Below, in pieces: positions 1-64,000 of a DNA stretch of 64,000 bases. The position numbers were made by a program, and so were the translations under genes. A model generated the notes under the pieces. That model was not told where the DNA came from, made no database searches, and saw nothing but the letters and a program-made list of their open reading frames with translations. Numbering within the stretch: position 1 is the stretch's first letter; each line of letters begins with the position of its first letter. The stretch is from assembly GCA_964059195.1 (NCBI GenBank), contig CAXKWD010000002.1, positions 163,686,559 to 163,750,558 on the forward strand, read 5' to 3'. This DNA comes from Ectobius pallidus (Eukaryota > Arthropoda > Insecta > Blattodea > Ectobiidae).

Positions 1-1478
1 ATAGAAGAGCGCACAATGTGCATTGTTATTCTTCAGTACAAAACTGGGTTAGGGATTTTTGTCTCTTCTTGCATGTTAACACATGATAGCGTTCACATGG
101 TCGGCCACACAGTTGACATAAACACTGAAGCGAGTCTGGTTCATGGTGTTTCGTGGTGGAACACATCAGGTGACGGAATCCGTGGACTGAAAGGCGTGTG
201 TAGATGTGTCTGAGCTCGTAGTCTGCTTGCTTCCACTCTGTCTTCATCATGGCATCCGTCGAGTAGAAATCGGGCCATATTTGTTCCTTTTTCTGTCACA
301 TTTTACCTTTGCCTTTGTCTACACATTCACAGCATCCACATCGCTAAAGGGGCACTATGTTTATCAACCTAAAAAAAAAGCAAACAAAATCAATTATTTT
401 ATCTAGTTGTGTTCTTCATAAACCATAGGAACTAAATGTAAAGTTTCTTTCCATTTAAAGTGTAAAAATAATACCCATCAAAGGTGTCACTTTCCAACCT
501 ATAAATAGTTGCTGGAAGGCATTTTTTAATATCATAACTATACAATTAATTGTATAATTTTTGTTATTATTATTGTTATTGTTATCCTGTGCCAGTACTG
601 CTGGTCCACAGGATTGCTAAATAAAATAGCACGTGGGGTGAATCGTCTAAAAATTCACAAATTGTTAAGGTCAAACTATGTAAATAATTAAAGATATTCT
701 CACGAGAACAGGAAATATAGATATCTTTAAACAACTGAACATTTTACCTTTGCCGTGTACTGCATATTCACAGTCACTATCAAGAGAAAATTCTGCAAGT
801 ACCGTACTTAAAGATGCTCCCATGAGGACACTTTATCCTAAAAAAACAAAGAAAAAATAGACTATTTTAGCTAGTTGTGTTCTTCATAAATCATAGAGGA
901 CAAATGTAAAGTTACTTTCCCTCTAAGTGTACAAAATAATGGTAAAGGGAAAACAGAGACTTTTCTAACCTATAAACGCCTGCTGGAAGGGATGACACCG
1001 GCGCGATGCAAACCTCTTCTGTTTGTTTATTGCCAGATGCAGGAAGTGACGTCATAGCCCAGTGCTGCCGAACAGTCGTAGCGGCTCCTCTTCGTCTCTC
1101 CCTAGACATAAGTCCCAACGACACACGCAGATTGAGCATAGAAATGACATACAAGATTACCAAACTTATAAGAAAAGTTTTTTTGGAGTTACCAGCTCCA
1201 GTTGCATTTTCTCAAGCGCAATGTGTTGGCTATCCTGACAAGCTGGTACGACACCACCTAGCGGATGAACCAGTAACTGTATAGGAATCACGTCACCTAC
1301 CAGAGAAATTAGAAAGTTAATTCTTGTTTCTGAAACAGAAGCTCAGAGATGGAGCAGAAATGCAAATTAAATTATTGATAAAAGAATATACGAAATTAAC
1401 TTGTAATCTGACTGCGTTCAAAGAGCATGGATCAAATACGTATTATGTTGTACTATATTCATATCAAGTGATATAGTA

Positions 1479-1480
<2 letters not shown>
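1..1480. repeat. Non-coding region with diverged direct repeat
   Basis: No supported gene. Two diverged direct copies of a segment are visible at about 300-520 and 738-995. Both share the order CATTTTACCTTTGCC, then TAGTTGTGTTCTTCATAAA, then AACCTATAAA and GCTGGAAGG. The copies differ by many substitutions and small indels, so this is an old duplication or two copies of a dispersed repeat. The open frames here, including a 92-codon one at 1006-1284, have no recognisable protein features. From 1284 to 1480 I see nothing specific. Confidence 0.5.

Positions 1481-1483
<3 letters not shown>

Positions 1484-1567
<84 letters not shown>
1484..1567. repeat. (AAT)n microsatellite at a LINE 3' end
   Basis: An almost perfect TAA/AAT trinucleotide array of about 80 bp. 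It directly abuts the 3' side of the minus-strand LINE at 1569-5990. It may therefore be that LINE's simple-repeat tail, extended by slippage, rather than an independent microsatellite. Confidence 0.9.
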
Positions 1568-1569
<2 letters not shown>

Positions 1570-1625
1570 GTTTAATGTCGTAAACATCATGAATGATGTA
1601 TGGACAGAGTCAATAACATTAAAAA

Positions 1626-3158
1626 TTACATATACATATTTGCAGATGCATCTAAAAATTCATTAGTATTATAAAATGGATTTCTTGCTAACCATTGGTG
1701 CAAACGTCTTTTAAATCTTGAAATAGGCAGACCAGATGCATATGGGGGTAACCTATTGAATAACATTACAGCCATTGCAGGGAAATTCCGTGTTGTTAGT
1801 GTCAGTCTGGCGGCAGGTTCATCAAGACGATGGTTATGTCTTGTATTATAGTCATGGTAGTCAGATCTCAAATTATATTCATTTACGTTAGACTTAATTT
1901 TAACTAGGCTTTGGTATATATATAAGTTAACTACTGTCAGGATTCTTTCTGATGTAAACAAAGGCTTGCAATGAGCATCGTATGATGAACCTGTCATGAT
2001 GCGGATGGCCTGCTTTTGCAACTTGAGAACTCTGTCCACACTGGAGGAGTTGCCCCATACAAGGATACCATAGTTTATTACACTATTAAAGAAAGCATAA
2101 TACGCATTTCTAAGGAATTCCTTAGGTACTAGTTGTTTCAAATGTCTCAGCAAGTACAGTACCCTGGCCAAACGTGTGCAAAGAGAGTCAATATGGGCAT
2201 TCCATTTCAGTTTCGAGTCAATCACAATACCCAATAGTTTCACATTAGGTTGGAAGTCGTCACAAGTCAGCTGTTGCAGTGTAAACAAAATATGTTGGGT
2301 TTTCCCAGCGTTCAAGCTAAGGCCATTGGCTTCAAACCAACTTGTAACCTCACTAAATGAGTTATTCATTACGAGTCTTAGAACATTTACATCCCAGCAA
2401 GTGTTATATAAAGTAGTATCATCTGCAAATAAAACAGACTGGCATGAAATATTATAAGAAAGATCGTTAATCATCACTAAAAACATAAATGGGCCCAGAA
2501 CCGATCCCTGGGGCACACCACTGTCAACTTGAAGAGTATTTGAATAGATACCATTTATAAACACAACTTGATATCGGTCAGATAAGTAAGATTCAAACAA
2601 ATCCAGTTCTACATTATTTACGCCATAATATCTTAATTTAGATATAATAGTTTTGTGAGATACACAATCGAAGGCCTTTGATAGGTCGCACAAGGTGGCA
2701 GAGGTACTATTATGATCCTCGAATCCGGAGATTATAGTGGATACCAATTGTTCAACTGCTGATAGTGTTGACATATTAGCCCTGAAACCAAACTGTGCGT
2801 CTGAGAATAAGGCGTTGCTTTCAAAATAATTTGATATCTGGCTCTTCATCAGTTTCTCAATAATTTTCGAAAACACAGGCAAAATAGATATGGGTCTATA
2901 GTTGTTAATTATGGATCTATCACCCTTCTTGAATATCGGAATAACCTTCGTCAGCTTCAGACGAGAGGGGAACATACCATTTTGAAAACAATCATTTATG
3001 CAATATGTAAGAGGTAGTACGATACAGTGTATTACCTTCTTAATCAAGTCAACATTTGTTCCGTAAATGTCTTTACACTGGGAAGCTTTCAAATCCTTAA
3101 CAACCTTGATTGTATCATCACTAGAAACATATTTCCATTTAAACACATTTCCAGATAA
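1626..3158 (-). pseudogene. LINE ORF2 reverse transcriptase portion
   Basis: About 510 codons of RT separated from the endonuclease by the 3159-3688 insertion. Visible motifs are LCDLSKAFDCVSH (motif A aspartate), VPQGSVLGPF (motif B) and VLFADDTTLY (motif C, FADD). They are followed by the thumb and a C-terminal region ending in NPFYNTNEF, as is usual in this LINE group. The RT frame itself is open from 3158 to the stop at 1626. The annotated frame extends to 3227 only because the inserted DNA happens to be open there. No RNase H domain follows. Confidence 0.85.
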
Positions 3159-3688
3159 TATTGTTAAAACTTTCCGGGCTCTGTTGCCGTGGTCCATCGG
3201 ATTGCTTTCCGGACGTTTCGCCCACAACTGCGGCAGGCATCATCAGCGGTGAGTTCTGCTTCGGAGTTTCCTCGGCGAGGTCTTGCTGTCGACTGATATA
3301 GCAGCTGGATATTGGCTGCCAACTTGTGACGACTTCCAACCTAATGTGAAACTATTGCCAATCTGCCAATCTGAAGCCAATCTGAAGATCCTAGTACAAT
3401 AGAAAGAGGGAGCCAACCAGAAACGGCTGATACAACGACCGACCAATCAGCTGCAAGCAACGGTGCGAGTATGTGCAGCCAACAGCCTATAAATACGCGC
3501 CGAAATCCAGCTGCTATATCAGTCGACAGCAAGACCTCGCCGAGGAAACTCCGAAGCAGAACTCACCGCTGATGATGCCTGCCGCAGTTGTGGGCGAAAC
3601 GTCCGGAAAGCAATCCGATGGACCACGGCAACAGAGCCCGGAAAGTTTTAACAATATGGACACCGGCCGTGAAAGCCTACATCATGTT
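3159..3688. mobile_element. 530-bp inverted-repeat insertion with 12-bp target duplication
   Basis: This insertion splits the LINE ORF2. It is flanked by exact 12-bp copies of ATTTCCAGATAA (3147-3158 and 3689-3700). Arms of about 155 bp (3159-3319 and 3502-3658) are inverted copies, so the transcript could form a long hairpin. About 30 bp after the right arm (TGGACACCGGCCGTG and on to 3688) have no partner on the left. A 12-bp duplication and asymmetric ends suit retroposition by a LINE machinery better than a cut-and-paste element. No coding capacity. Family not recognised. Confidence 0.8.
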
Positions 3689-3700
3689 ATTTCCAGATAA

Positions 3701-5044
3701 GTTAGACTTTTCCAAATAAGACATTGAAGTCCTTTCACAAGCATCCAATGAATTTATAATAGTCTCAACAGAACTAATAAAATGGTTGTTAAAATCGTCG
3801 GGCTTAAAGTTGGTATGTCTATCATTCTCCATTTTCCTAGCTTTATTAATTATACTCCACGCAGCCTTGCATTTATTGGCAGAACCATTTATAAAGGACT
3901 CATTAAAGCGTAATTTGGCCTGCTTAAGGGCTACTCTGTATTGTCTCTTGGCATTAGTAAACATGAGCTTAGCCTCAGTACAGTCAACTCCAAGATAAGA
4001 TGCCCACTCAATGTAAGTATAAAGCTTGTCGACACGAGCTTTCAGCGATTTCAGTTCACTATCGAACAGCACTTGATTTTTACTAGGTTTATCTATAGGT
4101 CTGTTATTCTTCACAAGCGGAAAACAAACATCAAACCCTTCATAAAATGCAGCCAGAAAAGCATCAAAACAACACACATTGTTGGATGTTAAAACACTTT
4201 GCCACTGTATACTGGACAAGTAGTTTATGAAATTATTTAGATTAGTTTCACTATATCTACGGGTAAAGACAGTATCTTGTGTTGTGCTGTTTGTCCAAGT
4301 AATTGAGTTATAAAACTTCACAGACAAAGCATCATGATCAGAAAGTAGGCCTAAAGGCTTCAAGATACTCAGCTCAATAGTGTTCTGTTCGAGATTCGTT
4401 ATTATGTTATCTAGGCAGGATTTCCCTCGAGTTGGTTTGTCATTCAAATATATACAGTTAGTTGCTCTCAAAATATTTAGGAATTGAGAGGAAAAAGCAC
4501 AGTTCACGTTTACATCGATATTAAAATCGCCATACATTATAATACTACACGCACTATAAGTAAGTGCGATCCATAACCAATCCAGCTGCCTTAAAACATG
4601 TTTTTATCTCCTCCCGGTGAACGGTATACAGATAATAGGACAATATTATGATAGCCTTATAGCTACTACTTCAAAGTTCAATTCACTACAGTACCTTTCA
4701 ACGTTTAGTACGTTATATTCGACACCGTGTTTGATGAATATGGCAACACCACCATGGGCAGCTACACTTCTGCAGTAAATAGAGGCACATACATAACCAG
4801 ATAGTTTAGAATAGTTAAAGTTGTCTTGCTTACACCAATGTTCACATATGCAGACGGCTATATAGTTAGAATCATTTAGTAGTAGTTCGAGTTCGTTTAC
4901 TTTATTGTACAATGATTGAATATTGACGCAGAATATATTCAATTCATTATCACCACAGGGAGCATTAGGCCTACTATACTTTAGCCGTCGTTTGGTTTCT
5001 GACGGTGGTAAAAAAAAAGTCTCACACACGCACCACTTGGCCAA
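3701..5044 (-). pseudogene. LINE ORF2 endonuclease portion, frame-broken
   Basis: This is the endonuclease-exonuclease-phosphatase domain that nicks target DNA for target-primed reverse transcription. The N-terminal part (4646-5044) shows the expected VNIQSL and the ICEHWC region. The C-terminal part (to 4537 and downward) shows YGDFNID and the SDHDALSV catalytic segment. The two halves lie in different frames, so an indel lies in 4538-4645, where the conserved VYRSPGG text is still readable. After the SDH motif comes the linker to the RT. The last codons, reading LSGN, are the start of the 12-bp target duplication of the insertion at 3159-3688. Confidence 0.8.
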
Positions 5045-5928
5045 AGATTTGGATCTAGAACTGCAGTACTGTGATCTTCGTGAACATTTATCTTGAATGA
5101 AGAGTAAATGTCTGGGTTTTTAGATGTCAATTTTTCGCCTGTTACTTCCGGGAAATTATGACGCAGGAATTCCAATACACTTGCAAGCTCCGTGTCGGGA
5201 GAAAGTCTACACACATGAAAGGAGATCGATTTCGGTACACCCCGGATTTTTGAGGTGGTCAATTCGGGTGTTTTCTTACCAACAACCACTGGATGTTTTC
5301 GTGTTTTGCGGACTACCTCCGACCATAATTCCTTTCCATTATGTTGTGAAACACTGTTATGAGAAATGGACTTATCTCTTGCAAGATCTTTGCTGCTTTG
5401 AGCTGCGTCAGTTAGTTCACTGTCCACGGTCTCTGATGCCTTTTTTGTTTGATCCCTTCCACGTTTGTCATAAACACCAGGCACACGAATTTCATGTAAT
5501 TGTCCAGTAACAATATTTACATTACTACTTACTGCTGAATTAGCATTGGAATTATTCACTCCAGTTGAATTCTTGAGGAGCGTCACGTTATCGTTCAGTA
5601 TGCTTATCTTCTCGCGAAGTTCATTAATAATAATGTCTTTCTGGGATAGTAAATATTTTACAACAGTTACGTCAATTTTACCGTTTTCTGCTATATTTGC
5701 TAATGCTTCACAAAGAAGTTCGTCCTTATTCTTTGTGGAATCACAACAAACTAGCACATTGTCTTCCAGTAACACAACATTATCGGCTGATTTGGCACAA
5801 CTAGGATGAAAATGATTTCTACAATCGCGACATTTTATCCCATTAGTTTTAAGAACCTTTGTATCACATGCTCTGCAGGTCACCACACTAAGTACGTTAA
5901 CGGAATTCTTCTCGGTTTCAAGCGTCAT
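4981..5928 (-). CDS. LINE ORF1 protein with PHD-type zinc finger
   Basis: A 315-codon ORF, the first product of the LINE. Residues about 18-60 hold a C-x2-C ... C-x2-C ... H-x3-C ... CC pattern (CRAC, CRDC, HFHPSC), typical of the PHD finger at the N-terminus of many CR1-group ORF1 proteins. A hydrophilic segment at about 85-125 (ISILNDNVTLLKNS) may form a coiled coil. The middle is rich in S, K and D. The C-terminal part (ISFHVCRLSPDTELASVLEF) resembles an RRM-like or ORF1-core RNA-binding segment, which is an inference. ORF1 proteins bind the element's RNA in a ribonucleoprotein. The end overlaps the start of the endonuclease frame. The ORF is intact, so it may have decayed later than ORF2. 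Confidence 0.75.
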   Translation of the reverse strand: MTLETEKNSVNVLSVVTCRACDTKVLKTNGIKCRDCRNHFHPSCAKSADNVVLLEDNVLVCCDSTKNKDELLCEALANIAENGKIDVTVVKYLLSQKDIIINELREKISILNDNVTLLKNSTGVNNSNANSAVSSNVNIVTGQLHEIRVPGVYDKRGRDQTKKASETVDSELTDAAQSSKDLARDKSISHNSVSQHNGKELWSEVVRKTRKHPVVVGKKTPELTTSKIRGVPKSISFHVCRLSPDTELASVLEFLRHNFPEVTGEKLTSKNPDIYSSFKINVHEDHSTAVLDPNLWPSGACVRLFFYHRQKPNDG

Positions 5929-5990
5929 CAGAACTAAGTGAGGTTACGTAGGAGCGTACAGAGAAGCGTCCGTACAGTACGACTGCCAAC

Positions 5991-6289
5991 TGCCAAGATT
6001 AATAACAATCAACTCAAGTGGTCTAGAGTTATCTGTATTATATATTCCGATGTTCGGTGCCCCGAAGCATTTTGAATGGCTCTCGAGGACATAGGGTAAC
6101 ATTCTGTATTACAGAAGGCTATGTTTATTGTTATGACTCGAAAGATATCCATTTGTCGCTACAACTTTGTAATGTATTTTAAACCCGAGTAAAACATATA
6201 CAAATTAAAATAAAAGTACCGCACCGGTATATGTAGGCTAACATTCTCTTACTTACTCAATGGCAATAGACAATTCCTAAGCAAGCTAA
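5991..6289. other. No feature recognised
   Basis: Between the 5' end of the LINE and the RTE-like remnant I see no coding motif, repeat or hairpin that I can support. It may include the LINE 5' UTR. Confidence 0.4.
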
Positions 6290-6940
6290 AGGAATATTAT
6301 TTATTTGATGGAACCCGGAGGTGCATTGCCGCGCTTACCTGTGACCGCCATTCGACCCTATTCTGTGATAACTCCATTCAACCATCCCTCGCAAATCCTA
6401 CTTCCCTTAAATGTATCCTAATTTTCTCCTCCCACCTACGTCTAGGTCTTCCAAGTCGCCTTTTCCCTTCGGGTCTCCCAGTCAATATTTTTAAGATATG
6501 CGTTTCCCTGCCATGCAGCCTATTTCATCCTCCGGGATGTAACTTAATTACCTTTACTATATCCGTTGGCGAGTACAGATTCTAAAGTTCGTCGTTATGC
6601 AGTTTTCTCCAGTCCCCATTTTCATCTCTCTTAGGACCAAATATTTTCCCAAGCACCCTGTTTTCGAACACTCTCAGATTATGTTCTCCCCGAAGAGTAA
6701 GCGACCATTTTAGTACAGCCGGCAGGATATTGTCTCATAATTTTTTTTAATTTTTGACTTCTGGACAGAAGACGAGAAGATAAGAGTTTCTGAACTGCAT
6801 AAAAACAGGAAACTTAACTTCTCTCTTAACATTTATTTGTATCTGTAATTATTGCTCCCAGATATTTGAATTTTTCCACTTGTTTGAACGATTTACGGAC
6901 TATTCTAATATTTTGTAGCACATTATTTTGACGTTTCGTG

Positions 6941-7943
6941 CAGGGCCGTAGCTAGGGGGTGGCGAGATGTGCCCCCGCGAAGGGCGCAGGTACAAAGAGG
7001 ACGCAAAGTTAGCCATGAAAAAAAAACCACATTTTTTTAGACTGGTGCAATTTATCAAGCAATGATAATTCTAGATTTTATGATTTAATTATTTTTTAAG
7101 TAGTTCAATCGTCTGAAAATAAGGTTTTAGTACCTTGAAAATCCAACACTTAGTTCATTTTTCAAATTGAGGTTTTGGTTTTCTTTGACTATTCCACTCA
7201 TACGCCGCGTGTTTGATCTTGACCAATAACGTTAAGCAATTCTTCGGATATAGACCAATCACGGCCGTTTATCTTACAATATTCTTGTAGGAATCGCGTG
7301 GAGTCCGTTTTATCGGGGTAAAATCGTGTGCTCGTTACTGGGCATGTAAGTATCAGTGTGCAGTGATTGCTGCCACTAAGCGGCACGAAAAAAATTACTT
7401 TATACAACATAGGCCTAACTTGTTTGTAAATTGAAATAATAGAAATGTACATTGATTAAAACACAATTTCGATTCGGTGCAAGCCAGTTGGTGTGCTTTT
7501 ACTCTATTCTGCTGTTAGCTTACATGAATGAAGTTAACTATGTCTTATAAGCACTATTGGCAGCACTATCACAACATTCATGGATGGTTGATTCATAGTA
7601 TGTCGTGATCTCGAACTTTTATTTTTATTTTTATACAAGAAAACACGAAAGTAATTATTATTTGTATAATCCGCTACATTTTAGGCCTATTCATGGAATA
7701 GTCTTAATAAATCCAACTCGAGTTGACGAGTTACATCAGATAAATTCGCTCCTGCTTCGCGGTCGCGAATCTATCGATAAACTCGTCAACTCTCGTGGGA
7801 TTACCTATGATAATGACAGTGTTTTTATATTAAAATAATAAACAATTTTACAGAAATTTAAAAAAATTGTTCATTCCCCCATATTGGAGGGCGCAGATTT
7901 GTCAAACTCGCCAAGGGCGCAGAAGGATCTTGCTACGGCCCTG
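6941..7943. mobile_element. Non-autonomous hAT element (MITE-like, 1.0 kb)
   Basis: The ends are CAGGGCCGTAGC and its inverse GCTACGGCCCTG. The flanking 8-bp target duplication is GTTTCGTG (6933-6940) and GTTTCATG (7944-7951), one mismatch. TIR form and TSD length are those of hAT transposons. The subterminal GGGCGCAG motif occurs inverted at both ends. No transposase can be read, so it depends on an autonomous relative. The single TSD mismatch suggests moderate age. Confidence 0.85.
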
Positions 7944-8070
7944 GTTTCATGACCATATATATATATTTAGTTTTTTCTGTATTAATTTCCAATCCAACGT
8001 TCCTGCAGGCATCGAAAAGGCTTTTTGCATCTCTCTCGATTGTATTTATGTCATAAACGCATAAACGTCA

Positions 8071-8989
8071 TCTCTCTATATATAAAAGGCTTTATTCCTG
8101 ACTGACTGAATGACTGACTGAATGACAGGAATCAACGTACAGCCTAAACTATAACAGGTAGAGACTTGGAATTTTGACAGTACCTTCGTTTCATAATGTT
8201 GGTGCTCACTAAGAAAGGATTTTGAAAAATTCAGATTCTAAATGCCAAAAATCAAATGTTTTTGAGAATACTTAATCCCTTCTTACACAGAATTATCGAA
8301 TCCGAATCACATTTGACATTAAAACATATTGTTACCAGCGGGTCTCAGACGGCCTTGGAAAAAAAATGAAAGTAGAATAAATTTGACAAATGAGAGAAAC
8401 AAATGAGAGAACTATCAATATCCACGAAAATAATGCAGTCACATAACTTTCTTTACCCTGGACATAGAGAAAACAATACGAGGTATGGTAATATATATAT
8501 TATTATATCACAAAATGAAATTCACAAAAATAATGCAGTCACATAACTTCCTCTAGCCTGGAAATAGAGAAAACAATACGAGGTAAGGTAATATGTTTTG
8601 GGAAGAGATGTATGAAAGTGATATTGTATTTCTGTTTAATTTCATTCCGAAAACGGTTTTATGGTAACATGACAGTGAGAAACAAAATTTTCAGCCACGA
8701 TAATACAATTTTATGTTATCGGAATTTCGGTTTCTTCTTATTAGAACCCCTCCCGGGCTTACTGTGTAGCCTACTGTACAAGCGATGGGATGCAAAATTC
8801 TACATATAGCCATAAAAGCTATTTCAAACATTTTCTTAGGGGATAGTTTGAGTGTGATAAGTCGTTCTTTCTACTTCAAATTATTAATACCTATATAAGG
8901 ACCTAGAATTTATAAATCTAAAGCCCTTCATAAGTTAATTTCCAATTACAAAATAAAAAACCCGGGCGACGCCGGGCCTTTTAAGCTAG
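8071..8989 (+). mobile_element. Non-autonomous Helitron (919 bp)
   Basis: It begins with TC (TCTCTCTATATATAAAAGG) after an A and ends with CTAG before a T, the usual A/T insertion. Just before the end is a GC-rich hairpin, CCCGG-GCGACG-CCGGG (8961-8976), the Helitron 3' terminator. No Rep/helicase is encoded. Removing 8071-8989 rejoins the interrupted RT codons to give SLYADDV on the minus strand, which fixes both borders. Confidence 0.88.
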
Positions 8990-9260
8990 TCTGCATATAA
9001 GCTAAAATCGTTGATTTACATTTAATTCTAGGCCTACCTTGTTTTCCTGAACTTTTCTAACGGTATATTTCAAAACGAAATTAAACGGTAAAAGCGATAG
9101 TGCATCTCCTTGCTTCAAGTCACTTTTAATGACAAACCTATCTGATATAAAGACGTATGTTTGTATGCCAAAGGTATATTATATTAATTTCATACTTACG
9201 ATTTTATGATATGTGGAAGATTGATGAGTAATGTCTACTATAAGAAACATAAAAAATGTT

Positions 9261-9514
9261 GATGTTTTGGATACCTCTTCCAAAATCTATTGCTGATTAA
9301 GGTTCTGGTGGCTCGAGTTCCACCCCCGGGACCATCTCGGATTTTTCTAAGACAGTGGAATCTGGACCGAAATGCAATTAGCCTCGATAGGTCAACTGAG
9401 AATCTAAGCCTATTCGATAAAAAAGTACAGTTCGGATCTCATGAAGAAAACCATCAACACCGGCCATGGAAGACCCCACGCAGCACGATATGTATAATAT
9501 ACGTATATTTTAGA
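9261..9514. other. No feature recognised
   Basis: A short stretch between the RTE remnant and the hAT target site. No coding motif or clear repeat that I can support. Confidence 0.3.
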
Positions 9515-10880
9515 GCTACATACAGGCCCGTGCTGGACCCTTCCCGAGGGCACCATACCGGGGGGGGGGGAGTTCTGGCAATGGGTTGTACAACACCTTA
9601 GGATAACGTGGATAAAGCTTTTACAGTGGGCCTACTTAATATTTCTGTACCAAAATTATGAACGTTCATTAACCAACAAGCGAAACTATTAAAATAATTA
9701 ATTTTAACTTTATAGGCTTCTTATCATGTAAAAGTTCATATTCAATAACTTTCGTTCAGGTTCATGATTTTGGGTACCACTTTCGACCTTGTTTCCCAAT
9801 CAATTTCAAGACATCGACAATGGCTCGTACGACATGTCTCCTTTTCATCACCTCTCGCCTTCTTTTTTCCACTTGATTGTTAAAAAGTAAATCAAAAGTA
9901 GATTTTTTTCTGTTTTGATGCCAAGAATAAATGTACACATTCCATATGAGCTTTAGACCTTTCATGCTGTTCTATTCTTTGATGAACATGTTTTCAGTCT
10001 TCAAAAGCTGAGCAAAATGTGGATCTTCCATTGCTGTAGACCAAGCATAAGAAGCAATACAATTTCTTGTTGTCTTTATTGTAAGAGAGCCACTGTCTAC
10101 TTCCACTGAATAACTGACCGTCAGTTTGTTTGATGGAAAAGATTTATTTATTTATTTATTTTCGAAAAAGGTAAATCTTCTTCTTTGGGTTGATATGGAT
10201 GGAATGAAAAGAAGTCGATAAATCATTTTCTCTAGGCTTTTTAAAATAATCTGTTGACTTCTCTGAGGTAGACTCATCTTTCACAGGATCTACTCTCAAT
10301 GATAACAGAGGTGGTGATAAAGAGTTTCGTTCAAAAGAAGTTTCTATTGTCGGCGTAGCTTCTATCTATCATCAGAAGATAGAATCAGTTTTAGAATCAG
10401 AATCAATATTTGAAGTTTCACGTCTGCCATAACAATAACTAATATTAGGGCGTTCACTACACTGAGGTTTTTATTTTTCACTAAGAGAAGAATTAGAGAA
10501 CAAGGTCATTCCTGGGCGTATTAATTCACCGCAATTTTCACTTTCCGGGTGATTGCTTTTGTGTGGTTTTGCATAAAAGTTATTTTGGAACAAGGTTTAG
10601 CCGATCTTGCAACTATTTCAGTCTTTCATCTTGTCTGAATTCATTACAACTCTTCTTCCTTTTTTGTCCTCCATGTCCTAGGAAGATCTCTGAAATTTTA
10701 TCACACGGCGAATTTTTAAAGCCCCGAAAAATACAACTGGTACGTGTAAAACACTTTTCACTGACAACTCACAATATAATTAATTACGACAGTTCAGGTC
10801 AACAATCTGCAACTTCACTGACAAAGGGATTAAGAGGCGACTGTTTTGACTCCACACTCCACAAGGAAAACTAGGATCAT

Positions 10881-10980
10881 AATGAATAGAATGAGAAAGT
10901 GTGATGACTCGGCCGCTAATACAATGGTGGGTATAGGGAGAGCGGCGGTCCACCAAAACACTGGCAGCACCTTCGTTTGC
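10881..10980 (+). repeat. About 97-bp dispersed repeat, copy 1
   Basis: Starts AATGAATAGAATGAGAAAGT and contains GGGAGAGCGGCGGTCCACC. A nearly identical copy in the same orientation lies at 15939-16036, just outside the hAT-ended element. Family unknown. Confidence 0.8.
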
Positions 10981-12007
10981 GTTTCAACTTCTCAATGCTG
11001 CATCATGATAGTTTGGCATCTTATGATTAAACTCGCAATCTTTAATTAACCCTTGGTCCTATTTCTGTGAAATTTGTGCAGGAATAATCTGCACACAACA
11101 GTCCTTCTGATGGTTAAAACAGAGACTTAAAAAATGCGGACATAAATGTTTTTATTTCATTATATAAACACCACCAATTACACAACATTCATGGAGGGTG
11201 AAACAGAATTTGACTATGCGACAATTTTTTTCATTTTTGTGTCCCATAAAAACTTCAAGCGAGAAAGTTTTAGTGAAATATTTCAACTTTATTTTAAATT
11301 CAGTACCACCTTTATATCTTGAATGGTTTACGAGTAATTGAGTGGTAATTATTCCGGGCGCTACAGCTGTCTGAATGATGCTGGACGATCGTGAAATGTT
11401 GAGGGTGAAGAAAATTTGACTATGCGACATTTATTATTTTAGTTTTGTGTCCAGAAAGAGATCAAGCGTGTAAGGTTTAGTGAAATATTTGGATCTTATT
11501 ATAAATCGAGTACCACCTATATTAGTCCATGTGCCAGACCCATCGGTCATTATAATTTGGGGGGACTGAATGAAACTTATACCATACGTTCCTGGGGTCA
11601 TGTGGAGCAAAAAAGTCGGGGGGGGGGCCATCATGAGGAGGTAGCTTTCAAACATGGCGGCCATTCAAAATGGCGGACGACTGTGAATCTTTAAATTCAA
11701 ATATCTTGTGACTGGGTTCATCAATCTTGAATTTTGTTTTTTCAAAATGTAGGTTATTCGTCTGGCTACATGTTTGTTCCACATGTATGTGGCCAAAAAA
11801 GCAGTATTTATTGGTCAAAACTCTAAATGTCGGAAAAATAGGTTTTTTGACATTTACGTTTTGTGCTTTATTTTTCTAACCGTTGGGTATATCGAAAAAG
11901 TGACGGAAACAAACGTTGTAGAGACACATTTCACATTTAAAACGCAAAAAAGAAATCGAAGATCGTATCAATAGAATCCGAGATATCGAGATTCAAAGCG
12001 GGCGGAG

Positions 12008-15000
12008 CGGGGATGAGCATGTTGACCGAGCGCTCGGTGCAGCCTAGCGAGAGGCGAGACTTGGCGTAAAATCCTGCGCTTTATTTATTTTCAGCCTCAG
12101 TAATTGCTTTATTACTAGATAAATTTACATAACCTACTAATGGGCACTATTTTTAACATGATTATTAAACACTTACTCATAAATACAATTAACAATTATA
12201 TTGTTTATCTAGGAAATGAACGTCACTAATTACCAATTCTTATAATATACTGTCAAGGCTTTTATCTCCGATTTTTAAGATGATATCGTTAAAAGAACTT
12301 CAAATAGTCGAAATAATTAATAAAGGAAAAAAGTATTACAATTTAGGTATGTATCGGAGACATTCTTTACAATACATTCAGAAATGAACACAGGATGTAA
12401 ACAACTAAGAAATAAAAATGCCCATAAAATGCCTTATACAATATTATTAACAATGTTGAATTAAGTCTTCTTCACTAGAATCACTGAAGTCAGTTATTAT
12501 AATTATTGCTCTCGTCCTCAACTGCCGATGCTTCGGCAAACCCCTTGCACCCACAGCTCTCGATGATTCAGATTTGAGTTGCTAAGCACGAGTAACTTTC
12601 TGGTGCACAGTTGATCTTGCAGTGGCACCGGAAAAAGGAAAGTACGCACGCCGGTACTGGCAGACCTTCCATCCACTTGACTGATAAGTTACCTGATGTG
12701 TCATTTTCTCACCCATGAGCAAAAGGGTCCAGAATTAGTGGTTTGGTTTCCAGGCTTCTCATCAAAATTCCGGCCTGGTAGTTGGCACGTTTATTGTGTT
12801 GTCTCAAGGTGTCTTTTTATAAAGAGCTCTCAATCTGGCCCTCTGAACATCTGATAGCGCAGCTCATTTCACCTTGCATTTGGGGGCATACGACTGGAAG
12901 ACAAATTCTTCTTTGCTGTCCTCAACATCATTATACATCATCCAATCTCTGCATAACTTTCTGAACGCTTCAATAAATCTTTGTACCTTTTTGCACAAAA
13001 CTTAAATCCTTTAACTTTTCCCTGGCCAGTTAAAGCCCTGATTGTGTCGCAGCCAGACCAGCAATAATACCCAATAAGAGCTGTAAAAAGCTGTTCGCCT
13101 AAGGCAGATACTATCTGGGAAACTTGCATATCTGTTAAAACTGTTTTGTTTGTTTCCCGATTCAGAAGTTTTTGCTTTTTATGGTTTTGCAAAAACGTAC
13201 AGCCAAAACTAATACATCTGTATTGATTGAAAAGCAAATAACTGATTCAGATGATGTAGCGGCGTTCCTTGCATGCAGCATCATTCTGGAATCAGCTTAT
13301 TCTTGAGTGCAGAACAGCTCAGGAACATTTTTGCTCCTAATATAAATGATCATGAAGCAGATTTCGCCAACTGCTACGAAGATTTCTAGGTTTCCAATTA
13401 TGTTTTCAAATTTCTACTCTTAAAAACTAAAAAAAGAAATTTATCATTATATTTTTTCCGTAACTGTTCCTTAGAAGCGTCCTCCAACAAACCACTCTGT
13501 GGTCACCCTTGATTTCACTAAATTTGATACCTTCAGCTGTTCCGCTTTTTTCCCGCTCCGAAGATTTGATCGAAACCTCTGGGTAATATATGTCAACCCT
13601 CCGACCTATATTCAAAACCTGCTTGAGAAAATTCATTGACAATTCGTAAAACGTTTTTTGTTCTCCTTTGATGGACTGAAGCACAGCCATTGAATCAATG
13701 ATGCAGGCCGAATCTTTTTCCGGCAGACTGGCAGGGGTGGTGTATATATCCAAAAAATGGGCTAACACTGATTTGTTAACATTCGCCCATTAACATTCGC
13801 CGTAGTCCATGGAAACGGCGCCAGAGGATATCTGAACCCTTCCATCATGTCAAGTTGTTGGTTTTCTGCAATATAGGACCATTTTGCTGAATAGATTTCG
13901 TTGCAATGGAGGATTACTTCTTTGTTTCCAACCTTGGTATTTTGCTCTTCTTCAGTCTAATAATCATAAGACTCACTTTCTTAATACGTTTATGAAACCC
14001 TTCTCCCTTAGCTAGCTGAAACGTGAACTCTTAATAAGCTATTTTTACCTTGTTTTCCGAATCAATGTGATCAGAAGCTGTTGATTCATCAACATGCATT
14101 CCAGTAGGCAAATGTAAAATATCTTAAGGGTTGGGATCGAAGGGGTTCGTCCACTCGGTTAGAAGGTCAGTGAGAGTTGTCACGTCTTTCTCATCTCTAA
14201 GTTTCCTTGGGCTTTGGAGGTCAGGGTGGCACTGATCTGTTTCGCTGGATGATAGAATGCTGAGGAGGTTCTTTAGCTCTGTACTCAGCATTAACATATT
14301 ACCGTACTACAGCCTACTTTTTCAGACTGAAATCCTTAGTACCTTCAGGAATTTGGGTGTCTTTTTTTACAGTCTCTTTGATGGCTTGGTCCACTGGAAT
14401 TCTAGAAAATGGGTTGTTGCTTCTTATTTGTACTGAAAACCTCCTTCTACATAATATTGGTGAACATAAAGGCTCTCCTTTTCTAGTTTAGTTAATTCAA
14501 GAAAGTAAGTATTATGATAGATAGTGTGAGTAGTTCACTCTATCCAGCGCAAAAATCAAGGCACAATTTTTTCAACAGCAGCTAAAAACAGAAACCAATT
14601 TCCTTCTCGATTAGTCTGAAAAAAAAACGGGAAGTAACTCCACTAGGGCGATATATTTCATCCAAAAAGACAACATTGCTTCATTATTTGTAAGAAGATG
14701 TATCAAGTAGAGTGGCTTGAACATGTTCATCTTGAAGTACAGAGTTATGGGATGTATAGTTCGTAATTATTGATGTTCATTTCCCAGGTAAATTGTATAA
14801 TTGTTCATTGTATTTATTACTCAAATCCGATGCACCGAGAGCTGTGGGTGCAAGGGGTGTACCAAAGCAACAGCAGATGAGGAAGAGTGCAATTATAATA
14901 ACTGATTACAGTGAGTCTAGTGAAGAAGACTTATTTCAAGATTGTTCATAATATTATAGGGTATAAGGCATTTTATAGGCATTTTTATTTCTTAGTTGCT

Positions 15001-15388
15001 TACATCCTGTGTTCATTTCTGAACGTATTGTTAAAAGTCTCCTATACATACCTAAATTGTAATACTTTTTCCTTTTTTAATTATTTCGACTGTTTGAAGT
15101 TCCTTTAACGATTTCATCTTAAAAATCGAAGATAAAAACCTTGACAGTATATTATATGAGTTGGTAATTATTGATGTTCATTTCCCAGATAAATGATATA
15201 ATTGTTAATTGTATTTATAAGTAAGTGTTTAATAATCATGTTAAAAATAGTGCACATCAGTAGGTAATGTAAATTTATCTAGTAATAAAGCAATTATTGA
15301 GGTTAAAATAAATAAAGCGCAGGATTTTACGCCAAGTCTCGCCTCTCGCTAGGCTGCACCGAGCGCTCGGTCAACACGCTCAACCCCG
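12008..15388. mobile_element. Long-TIR element A (3.4 kb) with PIN-like gene
   Basis: Inverted arms of about 570 bp at 12008-12578 and 14821-15388. The outer ends read CGGGGATGAGCATG (left) and CGGGGTTGAGCGTG (inverted right), followed by TTGACCGAGCGCTCGG. The interior holds a decayed minus-strand gene of the same family as the one in element B at 54831-58319. Size (3381 bp) and architecture also match element B, although the terminal bases differ. I could not find a convincing target duplication, so the exact ends are less certain than for B. Confidence 0.7.
12938..14320 (-). pseudogene. PIN-like / TGCDT-family protein, decayed copy
   Basis: Two open pieces remain. 13427-13768 reads SACIIDSMAVLQSIKGE, GRRVDIYYPEVSIK and SSEREKSG. 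12938-13237 reads LIGYYCWSGCDTIRALTG. These are the N-central and C-central parts of a family found in many invertebrate genomes, in which acidic residues around VLLxxDTD-like and GCDT motifs suggest a PIN/FEN-type nuclease fold. Upstream, text such as WTNPFDP can still be read near 14150. Frameshifts and stops separate the parts. It shares the GCDT signature with 55650-57621, but from a different subfamily. Function in transposition is not known. Confidence 0.6.
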
Positions 15389-15938
15389 ATTGGTTGTAGT
15401 TTTAATTTCCTTTCATTTAAAAAAAAGAACGGAAAGATTGGACCAGGGATCACGGAGATAATGGCGTAAACATGATGTGGCTCTTCCGCCATCTTTAATG
15501 GCGGGTCAAGATAACCTCGACCACAATATTTGGTGGCAACCTGCATTTCTACATACTGTAAGGTGTCATAATTAAGAATCCAAAGAGAAACTGCGTCCGA
15601 AAAGTTTTGCATACTCGTGCGCCAGAACGGTCTGGTCTAATACGCCTTTCCTTACCTTTCAAAGATAAAGAATAAAATTAACTTGAAAATAGATATTATA
15701 ATATTGACAACATTAAAAACAGTTTTACTGTACTCTTATTTTTTGTATGCAGTAATTTAGTTACAGATACCGATAAATACTATAATTTTTCCGGGTCAAA
15801 AGGGGTCAGGGGGGAATGGGCGCTTCAGGCGAAGGGCGCAGGGGGACATGTCCCCCTGCCCCCATGGCCAGCACGGCCCTGGCTACATATATATCTTACG
15901 TTTGGTCAAAGTCAAAACGTAAATTATACGTATATCAC

Positions 15939-16036
15939 AATGAATAGAATGAGAAAGTGTGATGACTCGGCCGCTAATACAATGGTGGGTATAGGGAGAG
16001 CGGCGGTCCACCGAAACACTGGCACAACCTTCGTTT
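15939..16036 (+). repeat. About 97-bp dispersed repeat, copy 2
   Basis: Same-strand copy of the repeat at 10881-10980, differing at only a few positions (CACCGAAAC here against CACCAAAAC there). It lies between the hAT target duplication and the start of the Penelope element. The stretch from 16037 to 16340 shows nothing else recognisable. Confidence 0.75.
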
Positions 16037-16699
16037 TTTTTTAATTCATCAACAGCATGCTGCGTTACACAATGGTAGCACTACATGCCTATAAACTCTG
16101 CATTGAATCCTAGTACTTATATACTATACATTGGTATTTTAGCCTGTTTCCTGTTCCTTAGTCCATTTTGCTTAGTCTTTTGTCCTTAACCTATTCTCCT
16201 TGACCTATTTTGGTTATTAATATACACCATACTGTCCATTAACACTAGCTTCGTTATTAGTCACCCTATACTAACATATCCTATCGCTTTCAACCATTTA
16301 GTTTCTCAAAGTGTATTGAATTTACAAATATAAGGAAAGAGTTTCTATGGCTCTTTATCAAACTGTTTTTGACACTGGCCAGTTTTCCCGTTTTAGAACA
16401 TTGTTCACAAGTTTATTTCTTTCATTCGATACCATTGGACACACTCTTCGTTTGCGTTATGTCTATATTAGTTGTTTCACTTGCTGTAGATCTTGTTTTC
16501 CTCTTTTGTTGCAGATTGTGTCGTTTTTCTTTTTTCTTTTTTCTTGTAGGAAGTTAGGCGGCAAAACCCCAAGTATTATTTATAGTAGGTATGCATTTCG
16601 GTTTTAAAATATTTTCCAATGTTATTTATGCAGAAACACCATTTAATTATTACCAATAGAACAACAAAACGAATGAGAAATAAAGCTGCGTAAAAAATT

Positions 16700-16822
16700 A
16701 AAGAAATATACAAACCTCCGCAAAAACACAAGACACTTAATAAATTCCATAAAGATCAGATAAAAGACCTTAACAATATATTTAAAGATAACAACATTAA
16801 ACACACTAAGGTGACAAAGGTA
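16700..16822 (+). pseudogene. PLE protein, N-terminal fragment
   Basis: Degenerate N-terminal PLE text upstream of the Ty3/Gypsy insertion. The last bases, GGTGACAAAGGTAA, encode the GDKGN that joins in frame to SIVLINNEDYI at 24509 onward. Confidence 0.6.
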
Positions 16823-18220
16823 AGTATGAAACGGCTCGTCCTTGTGATTTTTAGCCCTTTATTTTGAACTATCCAGTATGTGTCTGGGAACCACAAAACA
16901 ACCGACCTCGGTAGCTCAGTGGTTGCAGAAGAGTGTCTCTATCTTATCTCGGGGGAACTTGGGTGGTGTGTTCTGTATATATACTAGTAATGATGTCACA
17001 ATATTACTGGTATGACTAAGATTTATTTATGTCCAATAATGTCTTTAACAATTAACAACTTGAATATGTGAGTGATGAACTCAGAATGTCAGGACGGTAG
17101 AACGCTTTGTAATACTGCTGTTAATATCGGTGATTTTATGTCGTGATGACGTGCAAATTGCTGCGTGTTGATACTGTCGGTATTGTTCCTTGTAACCCAC
17201 AAGTACTTACGTGCGTCACTGAATTTACCTTGGTAGTAACTGTAAATAAGTTCCTAATACAAACTGCTTTTTATATTAATTATTTATTGATACCGTGAGC
17301 AGGACCCTCCTGATCACGATAATATGACTTTTTATAAAGTATAATATACTTCCCTGGCACTTTGAAGCCAAGAAGCAAGAAATGTCCCCTGCACCGACTA
17401 ACTCGGCGAAGGAGTCTTGAAGAAGTGTTTCCCTATCACCTGTGTTCCAGCGTCCATCGTTCCTTAGTTTATCTCTCCCCTCTTATTTCTACAACCAATA
17501 ATAACTACTATTAGAGCATTTTACCATGTTTTTCAATGAGAGATGTACTCTCATTGGTTATATTCATTTGAGCTTCTACATGCTACTCTGGCTAGGAAGT
17601 ATCGCTTCCCAGCTCACTCAGTTCCAGTGATTACTCCTGGATTCTCGGAACAGCTATACAGACTGCTCTTCCCACTCAACATTCTCGGTACCTTCTTTTC
17701 ACAGTTCCTAAGTTCTATTCTGTAAGTTTTTACCACAATAAGAGAGCACTTCTTAACAATGAGTGTCTCTTATATCATGCTGTGGTTGAATAGCAGAGTG
17801 TATTTCCCCACTCAACATTCTCGGTACCTTCTTTTCACAGTTCCTAAGTTCTATTCTGTAAGTTTTTACCACAATAAGAGAGCACTTCTTAACAATGAGT
17901 GTCTCTTATATCATGCTGTGGTTGAATAGCAGAGTGTATTTCCCTCACTGTTTTTCCTTGAATTCTGTCTGAGTATCTGCAGTTACAATGTGAAGTTTCG
18001 CTAGCTTGAAATTTATCTTACTAAAATATTACTAGAATATTACTTATTTATTTTATTATTGAATTTATTATCATTTAATATCTATTTCTTATGACATTTA
18101 ATTGTGGTACTATCAATGCTCAATCATATTTGATATACTCAATCTTATTTAATATGCTCAATAATATTTGATATATGTTCTGATTATAACCATGTTCAAT
18201 CTATGATTATGATCCTATCA
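16823..18220 (-). repeat. 3' LTR, with 136-bp internal tandem duplication
   Basis: Nearly identical to 23247-24508, except that a segment beginning CCCACTCAACATTCTCGG occurs twice (from about 17670 and from about 17806). The second LTR has it once, so the duplication arose after insertion or during the last reverse transcription. Within the LTR at about 16905-16975 is a tRNA-like stretch (GGTAGCTCAGTGGTTG). Confidence 0.9.
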
Positions 18221-18681
18221 TACTGCCCAAAATTATTATTGTGAAAAGTGTATTTTATAGTAAAATTCATTTTTAACAGGAATACTTTTTTGCTCCTGAA
18301 TTATTGTTACTTTTCTTACATAACACTGCTCATGTTTACCTTTCCAGTACAGTGACCTATTTATTGCCTAGCAGAGCTCCAGGGTACTGTCATTCATTTT
18401 AACCTTCATTTGGTTCACTGACCAGTTATGAGTTATTGGCATTCCTTGTACCTGGTAAGGGTTTCTCAGCCTGCATGCCATACCACAATCTTATCTCGCA
18501 TTCATTCATCACCCTTCGCACATTTGTAAGCTTTGTTCCGCTATGACATCATATGCTTATGTCATGTTACAGGCAAGATTGATTTTTATGAATTTTACAC
18601 AAAACATCACAAATTTAAACAACACATATAAAAACAAAATAATAGCAAAAATTATTATTTAATATACTTAAACTAAATATA

Positions 18682-18848
18682 GATATTCGCCAGTAGATTT
18701 ATTACTGCTCGTCTTTATTATATATATTCGCCTGTGGATTTATTACTGCTCGTCCTTTATTATATATATTCGCCAGTAGATTTATTACTGCTCGTCTTTA
18801 TTATATATATTCGCCAGTGCATATTTTACTGCTCGTCCTTGATTATAT
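18682..18848. repeat. Tandem repeat, about four copies of 44-bp unit
   Basis: Four successive units containing TATTCGCCAGTAGATTTAT then TACTGCTCGTC and TTATTATATAT, slightly diverged. They lie in the non-coding stretch between the 3' LTR and the integrase remnant. Confidence 0.9.
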
Positions 18849-18984
18849 TTACACATTTGATTACACTGTAAGCTTACATCACACGTAGTCTTCGCGATCA
18901 TGTACTCTTACAATGTAAAACACACTTAACCCTTGTACCTGTTTATTACGAAATGACGCAAGCCTGTTGTCATACTGTTATACC

Positions 18985-19130
18985 CTTATTTCTTATTCTT
19001 TATAAGGCCTAACAAAAGACAAATTGTATCGCCCAATAATCTTCCCAGTTTTGATGTCAGCTACTTCAAAACACACCCCATTAAATACATTGGTGACGAC
19101 ATACGGTCCCCTGTAAAGAGTCCTAAGGTT
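18985..19130 (-). pseudogene. Integrase C-terminal remnant
   Basis: Minus-strand text reading RGPYVVTNVFNGVCFEVAD followed by GKIIGRYNLSFVRPYKE. This is the C-terminal end of a Ty3/Gypsy integrase (the SH3-like tail region). The zinc-binding and catalytic core are absent, because an internal deletion joins this region to the end of the protease-connector ORF near 19140-19272. Confidence 0.7.
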
Positions 19131-19271
19131 ACATTCTATAGCCTAATACTACACTTATTATTAAGAGAGTCATATAATACGTCTGTTAACTTTTTATACT
19201 CCCAGTACCTTCCTTCTTAATAGTTCGACTCAATTCTGTAAATAATTTTAGTTCTGTCTTATTTATGATCT

Positions 19272-20534
19272 CTATCCTCTAGAGTAAATACAACCTGCTT
19301 TGTTTTCTAAATCCACGGCTATTTTTGAGGTTTTGTTATACTTAAAAATCTTACAAACATGGCTAATATCTGATAAATTTGATCTCTTTATCATCTCATC
19401 ATTTGCCATTTTTACACTGACTTTATTGGCCTCTTCTCTCATAGATCTCCGTAACATTTCGTGAATTAAACAATATCCAGGGGAATTACTGTACACGCCC
19501 ATATTACTGGTTAGCACATTAAATGGCTTATCTTTTTGAGGTTCCGTTATTGAGGTGATACTAGCTACTTTATTTCTCAAGATTTCAAGGATTTCTGATT
19601 CAGTCAACCTATCGTTATATTCCCTTCCATTTTCATTCTTGCAATGTTCCTGCTCATCCTTGCTCGTTCCGCACATATTTATTTCGCAATTGAGTCCGAC
19701 ATCATAAATCTCCTCTAAATAAGCGTTATTAAATTCGTCGATTTCAACATTTAGATTGCATCCAGTTAATGACCCTGTATTCGGTGCCTCGATAATATTC
19801 TCTGTGTCGCATCGACCTTCATTTTGACTACTTGCTAGGTTCTCACGACCTTTAGCGTCAAATAAAATTTCGCTTATTATTTCCCCCTCCTCATTTTTAT
19901 CCTGCCACTCAGATAGGCTTTCAATAATGAAGCATTCGTCCTGAATTGCGAGTTCATTCTTGGAACAATTAGAGCGGTCATAAACATTACTCTTAAGAAA
20001 TGGAACTTCAATAACGTCATTTTCATCTTTTATTTTCAAGCAATTTTCCTCGAAACTTAGAATCCCCTGATATTCTTGCAAAGTATCACACCCCAAAATA
20101 TACGGATGAGCTAGATTTCTGACCACAAGCATGTAGATTTCAGTGTGCCAAGATCCTATGCTTAAAGGTACCATTATTTGCTTGTCTACTTTATATTTAG
20201 TTTTATTAATGGCCGTCGTACAATAAAGTCCTGGGACGTTTAATTCCTGCAGTTTAATTTTATTTTATTTTAGCTCCAGATAAGCTTTTTCATTTATCAC
20301 AGACATTGAGCTACCAGAATCCAATAAAATCTGAATTTTTAAGTTCCCAATATTAGCCTCTATTTGTGGTGGGTTTAATATTTGCTGGTTATTTGTATTA
20401 TTTACATTGTAGGACATTTCTAAGTTATGTACAGTATTTTTGAGTCTATCCTCGGAAGGCCTGGTACCATCAACAGACGTAATATGACTCGCTATTACAT
20501 CTCTGTCTCGTTTAAATCTCCGTTCTGGGGGCAA
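19272..20534 (-). pseudogene. Retroviral-type aspartic protease and connector, one stop
   Basis: The frame starts at 20534 with a hydrophilic segment and reaches the active-site motif LLDSGSSMSVI at about residues 68-78. A stop codon (20262-20264) then interrupts the frame, which continues unchanged to 19272. Past the stop come the flap region and YILGCDTL, the usual second conserved part of the protease, then about 250 residues of acidic connector that would normally lead to RT. The enzyme would process Gag-Pol as a homodimer. The ORF lies after gag in another frame, which suggests frameshifted expression. It ends at the internal deletion. Confidence 0.75.
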
Positions 20535-20647
20535 TCATTTCGAGAGTCAGTTACGTGATTTTGCGTGCGGTGAAATTCATTTGCATTAGGGTTCAGTAAC
20601 TGTCGTGTTTCTGGCACGCGCCCACAATTACTCCCTTCATTATCTCT

Positions 20648-22789
20648 TTATCGCACGTATCTTCCGTCTCTTAGCTCTCCAAATCTAGCATTCCTATCAG
20701 CATTCCCCACCTCAGTTTCTTGGAAGGCAATATGATTGACAGTTACATTTTGCGGTCTTGACCCAGTTCTGTCACCATTATTATTATTGCGCGGACCTTG
20801 TTGACTGTAACTTCCCTTGTTATTATTTCCTCGGTCATTCCTCTCCCGTGAATAATTATTACTGTTTTGATTATTCCTTCCATTATTTCCGGGTCGATTT
20901 TCCCTATTATCATTAAAGTCTTGCCTAGGCCTTGCTGCGTTATCAAAGTGGCTAGCATTATTTCTAGTATTTGCATAAGAATATGCCCCATTGTCACCCT
21001 GATTTAGACCTTTATTTCCTTGGTCATATCGCACATAATTTTCCTGTCTTCCTCCACTACGATTTCCTTCTTCAAATTCGGCTAATAGGCTCAACATTTC
21101 TGCATAGGAACTTGGTTTGGCTACCGCTAATAATTTATGAATTTCGGGCCCAAAGTGCTTCATAGAAAATTGAAGTACGTCCTGTTCAGAAAACATAGTT
21201 TGCAATGACTTCGCAATCCTGATTAACCTTAAGAAATTTTCGGTTAATGTCAAATGACCTTTATCATTGTAGCTTCCCGCATATAATTCAGTACGTGCCT
21301 TCATTTGTCTACTTGGACTCCAATATTTTTCCATAAACAATTTTCGGAATTCTTGATAACTTACTCCCTCAGCTAATACAAATTGACACCAATCCTTGCA
21401 TTTACCTATCAGACCCTTTTGAACTAATATCATTTTGTATTCCTCTGGGACCCCCTTTAACTTAAAGTACGTTTCCATTTCCGATATAAATTGATGTGGA
21501 TTAGACAAATTTTCGTCATTATACCGCGGTAACGCCCACTCAATCCCAAGAATATTAGTTAATTGTACATGACTTTGACTAGCAATCGGGTGAACAACAT
21601 GATTACTAAGGCTTAGGTCACTTCGCATAGTATCGGAATCTTGGCTAATGCTCGGAGCTAATGGTTCTCCATTATTACGTTCATTACCTTGCAAAATATT
21701 TGCACTTGCAAAATTTATAGGTGGAGTACAAACTCCTCTGCCATCTGCCTCGATTCTCGTACAAGAAATGCCATTACTCATTTTGTCAACCTTATCAGAA
21801 AAATTATTTATTTCTTTGGTAATGCTATTTTGTACCCCTACTACGTTCTGAATTTCTTTAGTCAATTTCACTTCAATCTCCTTAACTTGTCCCTGGAATC
21901 TATTATTTAATTCTCCGATATCAGCTGAGAAAGACTGTATTAAATTATTTTCCAAGCTTTTATTCTGGTCCCTAATCTCATTTCGCAAAACACTATTATT
22001 TGTTTCTATCTTCTTATCAATTGTATCAATAGTATTGGCAAGTTTCTGCTCTATTTCCCTATCTTTGTTTACAAATTTAGCCGTTATTTCTTTCTTATTC
22101 TGATCAACTTCATTCTGTACTTTATCAATTCTGCCATCTAACCTAGCATTGTTTACAGTACTTTCCTCCCTTAATTTGTCAATCTTTTCGTCATTTTTCT
22201 TTAGATCCCCAGAAAGTTTATCTATTGATCTTTTAGGTTCATTTTTCAGTTCAGTTGAAATATGGACTATTTTCTCAGCTGTCTCACTAGCTAACTTCCT
22301 ATTCTGCTCTGCATTTTCCTTGGAATTTTGATCGATTTTATTAGCTAATTCCCTGTTTTGTTCTTTAGTCTCACTAGCTAACTTCCTATTCTGTTCTGCT
22401 AATTTCTCGTTTTGTTCTTTAGTCTCACTAGCTAACTTCCTATTCTGTTCTGCTAATTTCTCGTTTTGTTCTTTCGTTTCTTTAGAAGTCTGATCCATTT
22501 TAGCCATTAATGCCGCCATCCAAGACTGCATCCCTTGTTCTACATTTACCTGGCTTGTCATTGTATTCTCTCTATTTTCCGCATCTATTTGAGCTGATGG
22601 CTCGTCACTATTTGCCCGCTCCTGATTACTTTCGTTTATCTCTATTTCCTCATGGCTACTTATAACTTCCCCCTGTTCGTTATTTTGCATTAATTCAATT
22701 TCACTGCTAGTGAGCAAATCCCGGCTGTCCTGACCTACTGTGTTTTCCATTTTAGGCTTTATTATTTTTCCGTTACGTAGTTTTATCAT
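20648..22789 (-). CDS. gag: Gag polyprotein (Ty3/Gypsy), 713 aa, intact
   Basis: The N-terminal 75 residues are acidic. Residues about 85-330 are a long coiled-coil rich in Q, E, K and N, with a near-perfect 18-21-residue repeat (SETKEQNEKLAEQNRKLA) in two to three copies. Residues about 430-610 match the Gag capsid-like domain of insect Gypsy elements (LPRYNDENLSNPHQFI, FRKLFMEKYWSPSRQMKA, and LxLLAEFEE). The C-terminus is N-, R- and G-rich and probably binds RNA in place of a CCHC zinc knuckle, which is absent. The intact long frame agrees with the young LTRs. The protein could package this defective element or relatives. Confidence 0.85.
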   Translation of the reverse strand: MIKLRNGKIIKPKMENTVGQDSRDLLTSSEIELMQNNEQGEVISSHEEIEINESNQERANSDEPSAQIDAENRENTMTSQVNVEQGMQSWMAALMAKMDQTSKETKEQNEKLAEQNRKLASETKEQNEKLAEQNRKLASETKEQNRELANKIDQNSKENAEQNRKLASETAEKIVHISTELKNEPKRSIDKLSGDLKKNDEKIDKLREESTVNNARLDGRIDKVQNEVDQNKKEITAKFVNKDREIEQKLANTIDTIDKKIETNNSVLRNEIRDQNKSLENNLIQSFSADIGELNNRFQGQVKEIEVKLTKEIQNVVGVQNSITKEINNFSDKVDKMSNGISCTRIEADGRGVCTPPINFASANILQGNERNNGEPLAPSISQDSDTMRSDLSLSNHVVHPIASQSHVQLTNILGIEWALPRYNDENLSNPHQFISEMETYFKLKGVPEEYKMILVQKGLIGKCKDWCQFVLAEGVSYQEFRKLFMEKYWSPSRQMKARTELYAGSYNDKGHLTLTENFLRLIRIAKSLQTMFSEQDVLQFSMKHFGPEIHKLLAVAKPSSYAEMLSLLAEFEEGNRSGGRQENYVRYDQGNKGLNQGDNGAYSYANTRNNASHFDNAARPRQDFNDNRENRPGNNGRNNQNSNNYSRERNDRGNNNKGSYSQQGPRNNNNGDRTGSRPQNVTVNHIAFQETEVGNADRNARFGELRDGRYVR

Positions 22790-23232
22790 ACCCTGACCTA
22801 ACCTTATTCACTGCACTGGAATCACTGAGTAAAAAATCATGCTCCCTTACCTTTGTACATACATATATCACCAACATAACACTGCATGCAAATACATATA
22901 AACACTCTTATCATCTAAATTACATAAACAATACCCTCTTATTAACTACAATTACAAAATTTTCTTGTTTTCCCCGGTCTTCTCTCTTGTATGCCCGCTC
23001 CTAAATTTCTTTGTTCCGGCTGAATTCTCCTCTTGTTTTTATTGCTCCCACAGTTAAGCTGACTTTACTTGAATAATGTTACGTTGCCGCACTAGTATGA
23101 AGCACTTACTGATTATTTGATGTACTTTATAAGATGGCGTTAAGTATGAAGCACTCGCTGAATATTTGGTGTAATTTACTGGTATTTTAACCTTACTGTT
23201 TAACTAGTGTTACTGTTTTTTCGAAGCCCCTT

Positions 23233-23246
23233 AAGTTAGCGCGCCA
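23233..23246 (-). promoter_or_regulatory. Primer binding site
   Basis: On the minus strand the 5' LTR end (GTTTCATACT) is followed directly by TGGCGCGCTAACTT. TGG is complementary to a tRNA CCA end, as expected for a tRNA primer binding site. I do not recognise the primer tRNA. Confidence 0.7.
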
Positions 23247-24508
23247 AGTATGAAACGGCTCGTCCTTGTGATTTTTAGCCCTTTATTTTGAACTATCCAG
23301 TATGTGTCTGGGAACCACAAAACGACCGACCTCGGTAGCTCAGTGGTTGCAGAAGAGTGTCTCTATCTTATCTCGGGGGAACTTGGGTGGTGTGTTCTGT
23401 ATATATACTAGTAATGATGTCACAATATTACTGGTATGACTAAGATTTATTTATGTCCAATAATGTCTTTAACAATTAACAACTTGAATATGTGAGTGAT
23501 GAACTCAGAATGTCAGGACGGTAGAACGCTTTGTAATACTGCTGTTAATATCGGTGATTTTATGTCGTGATGACGTGCAAATTGCTGCGTGTTGATACTG
23601 TCGGTATTGTTCCTTGTAACCCACAAGTACTTACGTGCGTCACTGAATTTACCTTGGTAGTAACTGTAAATAAGTTCCTAATACAAACTGCTTTTTATAT
23701 TAATTATTTATTGATACCGTGAGCAGGACCCTCCTGATCACGATAATATGACTTTTTATAAAGTATAATATACTTCCCTGGCACTTTGAAGTCAAGAAGC
23801 AAGAAATGTCCCCTGCACCGACTAACTCGGCGAAGGAGTCTTGAAGAAGTGTTTCCCTATCACCTGTGTTCCAGCGTCCATCGTTCCTTAGTTTATCTCT
23901 CCCCTCTTATTTCTACAACCAATAGTAACTACTATTAGAGCATTTTACCATGTTTTTCAATGAGAGATGTACTCTCATTGGTTATATTCATTTGAGCTTC
24001 TACATGCTACTCTGGCTAGGAAGTATCGCTTCCCAGCTCACTCAGTTCCAGTGATTACTCCTGGATTCTCGGAACAGCTATACAGACTGCTCTTCCCACT
24101 CAACATTCTCGGTACCTTCTTTTCACAGTTCCTAAGTTCTATTCTGTAAGTTTTTACCACAATAAGAGAGCACTTCTTAACAATGAGTGTCCCTTATATC
24201 ATGCTGTGGTTGAATAGCAGAGTGTATTTCCCTCACTGTTTTTCCTTGAATTCTGTCTGAGTATCTGCAGTTACAATGTGAAGTTTCGCTAGCTTGAAAT
24301 TTATCTTACTAAAATATTACTAGAATATTACTTATTTATTTTATTATTGAATTTATTATCATTTAATATCTATTTCTTATGACATTTAATTGTGGTACTA
24401 TCAATGCTCAATCATATTTGATATACTCAATCTTATTTAATATGCTCAATAATATTTGATATATGTTCTGATTATAACCATGTTCAATCCATGATTATGA
24501 TCCTATCA
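23247..24508 (-). repeat. 5' LTR
   Basis: 1262 bp, the single-copy form of the LTR. It is nearly identical to 16823-18220; I see only about five single-base differences. It borders the primer binding site at 23246 and the PLE sequence resuming at 24509. Confidence 0.9.
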
Positions 24509-24744
24509 ACTCCATTGTACTGATTAACAATGAAGATTATATCAAGAATACAATAGAATTTATTGAAAGCAATAACATGGAAAAACTTAATACTGAACGC
24601 AGAAAAAATTCAACAAAAATTGAAAAAGATTTTAAGACAATCGGATTTAATTTTAAGTGAAAAAGACATGAAAACTAATCTAAATATGAACCCAAACCAC
24701 CTACACTCCGTGCACAAATAAAGACACATAAACAAAACTACCCT
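24509..24744 (+). pseudogene. PLE protein fragment between two insertions
   Basis: Reads SIVLINNEDYIKNTIEF and continues with PLE N-terminal text, with frame decay toward the right end. The final bases TACCCT (24739-24744) are the left copy of the target duplication of the palindromic element. Codons for NYP here join to IRPVVNFRNAP at 48686. Confidence 0.7.
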
Positions 24745-25310
24745 AGTAGTATGGTATTATATGTGACGTCAGAGGTGGAATGTGGAATGAGAGGAGAAAC
24801 GGGGGCGTGGCTATGACGTCACGGATCACGTGACAGAAGGCGCTGGAGGGGAGGGAGGCGCAGCTATAACGTCACAAGTGGGCGTGGCTTATGACGTCAC
24901 AAGTGGGCGTGGCTATGACGTCATGACCTTTGTCATGGTAACGTGAATCAAATGGCGTCGGTTCCGGTTCCTATTGCAAATGGCGGACCATGCGCGAAAT
25001 TCAAAATTTGGAAATTCATTATACGTTACGTTTCCGGTTCCTATTTCAAGTGGCGTAAGGTGGGAAATTTAAAAATTGTATTTTGGTATATGGCGGGTGA
25101 TTTGAAAATTGCGAATGGTGGAAAGTGGATATTACAATTGAAAATAGCGTAAGGTGGGAAATTTGAAATTTTTATATGGCTAGATGGCGGGTGATTTGAA
25201 AACTGCAAAAGGTGGAAATTGGATATTACAATTACAAATGGCGTAAGGTGGGAAATTTGAAATTTGTATATTGCTAGATGGCAGGTGGAATGTTTTACGT
25301 CATAATTCAA
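24745..25310. promoter_or_regulatory. Left tip: TGACGTCA and GGGCGTGG clusters
   Basis: Four perfect TGACGTCA palindromes at 24764, 24814, 24892 and 24916, three GGGCGTGG boxes and one CACGTG lie in the first 180 bp. Further in, ATGGCG, GGTGGGAAATTT and related phrases recur at about 65-70 bp spacing. TGACGTCA is the CRE/ATF binding palindrome. Such clusters at the ends of a replicon suit an enhancer or origin role. That role is inferred. Confidence 0.6.
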
Positions 25311-25359
25311 AATAGCGTCAATGCTTACGTCACAAGTCGATTGCTATGACCTATCTCAA

Positions 25360-25665
25360 CAGTGGAGTGGTAGGGGAAGGTGGAATAAGAGGGGAAGGTG
25401 GAATGACTACGTCATAATTCAAAAATGCGACATTGCTTACGTCACAAGTGGAATAAGAGGGGAAGGTGGAATGACTACATCATAATTCAAAATGGCGAAA
25501 TTGCTTACGTCACCAGTGGAATAAGAGGGGAAGGTGGAATGACTACATCATAATTCAAAATGGCGACATTGCTTACGTCACAAGTGGAATAAGAGGAGAA
25601 GGTGGAATTTTTTACGTCATAATTCAAGATGGCGACATTGCTTACGTCATCAGAGGATTGGGAGG
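25360..25665. repeat. Tip tandem array, about 68-bp unit (left arm)
   Basis: Four or more tandem units built from GGTGGAATGACTACATCAT, AATTCAAAATGGCGACATTG, CTTACGTCACAAGTGGAAT and AAGAGGGGAA. Each has a TTACGTCA half-site. The mirror array lies at 47775-48000. Confidence 0.85.
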
Positions 25666-25669
25666 ATTG

Positions 25670-26060
25670 CTATGACCTATCTCAACAGTGGAGTGGTTTA
25701 TGACGTCATGAGTCAATATGACAGATTTCAACTTTATGTCGTTTTGTTTGCATGGAAGCATTACAGAAGCAGCAGGAAGTATATATATCATATTACTCTA
25801 CGTCATCAGTTTTGTTCCCACGTTTTGTCACGTACACCAGAACAAGTGGCCGCAACACCTGGTCAGAAGTGCGACTCACATTACAGTACGAAGCGTAAAT
25901 CCAACATCATCATTATTTTATGATTATATTCCTCCATACAAGTTTTCCACAAGATGTCTATTTCCCTAAAAATAGCCTTGAGGTTGACTCAGCCTGGAGA
26001 AAATGTGGTCGGTGCGTAAGGCTTACATAAGTGCCGAATGTCAAAAATCTGGGCCTCCTA

Positions 26061-26099
<39 letters not shown>

Positions 26100-27350
26100 C
26101 AGACACCATCTAAAGTGTAGAGATATCGATATTTTATCCCTTCGTAATTTTTTATGAATATGGTAGCTAACGTCTTAAAACTATATTTTATCATACAATT
26201 TTGTCATAAGATGATAATCCTAACCCTGAGGTCTACTCAGCCTCGTTCTTACCAGTCAGTGTATAATATTAAGTCGTAAATTTTGCTAACGTGACCGGTA
26301 CATGATCTTACGTATCGAATGAGCTTCAAACCCTCGGTATAATGAGGGAATAATATTATGTTGATAATTACATGTTTTTATAATGCAGATACCGTATTAT
26401 AATATCGTAGAGTGATTAAAACATATAGAACTAACGTTGTTTCATTGCAGAGAGATTTGCTGAGGTAAGCTAGCCTTGATGTATACTATTTCTGCTTGTT
26501 ATCTCTTACTATACGGCGGCCATATGATGTAGTAGCCTTCAACGCTCAGATGTAACATTCTCATTCAGTGAAACTCTTTCCTTTTAAAACTCCATCGTAA
26601 TATTATAACATCACAGTCCTGTTCCCTTTAATTACTCTTCATGTTTATTATGTCTTATGTGATTATTTTAATAATCATCGTTATTCTGTTGCTGCATATT
26701 AAAAGATGAAATTCTAATATTTCATCGCAGAATGGGTCTGGGTTCGATTCCTGGCCGGGTAGAGGGCTTTTCAGTAATGAAGAATCTCCGACATATGTCT
26801 TGTGTATTATATATTAAACCAATGTCTCATCTCTGAAGGAACCTTATATTATTATTAATGAATTTAGCTTCCGTTTTAATATAGAGTATAACATAACACA
26901 TTTGTCAGCATTTATTTTTGCAAGCATATAATGTCCAAAAGACACGTTTTCAGAATTAAATATCGGATATCTGCTTATTCATCAAGTTTCCGTTGCGAGG
27001 ATATAATTTACATACGCCAGCAATTTATTGTGAGAAATCACGATCATGCATTTTCACATGCATATAATGTTATAGGCTTTACGCTTTGAGGAAATCACTT
27101 CGGAAATGGATATGTAATTACTGCTGACTTCATCATTTTTAAACTTTACCGTGTATTTGTCCTGTTGCGAGGCTACAATTCATTGCATAATCATCAGTTT
27201 TTTTAAACTTTTATCATTTCGTTGGTGGAAAATAAATAATTTACCGTTGTGAGGCTAGCATTCATTACGTCATCATTATTTCTACCGTCGCGAGGCTATT
27301 TCATAACGTCATCACTACAGACCTGCTCCTCGTGTAACGTTTGGCCGCTA
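25670..27350. other. Left-arm non-coding stretch with SINE-like box B
   Basis: No supported gene. It mirrors 45960-47760 in the right arm. An (ATT)n tract lies at about 26063-26099. At 26741-26751 is GGTTCGATTCC, a box-B-like sequence in a context (GTCTGGGTTCGATTCCTGGC) typical of the 3' part of a tRNA-derived SINE. No box A is recognisable. Confidence 0.4.
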
Positions 27351-27352
27351 GC

Positions 27353-27361
27353 TTTTAAATA
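27353..27361 (+). promoter_or_regulatory. TATA-like box of the four-exon gene (left arm)
   Basis: TTTTAAATA is conserved in both arms, about 120 bp before the ATG. A CATTCATCT stretch about 30 bp downstream could be the initiator. A possible acceptor (ATTTCAG at about 27455) may mark a 5' UTR intron. Confidence 0.45.
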
Positions 27362-27479
27362 CGAGGTTGAAAGTTGCAATACATTCATCTCTACACAAAC
27401 CCCCTTCAGGTGAAGAGCTGCCAGCGAAGATTGAGTGTGATAAATTATATTTCAGCGGTCAAGAATATTCAATAGCATC

Positions 27480-30034
27480 ATGGGTAAGTTAGAGTGTATT
27501 TTTTTTACAATAAACCTGAATTTTATATTATATTATACAAATACAAAAACACAAATACAATATTATACAAGTGTTAAACACCCGAAAGAGCAGAATGCTC
27601 GGGCTCGGGTGCAGTTCAGTCTTAAAACGTACAGCATTATCATACACACACACACACACACACGAACATATACATACACATGCAAGCATCACAAAACAAA
27701 ATTAACATAAATCACAAGAGAACATAAAAACGTATAATTTCATTACTGTTAACATTTACTTATAAAATACATCAAGAAAATAAGATGAACTATTTTAGAA
27801 AAACTATTTTATAATATATCTTATTCTATTCTTAAAACTATTCACATTCATGTTATTTATATCTGGATGCTTTCTTAATACATTATTGTATAGTCTTACT
27901 CCAAAATTAAACCCATGTTTCAGCGCAGCTGATGTATTACACTTAATTTCAATTAAGGGTGAGGAGGCAATTCGTCTTGTGTTAAGAGGGTGAAAATGTG
28001 TTTTAAAATTAGATTTATGTTTATGGATAAAAAAAGAAAATTTCTTTTAAATAAATTCAAAATATCTAATACATTAAATTCAGGGAAGATAAGTTGCCTA
28101 GGGCAATCCAAAGGTTTCTTTAAGCAAATCTTTATTATACGTTTTTGCAGTAATAATAAAGGAGTAACATTAGATTTAGAAGTGCCTCCCCAACCAATTA
28201 TTCCATACTGTATTACAGATTGTATTAAAGCTAAGTATACAGACCGTAAAACATACGTAGGCATATAAGAGAGCAAGATTACAAATTTATGTATAGTTTT
28301 ACGAAGTCTGTTAGTTATGCATGCTATGTGTTTATTCCATTTTTAATTTTGGTCAATAATTATTCCTAAATACTTTACCTCAGTACTAGTACGTATGGAA
28401 GAGCAAAAACAATTTTGAGTTATGGAACAACCAGAAATGTGAAATTTGATAGAATTTTGAAAAGATTCCTGATCTTGAATACCTGTTTTGGTTAAAGAAA
28501 AAGGTAATAAAGATGTTTTAGCGATATTTAAAGAAAGCATATTTACATCCAGCCAGTTTGTTATAATGCTTAGCCCCTTATTAGCATTTTCGTATGTATT
28601 GTTCCAATTTGAACCAGAAAAAATCAATATTGTGTCATCAGCATAGGAGTAGCTGGATCCAGACATTGCGTCTAGTTTAAATTTCAGTAGATCATTTATA
28701 TATACAAGGAATAAAATAGGTCCGAAAATTGTTCCTTGTGGAACTCCAATATTTATGTTCTTTGCTTCACTGAGTTGATTATTACCTTTTACAATTTGAT
28801 TCCTGTCATTTAAATATGATGCAAAAAATTTTAAAATGACTCCATTTATACCTAGCGCTTGTAGTATAAAAAATATTTCCTGCGATGTTTATAGTGCTAG
28901 CCTATATGTTTTTTACTCCTCAATATGTGTAGTACACTAGTCTAGTTTAATATAGCACAGCTATTATTCAAAATTCATTTTAGTTGTTAACAACGTCTTA
29001 GAGATTTTATAAATCACATGTGAATTATTCCTCACAAATATTAATTTTCTCCATTAAATATACATAGCCTATGTTCTATTCGATTACAATATAACATATT
29101 TCGAGAATATAGATGGATAGGTAGAATTATTTTGATAATTCAAACACTACCACCCAGAGTGTGTTATAATAATAATATTCACGTCCTCCGTTATCTGAAA
29201 TATTTCTACTAAATATTATAAACGTGAAAATATAGACCTAACCACACTAGATAATTTTATTAATATTAATATAAATATTATCCTTATACATACACCGTTT
29301 ATCTTCTACAACATAACCATAACCACTCGCAGACATGGTACATGAAATAATATCTATAAGGTGATGCAATATTATTCTCATTCCGCAGATCATATGGAAC
29401 AATATTGGGACGGAGTCCCCGACAATATAATATCAAAGGCGCTAGATGGTGAAGAAGTCGATTCTGAACCTACATCTACACAGGTATGTAGTGAAATTAT
29501 TATTATTTCTTATATTTCAGTGATTGTACAAGACAAATCTTAATTTTTTCTCATAGATCTTAATATTTTATTTTTCTTTTGTTACAGAATACAGAGTTCA
29601 ACCGCATAAGTAGCAACATGTCTAATATATCGAAAGAGGTGTTCTTCTATAATTATCACGAGAAGAAATTATTCAAAGAACAGGTTTCTTATTATAGTTC
29701 TCTAACATCTGATTATACTCGTATTTGGCCATGTGGACGATTGGAGAAGGACTCACACTCTCGCGAGTTTCATTCTGAAACATGTGATGGTGTTCAACAT
29801 TATATGTTATGTATAGACCCGTAGGATGTTAGTAGAGCGATGTGCTACCACATATGTGCAGACGGACAAGATTGCTCTGTGTATAAATCTTCTAACAAGA
29901 TGGTATGTAACATTTCTTCAATACTTTTTTTTAAAAGTAGTCTATTACTAGACTTTATTTACATTTGTATTTTTGTTTTGTTTCAGACGTTGGATGAACT
30001 AAAGGAAGATCACGATGAATGGTTGTACGCCTAA
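27480..30034 (+). CDS. Four-exon gene of the palindrome, left-arm copy
   Basis: Exons by inspection: 27480-27483 (ATGG), 29389-29483, 29588-29902 and 29987-30034. Donors are GTAAGT, GTATGT and GTATGT; acceptors are TTCCGCAG, TTGTTACAG and TTGTTTCAG. All joins keep frame. The product starts MDHMEQYWDGVPDNIISKAL and continues through WPCGRLEKD and HYMLCIDP. An in-frame TAG lies at 29822-29824 (product 111 aa); the frame then stays open through CYHICADGQDCSVYKSSNK to DEWLYA and TAA (153 aa with readthrough). Text after the TAG is Cys-rich, and its last intron keeps frame, so it was once coding. The first intron has received a LINE insertion. No family recognised. It is transcribed from the tip toward the centre. 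Confidence 0.6.
27489..28866 (-). mobile_element. 5'-truncated LINE in the first intron, left arm only
   Basis: Absent from the right arm, where the donor runs straight into TATATAAAATATTTCC. Minus-strand RT text starts with GVPQGTIFGPILFLVYIND, then YSYADDTILIF, and runs to 27953 in one frame with a single stop (28340-28342). The 3' UTR (27489-27952) contains a (CA)n tract at about 27642-27663. A simple target duplication is not obvious. The RT is of the CR1/Jockey type. This insertion dates after the arms formed. Confidence 0.8.
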
Positions 30035-32120
30035 GGCTTGCTTCCATCACACAGCATGTCTTATATATTTTTTACAGGACGCTGTTCAACCTTGTATATT
30101 TAGAATTATTACATAATTCTTATTATATTTGCTAGAAAATTCAAAATAGAGTTTAGAAATTCTTTCATTCCATGTATTACATGATGTGGTTATGTTACAA
30201 TATTCTCGCCATGAGCTAAATTTCTGTATTCGTACAGTTTCTCAACATTCCATTTTGCTTCAAAGTAATGTTCTTTACGCATTTCTCGCACTAAATCATT
30301 ATTCTTTATATTCTGCTGCATACTCCTTAATGAACCAAAGTCATAGATTTTTACCTAATTTACACCATCATGTATGAATTAGTTTCTTAGCTTTCCACTA
30401 TTTCCCACCATTTTATTCATGTTATCATACCATTTAGCTAATTAACATCACACTATGGGTTTATTACCATGTATACACACATTTCTTCTATAATACATCA
30501 CAAGTTTGATGGCTAAAATAATATGCTTATTGTTTTTCCAAGTTCTCATCATTACTCACAATGCCTTTGAACTCGACCTGTTCATCATTCCAGTCTAAGA
30601 CCCATATTTTAAATGCACTTAACACAATTATAATTTTTTACGAGATCTTTGTCATAATTTACAGAGCACCTATTAGTTATTGATAATATTGTTTTAAATT
30701 CAAAGTCATTGCATCCGTTAATCTTCACTTTAATACTATTTCATTTTACATTTTCGACTATGTTCGCCCTACATATACCATTTCTATTTCAGTTCTACTT
30801 ATGAGGTTTCTTTGGCCAAGGCAATTATTCACTTCGTCTCATTATAACATCTACTAAGAAACCTTAGGAAAAGGATTCTTTAAATATAATTATGATATCT
30901 AAATTTCCTTCTTTAACCATGACTAGGTTTCAACTTCATATCTATAAGCCAGATTTTTTTTCTTTCTTTTTAGAAACTCGACGATCACAATTCTAGCATC
31001 CAGGCTGACAGATGAAACAATTACCATTATTATTACTATTACTTTTATTATCACATTCGAGCTTTATAACCATAAAGGACATGTCCTACTATCAATCAGC
31101 GGCTCACTTTCCACTGTTTCATTTCGGTATTAGGTGACAATATTACGGTCTAAGTTGTAAGCAAAGCAGCTTTCCAGCTATGAGCTATCATTTCTATATA
31201 CATCTAAATCTTCATAAGTTCTCACATATGCCAGTACACACCGTTTGAGGTTTTTCTTCAGAAAAATAAGTACAGGACCGGTATAGATCCACTATACATC
31301 TGAAGCGATGATAGCTCTAACATCAATTTATATTCTTCTTTCGGACATCCATCTTTCTATGTTCATTCCCACTTTTATTAATTTAGGTGTACACTTCATT
31401 ATAGTATTTATTATTATAAATAACAAATATCAGAACTCATTAAGGATTAGTGTTGTAAAAAAGTTACAACTAAGGATTTCAAATTTTGCCCTATCTATAT
31501 AATTCACTACTCTAGCTGTAAAACATGATAATTTCTTGAAAATACGTTTAAGAATTCATTTCGAAACCTCATATTTCTGAACGTTTAGTCACACTATAAA
31601 ACAAGATTTTCTACATAAAATCACTATAAATATCGAAGTTTTTACATAAACTATCTATAAATATAGAATTTTCTACATAGAACAGCGAAAAATCACACAC
31701 ACACACCACATATTTAGGAGAGTAGACCTACATACGATTAGCTACATTTTGCACTCATAAATGATACTTTTTAATACGAGGAATTGTTCGAAATTGATAA
31801 ATGTGTACCAGATCTTCAGGTTGTTGTCAATATTCTGGTGGATATAACACGAAGCATACTATACATCATTCATCACTCTTTTTTACATAAATAACTCTAA
31901 ATTCAGTTAATAGAGGACTATGTAACGGAAATATTTAAGTAGGGTTATTCCATTCTTGACACTGAATAGGGAGGGTCTCGACTACAACATGTATTAGAAC
32001 GAAACTGATGTCTCACCAGTTAGAACTAGTCTGGATTGGCTTTTGTCTAGTTAGCTAATTGTATTTAACAAGCAACAACTATTTATTAGGTCTCCTTTTG
32101 CCAAAAAACTAATGGAATAG
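30035..32120. other. Left-arm non-coding stretch
   Basis: Mirrors 42540-44610 and shows no supported gene in this arm. The equivalent right-arm stretch has a 66-codon open frame (43927-44127) that is frameshifted here, in an A/T run near 30640. Confidence 0.45.
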
Positions 32121-32680
32121 GTCTCGTCTCGTTCTCGTCTCGTTCTCGTCTCGTTCTCGTATCGTCTCGTCTCGTTCTCGTCTCGTCTTGTCCTCGTCTC
32201 GTCTCGTCTTGTCCTCGTCTCGTCTCGTCTCGTCTCGTCTCGTCTCGTCTCGTTCTCTTCTCGTCTCGTCTCGTCTCGTCTCGTTCTCTTCTCGTCTCGT
32301 CTCGTCTCGTTCTCTTCTCGTCTCGTTCTCGTCTTGTCTCGTTCTCGTCTCGTCTCGTTCTCGACTCGTCTCGCTCTCGTCTCGTCTATTTGTGTATTTA
32401 ACACAAGATCCAGTACAAGAACATCACCATCATCATTATAGTCATATCTGCTTCAGGATTTGGAATGAAGTGATACATTTTATAACGAGAAACTATATAA
32501 AACAAATGGCTCAGGTTTACAGACTCTAAAATTTCATAAGTCATCACTTCTCGTCTCGTCTCGTCTCGTCTCGTGTCGTCTCGTCTCGTCTCGTCTCGTC
32601 TCGTCTCGTCTCGTCTCGTCTCGTCTCGTCTCGTCTCGTCTCGTCTCGTCTCGTCTCGTCTCGTCTCGTCTCGTCTCGTC
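32121..32680. repeat. (CGTCT)n pentamer arrays, left arm
   Basis: Two arrays (32121-32388, interrupted by TTCTC variants; 32549-32680, nearly pure) separated by a unique unit that begins TATTTGTGTATTTAACACAAG. The right arm holds an unequal counterpart at 42064-42535. Open frames through these arrays are not genes. Confidence 0.9.
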
Positions 32681-32717
32681 TATTAGTGTATTCAACACAA
32701 CATCCAATTCAAGAACA

Positions 32718-33735
32718 TCACCATCATCATTATACTCATATCTGCTTAAGGATTTGGAATGAAGTAATACATTTTATAACGAGAAACTATATAAGACAAA
32801 CGGCTCAGGTTTACAGACTCTAAAATTTCATATGTCATCACTAAGAATATTCTATCTGACTAGGACATATACGTATGGAAAATGAAAAACATGTACATTT
32901 GTTTGTATCTTTTCTGTTTATTGTATCCCTCAACCATTATTCATAACCCAACTTATAGTGTGAGACATATTATATCACAGCTTTGGTTAGGTTAGGATAG
33001 GTTAATTTAGGTAATGTTAGGTTAGGTTATGTTAGCAGGATGATATTTGAAAATTATTTCATCAATAATGAAAAGGCTAAGTTAGGTTATGATAGGTTCG
33101 TTTAGGTTATGTTAGGTTAGGTTAGGTTAGTTTAGGTTATGTTAGGTTAGGTTAGGTTAGCAGGGTATTTTTAAATTATTTCTAGAAACATTGATAAAAT
33201 GTGCCAAGGAACTTAACCTTTTCATCAATGTAGAAATAATTTTAAAGTTTTATCCTGCTAACCTAACCTAATCTAACATAACCTAAACAAACCTAACGTA
33301 ACCTAACCTAACATAAACTAAACTAACCTATCCAGACCTAACTTAGCATTTTCATTAATGATGAAATAATTTTAAAATATCATCCTGCTTACCTAACCTA
33401 ACCTAACATAACCTAAACTAACCTATCCTAACCTAACCAAAGCTGTGATATAATATGTCTCACACTGTAAGTTGGGTTATGAATAATGGTTGAGGGATAC
33501 AATAAACAGAAAAGATACAAACAAATGTACATGTTTTTCGTTTTCCATACGTACATGTTTTTCATTTTCCATACGTATATGTCCTAGTCAGATAGAATAT
33601 TCTTAGTGATGACTTATGAAATTGAGTCTGTAAACCTGAGCCGTTTGTTTTATATAGTTTCTCGTTAAAAAATGTATCACTTCATTCCAAATCCTGAAGC
33701 AAGTATGACTGTAATGATGATAGTAGTAATAGTGG
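32718..33735. repeat. Nested inverted repeat with TTAGG/CCTAA blocks (left arm only)
   Basis: Arms at about 32718-33190 and 33240-33735 are inverted copies around a short centre. Inside, the left half carries degenerate GGTTAGGTTAGG runs (32984-33165) and the right half CCTAACCTAACC runs (33258-33440). The right arm of the giant element lacks this block, so it formed after the palindrome. TTAGG is the insect telomere unit, but such dispersed runs are also common away from telomeres. Confidence 0.75.
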
Positions 33736-34223
33736 AGGCATAGGAAGAGAGCCATCGAGGCCGGTCAGCCTCAAAAGATAAGTAAGCAATAAATAAAAAT
33801 AAATCCTATAATATTGTGAGAAGTGATGTGAACATTAAATCTTAAAAATAAAAATGTAATCCACGTAGGAGTATTTATTAGGGGTAGGCCCACCCCTATA
33901 TATACTTAAGCCTATCGTAAAAGAAAAAAAAATCCAAAAAATAAAGTATTTAAATTTTGTGAGTCGAGTACTTTTTATGATTTAAAAATAAAGCGTAATC
34001 CACGTAGGTCTATGTATGTGGGGTAGTCCCCGCCTGGGCGAGGCCCAGACTATACTAATCTCAGATGTGAAAATTAAGTTGTGATGGGTTTGTACATCCC
34101 TGCTTAAGCGAAGTTAAAGGTGTTTGTTGTAATAACACTGCAGGCAGTAAGGAAATGCAACGTAATGATGCAGCTAGATGATGGAATGCATGTTAGGTAA
34201 CGAAGATAAACATCATGACTTGC

Positions 34224-34913
34224 TTATATTAAATTGTGATGTATTCCCAGCGTGTGTCCAATTTCGTGAATGAGTACGTAATACAGACTGTTGATCTTTT
34301 CATCACCAGAGAAATTCGTTTTCGTAGACCATTGGAAGACGTCGTTAATGTGAATTTCAGGACGAATACCCTTACCAGGATGGAAGGCATGTGCTAAAAC
34401 ATGGTCATGTGTCACGAAATCGTCAGAACAATCCATATCGAGAAGTTCAAATTTATGGTATCCTCTCTGATTAGTTATTAAGATATCTGGTTGTTTTATA
34501 TCTCTTGAGAAAGTGACACCAGATATAGATGCCCATTTTTCAAAAGCCTTATATGCAATTTCTATAGCCTTTAGGTCCATGGTGTTATAATTCCATGGTA
34601 AAAATGTGTTTTGTTCCACTTGTTCAACTCTTCAGAGTACGTTATATCTGCAACTCCGCATCGCGGTGTCCTCATTAAAATCAAAGTGTCATTGTATAAC
34701 TTTGAAGATACATTAAGTCCATAATTAGCTTGAAACATGGCAAGAGCTTCTTCGAAAGTTCGTTTGTCTTTGTAGTGTGTTGCTATTACACGACAGATAT
34801 CCATACTGCTTTAGGTAATTAATTGCCATTTCTTGATCGTCGTCGTTGTCCACCATCATAACCTCCGCCCAGCCACAGAGGGCAATCGTTAAAATAATTG
34901 TAAGCCGTAACAT
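34224..34913 (-). pseudogene. Matrixin-type metalloprotease, left-arm copy (two frameshifts)
   Basis: A broken copy of the gene described at 40809-41497. Signal peptide and early prodomain are in one frame (34725-34913), the rest of the prodomain with PRCGVAD in a second (34571-34804), and the catalytic part with HEIGHTLGIHH in a third (34224-34619). The first break is a one-base difference from the right arm (TACAAAGAC here, TACGAGAC there). The second break is shared by both arms. Several residues of the catalytic part differ from the right-arm copy. No intact product is possible. Confidence 0.8.
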
Positions 34914-35119
34914 CTTGAAGTTCCACCAACATGGTCTCGACAGTGATGTAGCCGCTTATATACCCTGTCGATGACGTAAGCTGTTGCAATCGACACCTCC
35001 CCTCTCCTCCATTTTCCTCTGATGCGTAGCAATTAACATATCTACAGCCTGAAACCAAAGAAGTGTTGAGAGAAAAGAAAGGAATTTCTATTTGGTTATC
35101 ATACGAAAAATTAACTGTG

Positions 35120-35473
35120 TTATACTTTTTGTGATGTCCTCTTAAATGTTGCACACTTGGTGTCACATTTTCTGCTCCATATTCCCATCAGAGGATTGGC
35201 AGGAATTAAACAAGTTGTGAAATGTTCCTCTCCCGTGCACATTTCCTCGTGGTGATTGAAGTCATGATCAAATTTCCGTTGCTGACCAGCAATCATTTTG
35301 TTTGATCGCCCGCATGGAAACACCTGAACTAATTCCTCGTGAATTTGGTCATACCCTTTGATTCTGGTAAATGTAAAGGGATGAACCACCTCCTTGATAA
35401 CAACACCTCTGTTGTCATACACACGATAGGTGATAGGTCGCTCCTCGCTCTGCAACATTTGCCAGCGTTCCAT
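35120..35473 (-). CDS. Cys/His-rich protein of unknown family, left-arm copy
   Basis: Identical in residues 1-116 to the right-arm gene at 40248. It ends earlier because one A of an A-run is missing, giving an in-frame stop within the possible donor GTATAA. A TATA box (reverse of TATATATAAA, about 35508-35517) lies about 40 bp upstream of the ATG. It could be spliced to the acceptor near 35050, which would give a different C-terminus from the right arm. Function unknown. Confidence 0.55.
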   Translation of the reverse strand: MERWQMLQSEERPITYRVYDNRGVVIKEVVHPFTFTRIKGYDQIHEELVQVFPCGRSNKMIAGQQRKFDHDFNHHEEMCTGEEHFTTCLIPANPLMGIWSRKCDTKCATFKRTSQKV

Positions 35474-35698
35474 CGTAGCTGATCGTTGGCCAAAAGCAAC
35501 AAGCCTTTTTATATATATCCTGGCAAGGGGGGAAAAATACCTTCACGACCTTGTTACAAGAATAAAACTACGCCACAAAACCTTTATGCACAGTCATGGC
35601 CATCTTCCTCATGACGCATGATCATTGTCATACTCGTTCAAGGCTAGTTATACTTTAGTGCATTAAAGCCTTAACTTCATTGGCTGAAATAAAATGTC

Positions 35699-35782
35699 TG
35701 TCAGGTGTGGGGTTCGAACCCACGCTCCCCTAAGGGAACCAGATCTTGAATCTAGCGCCTTAGACCTCTCGGTCAACCTGAC
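35699..35782 (-). tRNA. tRNA-Leu(CAA), left-arm copy
   Basis: Same 84-nt cloverleaf as 39939-40022 and identical base for base. Acceptor GTCAGGT/ACCTGAC, anticodon loop TTCAAGA with CAA, long class-II variable arm, T arm GTGGG-TTCGAAC-CCCAC. No intron. Similar flanking direct repeats at 35646-35700 and 35955-36015. Confidence 0.93.
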
Positions 35783-36276
35783 ACGAATAATATATAGTCT
35801 TGCAAACAAGTAAACCAACGGGTGTATTCTGTCTTACCCAACCTAACACTATATCCCTCAGGTTCAACTAATTTAAACAATATTACAAAAACAGCTCTAA
35901 ACGTTTCAGAATTCAAACAAAAAGACTTTAAACTAGCAAAGAAATTATGAAAATAGTTACACTCTAGTGCATTAAAGCCTTAACTTCATTGACTAGAATC
36001 CGAATAAAATGTATGTCATTTCATTAAACTGACAGATAACTTTTGTCTTGCTTTAACATTTCCCTCGGGTTCACCAACAGTATTATAAAATAATATGAGA
36101 AAGACTGTAATTTATCAAATTTTGGTATGTATTAATCATATCTTACATGTCTTACTTGTTGAGTCATGAATATGTGTCATTGGTACAAGATAAAAAGGTG
36201 ACGTCTGCAAGACATGTTTCAACAGGCCTCACTAAGAAAGGATTGCAACACAAGTTGAAATATTTAGAATACAGTT

Positions 36277-36549
36277 TTATTTAACTTTTCTTTCAAAAAA
36301 TGTACAAAATTGTGAGAAACGTTCGTGGTCCCTCCGAGGATCATCTCCCTCATTCCATTGTCCAATTGCAACCTTGCAAAAAGCACAACGAACAATATCA
36401 TCGTATCCAGTGTAATAAAAACCCTCGGAGGCCAAAAGCGTTGGATTCATGAAAGACACAGTCCATCTTCCATATGTTTTCAAACGATCACTTTCCTTTT
36501 TCATATTGAGAGCACGCCACTTTGTACGAGGACAAGCGTTCGAAGACAT
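36277..36549 (-). CDS. Single-BIR protein (IAP-like), left-arm copy
   Basis: A 90-aa protein differing from the right-arm copy (39171-39443) by one residue near the N-terminus (SSNA here, SSTA there). It retains all zinc ligands of the BIR domain and has no RING finger. See the right-arm entry for detail. It is read away from the palindrome centre. Confidence 0.88.
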   Translation of the reverse strand: MSSNACPRTKWRALNMKKESDRLKTYGRWTVSFMNPTLLASEGFYYTGYDDIVRCAFCKVAIGQWNEGDDPRRDHERFSQFCTFFERKVK

Positions 36550-37125
36550 GATGACGTATCTTCTTCACCTTCTGATCTTCAACTCTTCCAAGATGACTAC
36601 GTATAGGCGATGTAAAGGAATATAAATTTGAACAAAAACAGAGAATTGGGTTGGAAAGGGTTGTCTAATACTTCTTGTAGAGCTAGTAATCTAATATAAA
36701 CATGTTGATACATGAGAAGCTCAGGATAGATTAGTACAAAACAAGTATGATTATGTCCGGTCGACAGAGGATATGAAGTCTTTTATACATTAAATTGTGC
36801 ACAAAAATTACGTAACAATATGACAAAGGCACTCTTCAATACTGAGTAGAGAGGCTCAGGACAGGTATCACCCGCAAAACATGATTCATCGTGAACAGCA
36901 GACAGAGGAATCGAAACCGTTTATGCATTTAAAATGGGCAAAAAATAAAGTCAATTATGCTAAAATGATGAATAACCACTAAATTAATCCACAAATCATG
37001 CTTGAACATGTCCATCGACATAGGAAATGAAGTTATTTCTACATTTAAAATTACGAAAGTCCTCTGGTTGGGTGACGGTAGGAATGAAAGAAAGACAAAT
37101 AAGTGATGAAACAATATTTATTTTG

Positions 37126-37623
37126 TCACATGATATCGTGAACAAAACTGGAAAAATTAAAATGGGTCTTCATCCAAATTCTTAACACCATCACATTCTG
37201 TAGTGCACATGCCATATGTGAAGCAGTATGAAAAAAACATTTGACGTCACATTGTCTTAATTTACTCAGCTTAGGACAGCTGACATCATCAAGGTTAGTA
37301 ACACTTCTTTGCAGTAGTTTTTCAAAAAATTTTGCTTTTTCTAGTCCCTTGCAATAAAGTTTGTCTTCACACTGTAAAGCACTCTCTAGTATAGATTTCA
37401 ATGCCACATATGGTATGTATCCAAGCTGCCAAGGGATTCCATGAAGATACGATTCTGCATACTCCTGACACCGAGCGTCCAGAAAAACATCAGCTGGCGG
37501 TTCAAGCATAAAGTGTCCAATTCTCCCATCGTGTGAGATCAGTGCCACCTCCTTCGCCACGAACTGCTTGGATTCAGACTGAAATCCCTGGACATCTATG
37601 ATGACAAAATTAACATAAGACAT
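37126..37623 (-). CDS. DVQGF-family protein, left-arm copy
   Basis: 165 aa, one residue different from the right-arm copy (MSYV here, MSYD there). It is the gene closest to the palindrome centre and is read outward. See 38097-38594. Confidence 0.8.
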   Translation of the reverse strand: MSYVNFVIIDVQGFQSESKQFVAKEVALISHDGRIGHFMLEPPADVFLDARCQEYAESYLHGIPWQLGYIPYVALKSILESALQCEDKLYCKGLEKAKFFEKLLQRSVTNLDDVSCPKLSKLRQCDVKCFFHTASHMACALQNVMVLRIWMKTHFNFSSFVHDIM

Positions 37624-37836
37624 TGGTAAAGATGTTAGTGAGAGTGGTATTATTCAATACTTCTATCGTGGAGAAGTAAACAGTAGGCTTCTGATTTTAA
37701 CTCCTCGTTCTGCTACGAGTAGTCAATGACAAAAGACTGGCGTGTGATTGATAAAGGCACTCTTTTTAAGTAGCGGACAGCTGACACGCAATAATCCTCA
37801 TCCTCAAAAATGTTTTCCAGAGTCCTTTGCTAGTTT

Positions 37837-37889
37837 GCCGCGCCATTAACATTGCCACCGTCTCTCCTAAAACATAGCGCTGCACCCTT
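37837..37889. other. Unique spacer at the palindrome centre
   Basis: 53 bp with no inverted partner, bounded by CTTTGCTAGTTT on the left and AAACTAGCAAAG on the right. About 200 bp separates it from each flanking ATG, so the two central genes share a divergent promoter region. Confidence 0.85.
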
Positions 37890-38096
37890 AAACTAGCAAA
37901 GGACTCTGGAAAACGAGGATGACAATTATTGCGTGTCAGCTGTCCGCTACTTAAAAAGAGTGTCTTTATCAATCACACGCCAGTCTTTTGTCATTGACTA
38001 CTCGTAGCAGAACGAGGAGTTAAAATCAGAAGCCTACTGTTTACTTCTCCACGATAGAAGTATTGAATAATACCACTCTCACTAACATCTTTACCA

Positions 38097-38594
38097 ATGT
38101 CTTATGATAATTTTGTCATCATAGATGTCCAGGGATTTCAGTCTGAATCCAAGCAGTTCGTGGCGAAGGAGGTGGCACTGATCTCACACGATGGGAGAAT
38201 TGGACACTTTATGCTTGAACCGCCAGCTGATGTTTTTCTGGACGCTCGGTGTCAGGAGTATGCAGAATCGTATCTTCATGGAATCCCTTGGCAGCTTGGA
38301 TACATACCATATGTGGCATTGAAATCTATACTAGAGAGTGCTTTACAGTGTGAAGACAAACTTTATTGCAAGGGACTAGAAAAAGCAAAATTTTTTGAAA
38401 AACTACTGCAAAGAAGTGTTACTAACCTTGATGATGTCAGCTGTCCTAAGCTGAGTAAATTAAGACAATGTGACGTCAAATGTTTTTTTCATACTGCTTC
38501 ACATATGGCATGTGCACTACAGAATGTGATGGTGTTAAGAATTTGGATGAAGACCCATTTTAATTTTTCCAGTTTTGTTCACGATATCATGTGA
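38097..38594 (+). CDS. DVQGF-family protein, right-arm copy
   Basis: 165 aa, intact. The N-terminus has a beta-strand-like segment followed by IIDVQGF (residues 9-14). Further on come HFMLEPPADV, then SYLHGIPWQLGYI, LYCKGLEKAKFFEKLL, and a C-terminal HMACALQNVMVLRIW. This order matches an uncharacterised family I know from many insect genomes, often in multicopy, with a DVQGF/DIQGF start and a final H-x-CAL motif. The layout recalls a DEDD-type exonuclease fold, but two of the expected acidic residues are not obvious, so nuclease activity is uncertain. Stop TGA is followed within 10 bp by AATAAA, a compact virus-like arrangement. Confidence 0.75.
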   Translation: MSYDNFVIIDVQGFQSESKQFVAKEVALISHDGRIGHFMLEPPADVFLDARCQEYAESYLHGIPWQLGYIPYVALKSILESALQCEDKLYCKGLEKAKFFEKLLQRSVTNLDDVSCPKLSKLRQCDVKCFFHTASHMACALQNVMVLRIWMKTHFNFSSFVHDIM

Positions 38595-39170
38595 CAAAAT
38601 AAATATTGTTTCATCACTTATTTGTCTTTCTTTCATTCCTACCGTCACCCAACCAGAGGACTTTCGTAATTTTAAATGTAGAAATAACTTCATTTCCTGT
38701 GTCGATGGACATGTTCAAGCATGATTTGTGGATTAATTTAGTGGTTATTCATCATTTTAGCATAATTGACTTTATTTTTTGCCCATTTTAAATGCATAAA
38801 CGGTTTCGATTCCTCTGTCTGCTGTTCACGATGAATCATGTTTTGCGGGTGATACCTGTCCTGAGCCTCTCTACTCAGTATTGAAGAGTGCCTTTGTCAT
38901 ATTGTTACGTAATTTTTGTGCACAATTTAATGTATAAAAGACTTCATATCCTCTGTCGACCGGACATAATCATACTTGTTTTGTAATAATCTATCCTGAG
39001 CTTCTCATGTATCAACATGTTTATATTAGATTACTAGCTCTACAAGAAGTATTAGACAACCCTTTCCAACCCAATTCTCTGTTTTTGTTCAAATTTATAT
39101 TCCTTTACATCGCCTATACGTAGTCATCTTGGAAGAGTTGAAGATCAGAAGGTGAAGAAGAAACGTCATC

Positions 39171-39443
39171 ATGTCTTCGACCGCTTGTCCTCGTACAAAG
39201 TGGCGTGCTCTCAATATGAAAAAGGAAAGTGATCGTTTGAAAACATATGGAAGATGGACTGTGTCTTTCATGAATCCAACGCTTTTGGCCTCCGAGGGTT
39301 TTTATTACACTGGATACGATGATATTGTTCGTTGTGCTTTTTGCAAGGTTGCAATTGGACAATGGAATGAGGGAGATGATCCTCGGAGGGACCACGAACG
39401 TTTCTCACAATTTTGTACATTTTTTGAAAGAAAAGTTAAATAA
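39171..39443 (+). CDS. Single-BIR protein (IAP-like), right-arm copy
   Basis: 90 aa. Residues about 18-86 form one baculovirus IAP repeat: RLKTYGRWTVSF, then GFYYTGYDDIVRCAFC, then a C-x2-C-x16-H-x6-C zinc site ending HERFSQFC. BIR domains bind caspases or IAP-binding motifs; single-BIR proteins lacking a RING can block apoptosis or act in cell division. Which applies here cannot be told from sequence. There is no RING, CARD or UBA. The stop codon overlaps an AATAAA signal. The gene sits between the DVQGF gene and the tRNA and is read outward. IAPs are frequent cargo of insect DNA viruses, so viral descent is plausible but inferred. Confidence 0.9.
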   Translation: MSSTACPRTKWRALNMKKESDRLKTYGRWTVSFMNPTLLASEGFYYTGYDDIVRCAFCKVAIGQWNEGDDPRRDHERFSQFCTFFERKVK

Positions 39444-39701
39444 AACTGTATTCTAAATATTTCAACTTGTGTTGCAATCCTTTCTTAGTGAGGCCTGTTG
39501 AAACATGTCTTGCAGACGTCACCTTTTTATCTTGTACCAATGACACATATTCATGACTCAACAAGTAAGACATGTAAGATATGATTAATACATACCAAAA
39601 TTTGATAAATTACAGTCTTTCTCATATTATTTTATAATACTGTTGGTGAACCCGAGGGAAATGTTAAAGCAAGACAAAAGTTATCTGTCAGTTTAATGAA
39701 A

Positions 39702-40075
39702 TGACATACATTTTATTCGGATTCTAGTCAATGAAGTTAAGGCTTTAATGCACTAGAGTGTAACTATTTTCATAATTTCTTTGCTAGTTTAAAGTCTTTT
39801 TGTTTGAATTCTGAAACGTTTAGAGCTGTTTTTTGTAATATTGTTTAAATTAGTTGAACCTGAGGGATATAGTGTTAGGTTGGGTAAGACAGAATACACC
39901 CGTTGGTTTACTTGTTTGCAAGACTATATATTATTCGTGTCAGGTTGACCGAGAGGTCTAAGGCGCTAGATTCAAGATCTGGTTCCCTTAGGGGAGCGTG
40001 GGTTCGAACCCCACACCTGACAGACATTTTATTTCAGCCAATGAAGTTAAGGCTTTAATGCACTAAAGTATAACT
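39702..40075. repeat. Direct repeats flanking the tRNA (right arm)
   Basis: 39702-39766 and 40021-40075 share ACATTTTATT and AATGAAGTTAAGGCTTTAAT then GCACTA. The tRNA-Leu and about 170 bp of upstream sequence lie between them. The same pair occurs in the left arm. This might mark how the tRNA segment was acquired. Confidence 0.8.
39939..40022 (+). tRNA. tRNA-Leu(CAA), right-arm copy
   Basis: 84 nt including discriminator A. The acceptor stem pairs GTCAGGT with ACCTGAC. The D arm is TGACCGAGAGGTCTAAGGC (box A). The anticodon stem is CTAGA/TCTGG with one T-G pair, and the loop TTCAAGA gives anticodon CAA. The variable arm TTCCCTTAGGGGAGC is of the class-II kind. The T arm GTGGG-TTCGAAC-CCCAC includes box B. 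It is intron-free, unlike many eukaryotic tRNA-Leu(CAA) genes. It looks functional. Confidence 0.95.
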
Positions 40076-40203
40076 AGCCTTGAACGAGTATGACAATGAT
40101 CATGCGTCATGAGGAAGATGGCCATGACTGTGCATAAAGGTTTTGTGGCGTAGTTTTATTCTTGTAACAAGGTCGTGAAGGTATTTTTCCCCCCTTGCCA
40201 GGA

Positions 40204-40213
40204 TATATATAAA
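40204..40213 (+). promoter_or_regulatory. TATA box of the Cys/His-rich gene
   Basis: TATATATAAA lies about 40 bp before the ATG at 40248, in GC-richer surroundings. The short leader and perfect box suggest a compact RNA polymerase II promoter. Conserved in the left arm. Confidence 0.65.
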
Positions 40214-40247
40214 AAGGCTTGTTGCTTTTGGCCAACGATCAGCTACG

Positions 40248-40634
40248 ATGGAACGCTGGCAAATGTTGCAGAGCGAGGAGCGACCTATCACCTATCGTGT
40301 GTATGACAACAGAGGTGTTGTTATCAAGGAGGTGGTTCATCCCTTTACATTTACCAGAATCAAAGGGTATGACCAAATTCACGAGGAATTAGTTCAGGTG
40401 TTTCCATGCGGGCGATCAAACAAAATGATTGCTGGTCAGCAACGGAAATTTGATCATGACTTCAATCACCACGAAGAAATGTGCACGGGAGAGGAACATT
40501 TCACAACTTGTTTAATTCCTGCCAATCCTCTGATGGGAATATGGAGCAGAAAATGTGACACCAAGTGTGCAACATTTAAGAGGACATCACAAAAAAGTAT
40601 AACACAGTTAATTTTTCGTATGATAACCAAATAG
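40248..40634 (+). CDS. Cys/His-rich protein of unknown family, right-arm copy
   Basis: 128 aa if unspliced. Visible features: RPITYRVYDNRGVVIKEVVH, then VFPCGRSNKM, HHEEMCTGEEHFTTC and a terminal KCDTKCATFK. The spaced Cys and His pairs could bind zinc. A donor-like GTATAA at about 40594 and an acceptor TTTGGTTTCAG ending at about 40674 suggest an intron. Spliced here, the frame would continue through CRYVNCYASEENGGEG to 40903, running over the metalloprotease promoter. Because the arms differ by one A at the donor, the two copies predict different C-termini. I do not recognise the family. Confidence 0.6.
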   Translation: MERWQMLQSEERPITYRVYDNRGVVIKEVVHPFTFTRIKGYDQIHEELVQVFPCGRSNKMIAGQQRKFDHDFNHHEEMCTGEEHFTTCLIPANPLMGIWSRKCDTKCATFKRTSQKSITQLIFRMITK

Positions 40635-40759
40635 AAATTCCTTTCTTTTCTCTCAACACTTCTTTGGTTTCAGGCTGTAGATATGTTAATTGCTACGCAT
40701 CAGAGGAAAATGGAGGAGAGGGGAGGTGTCGATTGCAACAGCTTACGTCATCGACAGGG

Positions 40760-40767
40760 TATATAAG
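40760..40767 (+). promoter_or_regulatory. TATA box of the metalloprotease gene
   Basis: TATATAAG lies about 48 bp before the ATG at 40809. A TTACGTCA half-site lies just upstream at 40743. The box overlaps the coding frame of the possible spliced upstream gene. Confidence 0.6.
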
Positions 40768-40808
40768 CGGCTACATCACTGTCGAGACCATGTTGGTGGA
40801 ACTTCAAG

Positions 40809-41497
40809 ATGTTACGGCTTACAATTATTTTAACGATTGCCCTCTGTGGCTGGGCGGAGGTTATGATGGTGGACAACGACGACGATCAAGAAATGGCAAT
40901 TAATTACCTAAAGCAGTATGGATATCTGTCGTGTAATAGCAACACACTACGAGACAAACGAACTTTCGAAGAAGCTCTTGCCATGTTTCAAGCTTATTAT
41001 GGACTTAATGTATCTTCAAAGTTATACAATGACACTTTGATTTTAATGAGGACACCGCGATGCGGAGTTGCAGATATAACGTACTCTGAAGAGTTGAACA
41101 AGTGGAACAAAACACATTTTTACCATGGAATTATAACACCATGGACCTAAATTCTATAGAAATTGCATATAAGGCTTTTGAAAAATGGGCATCTATATCT
41201 GGTGTCACTTTCTCAAGAGATATAAATCAACCAGATATCTTAATAACTAATCAGAGAGGATACCATAAATTTGAACTCCTCGATATGGATTGTTCTGACG
41301 ATTTCGTGACACATGACCATGTTTTAGCACATGCCTTCCATCCTGGTAAGGGTATTCGTCCTGAAATTCACATTAACGACGACTTCCAATGGTCTACGAA
41401 AACGAATTTCTCTGGTGATGAAAAGATCAACAGTCTGCATTACGTACTCATTCACGAAATTGGACACACGCTGGGAATACATCACAATTTAATATAA
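40809..41497 (+). pseudogene. Matrixin-type metalloprotease, right-arm copy (one frameshift, truncated)
   Basis: Frame 1 (40809-41150) holds a signal peptide (MLRLTIILTIALCGWAE), a peptidoglycan-binding-like prodomain (AINYLKQYGYLS, FEEALAMFQAYYGL) and the cysteine-switch motif PRCGVAD. Frame 2 (41102-41497) holds the catalytic domain with the zinc site HEIGHTLGIHH. The frames are offset by one base near 41140; both arms share this, so it predates the duplication or is retained by gene conversion. A stop follows the third zinc histidine by three residues, so the Met-turn and the hemopexin region of typical MMPs are missing. Secreted MMPs degrade matrix proteins, and insect baculoviruses carry relatives. 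As it stands no active enzyme is predicted. Confidence 0.82.
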
Positions 41498-42063
41498 GCA
41501 AGTCATGATGTTTATCTTCGTTACCTAACATGCATTCCATCATCTAGCTGCATCATTACGTTGCATTTCCTTACTGCCTGCAGTGTTATTACAACAAACA
41601 CCTTTAACTTCGCTTAAGCAGGGATGTACAAACCCATCACAACTTAATTTTCACATCTGAGATTAGTATAGTCTGGGCCTCGCCCAGGCGGGTATAGTCT
41701 GGGCCTCGCCCAGGCGGGGACTACCCCACATACATAGACCTACGTGGATTACGCTTTATTTTTAAATCATAAAAAGTACTCGACTCACAAAATTTAAATA
41801 CTTTATTTTTTGAATTTTTTTTTCTTTTACGATAGGCTTAAGTATATATAGGGGTGGGCCTACCCCTAATAAATACTCCTACGTGGATTACATTTTTATT
41901 TTTAAGATTTAATGTTCACATCACTTCTCACAATATTATAGGATTTATTTTTATTTATTGCTTACTTATCTTTTGAGGCTGACCGGCCTCGATGGCTCTC
42001 TTCCTATGCCTCCACTATTACTACTGATGATGGTGATGTTCTTGTACTGGATCTTGTGTTAAA
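41498..42063. other. Right-arm intergenic stretch with short tandem duplication
   Basis: No gene. At about 41666-41720 a unit with GTCTGGGCCTCGCCCAGGCG occurs twice in tandem; the left arm (about 34027-34052) has it once. The GCCTCGCCCAGGC text is itself nearly palindromic. Confidence 0.5.
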
Positions 42064-42535
42064 TACACAAATAGACGAGACGAGACGAGAGGAGACGAGA
42101 CGAGAACGAGACGAGACGAGACGGGAACGTGACGAGAAGTGATGACTTATGAAATTTTAGAGTCTGTAAACCTGAGCCATTTGTTTTATATAGTTTTCCG
42201 TTATAAAATGTATCACTTCATTCGAAATCCTAAAGCAGATATGACTATAATGATGATGGTGATGTTTTTGTACTGGATCTTGTGTTAAATACACAAATAG
42301 ACGAGACGAGAACGAGACGAGAAAAGAACGAGACCAGAGGCGAACGACACCAGACGAGAACGAGACGAGACGAGACAAGACGAGAACGTGACGAGACGAG
42401 AACGAGACGAGACAAGAACGAGACGAGACGAGACAAGACGAGAACGAGACGAGACGAAAAGAGAACGAGACGAGACGAGAACGAGACGAGACGAGAACGA
42501 GACGAGAACGAGACGAGAACGAGACGAGACGAGAC
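42064..42535. repeat. (CGAGA)n pentamer arrays, right arm
   Basis: Mirror of the left-arm CGTCT arrays, shorter and arranged differently, with AACGAGACGAG variants. Two copies of the unique unit ending AATACACAAATAGACGAG occur at about 42020-42075 and 42245-42310. Confidence 0.9.
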
Positions 42536-42539
42536 CTAT

Positions 42540-44769
42540 TCCATTAGTTTTTTGGCAAAATGAGATTTAATAAATAGTTGTTGCTTGTTAAATACAATTA
42601 GCTAACTAGACAAAAGCCAGTCCAGACTAGTTCTAACTGGTGAGACATCAGTTTCATTCTAATACATGTTGTAGTCGAGACCCTCCCTATTCAGTGTCAA
42701 GAACGGAATAACCCTACTTAAATATTTCCGTTACATAGTCCTCTATTAACTGAATTTAGAGTTATTTATGTAAAAAAGAGTGATGAATGATGTAAAGTAT
42801 GCTTCGTGTTTTATCCACCAGAATATTGACAACAACCTGAAGATCTGGTACAAATTCATCAATTTCCAACAATTCCTCGTATAAAAAAAAGTATCATTTA
42901 TGAGTGCAAAATGTAGCTAATCGTATGTAGGTCTACTCTCCTAAAAATGTGGTGTGTGTGATTTTTCGCTGTTCTATGTAGAAAATTCTATATTTATAGA
43001 TAGTTTATGTAAAAACTTCGATATTTATAGTGATTTTGTGTAGAAAATCTTGTTTTATAGTGTGACTAAACGTTCAGAAGTATGAGGTTTCGAAATGAAT
43101 TCTTAAACGTATTTTCAAGAAATTATCATGTTTTACAGCTAGAGTAGTGAATTATATAGATAGGGCAAAATTTGAAATCCTTAGTTGTAACTTTTTTACA
43201 ACACTAATCCTTAATGAGTTCAGATATTTGTTATTTATAATAATAAATACTATAATGAAGTGTACACCTAAATTAATAAAAGTGGGAATGAACATAGAAA
43301 GATGGATGTCCGAAAGAAGAATATAAATTGATGTTAGAGCTATTATCATCGCTTCAGATGTATAGTGGATCTATACCAGTCGTGTACTTATTTTTCTGAA
43401 GAAAAACCTCAAACGGTGTTTACGGGCATATGTGAGAACTTCTGAAGATTTTGATGTAGAAAGAAATGATAGCTCATAGCTGGAAAGCTGCTTTGCTTAC
43501 AACTTAGACCGTAATTTGCCACCTAATACCGAAATGAAACAGTGGAAAATGAGCAGCTGATTGGTAGTAGGACATGTCCTTTATGGTTATAAAGCCAGAA
43601 TGTAATAATAAAAGTAATAGTAATAATAATGGTAATTGTTTCATCTGTCAGCTTGGATGCTAGAATTGTGATCGTCGAGTTTCTATAAAGAAAGAAAAAA
43701 ATCTGGCTTATAGATATGAAGTTGAAACCTAGTCTTGGTTAAAGAAGGAAATTTAGATATCAGAACTAGATTTAAAGAACCCTTTTCCTAAGGTTTCTTA
43801 ATAGATGTTATAATGAGACAAAGTGAATAATTGCCTTGGTCAAAGAAACCTCATAAGTAGAACTGAAGTAGAAATGGTATATATAGGGCGAACATAGTCG
43901 AAAAAGTAAAATGAAATAGTATTAAAGTGAAGATTAACGGATTCAATGACTTTGAATTTAAAACAATATTACCAATAACTAATAGGTGCTCTCTAAATTA
44001 TGACAAAGATCTCGAAAAAATTATAATTGTGTTAAGTGCATTTAAAATATGGGTCTTAGACTGGAATGATGAACAGGTCGAGTTCAAAGGCATTGTGAGT
44101 AATGATGAGAACTTGGAAAAACAATAAGCATATTATTTTAGCCATCAAACTTGTGATGTATTATAGAAGAAATGTGTGTATACATGGTAATAAACCCATA
44201 GTGTGATGTTAATTAGCTAAATGGTATGATAACATGAATAAAATGGTGGGAAATAGTGGAAAGCTAAGAAACTAATTCATACATGATGGTGTAAATTAGG
44301 TAAAAATCTATGACTTTGGTACATTAAGGAGTATGCAGCAGAATATAAAGAATAATGATTTAGTGCGAGAAATGCGTAAAGAACATTACTTTGAAGCAAA
44401 ATGGAATATTGAGAAACTGTACGAATACAGAAATTTAGCTCATGGTGAGAATATTGTAACATAACCACATCATGCAATACATGGAATGAAAGAATTTCTA
44501 AACTCTATTTTGAATTTTCTAGCAAATATAATAAGAATTATGTAATAATTCTAAATATACAAGGTTGAACAGTGTCCTGTAAAAATAGATAAGACATGCT
44601 GTGTGATGGAAGTATGGAGGTGTCTTCGGTTCTAGGGTATACACTACTTCATTTATTCGATGAATAAAAGAAATCGGTTTGAAATAATTTTCACTGATAC
44701 CGGATTTTCCTTTAACTTTTTAATGATATATATTTACAACTTAAAACAATCGATTGTATACAGCAAGCC
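42540..44769. other. Right-arm non-coding stretch
   Basis: No firm gene. A 66-codon frame at 43927-44127 (ITNRCSLNYDKDLEKIIIV, then FKIWVLDWNDEQVEFKG) follows a TATATATAGGG box at about 43879. It starts at GTG, not ATG, so it could only be an exon; the left arm is frameshifted. At about 44612-44765 there is a segment of about 150 bp absent from the left arm, just 3' of the four-exon gene. Confidence 0.4.
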
Positions 44770-45938
44770 TTAGGCGTACAACCATTCATCGTGATCCTCC
44801 TTTAGTTCATCCAACGTCTGAAACAAAACAAAGATACAAATGTAAATAAAGTCTATTAATAGACTACTTAAAAAAAGTATTGAAGAAATGTTACATACAT
44901 CTTGTTAGAAGATTTATACACAGAGCAATCTTGTCCGTCTGCACATATATGGTAGCACATCGCTCTACTAACATCCTACGGATCTATACATAACATATAA
45001 TGTTGAACACCATCACATGTTTCAGAATGAAACTCGCGAGAGTGTGAGTCCTTCTCCAATCGTCCACATGGCCAAATACGAGTATAATCAGATGTTAGAG
45101 AACTATAATAAGAAACCTGTTCTTTGAATGATTTCTTCTCGTGATATTTATAGAAGAACACCTCTTTCGATATATTAGACATGTTGCTACTTATGCGGTT
45201 GAACTCTGTATTCTGTAACAAAAGAAAAATAAAATATTAAGATCTATGAGAAAAAATTAAGATTTGTCTTGTACAATCACTGAAATATAAGAAATAATAA
45301 TAATTTCACTACATACCTGTGTAGATGTAGGTTCAGAATCGACTTCTTCACCATCTAGCGCCTTTGATATTATATTGTCGGGGACTCCGTCCCAATATTG
45401 TTCCATATGATCTGCGGAATGAGAATAATATTGCATCACCTTATAGATATTATTTCATGTACCATGTCTGCGAGTGGTTATGGTTTAGAAGATAAACGGT
45501 GTATGTATAAGGATAATATTTATATTAATATTAATAACATTATCTAGTGTGGTTAGGTCTATATTTTCACGTTTATAATATTTAGTAGAAATATTTCAGA
45601 TAACGGAGGAAGTGAATATTATTATTATAATACACTCTGGGTGGTAGTGTTTGAATTATCAAAATAATTCTACCTATCAATCTATATTCTCGAAATAAGT
45701 TATATTGTAATCGAATAGAACATAGGCTATGTATATTTAATGGAGAAAATTAATATTTGTGAGGAATAATTCACATGTGATTTATAAAATCTCTAAGACG
45801 TTGTTAACAACTAAAATGAATTTTGAATAATAGCTGTGCTATATTAAACTAGACTAGTGTACTACACATATTGAGGAGTAAAAAACATATAGGCTAGCAC
45901 TATAAACATTGTAGGAAATATTTTATATACTTACCCAT
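44770..45938 (-). CDS. Four-exon gene of the palindrome, right-arm copy
   Basis: Exons in transcription order: 45938-45935, 45411-45317, 45212 to about 44903, 44817-44770. The same splice signals as the left arm are present, and the first intron lacks the LINE. The in-frame TAG after CIDP is kept. At the third donor one G is missing compared with the left arm (AAGATGTATGT), so splicing at GTATGT would shift the last exon's frame. The portion before the TAG (111 aa) differs from the left by only two or three residues. Function unknown. Confidence 0.6.
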
Positions 45939-45959
45939 GACGCTATTGAATATTCTTAC

Positions 45960-47760
45960 CGCTGAAATATAATTTTTCACACTCAATCTTCGCTGGCAGC
46001 TCTTCACCTGAAGGGGGTGTGATGTTCAGATGAATTTATTGCAACTTTCATCCTCGTATTTAAAATCTGGCGGCCAAACATTACACGAGGAGCAGGTCTG
46101 TAGTGATGACGTTATGAAATATCCTCGCGACGGTAGGAATAAAATCCTCCAATGAGAAATAATGATGATGTAATGAATTCTAGTCTCAGAACGGGAAATT
46201 ATTTATTTTCCACCAATGAAATGATATAAGTTTAAAAAACTGATGATTATGCAATGAATTGTAGCCTCGCAAAAGGACAAATACACGGTAAAGTTTAAAA
46301 ATGATGACGTCAGCAGTAATTAGATATCCATTTCCGAAGTGATTTCCTCAAAGCGTAAAGCATATAACATTATATGCTTGTGAAAATGCATGATCGTGAT
46401 TTCTCACAAAAAATTGCTGGCGTATGTAAATTATATCCTAGCAACGGAGACTTGATGAATAAGCAGATACATGATATTTAATTCTGAAAACGTGTCTTTT
46501 GGACATTATATGCTTGGAAAAATAAATGCTGACAAATGTGTTATGTTATACTCTGTAATAAAACGGAAGCTAAATACATTAATAATAATATAAGGTTCCT
46601 TCAGAGATGAGACATTGGTTTAATATATAATACACAAGCCATATATCGGGGATTCTTCATTACTGAAAAGCCCTCTACCCGGCCAGGAATCGAACCCAGA
46701 CCCATCCGCGATGAAATATTAGAATTTCATCTTTTAATATACAGCAACAGAATAACGATGTTTATTAAAATAATCACATAAGACATAATAAACATGAAGA
46801 GTAATTAAAGGGAACAGGACTGTGATGTTATAATATTACGATGGAGGTTTAAAAGGAAAGAGTTTCACTGAATGAGAATGTTACATCTGAGCGTTGAAGG
46901 CTACTACATCATATGACCGCCGTATAGTAAGAGATAACAAGGAGAAATATTATACATCAAGGCTAGCTCACCTCAGCAAATCTCTCTGCAATGAAACAAC
47001 GTTAGTTCTATATGTTTTAATCACTCTACGATATTATAATACGGTATCGACATTATAAAAACCTGTAATTATCAACATAATATTATTCCCTCATTATACC
47101 GAGGGTTTAAAGCTCATTCGATACGTAAGATCATGTATCTGTCACGTTAGCAAAATTTACGACTTAATATAATACACTGACTGGTAAGAACGAGGCTGAG
47201 TAGACCTCAGGGTTAGGATTATCATCTTATGACAAAATTGTATGATAAAATATAGTTTTAAGACGTTAGCTACCATATTCATAAAAATTTACGAAGGAAT
47301 AAAATATCGATATCTCTACACTTTAGATGGTGTCTGATAATAATAATGATAATAATAAATTAGGAGGCCCAGATTTTTGACATTCGGCACGGATGTAAGC
47401 CTTACGCACCGACCACATTTACTCCAGGCTGAGTCAACCTCAGGGCTATTTTTTAGGAAAATAGACATCTTACGGAAAACTTGTATGGAGGAATATAATT
47501 ATAAAATAATGATGATGTTGGATTTACGCTTCGTACTGTAATGTGAGACGCACTTCTGACCAGGTGTTGCGGCCACTTGTTCTGGTGTACGTGAGAAAAC
47601 GTGGGAACAAAACTGATGACGTAGAGTAATATGATATATATATATATATACTTCCTGCTGCATCTGTAATGCTTCCATGCAAAAAAAAGACATAAAGTTG
47701 AAATCTGTCATATTGACTCATGACGTCATAAACCACTCCACTGTTGAGATAGGTCATAGC
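45960..47760. other. Right-arm non-coding stretch with SINE-like box B
   Basis: Mirror of 25670-27350. The box-B-like GGAATCGAACC (inverse of GGTTCGATTCC) lies at about 46686. Nothing else supported. Confidence 0.4.
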
Positions 47761-47774
47761 AATCCTCCCAATCC

Positions 47775-48679
47775 TCTGATGACGTAAGCAATGTCGCCAT
47801 CTTGAATTATGACGTAAAAATTCCACCTTCCCCTCTTATTCTACTTGTGACGTAAGCAATGTCGCCATTTTGAATTATGACGTAGTCATTCCACCTTCCC
47901 CTCTTATTCCACTTGTGACGTAAGCAATGTCGCCATTTTGAATTATGATGTAGTCATTCCACCTTCCCCTCTTATTCCACTTGTGACATAAAACATTCCA
48001 CCTTCCCCTACCACTCCACTGTTGAGATAGGTCATAGCAATCCACTTGTGACGTAAGCATTGTCGCCATTTGGAATTATGACGTAAAACGTTCCACCTGC
48101 CATCTAGAAGTATACAAATTTCAAATTTCCCACCTTACGCCATTTGTAATTGTAATATCCAATTTCCACCTTTTGCAATTTTCAAATCACCCGCCATCTA
48201 GCAATATACAAATTTCAAATTTCCCACCTTACGCTATTTGCAATTGTAATATCCAATTTCCACCATTCGCAATTTTCAAATCACCCGCCATCTACCAAAA
48301 TACAATTTTTAAATTTCCCACCTTACGCCATTTGAAATAGGAACCGGAAACGTAACCATTTTCATATATACCGCTATTATAAATTTCCAAATTTTGAATT
48401 TCACGCTTGGTCCGCCATTTGCAATAGGAACTGGAACCGACGCCATTTTCATTCACGTGACCATGACAAAGATCATGACGTCATAGCCACGCCCACTTGT
48501 GACGTCATAAGCCACGCCCACTTGTGACGTCAGAAGCCACGCCCACTTGTGACGTCATAGCTGCGCCTCCCTCCCCTCCAGCGCCTCCTGTCACGTGATC
48601 CTTCACGTCATAGCCACGCCCCCGTTTCCCCTCTCATTCCACATTCCACCTCTGACGTCACATATAAAACGATACTACT
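47775..48679. promoter_or_regulatory. Right tip: tandem array and TGACGTCA cluster
   Basis: Mirror of the left tip. The tandem array (about 47775-48000, fewer units than the left) carries TGACGTAAGCAATGTCGCC phrases. The last 210 bp hold five perfect TGACGTCA palindromes, one CACGTGA and CCACGCCC boxes. The end is ATACTACT at 48679. The two tips differ by scattered substitutions and unit number, so they have evolved separately for some time. Confidence 0.6.
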
Positions 48680-48685
48680 TACCAT

Positions 48686-48815
48686 ATTAGACCAGTCGTC
48701 AACTTCAGAAACGCCCCAACATACAAGATTTCTAAAACGCTAGTCAAAATATTGAAACAAAAAGTAACACTAGAGAATAAATACAAGAGATTTCTAAAAC
48801 GCTGGTCAAAATCAA
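48686..48815 (+). pseudogene. PLE protein fragment with 61-bp tandem duplication
   Basis: Reads IRPVVNFRNAPTYKISKTLVKI, the conserved PLE RT entry motif. A segment containing AGATTTCTAAAACGCT and GTCAAAAT is partly duplicated (48727 and 48788). The second GTCAAAAT (to 48815) is the left target duplication of the next insertion. Confidence 0.7.
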
Positions 48816-49449
48816 GGTTCTTAAATACTAAAGGTTAGTCCACTTGCCACCCTGAGCGGTCATTGGCTGAGGGGTGTGACGTGGCTAGGGTGGCAGGCAG
48901 CCTCTCTCTAATAAGAAGTGAATGGAAAACAGATGGTTTTTAAACTTTAATATTTAATTACAGCCAGCGACTATCAAGTGTTCTAACATGCCAACCGAAA
49001 GTATAATAACTATTCTGTTAGGCTGTGTGGTAGAAATTGTAAAAATCGATCGGGTTTAGTTTAAAAATCGTAGTTACTGAAGCTGTTTTTAGAGGCTAAA
49101 ATCAAATCTGCAGGTAATGTCAAGATAATTTGAATGTATTAGTGTTTCATGAGACTATGATAATACAGGACTATTTCTATTGTTCTTATTCGATCCACAT
49201 TGTTAAATTAATTTTAATATTTCACTATTAAAATGCTGTAAGTTATAATTATTTATACACTACTTGCAGGAAAAATGGAAGAATTAATCTAGGAATATAG
49301 TATTAATTAGGTCTGTATTAGTTTTCTGAATTGTCATAAGGTAATGTAGCTAGTAGGGTACACTTTCACCAGACAATGGAAGTATTTTTATACTACGCAC
49401 CAACTCGTTTTTACGCTATTTAATGACAGGGGTGTACGAGTACTATAGT

Positions 49450-49626
49450 TTAGCCTTGTAACCGTCCCCGGTGAGCCGGAATTTTCTCTCTCAGTAGTGG
49501 GAGGATGTAAATCTAGAGACATAGGTATGATTTATTCATGCAGATATAAATGTCACCGACCCTGATCGGGATTGAACCTGCGACCATGGGAACAGAAGGC
49601 TAGTACCATACAGACTGCGCCACTCA
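49450..49626 (-). mobile_element. tRNA-derived SINE
   Basis: On the minus strand GAGTGGCGCAGTCTGTATGG (box A) is followed about 45 bp later by GCAGGTTCAATCCCGATC (box B), the internal RNA polymerase III promoter of a tRNA-derived SINE. The body continues to about 49450. The tail and target duplication are unclear. Confidence 0.65.
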
Positions 49627-50229
49627 GAACTACTACGTAGGCTAAACTAAATTTTAGCAATGATTAAAATTATTATATTAGTATTTATCATAGGTAATCC
49701 CACGAGAGATTACGAGTTTATCGATAGATTCACGACTGCGCAGCAGGGTTGGATTTATTAAGACTATTCCATTAATAAAATATAACGGATTTTATAAATA
49801 ATATATTATAATATAAATATTTATTTCTGGTTTGTTTAAAATAAAATCGTTAATAGTGTCAACTGTCACATCACGGCAATACTAAATTAATGAACAAACT
49901 TCATTATGGAATACTAAGCAATGCCACCAACGAAGTAGTGAGAATAGAGTTAACCTCAAAATTAAGATAATGTAAAATCGGAACAAAATAAAAATACTTT
50001 TTTTTTTCAAGAACGTAGGCCTAATCTATCTGTAAATTGCCACTTTACTTGAATGTGCATTTGTTAAAGACATAAGTTTCTTCTCCGTTGGATTTTCTCA
50101 TATTGATAGCCTAATCTGCTGCGTTTAAGCTGCCCTAGTCAATTCAATTCAATTGTACTTAGGTTCTTCACAAAACTTTTAGAGCTGAATCCATATTCAT
50201 TTTATATTTCTTTCAGTTTTATGTGAGTT

Positions 50230-50855
50230 TCCTTTTTGATGATATCAATTTCGTCAACAGACGCATTACCAAACTTTCAGTTGTTTGTTCACTTCAAGAT
50301 GGGCCAAAAACTTGAAATATGACTTCATTCTTTAGCCTGTGACCGACGGGAAAACTCCGAAAATTTCAAATTTTTAGTTTTTAACCCGCAATAAAACTTT
50401 GAAAGTTTTCAATCACTCAATCGTATGGTTTACCCACTTCAAGATGAAATAGAAACGTGAAATTTGCAAACTCATTTTTAGCCCTTAGCCTACGAAAAAT
50501 TCCAAACAGTTCAAATTTTTCATTTTTTATCCCTGGAATAATTTAGGGTTTCCAATCACTCACTGCCATAAATGTTTACCCACCTCCAGATGAGATAAAA
50601 GCTTGAAATTTGGCACACTTACAGCTTTTAGCCTGTAACCGAAGGGAAAATTGCTAAAAGTCTTTTTGTTAATTTTTTTACCCCCTTAAAAACCCCACAG
50701 TAGGTCCACATTTTTTAGGTCTATTGTGGCTAAACTTAATTCCATGGCAGTCTAAATAGACGAACTCTACTCCGATACAGTGTCAGTTCATGAAACAACT
50801 TTCGCGAGAATTTTCCCGGAGATTTTGGGACAGAGCCCAGAACAAGCAAAGCTAG
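50230..50855 (+). mobile_element. Helitron-like 3' fragment with about 150-bp internal repeats
   Basis: Three diverged tandem units share CACTTCAAGATG (or CCTCCAGATGAGAT), AGCCTGTGACCG and TTTTTACCC. They are followed by a segment ending in CAAGCAAAGCTAG and then T, with GC-rich pairing (GGGA...CCC) before it, as in Helitron 3' ends. No 5' end is seen. Confidence 0.45.
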
Positions 50856-51904
50856 TTTCTATATAAGTTGTGACTGGAGGTCAGTATGATATAGGTATTT
50901 ATATTTTCTGCAGTCTTGAACCAATATATTGAACAATGATTAAAAACATAAAATTATTACAATACATTTATATTATATGACTACTATCAATTAAAATGAA
51001 TATTAACGTAATACTGACTACATATACCACAAATATTGTTGTAGAACTACTTCTGCACAATCTAATGTACAATAAATCCTAATTTGAACTAATAATACGT
51101 GATTCTCGCGTCTTAGCTATAAACAGGAAAATTATCTATAGGAGTGTCTATAAGAAAATAATAGAGCAGTGTGACACAGGCTTTCATTACCCGAGGTAAA
51201 GTTGTACTTGCCTATCTATCTAAACTGTAAATCATTCATGGAAACTTCAAATTACTCATTTGACATACCTTACACAGTCTTAAGCTTGATTCTAGTAAAT
51301 TATTTTCAATGCCATTTCTCTTTTTAATGGCTTTCAAAGGTGAAAAGCACTTTCATACACATATGTATTTTATATTTGCTAGTTATAAATAATTATAACT
51401 CACAGTTTTTTAAAAACCGTGCTTTGAATGGCTAAGAAATGATGTACACACTCTACATTAAAGTCAATTGATATTATTTATTTACAGTATTATGATATTA
51501 ATAAAGGTAAAGCTGTAGTTAGTGAAGGATTAAGAAAAAAATAACATTTCCTCCCTATTTCGAATAACAACGATATTAAAGTATAATACATTAAGTTAGC
51601 TGGACATCATCTGCAGACTCAATCTAAACCTCTAAAAACAGCTTCAAAAGATACAATTTTTAAACCAAACCAGAAAGACTTTTACTATTTCTCCCACATG
51701 GCCTAATAGAACAGTTATTATACTTCAGGTTGACATCTCACAACACGAGATACTTGCTGCCTATAATTAAATATTAATTTTTTTAAATCAGCTGTTTTCC
51801 ATTCACTCTTACGGGTGAGGGTTGATCTGCCAACCTAATGACGTCACAAGCCAAAACCGCGCGGCTGGAGAGTGTTTGAAAACATGGCCAAGTGGCACCC
51901 CCGT

Positions 51905-52328
51905 GAGTCAAAATATTGAAACAAAAAGTAACACTAGAGAATAAATACACAATAAAAAAATAGTATAGGCATTGTCAATAAAATGAAAACATAACACTAC
52001 GTAAAGACGAAACACTTATATCACTAGACATTAAGAACCTCCATACGAACATACCGGTTAATGAGACTTTGCAAATAATAGAGTAAATTACATTCACATA
52101 ATGAAAACTCGCTCATAATTGAACACATATATTAAATTTAACGGCAATAGTACTCCAACAAAATTATTTTATGTTCAACAATAATATTTACATACAGAAA
52201 GAAGGTCTAGCCATGGGCTCTCTTTTATCTGGAGTAATATCAGAAATATTCTTACAACATTTAGAAGAAAAACAGGTTGAAAAAATCATCAAAAGACATA
52301 ATATAAAATTCTATAAGATGAAATCATC
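51905..52328 (+). pseudogene. PLE reverse transcriptase core, frame-broken
   Basis: Readable text includes VKILKQKVTLENKY, ISLDIKNLHTNIPVNETL (RT motif A region) and GLAMGSLLSGVISEIFLQ (motif B region). Stops and frameshifts separate them. The catalytic YxDD region near 52310 reads YKM followed by a frameshift into ILICKD, so the active site is lost. Confidence 0.75.
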
Positions 52329-52877
52329 TTGATTTGCAAAGACACACTAATTAATGAAATAATCTCAGATTTCAATAGCATGAACATAAACGTAAAATTT
52401 ACATACGAAAAAGAAGAACAAAAAGTCATAAACTATCTAGATCTGAGCATTAATAGGAAAAATAATAAAATTAACTTTGTAATTTATAGAAAACCCACTT
52501 ACACAGATACAGTGATACACAATACTTCCAATCACCCATACAACCATAAAATGTCAGCTTTCAATAGCATGATATACAGACTTCTGAACGTTCCCATGTC
52601 AAATAAGGAATATAAAAAAGAACTTAACACTATCCTTCAAATAGCAGCCAATAATGGATACAAAAGAAATACCATAATAAAATTATTGAGGAAACAAAGA
52701 AAAACAATGAATAAAAATAAGACTAAAACCTCAAACTTGACACCTATGGGTAATAACAAGAAGAAAGACAGGAAATACTTAACATTTACATATACAGACA
52801 ATAGAATTCATCACATTACTAAATTATTTAAAAACAATAACTTTAAGATTGCCTATAAAACCAACAACAATTTTTAA
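52329..52877 (+). pseudogene. PLE reverse transcriptase C-terminal part
   Basis: 182 codons beginning just after the damaged catalytic motif (ICKDTLINEI). VKFTYEKEEQKVINYLDL and IYRKPTYTDTVIHNTSNHP are characteristic of the PLE RT C-terminus. It ends with a stop six bases before the nuclease ORF, in the same general region, so a short break separates RT from GIY-YIG. Confidence 0.8.
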
Positions 52878-52883
52878 AACAAA

Positions 52884-53258
52884 TTGTACAAATCAAAAAA
52901 CAATACTACAGATAAATATATTGGCAATGGAATATCCAGTCTAAACTGTACTACGTGTAAAAAAATTTATATTGGTCAAACAGGCAGACAATTTAAGACA
53001 AGATATCATGAACACACCCTTGACTACAGATTAAATAAAAGAAAATCAGCATATGCCAAACACCTTTTAGATGAAAACCATAAACATAACACCATAGAAA
53101 ACACAATGAAAATTATACACAGAGAAAATAAAGGCCATAAATTAAATACTTTGGAGAATCTGGAAATATACAAACATAGGCATAAAATACACACTGAAAA
53201 TACTACTGACCAGAACCCTTTATTTGCTCTAATTAATGGACACACTAAACCTCCATAA
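52884..53258 (+). pseudogene. PLE GIY-YIG endonuclease domain
   Basis: 124 codons. Preceded by a CTTCKK segment, the motif KIYIGQTGRQFKTRYHEH carries the IYIG core and the catalytic-type R and H of GIY-YIG nucleases. AYAKHLLDENH follows, then LNTLENLEIYKH with the conserved E. This domain nicks the target for PLE retrotransposition. It is open but uncoupled from an active RT. Confidence 0.85.
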
Positions 53259-53330
53259 ATACAGTAACTGCAAGCAATCATCAACAGTACCACACAACAT
53301 CTGTGTACAGAAGGTTATAAGCACAAGGTA

Positions 53331-54225
53331 AGGGTCATATTAAAATAATATCGTTCTATAGGGTGCTTAATAATTTCCTTACTCTTAACAAACGTATACG
53401 TAAACTTTATTAATAGGCTGAAGATGGTTTTTAGGTAGATTTCGAAGAAAAATCTACCTATTGCAATGGATACCATGTCATGATTTTCGAAAAATCTATC
53501 TTTACGTTTCATGCTCCCCTAAGTACGAAACCATCGCCCGTTCAAATTTTTTTTTGTGATATTTATATATATATATAAATAAATATCTTTACACGATAGC
53601 GGCCGTAATTTTGAAGATATTTGAACCAAATTTTATTATGTTATTTCTAGGCCCAATAGTTCGGACAAGTTCGTTAATGGGAAAAATTGGCCCAAGGGGG
53701 TGGTCGGGGGAGGGGGTTGAAATTTTAAAACATTTATATCTCGGCCTCTATGAAGTATAGAGGGAAACTTTGTTTGAATAAATTAGAGTACTCCCTATGG
53801 CGTTCACAGTGACACCAACAATTCGGGGGTTTGGGGGGTACGAGTGGGGGTGGGAGGATGGAAATTAGAAATTTTTGAAACTACGTCTTGTGGGGTATCG
53901 TTGAAAAGCTCTTGATGAGTACTCTACAAATCAATAACTAGTTTCTTGATAGCTCTCATATGACGCGAGATTTTAATGTTTGGAAATAATAACACTTAAA
54001 AGAGTTATTATAATATCATAATTTTGTCTTGTTTAGCGGCTTTGCTAATTTTATTCATTGCTGATCTTGCGCATGGCCTCCCAGAATATTATATCCTATT
54101 CTTGTTGTCAAAACAAATGATTGTAGGCTCTTCCTCTTTACCGAATTCAGTTCTTATTACTGCGGGTTTGCCATGCCAAGGCTAAAAAAGAAGAGTGCTG
54201 CGCAACGATAATAAATTAAACCAAA
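53331..54225. other. Unclassified repeat-like sequence
   Basis: It follows the PLE 3' UTR. Phrases such as TAGCGGCCGTAATTTTGAAG and GGTTGAAATTTTAAAACATT recall terminal parts of DNA transposons. No coding text. It lies between two PLE-derived segments that share GGTAGATTTCGAAG, so it may be an insertion in the PLE terminal repeat. Confidence 0.35.
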
Positions 54226-54421
54226 AGCACTTTGAAATCTACCTCAGCCTGTAGGCCTGCCTAAAGGGATTTTTTAAAACCGAAATGCATACCTACTATA
54301 AATAATACTTGGACGTTTTGCCGCCTAACTTCCTACAAGAAAAAAAGAAAAAAGAAAAACGACACAATCTGCAACAAAAGAGGACAACAAGATCTACAGC
54401 AAGTGAAACAACTAATATAGA
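54226..54421. repeat. PLE terminal segment, inverted relative to 16460-16606
   Basis: 54300-54421 is the reverse complement of 16460-16606 (shared CTACTATAAATAATACTTGG). 54226-54273 is also found inverted at the right edge of the window (63957-64000). Confidence 0.75.
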
Positions 54422-54782
54422 CATTGCAATACTAGGTGCTTATACAATTTATTTTTAACTTTTGACCGGTAATATTGATATTACTACTACAACAAGGATA
54501 ACACACTTTTTAAAGTAATACTTGTTCTCATATCATTTTACTATCTTTTTACATGTTTTTTTTTGGGGGGGGGGTCTTGGCTTTAGCTGGCATGCCCCAT
54601 TGCAGTACGCAGTACTACATGCCATACTTTACATACTTCAAGTTAGTTTGTGCTTATTTGCACATTGTCTTACACACTTATTGTTGACTTATTCACTATA
54701 GATACTTTTTAGATTATCACTTCACTTAACACTTATCAATATTACTTAACAATGTCTTCATAATGTTACTTATAGCTTATAT

Positions 54783-54830
54783 TATTTTAGTTCGCCAAAG
54801 TCAATGCTCTGTATAAATGTTTTAAAGATT
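54783..54830 (-). pseudogene. Last codons of the I/LOA-type LINE ORF2
   Basis: The text IFKTFIQSIDFGELK and a stop continue the frame broken at 58320. The last three bases, 54828-54830 (ATT), are the left target duplication of element B. Confidence 0.8.
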
Positions 54831-55485
54831 CTCAAATGATAGCCCAGTCAAATTAGATAAAAATACATGGTTTTGCTGCAAAAAATCATGTAGTTCCAAA
54901 TGTTTCAGGAATGTGTAGTGGGAGGTCCCCTGAAGAACGCCTAATGTTTTCCCGCCAATTTTAGGTGCCGCGGGGGGTGGGGGGGAGGCTCAAAGGTCCC
55001 TTTTTTCAGTTTTTGGCGCAAATCTCGAAAATAGTGCATCGTACAGAAAATGTTATGGTATTCAAAATTAAAGCTTATTAAATTCCCGACAAAACGGTAT
55101 ATTCATATTTATCTTTATATGTTACCGTCTCCGAGAATGAGCCGGCGAAAATGGAAAAACTGCAGAAAAATTTGTAGCGCCTCACGTTTTTCGTCGAACT
55201 CGCCCTTCCAAATCTTTAGTTTTCCATTTTACAAGAAACTTGTAAGAAAAGAAGTTGTAGATAATTACATGCTCTTCAAGAATATACATACATTTGATAA
55301 TTTATCTTCACGTAGTCAAAAGTTAGACCGTTTTTAAATTTCGGGGTCGATTTCGAGATTCCGCTAGTAAACTGCCCATCATTTTATTTCCGTTTTCAAG
55401 TGCTTTAACTCTCTTTATCACTTTATGTATTGTTTATGTAAACATAAATGGTATTTATTACCCATATAACTAATATATATACATA
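54831..55485 (+). repeat. Element B left TIR
   Basis: Inverted match to 57681-58319 over its full length, with few differences. It contains a GCCGCGGGGGGTGGGGGGG run near 54967. A 95-codon frame is open in both TIRs; shared descent alone explains this. Confidence 0.9.
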
Positions 55486-55649
55486 TATATATATATGTAT
55501 AGGCCTATGCATGAGAGCCTTTATACTAGCATGTATAAAATGTGAACTTTTATGTAGGCCTACATTATTTATTGTTTACATAATCGACGTAGTATACATA
55601 GTTAGTGTACGACTGTTTTAATTAAAATACTACTATTTCCAAATGTTGG

Positions 55650-57621
55650 TAAGACTGTGGTCTGATATGGCAATTGAAGTGACACTGATGCGTGACATGA
55701 AAAGTGAAGGTGGACTTACACGAGGGAGAGGCATGAGTGATTCTGTGTTGGCAAAATGGGTTGGAGGGGACGCACAGCTACAGCCATATGTTCTTCATTA
55801 GAGCAGTTTGCCGGCGTCCATTCTGTGAGTGGAGAACAGCATGTCGACTTTCGAGCATCACGAGTTAGCAGAAATGACCAAGACAGAAGGAAACTTGCTT
55901 AGTGGTTGGCTGATCACCCGCCATTTTCTGTACGCGATTCTTTGATGTCCCTTTCAACCGGAGTAATAGGAACCAATAACATCAACAAGCAATGAAAATC
56001 GGAACCCGTACAATGGAAACTTTTGTTGGAATGACCTTCGCAGAAATGAAGCAGTGTAAGAAGAACGCAGTAGTCCCATTGGCTGCTATGAGCAACACTG
56101 TCAAACTGGAAAACGGAGTGGTGGTGATCGAGCCTTTAATGATTTTCCAGAGGACCATAATAACCCAGAAAACTAAAGAGGATGTAGAGGAGCTGTTGAA
56201 GTGTGAGTTAGCCCCATACCCCATGACTCTTTTCGACGAAGGGACCATGAGGAAAACGAAAAAGTCAGCTCTCTATGATGCCTTTCCTTCAAGCAATAAA
56301 ATGGTCAACTTGAAGAACAGTTTCACAGTAATCGATGGAGGGTTCCTCCTTCATAGAGTAAAGTGGAACAACAACACCAAGTTCGCCTCCATCTGCGATC
56401 AATATGTGTCTTACATGATCAACCGTTATGGCTACAACTCTGCTGTGGTTTTTGACGGTTACGAAGACACGAATTCCACGAAAAGAGCCGAACAACATCG
56501 AAGGGCATCAAGTAAAACATCAGTGGATATAGACTTTGATGAGAACATGGTGGCTACTGTTCAGCAGGAAAACTTCCTTTCCAACGAAAGGAACAAAACC
56601 AAGCTGATATGTATGTTAGCGCAGGCCTTGGGCGCAAAAGGTGTACAAGTCATCATAGACAAAGGAGACGCTGACTGCAGCGTTGTTAGGTGTGGACTGG
56701 AAAATACCTCTCATTCAACTGTGGTGGTAGTTGGCGTAGACATAGACCTGCTCGTCTTGCTCGTGGCACTCACACCACGAGACACGAATGTGTTTTTTAT
56801 GAAGCCTGGACGAGGCAACACAGAAGACAGGTTGTACTCCTCCCAACAACTTCAGTCCTTGCCATTCAGCCCATACATTCTGTTTATCCATCGCTTCACT
56901 GGATGCGATACCACTTCTGCGATTTATGGAAAAAGTAAAGCAGCCTTACTTAAATGTTTCCAACGGTTTCCTAACGAAACCAAAAACATCGCTGAAGTCT
57001 TTTACGACTCCACATCCACGCCAGGAGATATTGCTGAAGCTGGGGAACAAATGTTCCAACTGATGTATCAGGCCCCACCCAACGAGCATGACCTCAATCA
57101 TCACAGGTACATTTCATTTTGTATTGCATGTACTAACTTCATTGAATCATGCTGTTTGATAAATAAATATTCTATTCTATTCTATTGTGTTTTATCCACA
57201 GGTACATTTGCTTCATCAAATCAAGATGAAAGCGAACTTGTCTTCATTGCCACCTACAAAAGATGCTGCTCTACATCACTCGTGCAGAGTGTTTCTACAG
57301 GTCCAGCAGTGGTTTGGAAATGAATGTCTCGAACCTGAACGTTGGGGTTGGACAAGAGAAGATGGGGGATATCTGACTCCTATTAAGACCAAGGCCCCTA
57401 TTGCACCTGACAGCGTGCTCAACTCCATATTTTGTCATTGTGCCACAGGCTGCGGTATGAGATGTGGATGCCGGAAAGCCGGCATCCACTGCTCACCTGT
57501 CTGTGGCAATTGCCACAGTGCTTGCACTAACAATGCTCCCGTTCATGAGGACTTTGAAGAGTTGTACGATGAGGAATATGAGTATGAAGAGCTTTTAATG
57601 TGTGACAGGATGGAAGGGTGA
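55650..57621 (+). pseudogene. PIN-like / TGCDT-family protein of element B
   Basis: The N-terminal part (from about 55650, frame-broken) reads GGLTRGRGMSDSVLAKWVGG. The main frame 55992-57106 includes MTFAEMKQCKKNAVVPLA, FQRTIITQKTKEDVEELLKC, VVFDGYEDTNSTKRAEQH, KGDADCSVV, VVVGVDIDLLVLL and FIHRFTGCDTTSAIYGKSK. Acidic residues in the D-x-Y, GDAD, DID and GCDT motifs suggest a PIN/FEN-type metal-dependent nuclease (inference). The C-terminal part (to 57621) reads LPPTKDAALHHSCRVFLQVQ and RWGWTREDG, then a Cys-rich end (CHCATGCGMRCGCRK). A 5-bp duplication (ATCAA, about 57216-57225) shifts the frame before the C-terminal part. An 82-bp insertion at 57115-57196 may act as an intron. Confidence 0.75.
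57115..57196 (+). mobile_element. 82-bp LINE-tail insertion that mimics an intron
   Basis: Flanked by 13-bp copies of CACAGGTACATTT (57102-57114 and 57197-57209). The inserted DNA ends in AAATAAATATTCTATTCTAT with repeated TCTAT, a typical non-LTR 3' tail. Because the duplicated target contains AG/GT, a GT...AG interval at 57107-57201 exists, and its removal restores the HRYI reading exactly. Confidence 0.75.
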
Positions 57622-57680
57622 GCGGAAATTAGGTTGTGTAAGTCTCTTTTATTACTTTTGCATTATTAGCTATTATATAT

Positions 57681-58319
57681 ATATATATTAGTTATATGGA
57701 TAATAAATAACATTTATGTTCACATAAACAATAAATAACGTGATATAGAGAATTAAAGCACTTGAAAACGGACATAAAATGATGAGCAGTTTACTAGCGG
57801 AATCTCGAAATCGACCCCGAAATTTAAAAACGGTCTAACTTTTGACTACGTGAAGATAAATTATCAAATGTATGTATATTCTTGAAGAACATGTAATTCT
57901 CTACAGCTTCTTTTCTTACAACTTTCTTGTAAAACGGAAAACTAAAGAATTGGAAGGGCGAGTTTGACGAAAAACGTGAGGCGCTACAAATTTTTCTGCA
58001 GGTTTTCCATTTTCGCCAGCTCATTCTCGGAGACGGTAACATATAAAGATAAATATGAATATACCGTTTTGTCGGGAATTTAATAAGCTTTAATTTTGAA
58101 TACCATAACATTTTCTGTACGATGCACTATTTTCGATATTTGCGCCAAAAACTGAAAAAAGGGACCTTTGAGCCTCCCCCCCACCCCCCGCGGCACCTAA
58201 AATTGGCGGGAAAACATTAGGCGTTCTTCAGGGGACCTCCCACTACACATTCCTGAAACATTTGGAACTACATGATTTAATGCAGCAAAAAATCTAATTT
58301 GACTGGGCTATGATTTGAG
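57681..58319 (-). repeat. Element B right TIR
   Basis: Inverse of 54831-55485, ending ATTTGAG at 58319, directly before ATT (58320-58322). Confidence 0.9.
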
Positions 58320-58442
58320 ATTAGCTGCACCTTACTCACTGGCCATTTAGCATGTTTAGATTCAATTTCTTTTATCATTTTGTCTCTTTGTGGTTTAAGT
58401 TTGTCACATCTATAAATCAAATGTTCTGCTGTTTGATCCTCT

Positions 58443-59315
58443 TTAAGGCAGATAACAAATAGGGTCCTGTATTACACCTAGTCGGTATAAGTATGATTTG
58501 GTTAACCCATGTCCAGTAATCACAGCTGTTAACGCGAAATTTAACTGAATTGGTAGTATCATTCTTTGAACAACTGATGGGATGAATTCCCTGCACACTG
58601 CACCCTTCATTGAGTTGGTCCATTCCTCTTGCCACTTCTGAAGTCCTTCTTCCTTGATTTCAGCGACAATTGTTGTTCTGGGTTTTTTGTTGTAGGCAAA
58701 GTCCATTCCATTGCTGAGCGCCGCCTCCTTGGCTAGCTTATCAGCTAGTTCATTACCGGTGTATCCCACATGCGCCTTGATCCAGGAGAAGTGTATGACC
58801 CAGTTTTGTTCTTTAAGCCTTCGGATGCTGTTTTGGATTTCATCTATAATAGAATTGTGTCTTGAATTATTTCTGAGAAGGTCCAGAGTGATTTTGCTGT
58901 CCGTGTATATTGCCACAAATCTTTCTTCTATCTTCGTATGCATATTGTCTAGTGCTGCCAGTGCTCTAAGAATTGCAATTTGCTCAGCCTGGTTGTTGGA
59001 GCAGTTTTTGTGAAGTTTAGCCTTGATTCTCTGTATCTCTTCCTCCTTTTTGAATATTACTGCTGCAGCCCCAACTTTATCTTGGATTTTGCTTCCATCA
59101 GTGAAGATTTGTATATTATAATGCTTGTCTTTATTAACTTCTTCCAGGTGTACTCTGTCAGCTGGATGGGCCCAGTCTGATATATCTGAGGGTGCGTCAT
59201 AATCTGAAGATTCTTCTGTCATGCCATGTGTGACTTTATAAATATTGGCTGCTTCTGCAATTGTAATGTGAATTGGTTTAACTCCAGCAATAACACATGA
59301 AGCTTCAAACGACAA
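58443..59315 (-). pseudogene. LINE ORF2, RNase H domain
   Basis: 290 codons. IQIFTDGSKIQDKVGAAAV (first catalytic D), NQAEQIAILRALAAL (E), FVAIYTDSKITLDLL (D) and ELADKLAKEAAL (final D) form a complete RNase H1 set. The domain would remove the RNA strand during reverse transcription. After it comes a Trp- and Cys-bearing C-terminal segment that continues below 58443 with KMIKEIESKHAKWPVSK. A frameshift in a T-run near 59390 separates it from the RT. Confidence 0.88.
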
Positions 59316-59520
59316 TGTCCTGTGTGCTTTAGCAATTTTAATATTTATTGCTCTTTGAGCTCTCTGAAGCTTTATTCTGTTCTTTTTTTATCTCTAGAGC
59401 TTTCTCCCAAACTGGTGATCCATAAGTTAGCATGGGTACAATTACTCCTCTGTAAATTGTTCTCAAGGCTTGGTGACCAAGTCCCCACTGTAGTTTAGCC
59501 GTTTTGCTTAGCATGTTTAT

Positions 59521-60783
59521 TCAGATAAGTGCCTTGTCAGTTGTATTGTCAATGTGTTTGTTAAAGTTAAACTTTTCATCCAAGGTAATCCCTAGGTATT
59601 TCAATTCTCTGACTTGTTCGAGTATTTGATGATTCAAATATATCTTGATTGGCACATTTCCAGCTTTTCTTCTCCGCGATATTAGTAATACCTTTGATTT
59701 TGAATCATTAAAGACGACTTTGTTATTCTTTGCCCAGGTCTCAATCTTTCTAATATCTGAATTTGCATAGTTTTCTGCTTCTTTGTTGTTAGTGCCTTTT
59801 GTAAGCAATAAAAGATCGTCGGCAAATGCCACTACCTTTGTATGGTGTGTAAATTGCAGGTTGAGAACTGAATCATACATTATGTTCCACAGTCCTGGCC
59901 CACAGCAAGAGCCCTGTGGACAGCCCTTGGTTACTTCTTTTGTAACCTTACATTCATTTGTTTGTAAAATAGCAGTTCTTTTTGTGAAGTAGCTACCTGT
60001 TAGCCTAAACAAGTTTTTAGGGCATTGAAGTTCTTTGAGGTTGAGTAGTATACGTGACCACCAGGCAGCATCAAAAGCTCCACGTACATCTAAACTGACG
60101 ACGGCAACACTGTTTTTTGTTTGAAGATTTTCCTCCATGAATTGTTTTACGTACATAGCCGCATCTACAGTTCCTTTCTGGGGCGTGAATCCGTACTGAT
60201 TTGCGTTCATCAGTTTGTTGGTATGCATCCTATGTAATATCCTATCGATCATTAGCTTTTCCAGTACCTTTCCTCCCACTTTTAGCAGACTTATTGGTCG
60301 GTACTTTGTAGCTTGTTTGCTTTGCTGTTTTCCTGGTTTTATTACAGGTATGATGATGGATGATTTCCATTGCTTTGGAAAACAACTTTCTTCTAGACAT
60401 TTATTGTATACTGCAGTGAGGAAGGCTGGGAAACGCATGAACACTTGCAGGAGTATTTCACTTGTTATGCCATCTTCACCTGGAGTCTTATTAGGATTGA
60501 AGCTCTTTATTACTGATCTTATTTCCTCTTGAGTGAATTTTTTGTCATCTTCTGTGTTTGGAAGTTCCTTAGATAATCTTCTAATTCTTTGTTGATGGTC
60601 AGTGTCTTCCTCTTCTTTGTCATCAGGTATAAAGTAGTCTAACATGTATCTTAAGGTGGTATGTATATCTTCAGTGTATGTTTCTTCAGGTGTCTGTATG
60701 GTTGACATAATAGTTTTTTTCTCTAAGTTTCCCTGCTGTGAACTTGTAAACCATGTTCCAGGGATTTGTTCCTTCGGTAACAT
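59521..60783 (-). pseudogene. LINE ORF2, reverse transcriptase domain
   Basis: 420 codons. NKTPGEDGITSEIL and KYRPISLLKVGGKVLEKL lead in, then VVSLDVRGAFDAAWW (motif A), KGCPQGSCCGPGLWN (motif B) and VVAFADDLLLL (motif C). ELKYLGITLDEKFNFNKHI marks the thumb. The RT core is intact, but the frame is out of register with the endonuclease (overlap 60686-60783) and with RNase H. Confidence 0.88.
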
Positions 60784-61983
60784 TGCAGAATTGTTTCCAA
60801 GAATTTACTTTGGCCCTCTGCAGATTGTTTTGATACTGTCTTTTTTCTTCAAGATACTGTGTTTTCCTTAATTCTCCCATGGCTTCGTTGTTTCGTGTTC
60901 TCTGATACCTTCGCCTCATAGCATTAACCTTTTTCCGTTGTATAGTCAATTCTTCAGCCCACCATGGCACTGTTCTGCTTTTCTCTATGTTTTTCTTCCT
61001 TAGAGAGTAGCGGAATGCCGTTTTGCATGCAGATGTAATACACCGAGTGAGCATTTCAGTTAGTAGTTCAGCATCTGTTATTGTACTAACTTTTCCACAG
61101 AGTTCTTTGTCCATTGCATAAGGATCTTTGCCATTGTAATCACAGTTGAATACTGTTGAAAGTTGTCTTCTTAGACTGTCTTGAAATCTGGGAAGATGAT
61201 CTTTTTTCACGAAGTATCTTATTCCTATGCTTTGGTTGTTGGCCAAGTCTGTGGTTCTACTCAGATTACCTACTACTATGCTATAAGTTATGGCTTTGTG
61301 GTCTGAACAGCTTTCCTCTTCTCCTATCCTCCAGTCTGTGATCCTGTTAGCCATACTACCATTAGAGATCGTTAGGTCTATTCTGCTTCTACCTCTACTA
61401 GACTCAAATGTTGGGATGCAGTTTTCTTCATTCAATTCGAATAGGCCACTGCTTGTTATGTATTCTTCCAGTATTTTGCCTCGTCGATTTGTCGTCATGT
61501 CATGCCACATTTTACTCCTTGCATTGGTGTCTACAGCAATTAGCACTCCTGTTCCTCTGGCGTAGTTCTTTATCATTTCAATTTTATTTATTGTGAGTTC
61601 CATATCTTCCTCGATGTCGCAGTATTTACTTACGATATAAAATTTCTTCCTATTAGTGCGGACTTCTGCTACCACACATCTTCATCTGATAACTGATTTA
61701 TGATCATGATGTCAATTGTACTATTATTCACGAGAATTGCTGCCCTTTTTCTTCCAACCCCTTGTGAAAGAGTTTTAATTGATTTTGGGATTCCTGCTGG
61801 GTTGTTGTGTATTAAATAAGGCTCCTGTACGAATATCAGGTCAAATTTATATTCTGCAATTAGCTGGGCCAGGTTGCCAACAGCTGTTCTTGAGTGCTGC
61901 AGGTTAATCTGTATGCATCTTAGGGATATGTGGTACATTCTATCTTCTGTGGTTTGCGATAAGACTTCCATTTCAGTAGTCAA
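60686..61983 (-). pseudogene. LINE ORF2, endonuclease domain
   Basis: Two frames. 61669-61983 begins with IQINLQHSRTAVGNLAQLI and DLIFVQEPY (catalytic E). 60686-61675 continues with GVLIAVDTNARSKMWHD, STFESSRGRSRIDLTIS-like text (FESSRGRSRIDLTI) and SCSDHKAITYSI (SDH motif). A small shift near 61670 separates them. This is the apurinic-type endonuclease of the I/LOA/R1 group. The linker to RT contains the VPWWAEELTIQRKKVNAMRR segment typical of these elements. Confidence 0.85.
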
Positions 61984-63008
61984 TGTTTTCGATATACCTC
62001 TTCAGCGCTATTTTGTAGCATCCACACTCCTTGTGCAATGCTGAATGGTTAACGTCCACAGCCTGATCTTTATTGTATTTGTTATAATTTATGCAGTTTG
62101 TGCACTTATATTTATCCTTTGAGGCTGTAAATTCCCTTAAAGTGTGACTTCCCGCACAGAGTGGGCAAACTTGTTCGCTTTTGCAGTCTTGAGCCCGATG
62201 GTTATACTTGTTGCATTTAAAGCACCTATTTACTTTAAGATAGTCATCATTTGTGCACATACTCCAGCCTATTTGTATCCTTCTGCCTAATAGTCTCTTT
62301 CGATTTGTTGGGGAGACCTCTATGACCAGGTTTGTATTCTTCTTTCTGTCCTTAAATAAGAATTTGGGACTTATTTAATTGATTTCCAGATTTAGCTCCT
62401 CGTTCTGTTCTATGATTGCTGTTTTCAAACCCTCTAAATCCATTTCCTCGGGCACATTATACAAAATTAGGTGAGGGTTTCTCATCTTGGTACCGTGCGC
62501 CTCAATTTCTTCACCACACTTCTTGTTAATATTGTCACATATTGAGTCGATTTCGCTTTTGCTACCTGACTGAATTAGGAGATTACCATTTCTGAGTGGT
62601 TTGAAAGCGCTTACTCCTACTTTCATGTCTACTGGATTCACTTTGCTTTTAATTATGTTCCTGATGTACTCTGGTGTTTGGTTGTTTTTTATTTAACAAT
62701 CAGACTGTATTTCCGTAGTTGCTCTGGACTCTGCCTCCTATTGCTCACAATTTCAAAGAAAAGAGGTCTGTTTGATGTTTCTGGCATCTGGGTATTTTTC
62801 CCTAGGATTCATTCTGCTTTTCCATATTCTTCATTGTTGATTATTTTTCTCCTATTGTTTTCATCAGTTTGTTGTACAATTCTCGAAGTCTACTAAAAGA
62901 GTTGGTGATGTCCTCCTTCAGTTCTTTTCTAAGTTTCGTACTTTTCTCGTTAATACTAAGAAGAATCTCGAGGCAGTTCTCGATTTCATCGCCAGGGTCG
63001 CTCTCCAT
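61973..63008 (-). pseudogene. LINE ORF1 (Gag-like) with zinc knuckles, broken
   Basis: The frame starts with ATG at 63008 (MESDPGDEIENCLEILL) and a helical region that stops at about 62843. The middle (62375-62641) reads MRNPHLILYNVPEEMDLEGL, an RRM-like segment. The last part (61973-62260) has zinc-knuckle-type motifs: CFKCNKYNHRAQDC, CPLCAGSHTLREF, and a third CTNC cluster. Three frames are needed, so it is inactive. Such proteins coat the element RNA. It overlaps the start of ORF2 by a few bases. Confidence 0.8.
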
Positions 63009-63170
63009 CCTGAGTTAGCAATCGACTATTATCTCTGGTGATGCGCGACCATGCCAGTTCTCGAGACACTATGCAGTGACCACGCGGATTCAACCTGCCT
63101 TGACCACGCTGATGCAGGCGTTTATAACCTCAACAATTCGCCTCTCTTACAACAGTTATTTGGTGTTATA

Positions 63171-64000
63171 TTATGTTAGTTCCTCCTGTATTATTATTTT
63201 CAAGTACAGTACTAACCTTAATTAGTATGTTGTGCATCCAGTATATACTGGATTTTCACTCAGTAGCCAATAACTCACTTATAACCACAGAGCTAATCAA
63301 CCAAGTCCACCTCACTGTCCGCCATTCTACATCGTCCCTTTTTACATTAGAGTTGGGGAATATTTCTTGTAACTGTTACTTTGTAACTGTTACATGTATG
63401 TAACGGTAACGACCTGTTACAAAAAATCAAAAGTAACGGTTACCAAAGCTCCTCCTAGGATATCTTATTTTCGTCTCAACCAAAGGCGGAACCAGAAAAT
63501 ACTGAAAGGAGGGACCGACACAGACGAAAGTTTGCTATTATTTGGAAATCCAAAAAATGGGGGTCCTCCCCCGGGATTTTTTATTAAAAAACGAGGGAAA
63601 AACAGGTCGTCTCTTTAGCTCTTCCCACTCGAGACATCTAGATGTGAATGGTGGAACTACTAGCAGTATTGGAAATTCTGACTCCCCCCCTTTCACCACT
63701 TCTTTACCCTTTCCTACTATTCAATCCGTTTTCTCCTTTACCCTACCTATCTATTCCTATCCTTTAAATTTTCGACCCAAGGAGATCCGAACACGGGACC
63801 GCTAGCATATTAGCCCTTCATCTTACCCACTACGCCATCGAGCAATCATTACAATGAGAAGCGAAAATTCATCTATTTAAGTTTAGACATCTGCATGAAA
63901 TGGCGGAGATTGATCATTTCCTATTAATTGCATTTGTGTGAAGTGAAATAAAATCCCTTTAGGCAGGCCTACAGGCTGAGGTAGATTTCGAAGTGCTTTT
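63171..64000. other. Right-edge stretch, repeats only
   Basis: No gene. At 63385-63440 complementary GTAACTGTTAC and GTAACGGTTAC phrases form imperfect palindromes, after AGAGTTGGGGAAT, a hAT-like start. 63957-64000 is the inverse of 54226-54270, the edge of another PLE-related copy that leaves the window. Confidence 0.4.

Follow-up and report, generated by a model that had tools for sequence, protein, structure and literature searches.

The inverted repeat at positions 24745 to 48679 of the window (the whole stretch of Ectobius pallidus DNA that was analysed, 64,000 nucleotides) is two nested palindromic elements, not one 23.9-kb palindrome. The outer element (24745-48679 minus the inner insert, 15.6 kb) and the inner element have each integrated as a complete unit, bounded by inverted AG...CT tips and flanked by a 6-bp target-site duplication (TSD). 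Taken as a whole, with an origin by fold-back and mobilisation in trans, the stretch is probably best explained as a nested pair of palindromic non-autonomous Polinton (Maverick/adintovirus-type) derivatives. The layout is as follows.

24739..24744, + strand: left TSD of the outer element (TACCCT)
24745..33160, + strand: outer left arm, from inverted-repeat and relative comparisons
27490..28862, - strand: insertion with reverse-transcriptase ORF fragments, left arm only (RVT_1 1.1e-12)
33161..33262, no strand: outer centre, the hairpin axis, with TTAGG-like repeats on its flanks (gap inside inverted repeat I15)
33263..33721, - strand: outer right arm, first part, as far as the inner insertion
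33716..33721, + strand: left TSD of the inner element (GATGAT)
33722..42025, no strand: inner palindromic element, 8304 bp, tips AGTAGTAATAGTGG...
33722..34235, + strand: tip-side 514-bp end of the inner left arm
37837..37889, no strand: inner axis, a 53-nt loop with a 25-bp inverted stem on its flanks (loop recurrent at other loci)
37890..42025, - strand: inner right arm, 99.6% identical to the left arm, gaps set aside
42026..42031, + strand: right TSD of the inner element (GATGAT)
42032..48679, - strand: outer right arm, remainder
48680..48685, + strand: right TSD of the outer element (TACCAT)

The initial annotation described a near-perfect palindrome of 23.9 kb, interpreted as the panhandle-derived dimer of one end of a Polinton-like or other virus-like genome, integrated in one event. 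The inverted arms do span 24745 to 48679, with kilobases at 93-100% identity, beyond chance, and the 53-bp spacer was found where it had been placed, at 37837-37889. The overall symmetry, the outer tips and the near-perfect outer TSD fit a single palindrome, as does an inner axis that adjoins the truncated 3' end of a capsid gene, as expected of an inverted duplication of one end. A single integration is nevertheless highly improbable, given two nested elements with tips, TSDs, axes and divergence of their own. The internal tips are AGTAGTAATAG (AGTAGT...ACTACT), flanked by the perfect 6-bp TSD GATGAT. Joining the inner flanks restores an insertion site whose uninterrupted counterpart is present in the other arm (an unbroken alignment to the outer left arm, 81.8% over 671 columns) and in four relatives, E3, E4, E6 and E7, pieces of which also cover the junction. 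There are two separate axes, the inner one and a second at 33.2 kb (33161-33262), around which inverted repeat I15 lies (32865-33160 / 33263-33558).

The two elements also differ sevenfold in arm divergence: the inner arms mismatch at 18 of 4079 aligned positions and the outer arms at 207 of 6423 (p 2.5e-26), counts summed from those 500-bp bins that have aligned bases, apart from the 33245 bin, whose 23 bases hold no mismatch. With gaps set aside the arms are 99.6% (inner) and 96.8% (outer) identical; with gaps counted, 98.3% (loop included) and 92.0%. In both of the arms given as "13.1" and "10.8" kb, the inner element contributes about 4.1 kb and unequal stretches of the outer one make up the rest, so nesting accounts for both the unequal arms and the step in identity. 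A nested pair of this kind can be mistaken for one giant palindrome if internal tips go unchecked. Palindromes are a known source of assembly artefacts, and a fold-back read or collapsed repeat could produce an inverted repeat; this is extremely improbable here, as 225 of the 10,502 aligned positions counted are mismatched between the arms, large one-sided indels separate them further, TSDs sit at the tips, and the same structures occur at many loci.

The outer termini, 5'-AGTAGTAT...ATACTACT-3', and their duplication TACCCT/TACCAT (five of six bases matching) were as first described. Across ten elements the 6-bp duplications match at 57 of 60 bases; the same ten randomly re-paired gave a mean of 23.5 matching bases and a maximum of 48 (20,000 shuffles). 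This count leaves out E9, which has no TSD, and E3 and E11, which have no second tip. It had also been claimed that excision rejoins codons of a Penelope-like element. Joining the outer flanks with one duplication copy does give an open NYP-IRPVVN reading, which we take to be Penelope-like reverse transcriptase; a Pfam search of the joined peptide gave no significant match. The reverse-transcriptase-bearing insertion inside the left arm (1373 bp) is missing at the corresponding point of relatives E6 and E9.

Polintons, or Mavericks, are defined by inverted tips starting 5'-AG and a 6-bp TSD, and both elements have such ends (TSD five of six bases in the outer, six of six in the inner). The Polinton assignment of the initial annotation, and the search of the host assembly that it proposed, were borne out: the same genome holds relatives with the outer tips AGTAGTAT that carry genes for protein-primed PolB, RVE integrase, double-jelly-roll (DJR) capsid and PLA2, and the outer element is therefore taken to be a non-autonomous Polinton derivative. 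E1, E2 and E8 have the same tip, 6-bp duplications and both ends present. Profile matches in same-tip relatives include DNA_pol_B_2 (4.9e-14), rve (2.4e-13, with an rve integrase match in E1) and Phospholip_A2_4 (3.2e-12). PolB is present in the same-tip relatives E1, E8 and E10 and also in E12, of which one end was seen and which has a whole capsid gene (DJR-like 3.7e-85). The outer element shares terminal sequence and TSD type with these autonomous elements: 24745-27283 of its left arm is collinear with their PolB-side end, 29528-29605 corresponds to the beginning of the PolB ORF in E2, E8 and E10, and stretches near 32.0 kb (37 bp) and 32.8 kb (47 bp) match, as DNA, sequence near the E12 integrase gene. 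The loss of core genes proposed earlier also holds, as no match to PolB, integrase, penton, PLA2 or protease was found in the window (tblastn E<=1e-3). The window has no whole DJR capsid gene; it has an interrupted 3' remnant alone, one per inner arm.

The inner element carries this Polinton capsid remnant and a Polinton accessory gene. Its cargo, present in both arms, comprises the capsid 3' remnant, the EXO gene (59% identity to its Polinton counterpart), a BIR gene and a matrixin gene, listed here with the other features of the arms.

34224..34955, - strand: matrixin-like metalloprotease, left copy, across several frames (Peptidase_M10 4e-17)
35120..35542, - strand: unknown ORF, left copy (relatives in E5-E7 and L028)
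35698..35783, - strand: tRNA-Leu (CAA), left copy
36277..36564, - strand: single-BIR protein, left copy (BIR 1.6e-18)
37126..37623, - strand: EXO ORF, 165 aa, left copy (59% identical to E1; DnaQ-like predicted fold)
37653..37772, - strand: interrupted 3' remnant of DJR capsid gene, left copy (protein match and translations)
37948..38067, + strand: capsid 3' remnant, right copy
38097..38594, + strand: EXO ORF, right copy
39156..39443, + strand: BIR ORF, right copy
39938..40023, + strand: tRNA-Leu (CAA), right copy
40179..40634, + strand: unknown ORF, right copy
40767..41497, + strand: matrixin-like ORFs, right copy, two frames

The single-BIR protein and the E2 BIR protein share 45% identity. 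The predicted fold of EXO may be DnaQ-like, a likeness at fold level only. D-x-E is the catalytic motif of DEDDh/DnaQ exonucleases, and it is absent from EXO, where all three aligned sequences have D-x-Q. EXO had no significant Pfam family and no PDB sequence match, and too few changes separate its copies for dN/dS to be informative. No confirmed relative of the capsid and EXO sequences was found among IMG/VR viral contigs. The 53-bp spacer was considered as a continuation of the capsid sequence and rejected, its translation bearing no resemblance.

Another possibility is that these are foldback-like cut-and-paste elements of a different superfamily (e.g. Mutator-like) which captured pieces of Polintons. 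Long inverted arms with no transposition genes inside would suit this, and so would the 514-bp inner tip end, which was not found in any autonomous element among the loci compared. The other inner-family copies compared lack this end too, and none of the autonomous elements seen has the B2 tip AGTAGGGATACACGG. This explanation is quite improbable, because the outer tips and terminal kilobases are those of elements bearing PolB and integrase, all ten TSDs examined fit 6 bp, and Pfam scans of the cargo ORFs found no transposase domain.

Both elements belong to multicopy, palindrome-rich families, and the copies within each family share an axis. An early idea that the inner cargo is unique to the window was overturned by copies at other loci. 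Of 25 loci with inner cargo, 15 were palindromic and inspection added three, giving at least 18 of 25. The inner central loop recurs in 18 of the 19 other loci examined, one axis stretch lacking it; in one set of 16 axis stretches, six had no inverted match across the axis and a seventh had only 64 bp. The recurrence of loop and palindromy across loci suggests that the inner-family copies descend from a founder palindrome. The outer centre is matched in five of seven relatives, the matches in E3 and E6 being almost complete (the right end of E3 was placed without a tip in the palindromic-fraction comparison); E4-E7 are palindromic over 49-78% of their length, not wholly. Since each axis is common to other copies in the genome, the founding fold-backs would be older than these insertions. 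A leader tree mixes palindromic and autonomous elements, with E6 beside E2, and E5 and E7 near E8, which implies either an exchange of ends or multiple founders. Independent origins of palindromes from several autonomous lineages, as the tree might suggest, are a weakened proposition given the shared axis.

The recurrence of one axis at many loci also bears on whether palindromes form in place, with the host mirroring an already integrated Polinton through an inverted duplication (broken replication, dicentric-type repair). E9 (C1:91.80 Mb) looks like such a case, its inverted duplication running about 1.35 kb into both flanks with no TSD. As a general account this is very improbable: TSDs are perfect in the palindromic E5, E6, E7 and the inner element and match at five of six bases in the outer element and E4. 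Of the elements compared at their flanks, E9 alone fits in-place duplication.

The arms of one element are sisters in trees, in eight of nine tip pairs and six of six leader pairs, the exceptions to sister pairing being the E1 tips and, in segment C, E3. In the inner family all three arm pairs are 99.8-99.9% identical within an element, against at most 98.4% between elements. Because the two arms of an element almost always resemble each other more than they resemble any other copy, they are probably re-templated from each other in each cycle. The preferred sequence of events, for two nested Polinton derivatives, would begin with a Polinton losing its core genes through a fold-back that leaves a dimer of one end. 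The founder palindrome would then be mobilised in trans by the PolB and integrase of autonomous relatives. Protein-primed synthesis would start at the tip, pass the central hairpin and copy back out, and the resulting double-stranded palindrome, with a tip at either end, would be inserted by integrase. The weakest of these steps is the passage of synthesis through the hairpin, with about an even chance of being right. A stronger version, offered tentatively and thought unlikely, is that both families are hairpin replicons: an arm would act as a linear genome with protein-primed replication and a conserved hairpin sealing one end, and each round would give a full palindrome, packaged and/or integrated with Polinton help. 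These would be subviral Polinton satellites in an animal, and the palindrome would be their usual heritable state, not an accident.

Conversion between the arms of an inserted element could also make them alike, and palindrome arms are known to undergo gene conversion. The same nested palindromes may be inherited passively as ordinary double-stranded DNA and owe their arm identity to the host, which is possible, if somewhat unlikely. Identity between the outer arms varies from 93.5 to 99.4% among 500-bp bins, a patchiness that conversion tracts would produce and that makes the outer arms a poor clock. Against this, the three inner arm pairs are so alike in elements at least 1.6% apart that frequent conversion would be needed in each copy; there is no general rise in identity towards the axis, and the inner part of E3 is less alike.

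The window elements share with same-genome elements bearing PolB, integrase and DJR capsid the AG...CT tips, 6-bp TSD, terminal sequence and remnants of capsid and accessory genes. They differ from Polintons/Mavericks in having no PolB, integrase or whole capsid gene, and in that inverted arms make up 90-100% of their length, against 8-14% of E1, E2 and E8. Adintovirus traits (PMC11071296) include an integrase with a C-terminal chromodomain and a PolB with an N-terminal OTU-like domain; the window's relatives have PolB, DJR capsid and an RVE integrase with a C-terminal chromodomain-like match below threshold, whereas the window elements are non-autonomous. That Chromo match scored 24.4 bits, the cut-off being 25.1.

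In defective adenovirus genomes, a protein-primed linear genome gives rise to a palindrome of one end by inverted duplication; the window palindromes, in contrast, are inherited as integrated DNA, occur in many copies and have an axis in common. Foldback elements and hairpin-forming MITEs are non-autonomous, hairpin-forming and have long inverted repeats, and the window elements differ from them in being much larger, gene-bearing and equipped with Polinton-type ends. No report of palindromic or non-autonomous Polintons was found among the matches listed in a title- and abstract-level search of the open-access literature, and the window families would form a distinct class of non-autonomous Polinton satellites. 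To our knowledge, ideas on Polinton replication in animals rest mostly on the analogy with adenovirus. Shared axes in multicopy palindrome families would amount to a fossil record of past fold-back synthesis, and arms alike within but not between copies would make the mode of replication testable from sequence. Inverted transcripts from such elements could feed host RNA silencing. Paired changes were also seen in the inner axis stem at C1:83.69, C3:196.72 and C6:28.04 Mb; they are not taken as evidence of function, because palindrome copying alone would yield them.

The inverted repeats of the window (C2:163686559-163750558) span 24745-48679, and identity in their largest blocks is 100% near the centre, falling to 88-97% at the tips. 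Within this span, 33722-42025 (8304 bp) forms a separate element that has tips and an exact 6-bp duplication of its own: AGTAGTAATAGTGGAGGCATAGG opens both arms, at 33722 and 42025, and GATGAT borders the element on both sides. When the inner flanks were joined with one GATGAT, the product aligned without a break to the outer left arm, at 81.8% over 671 columns, and likewise to L013, L015, L019, L020 and L021, the fetched stretches that hold the outer-family relatives E3, E4, E6 and E7. The sequence outside the insert makes up another palindrome, centred on 33161-33262, which separates the repeats 32865-33160 and 33263-33558. Minus the insert, this outer element is 15,625 bp long, and inverted arms make up 90% of its length. 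Repeats resembling TTAGG, the insect telomere motif, lie on either side of the outer centre (32981-33438) and of the centres of E3 and E6.

Features of the two elements and of one relative (window coordinates unless a contig is named)
27490-28862, 1373 bp: insertion with reverse-transcriptase fragments, outer left arm
35698-35783: predicted tRNA-Leu (CAA), one inner arm
39938-40023: predicted tRNA-Leu (CAA), other inner arm
C6:17562062-17571217: B2, an inner-family relative bounded by AGTAGGGATACACGG tips and an exact CATGCT duplication; its TIRs are 3.2 kb long and it holds the cargo once

Summed from the per-bin arm alignment, mismatches between the two arms number 18 in 4079 aligned positions for the inner element and 207 in 6423 for the outer one (p 2.5e-26). 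Because its arms differ less, the inner element looks younger than the outer one, with the caveat that outer-arm identity is patchy (93.5-99.4% per bin).

The outer family is Polinton. The genome (2.12 Gb, 410 contigs) was searched with the outer tip, giving 95 matches, many of them inverted pairs 9-15 kb apart (40 of 1329 candidates were scored). Eight paired elements (E1-E8) and the single ends E9, E10, E11, E12 and L028 were sampled. Polinton-set genes, several partial or interrupted, were found in E1, E2, E8, E10 and E12, with Pfam matches to DNA_pol_B_2 in E8 (4.9e-14), rve in E1 (2.4e-13, plus a sub-threshold Chromo), DJR-like in E12 (3.7e-85), Phospholip_A2_4 in E1 (3.2e-12) and BIR in E2 (5.2e-20). 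The relatives' presumed protease has only a sub-threshold Josephin match and their ATPase-like ORF has no Pfam match; these two names, like "penton", are provisional. The PolB-side end of E1, E2, E8 and E10 is collinear with window 24745-27283 (gapped, 66-94% identity), and 29528-29605 matches the PolB ORF start of E2, E8 and E10. PolB, integrase, penton, PLA2 and protease had no match anywhere within the window.

A 6-bp target-site duplication (TSD) and AG termini are Polinton traits. The duplications agree at 6/6 positions for E2, E5, E6, E7, E8, B2 and the inner element, and at 5/6 for the outer element, E1 and E4. Inverted arms make up 49-89% of the length of E3-E7, versus 8-14% for E1, E2 and E8. 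The outer centre was matched in five of the seven relatives compared, over almost its whole length in E3 and E6 but not at all in E9 and E11. The literature gives Polintons as elements with PolB, integrase and TIRs (PMC6431247), a definition of adintoviruses (PMC11071296) and background (PMC2836005, PMC10175614, PMC4028283). Among the titles and abstracts listed, none concerned palindromic or non-autonomous Polintons.

The inner element also belongs to a family. Searching the genome with window 33800-37800 gave 126 matches (33 of 1225 candidates scored), and those of at least 1.4 kb at other loci are 92-97% identical. The 62 rows of at least 735 bits reduce to 25 loci, window included, and 15 of these have matches of 800 bp or more on each strand, always with the capsid end pointing inward. 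Three seemingly one-sided loci (C2:174.66, C4:174.93 and C1:78.32 Mb) proved palindromic across the axis, which brings the count to at least 18 of 25. The axis check covered 19 of the 24 non-window loci and found the 53-nt loop, whole or partial, at the expected axis in 18 (all but L052; matched part 94-100% identical), and 9 of 16 short axis stretches were palindromic right across; the stretches were picked at arm ends, which biases towards finding the loop. Two loci, C5:56.66 and C3:113.17 Mb, have one arm that ends at the loop.

The tips, duplication and TIRs of B2 indicate that the inner cargo module likewise travels in a unit bounded by Polinton-like ends. In the window copy the cargo common to the family runs from 34235 inward; the outermost 514 bp differ and were absent from the other loci compared. 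Among the elements examined, no helper carried either the inner tip or that of B2. L036 (4940-5325, C4:140.99 Mb) carries the loop twice, one per arm, around a second axis, GAGGATCCTC, and is a palindrome of palindromes. At C6:26111422-26120240 and other inner-family loci, both arms carry tandem repeats of a ~220-bp unit (window 35923-36147; query 2124-2348).

From tip to axis, each inner arm holds a matrixin (Peptidase_M10, 4e-17), an uncharacterised ORF, the tRNA-Leu, a single-BIR protein (BIR, 1.6e-18), the 165-aa ORF EXO and, interrupted, the remains of the 3' end of the capsid gene. The outer arm (29681-29905) holds a diverged relative of this uncharacterised ORF, as do E5-E7 and L028 (23-41% identity). 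EXO is 59% identical to the ORF adjoining the capsid gene in E1, and its predicted structure (pLDDT 62) is similar to those of RNase AS, ISG20 and RNase T. DEDDh nucleases have a D-x-E motif; nuclease activity of EXO is doubtful because D-x-Q stands at that position in all three aligned sequences. The capsid remnant matches residues 335-393 of 405 (by eye from ~321), and the capsid fragments of E6 and E7 stop near the same position, adjoining integrase-region sequence. Among the matches listed for the capsid (at least 120), all 11 with an organism name were insects; together with the TTAGG-like repeats, this points to an insect genome.

Tips and duplications mark integrated units, the axes are common to copies, and arms agree within elements. 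Left and right arms are sisters in eight of nine pairs in the tip tree (E1 is the exception), in 6/6 in the leader tree, in three of four for segment C (E3 by identity only) and in the sole pair available for segment D; inner-family arms are 99.8-99.9% alike within elements versus at most 98.4% between them (3/3 pairs). Copying one arm anew from the other through the hairpin would explain this agreement; the main alternative is gene conversion after insertion. The founders probably arose when protein-primed synthesis folded back on itself, an origin that would explain why an axis adjoins a truncated capsid gene, and the founder palindromes would then have been mobilised in trans. Defective adenovirus genomes are a known comparison. 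The leader tree intermixes palindromic and autonomous elements (E6 with E2; E5 and E7 near E8), which implies either an exchange of ends or multiple founders.

At E9 (L026 410-6345 with L031, C1:91.80 Mb) the inverted duplication reaches beyond the element to include ~1.35 kb of flank at each end, and the flanks are reverse complements with no TSD; either the inverted duplication arose in place or the assembly is wrong here. The left tip of E11 was looked for at C4:141.62 Mb and not found; a 1450-aa ORF there (L032 2177-6529), which by eye we take to be retrotransposon-like, lies less than 2 kb from its left inverted repeat. In the window's left flank, repeats of the 17.7-18.2 kb region recur (17671-18175 and 24001-24463), and a 713-aa ORF at 20648-22789 matches Arc_capsid_dom at a sub-threshold score. 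ORFs of non-LTR retrotransposon type (RVT_1, Exo_endo_phos_2, RNase_H) lie at 1626-3227 and 58443-61675.
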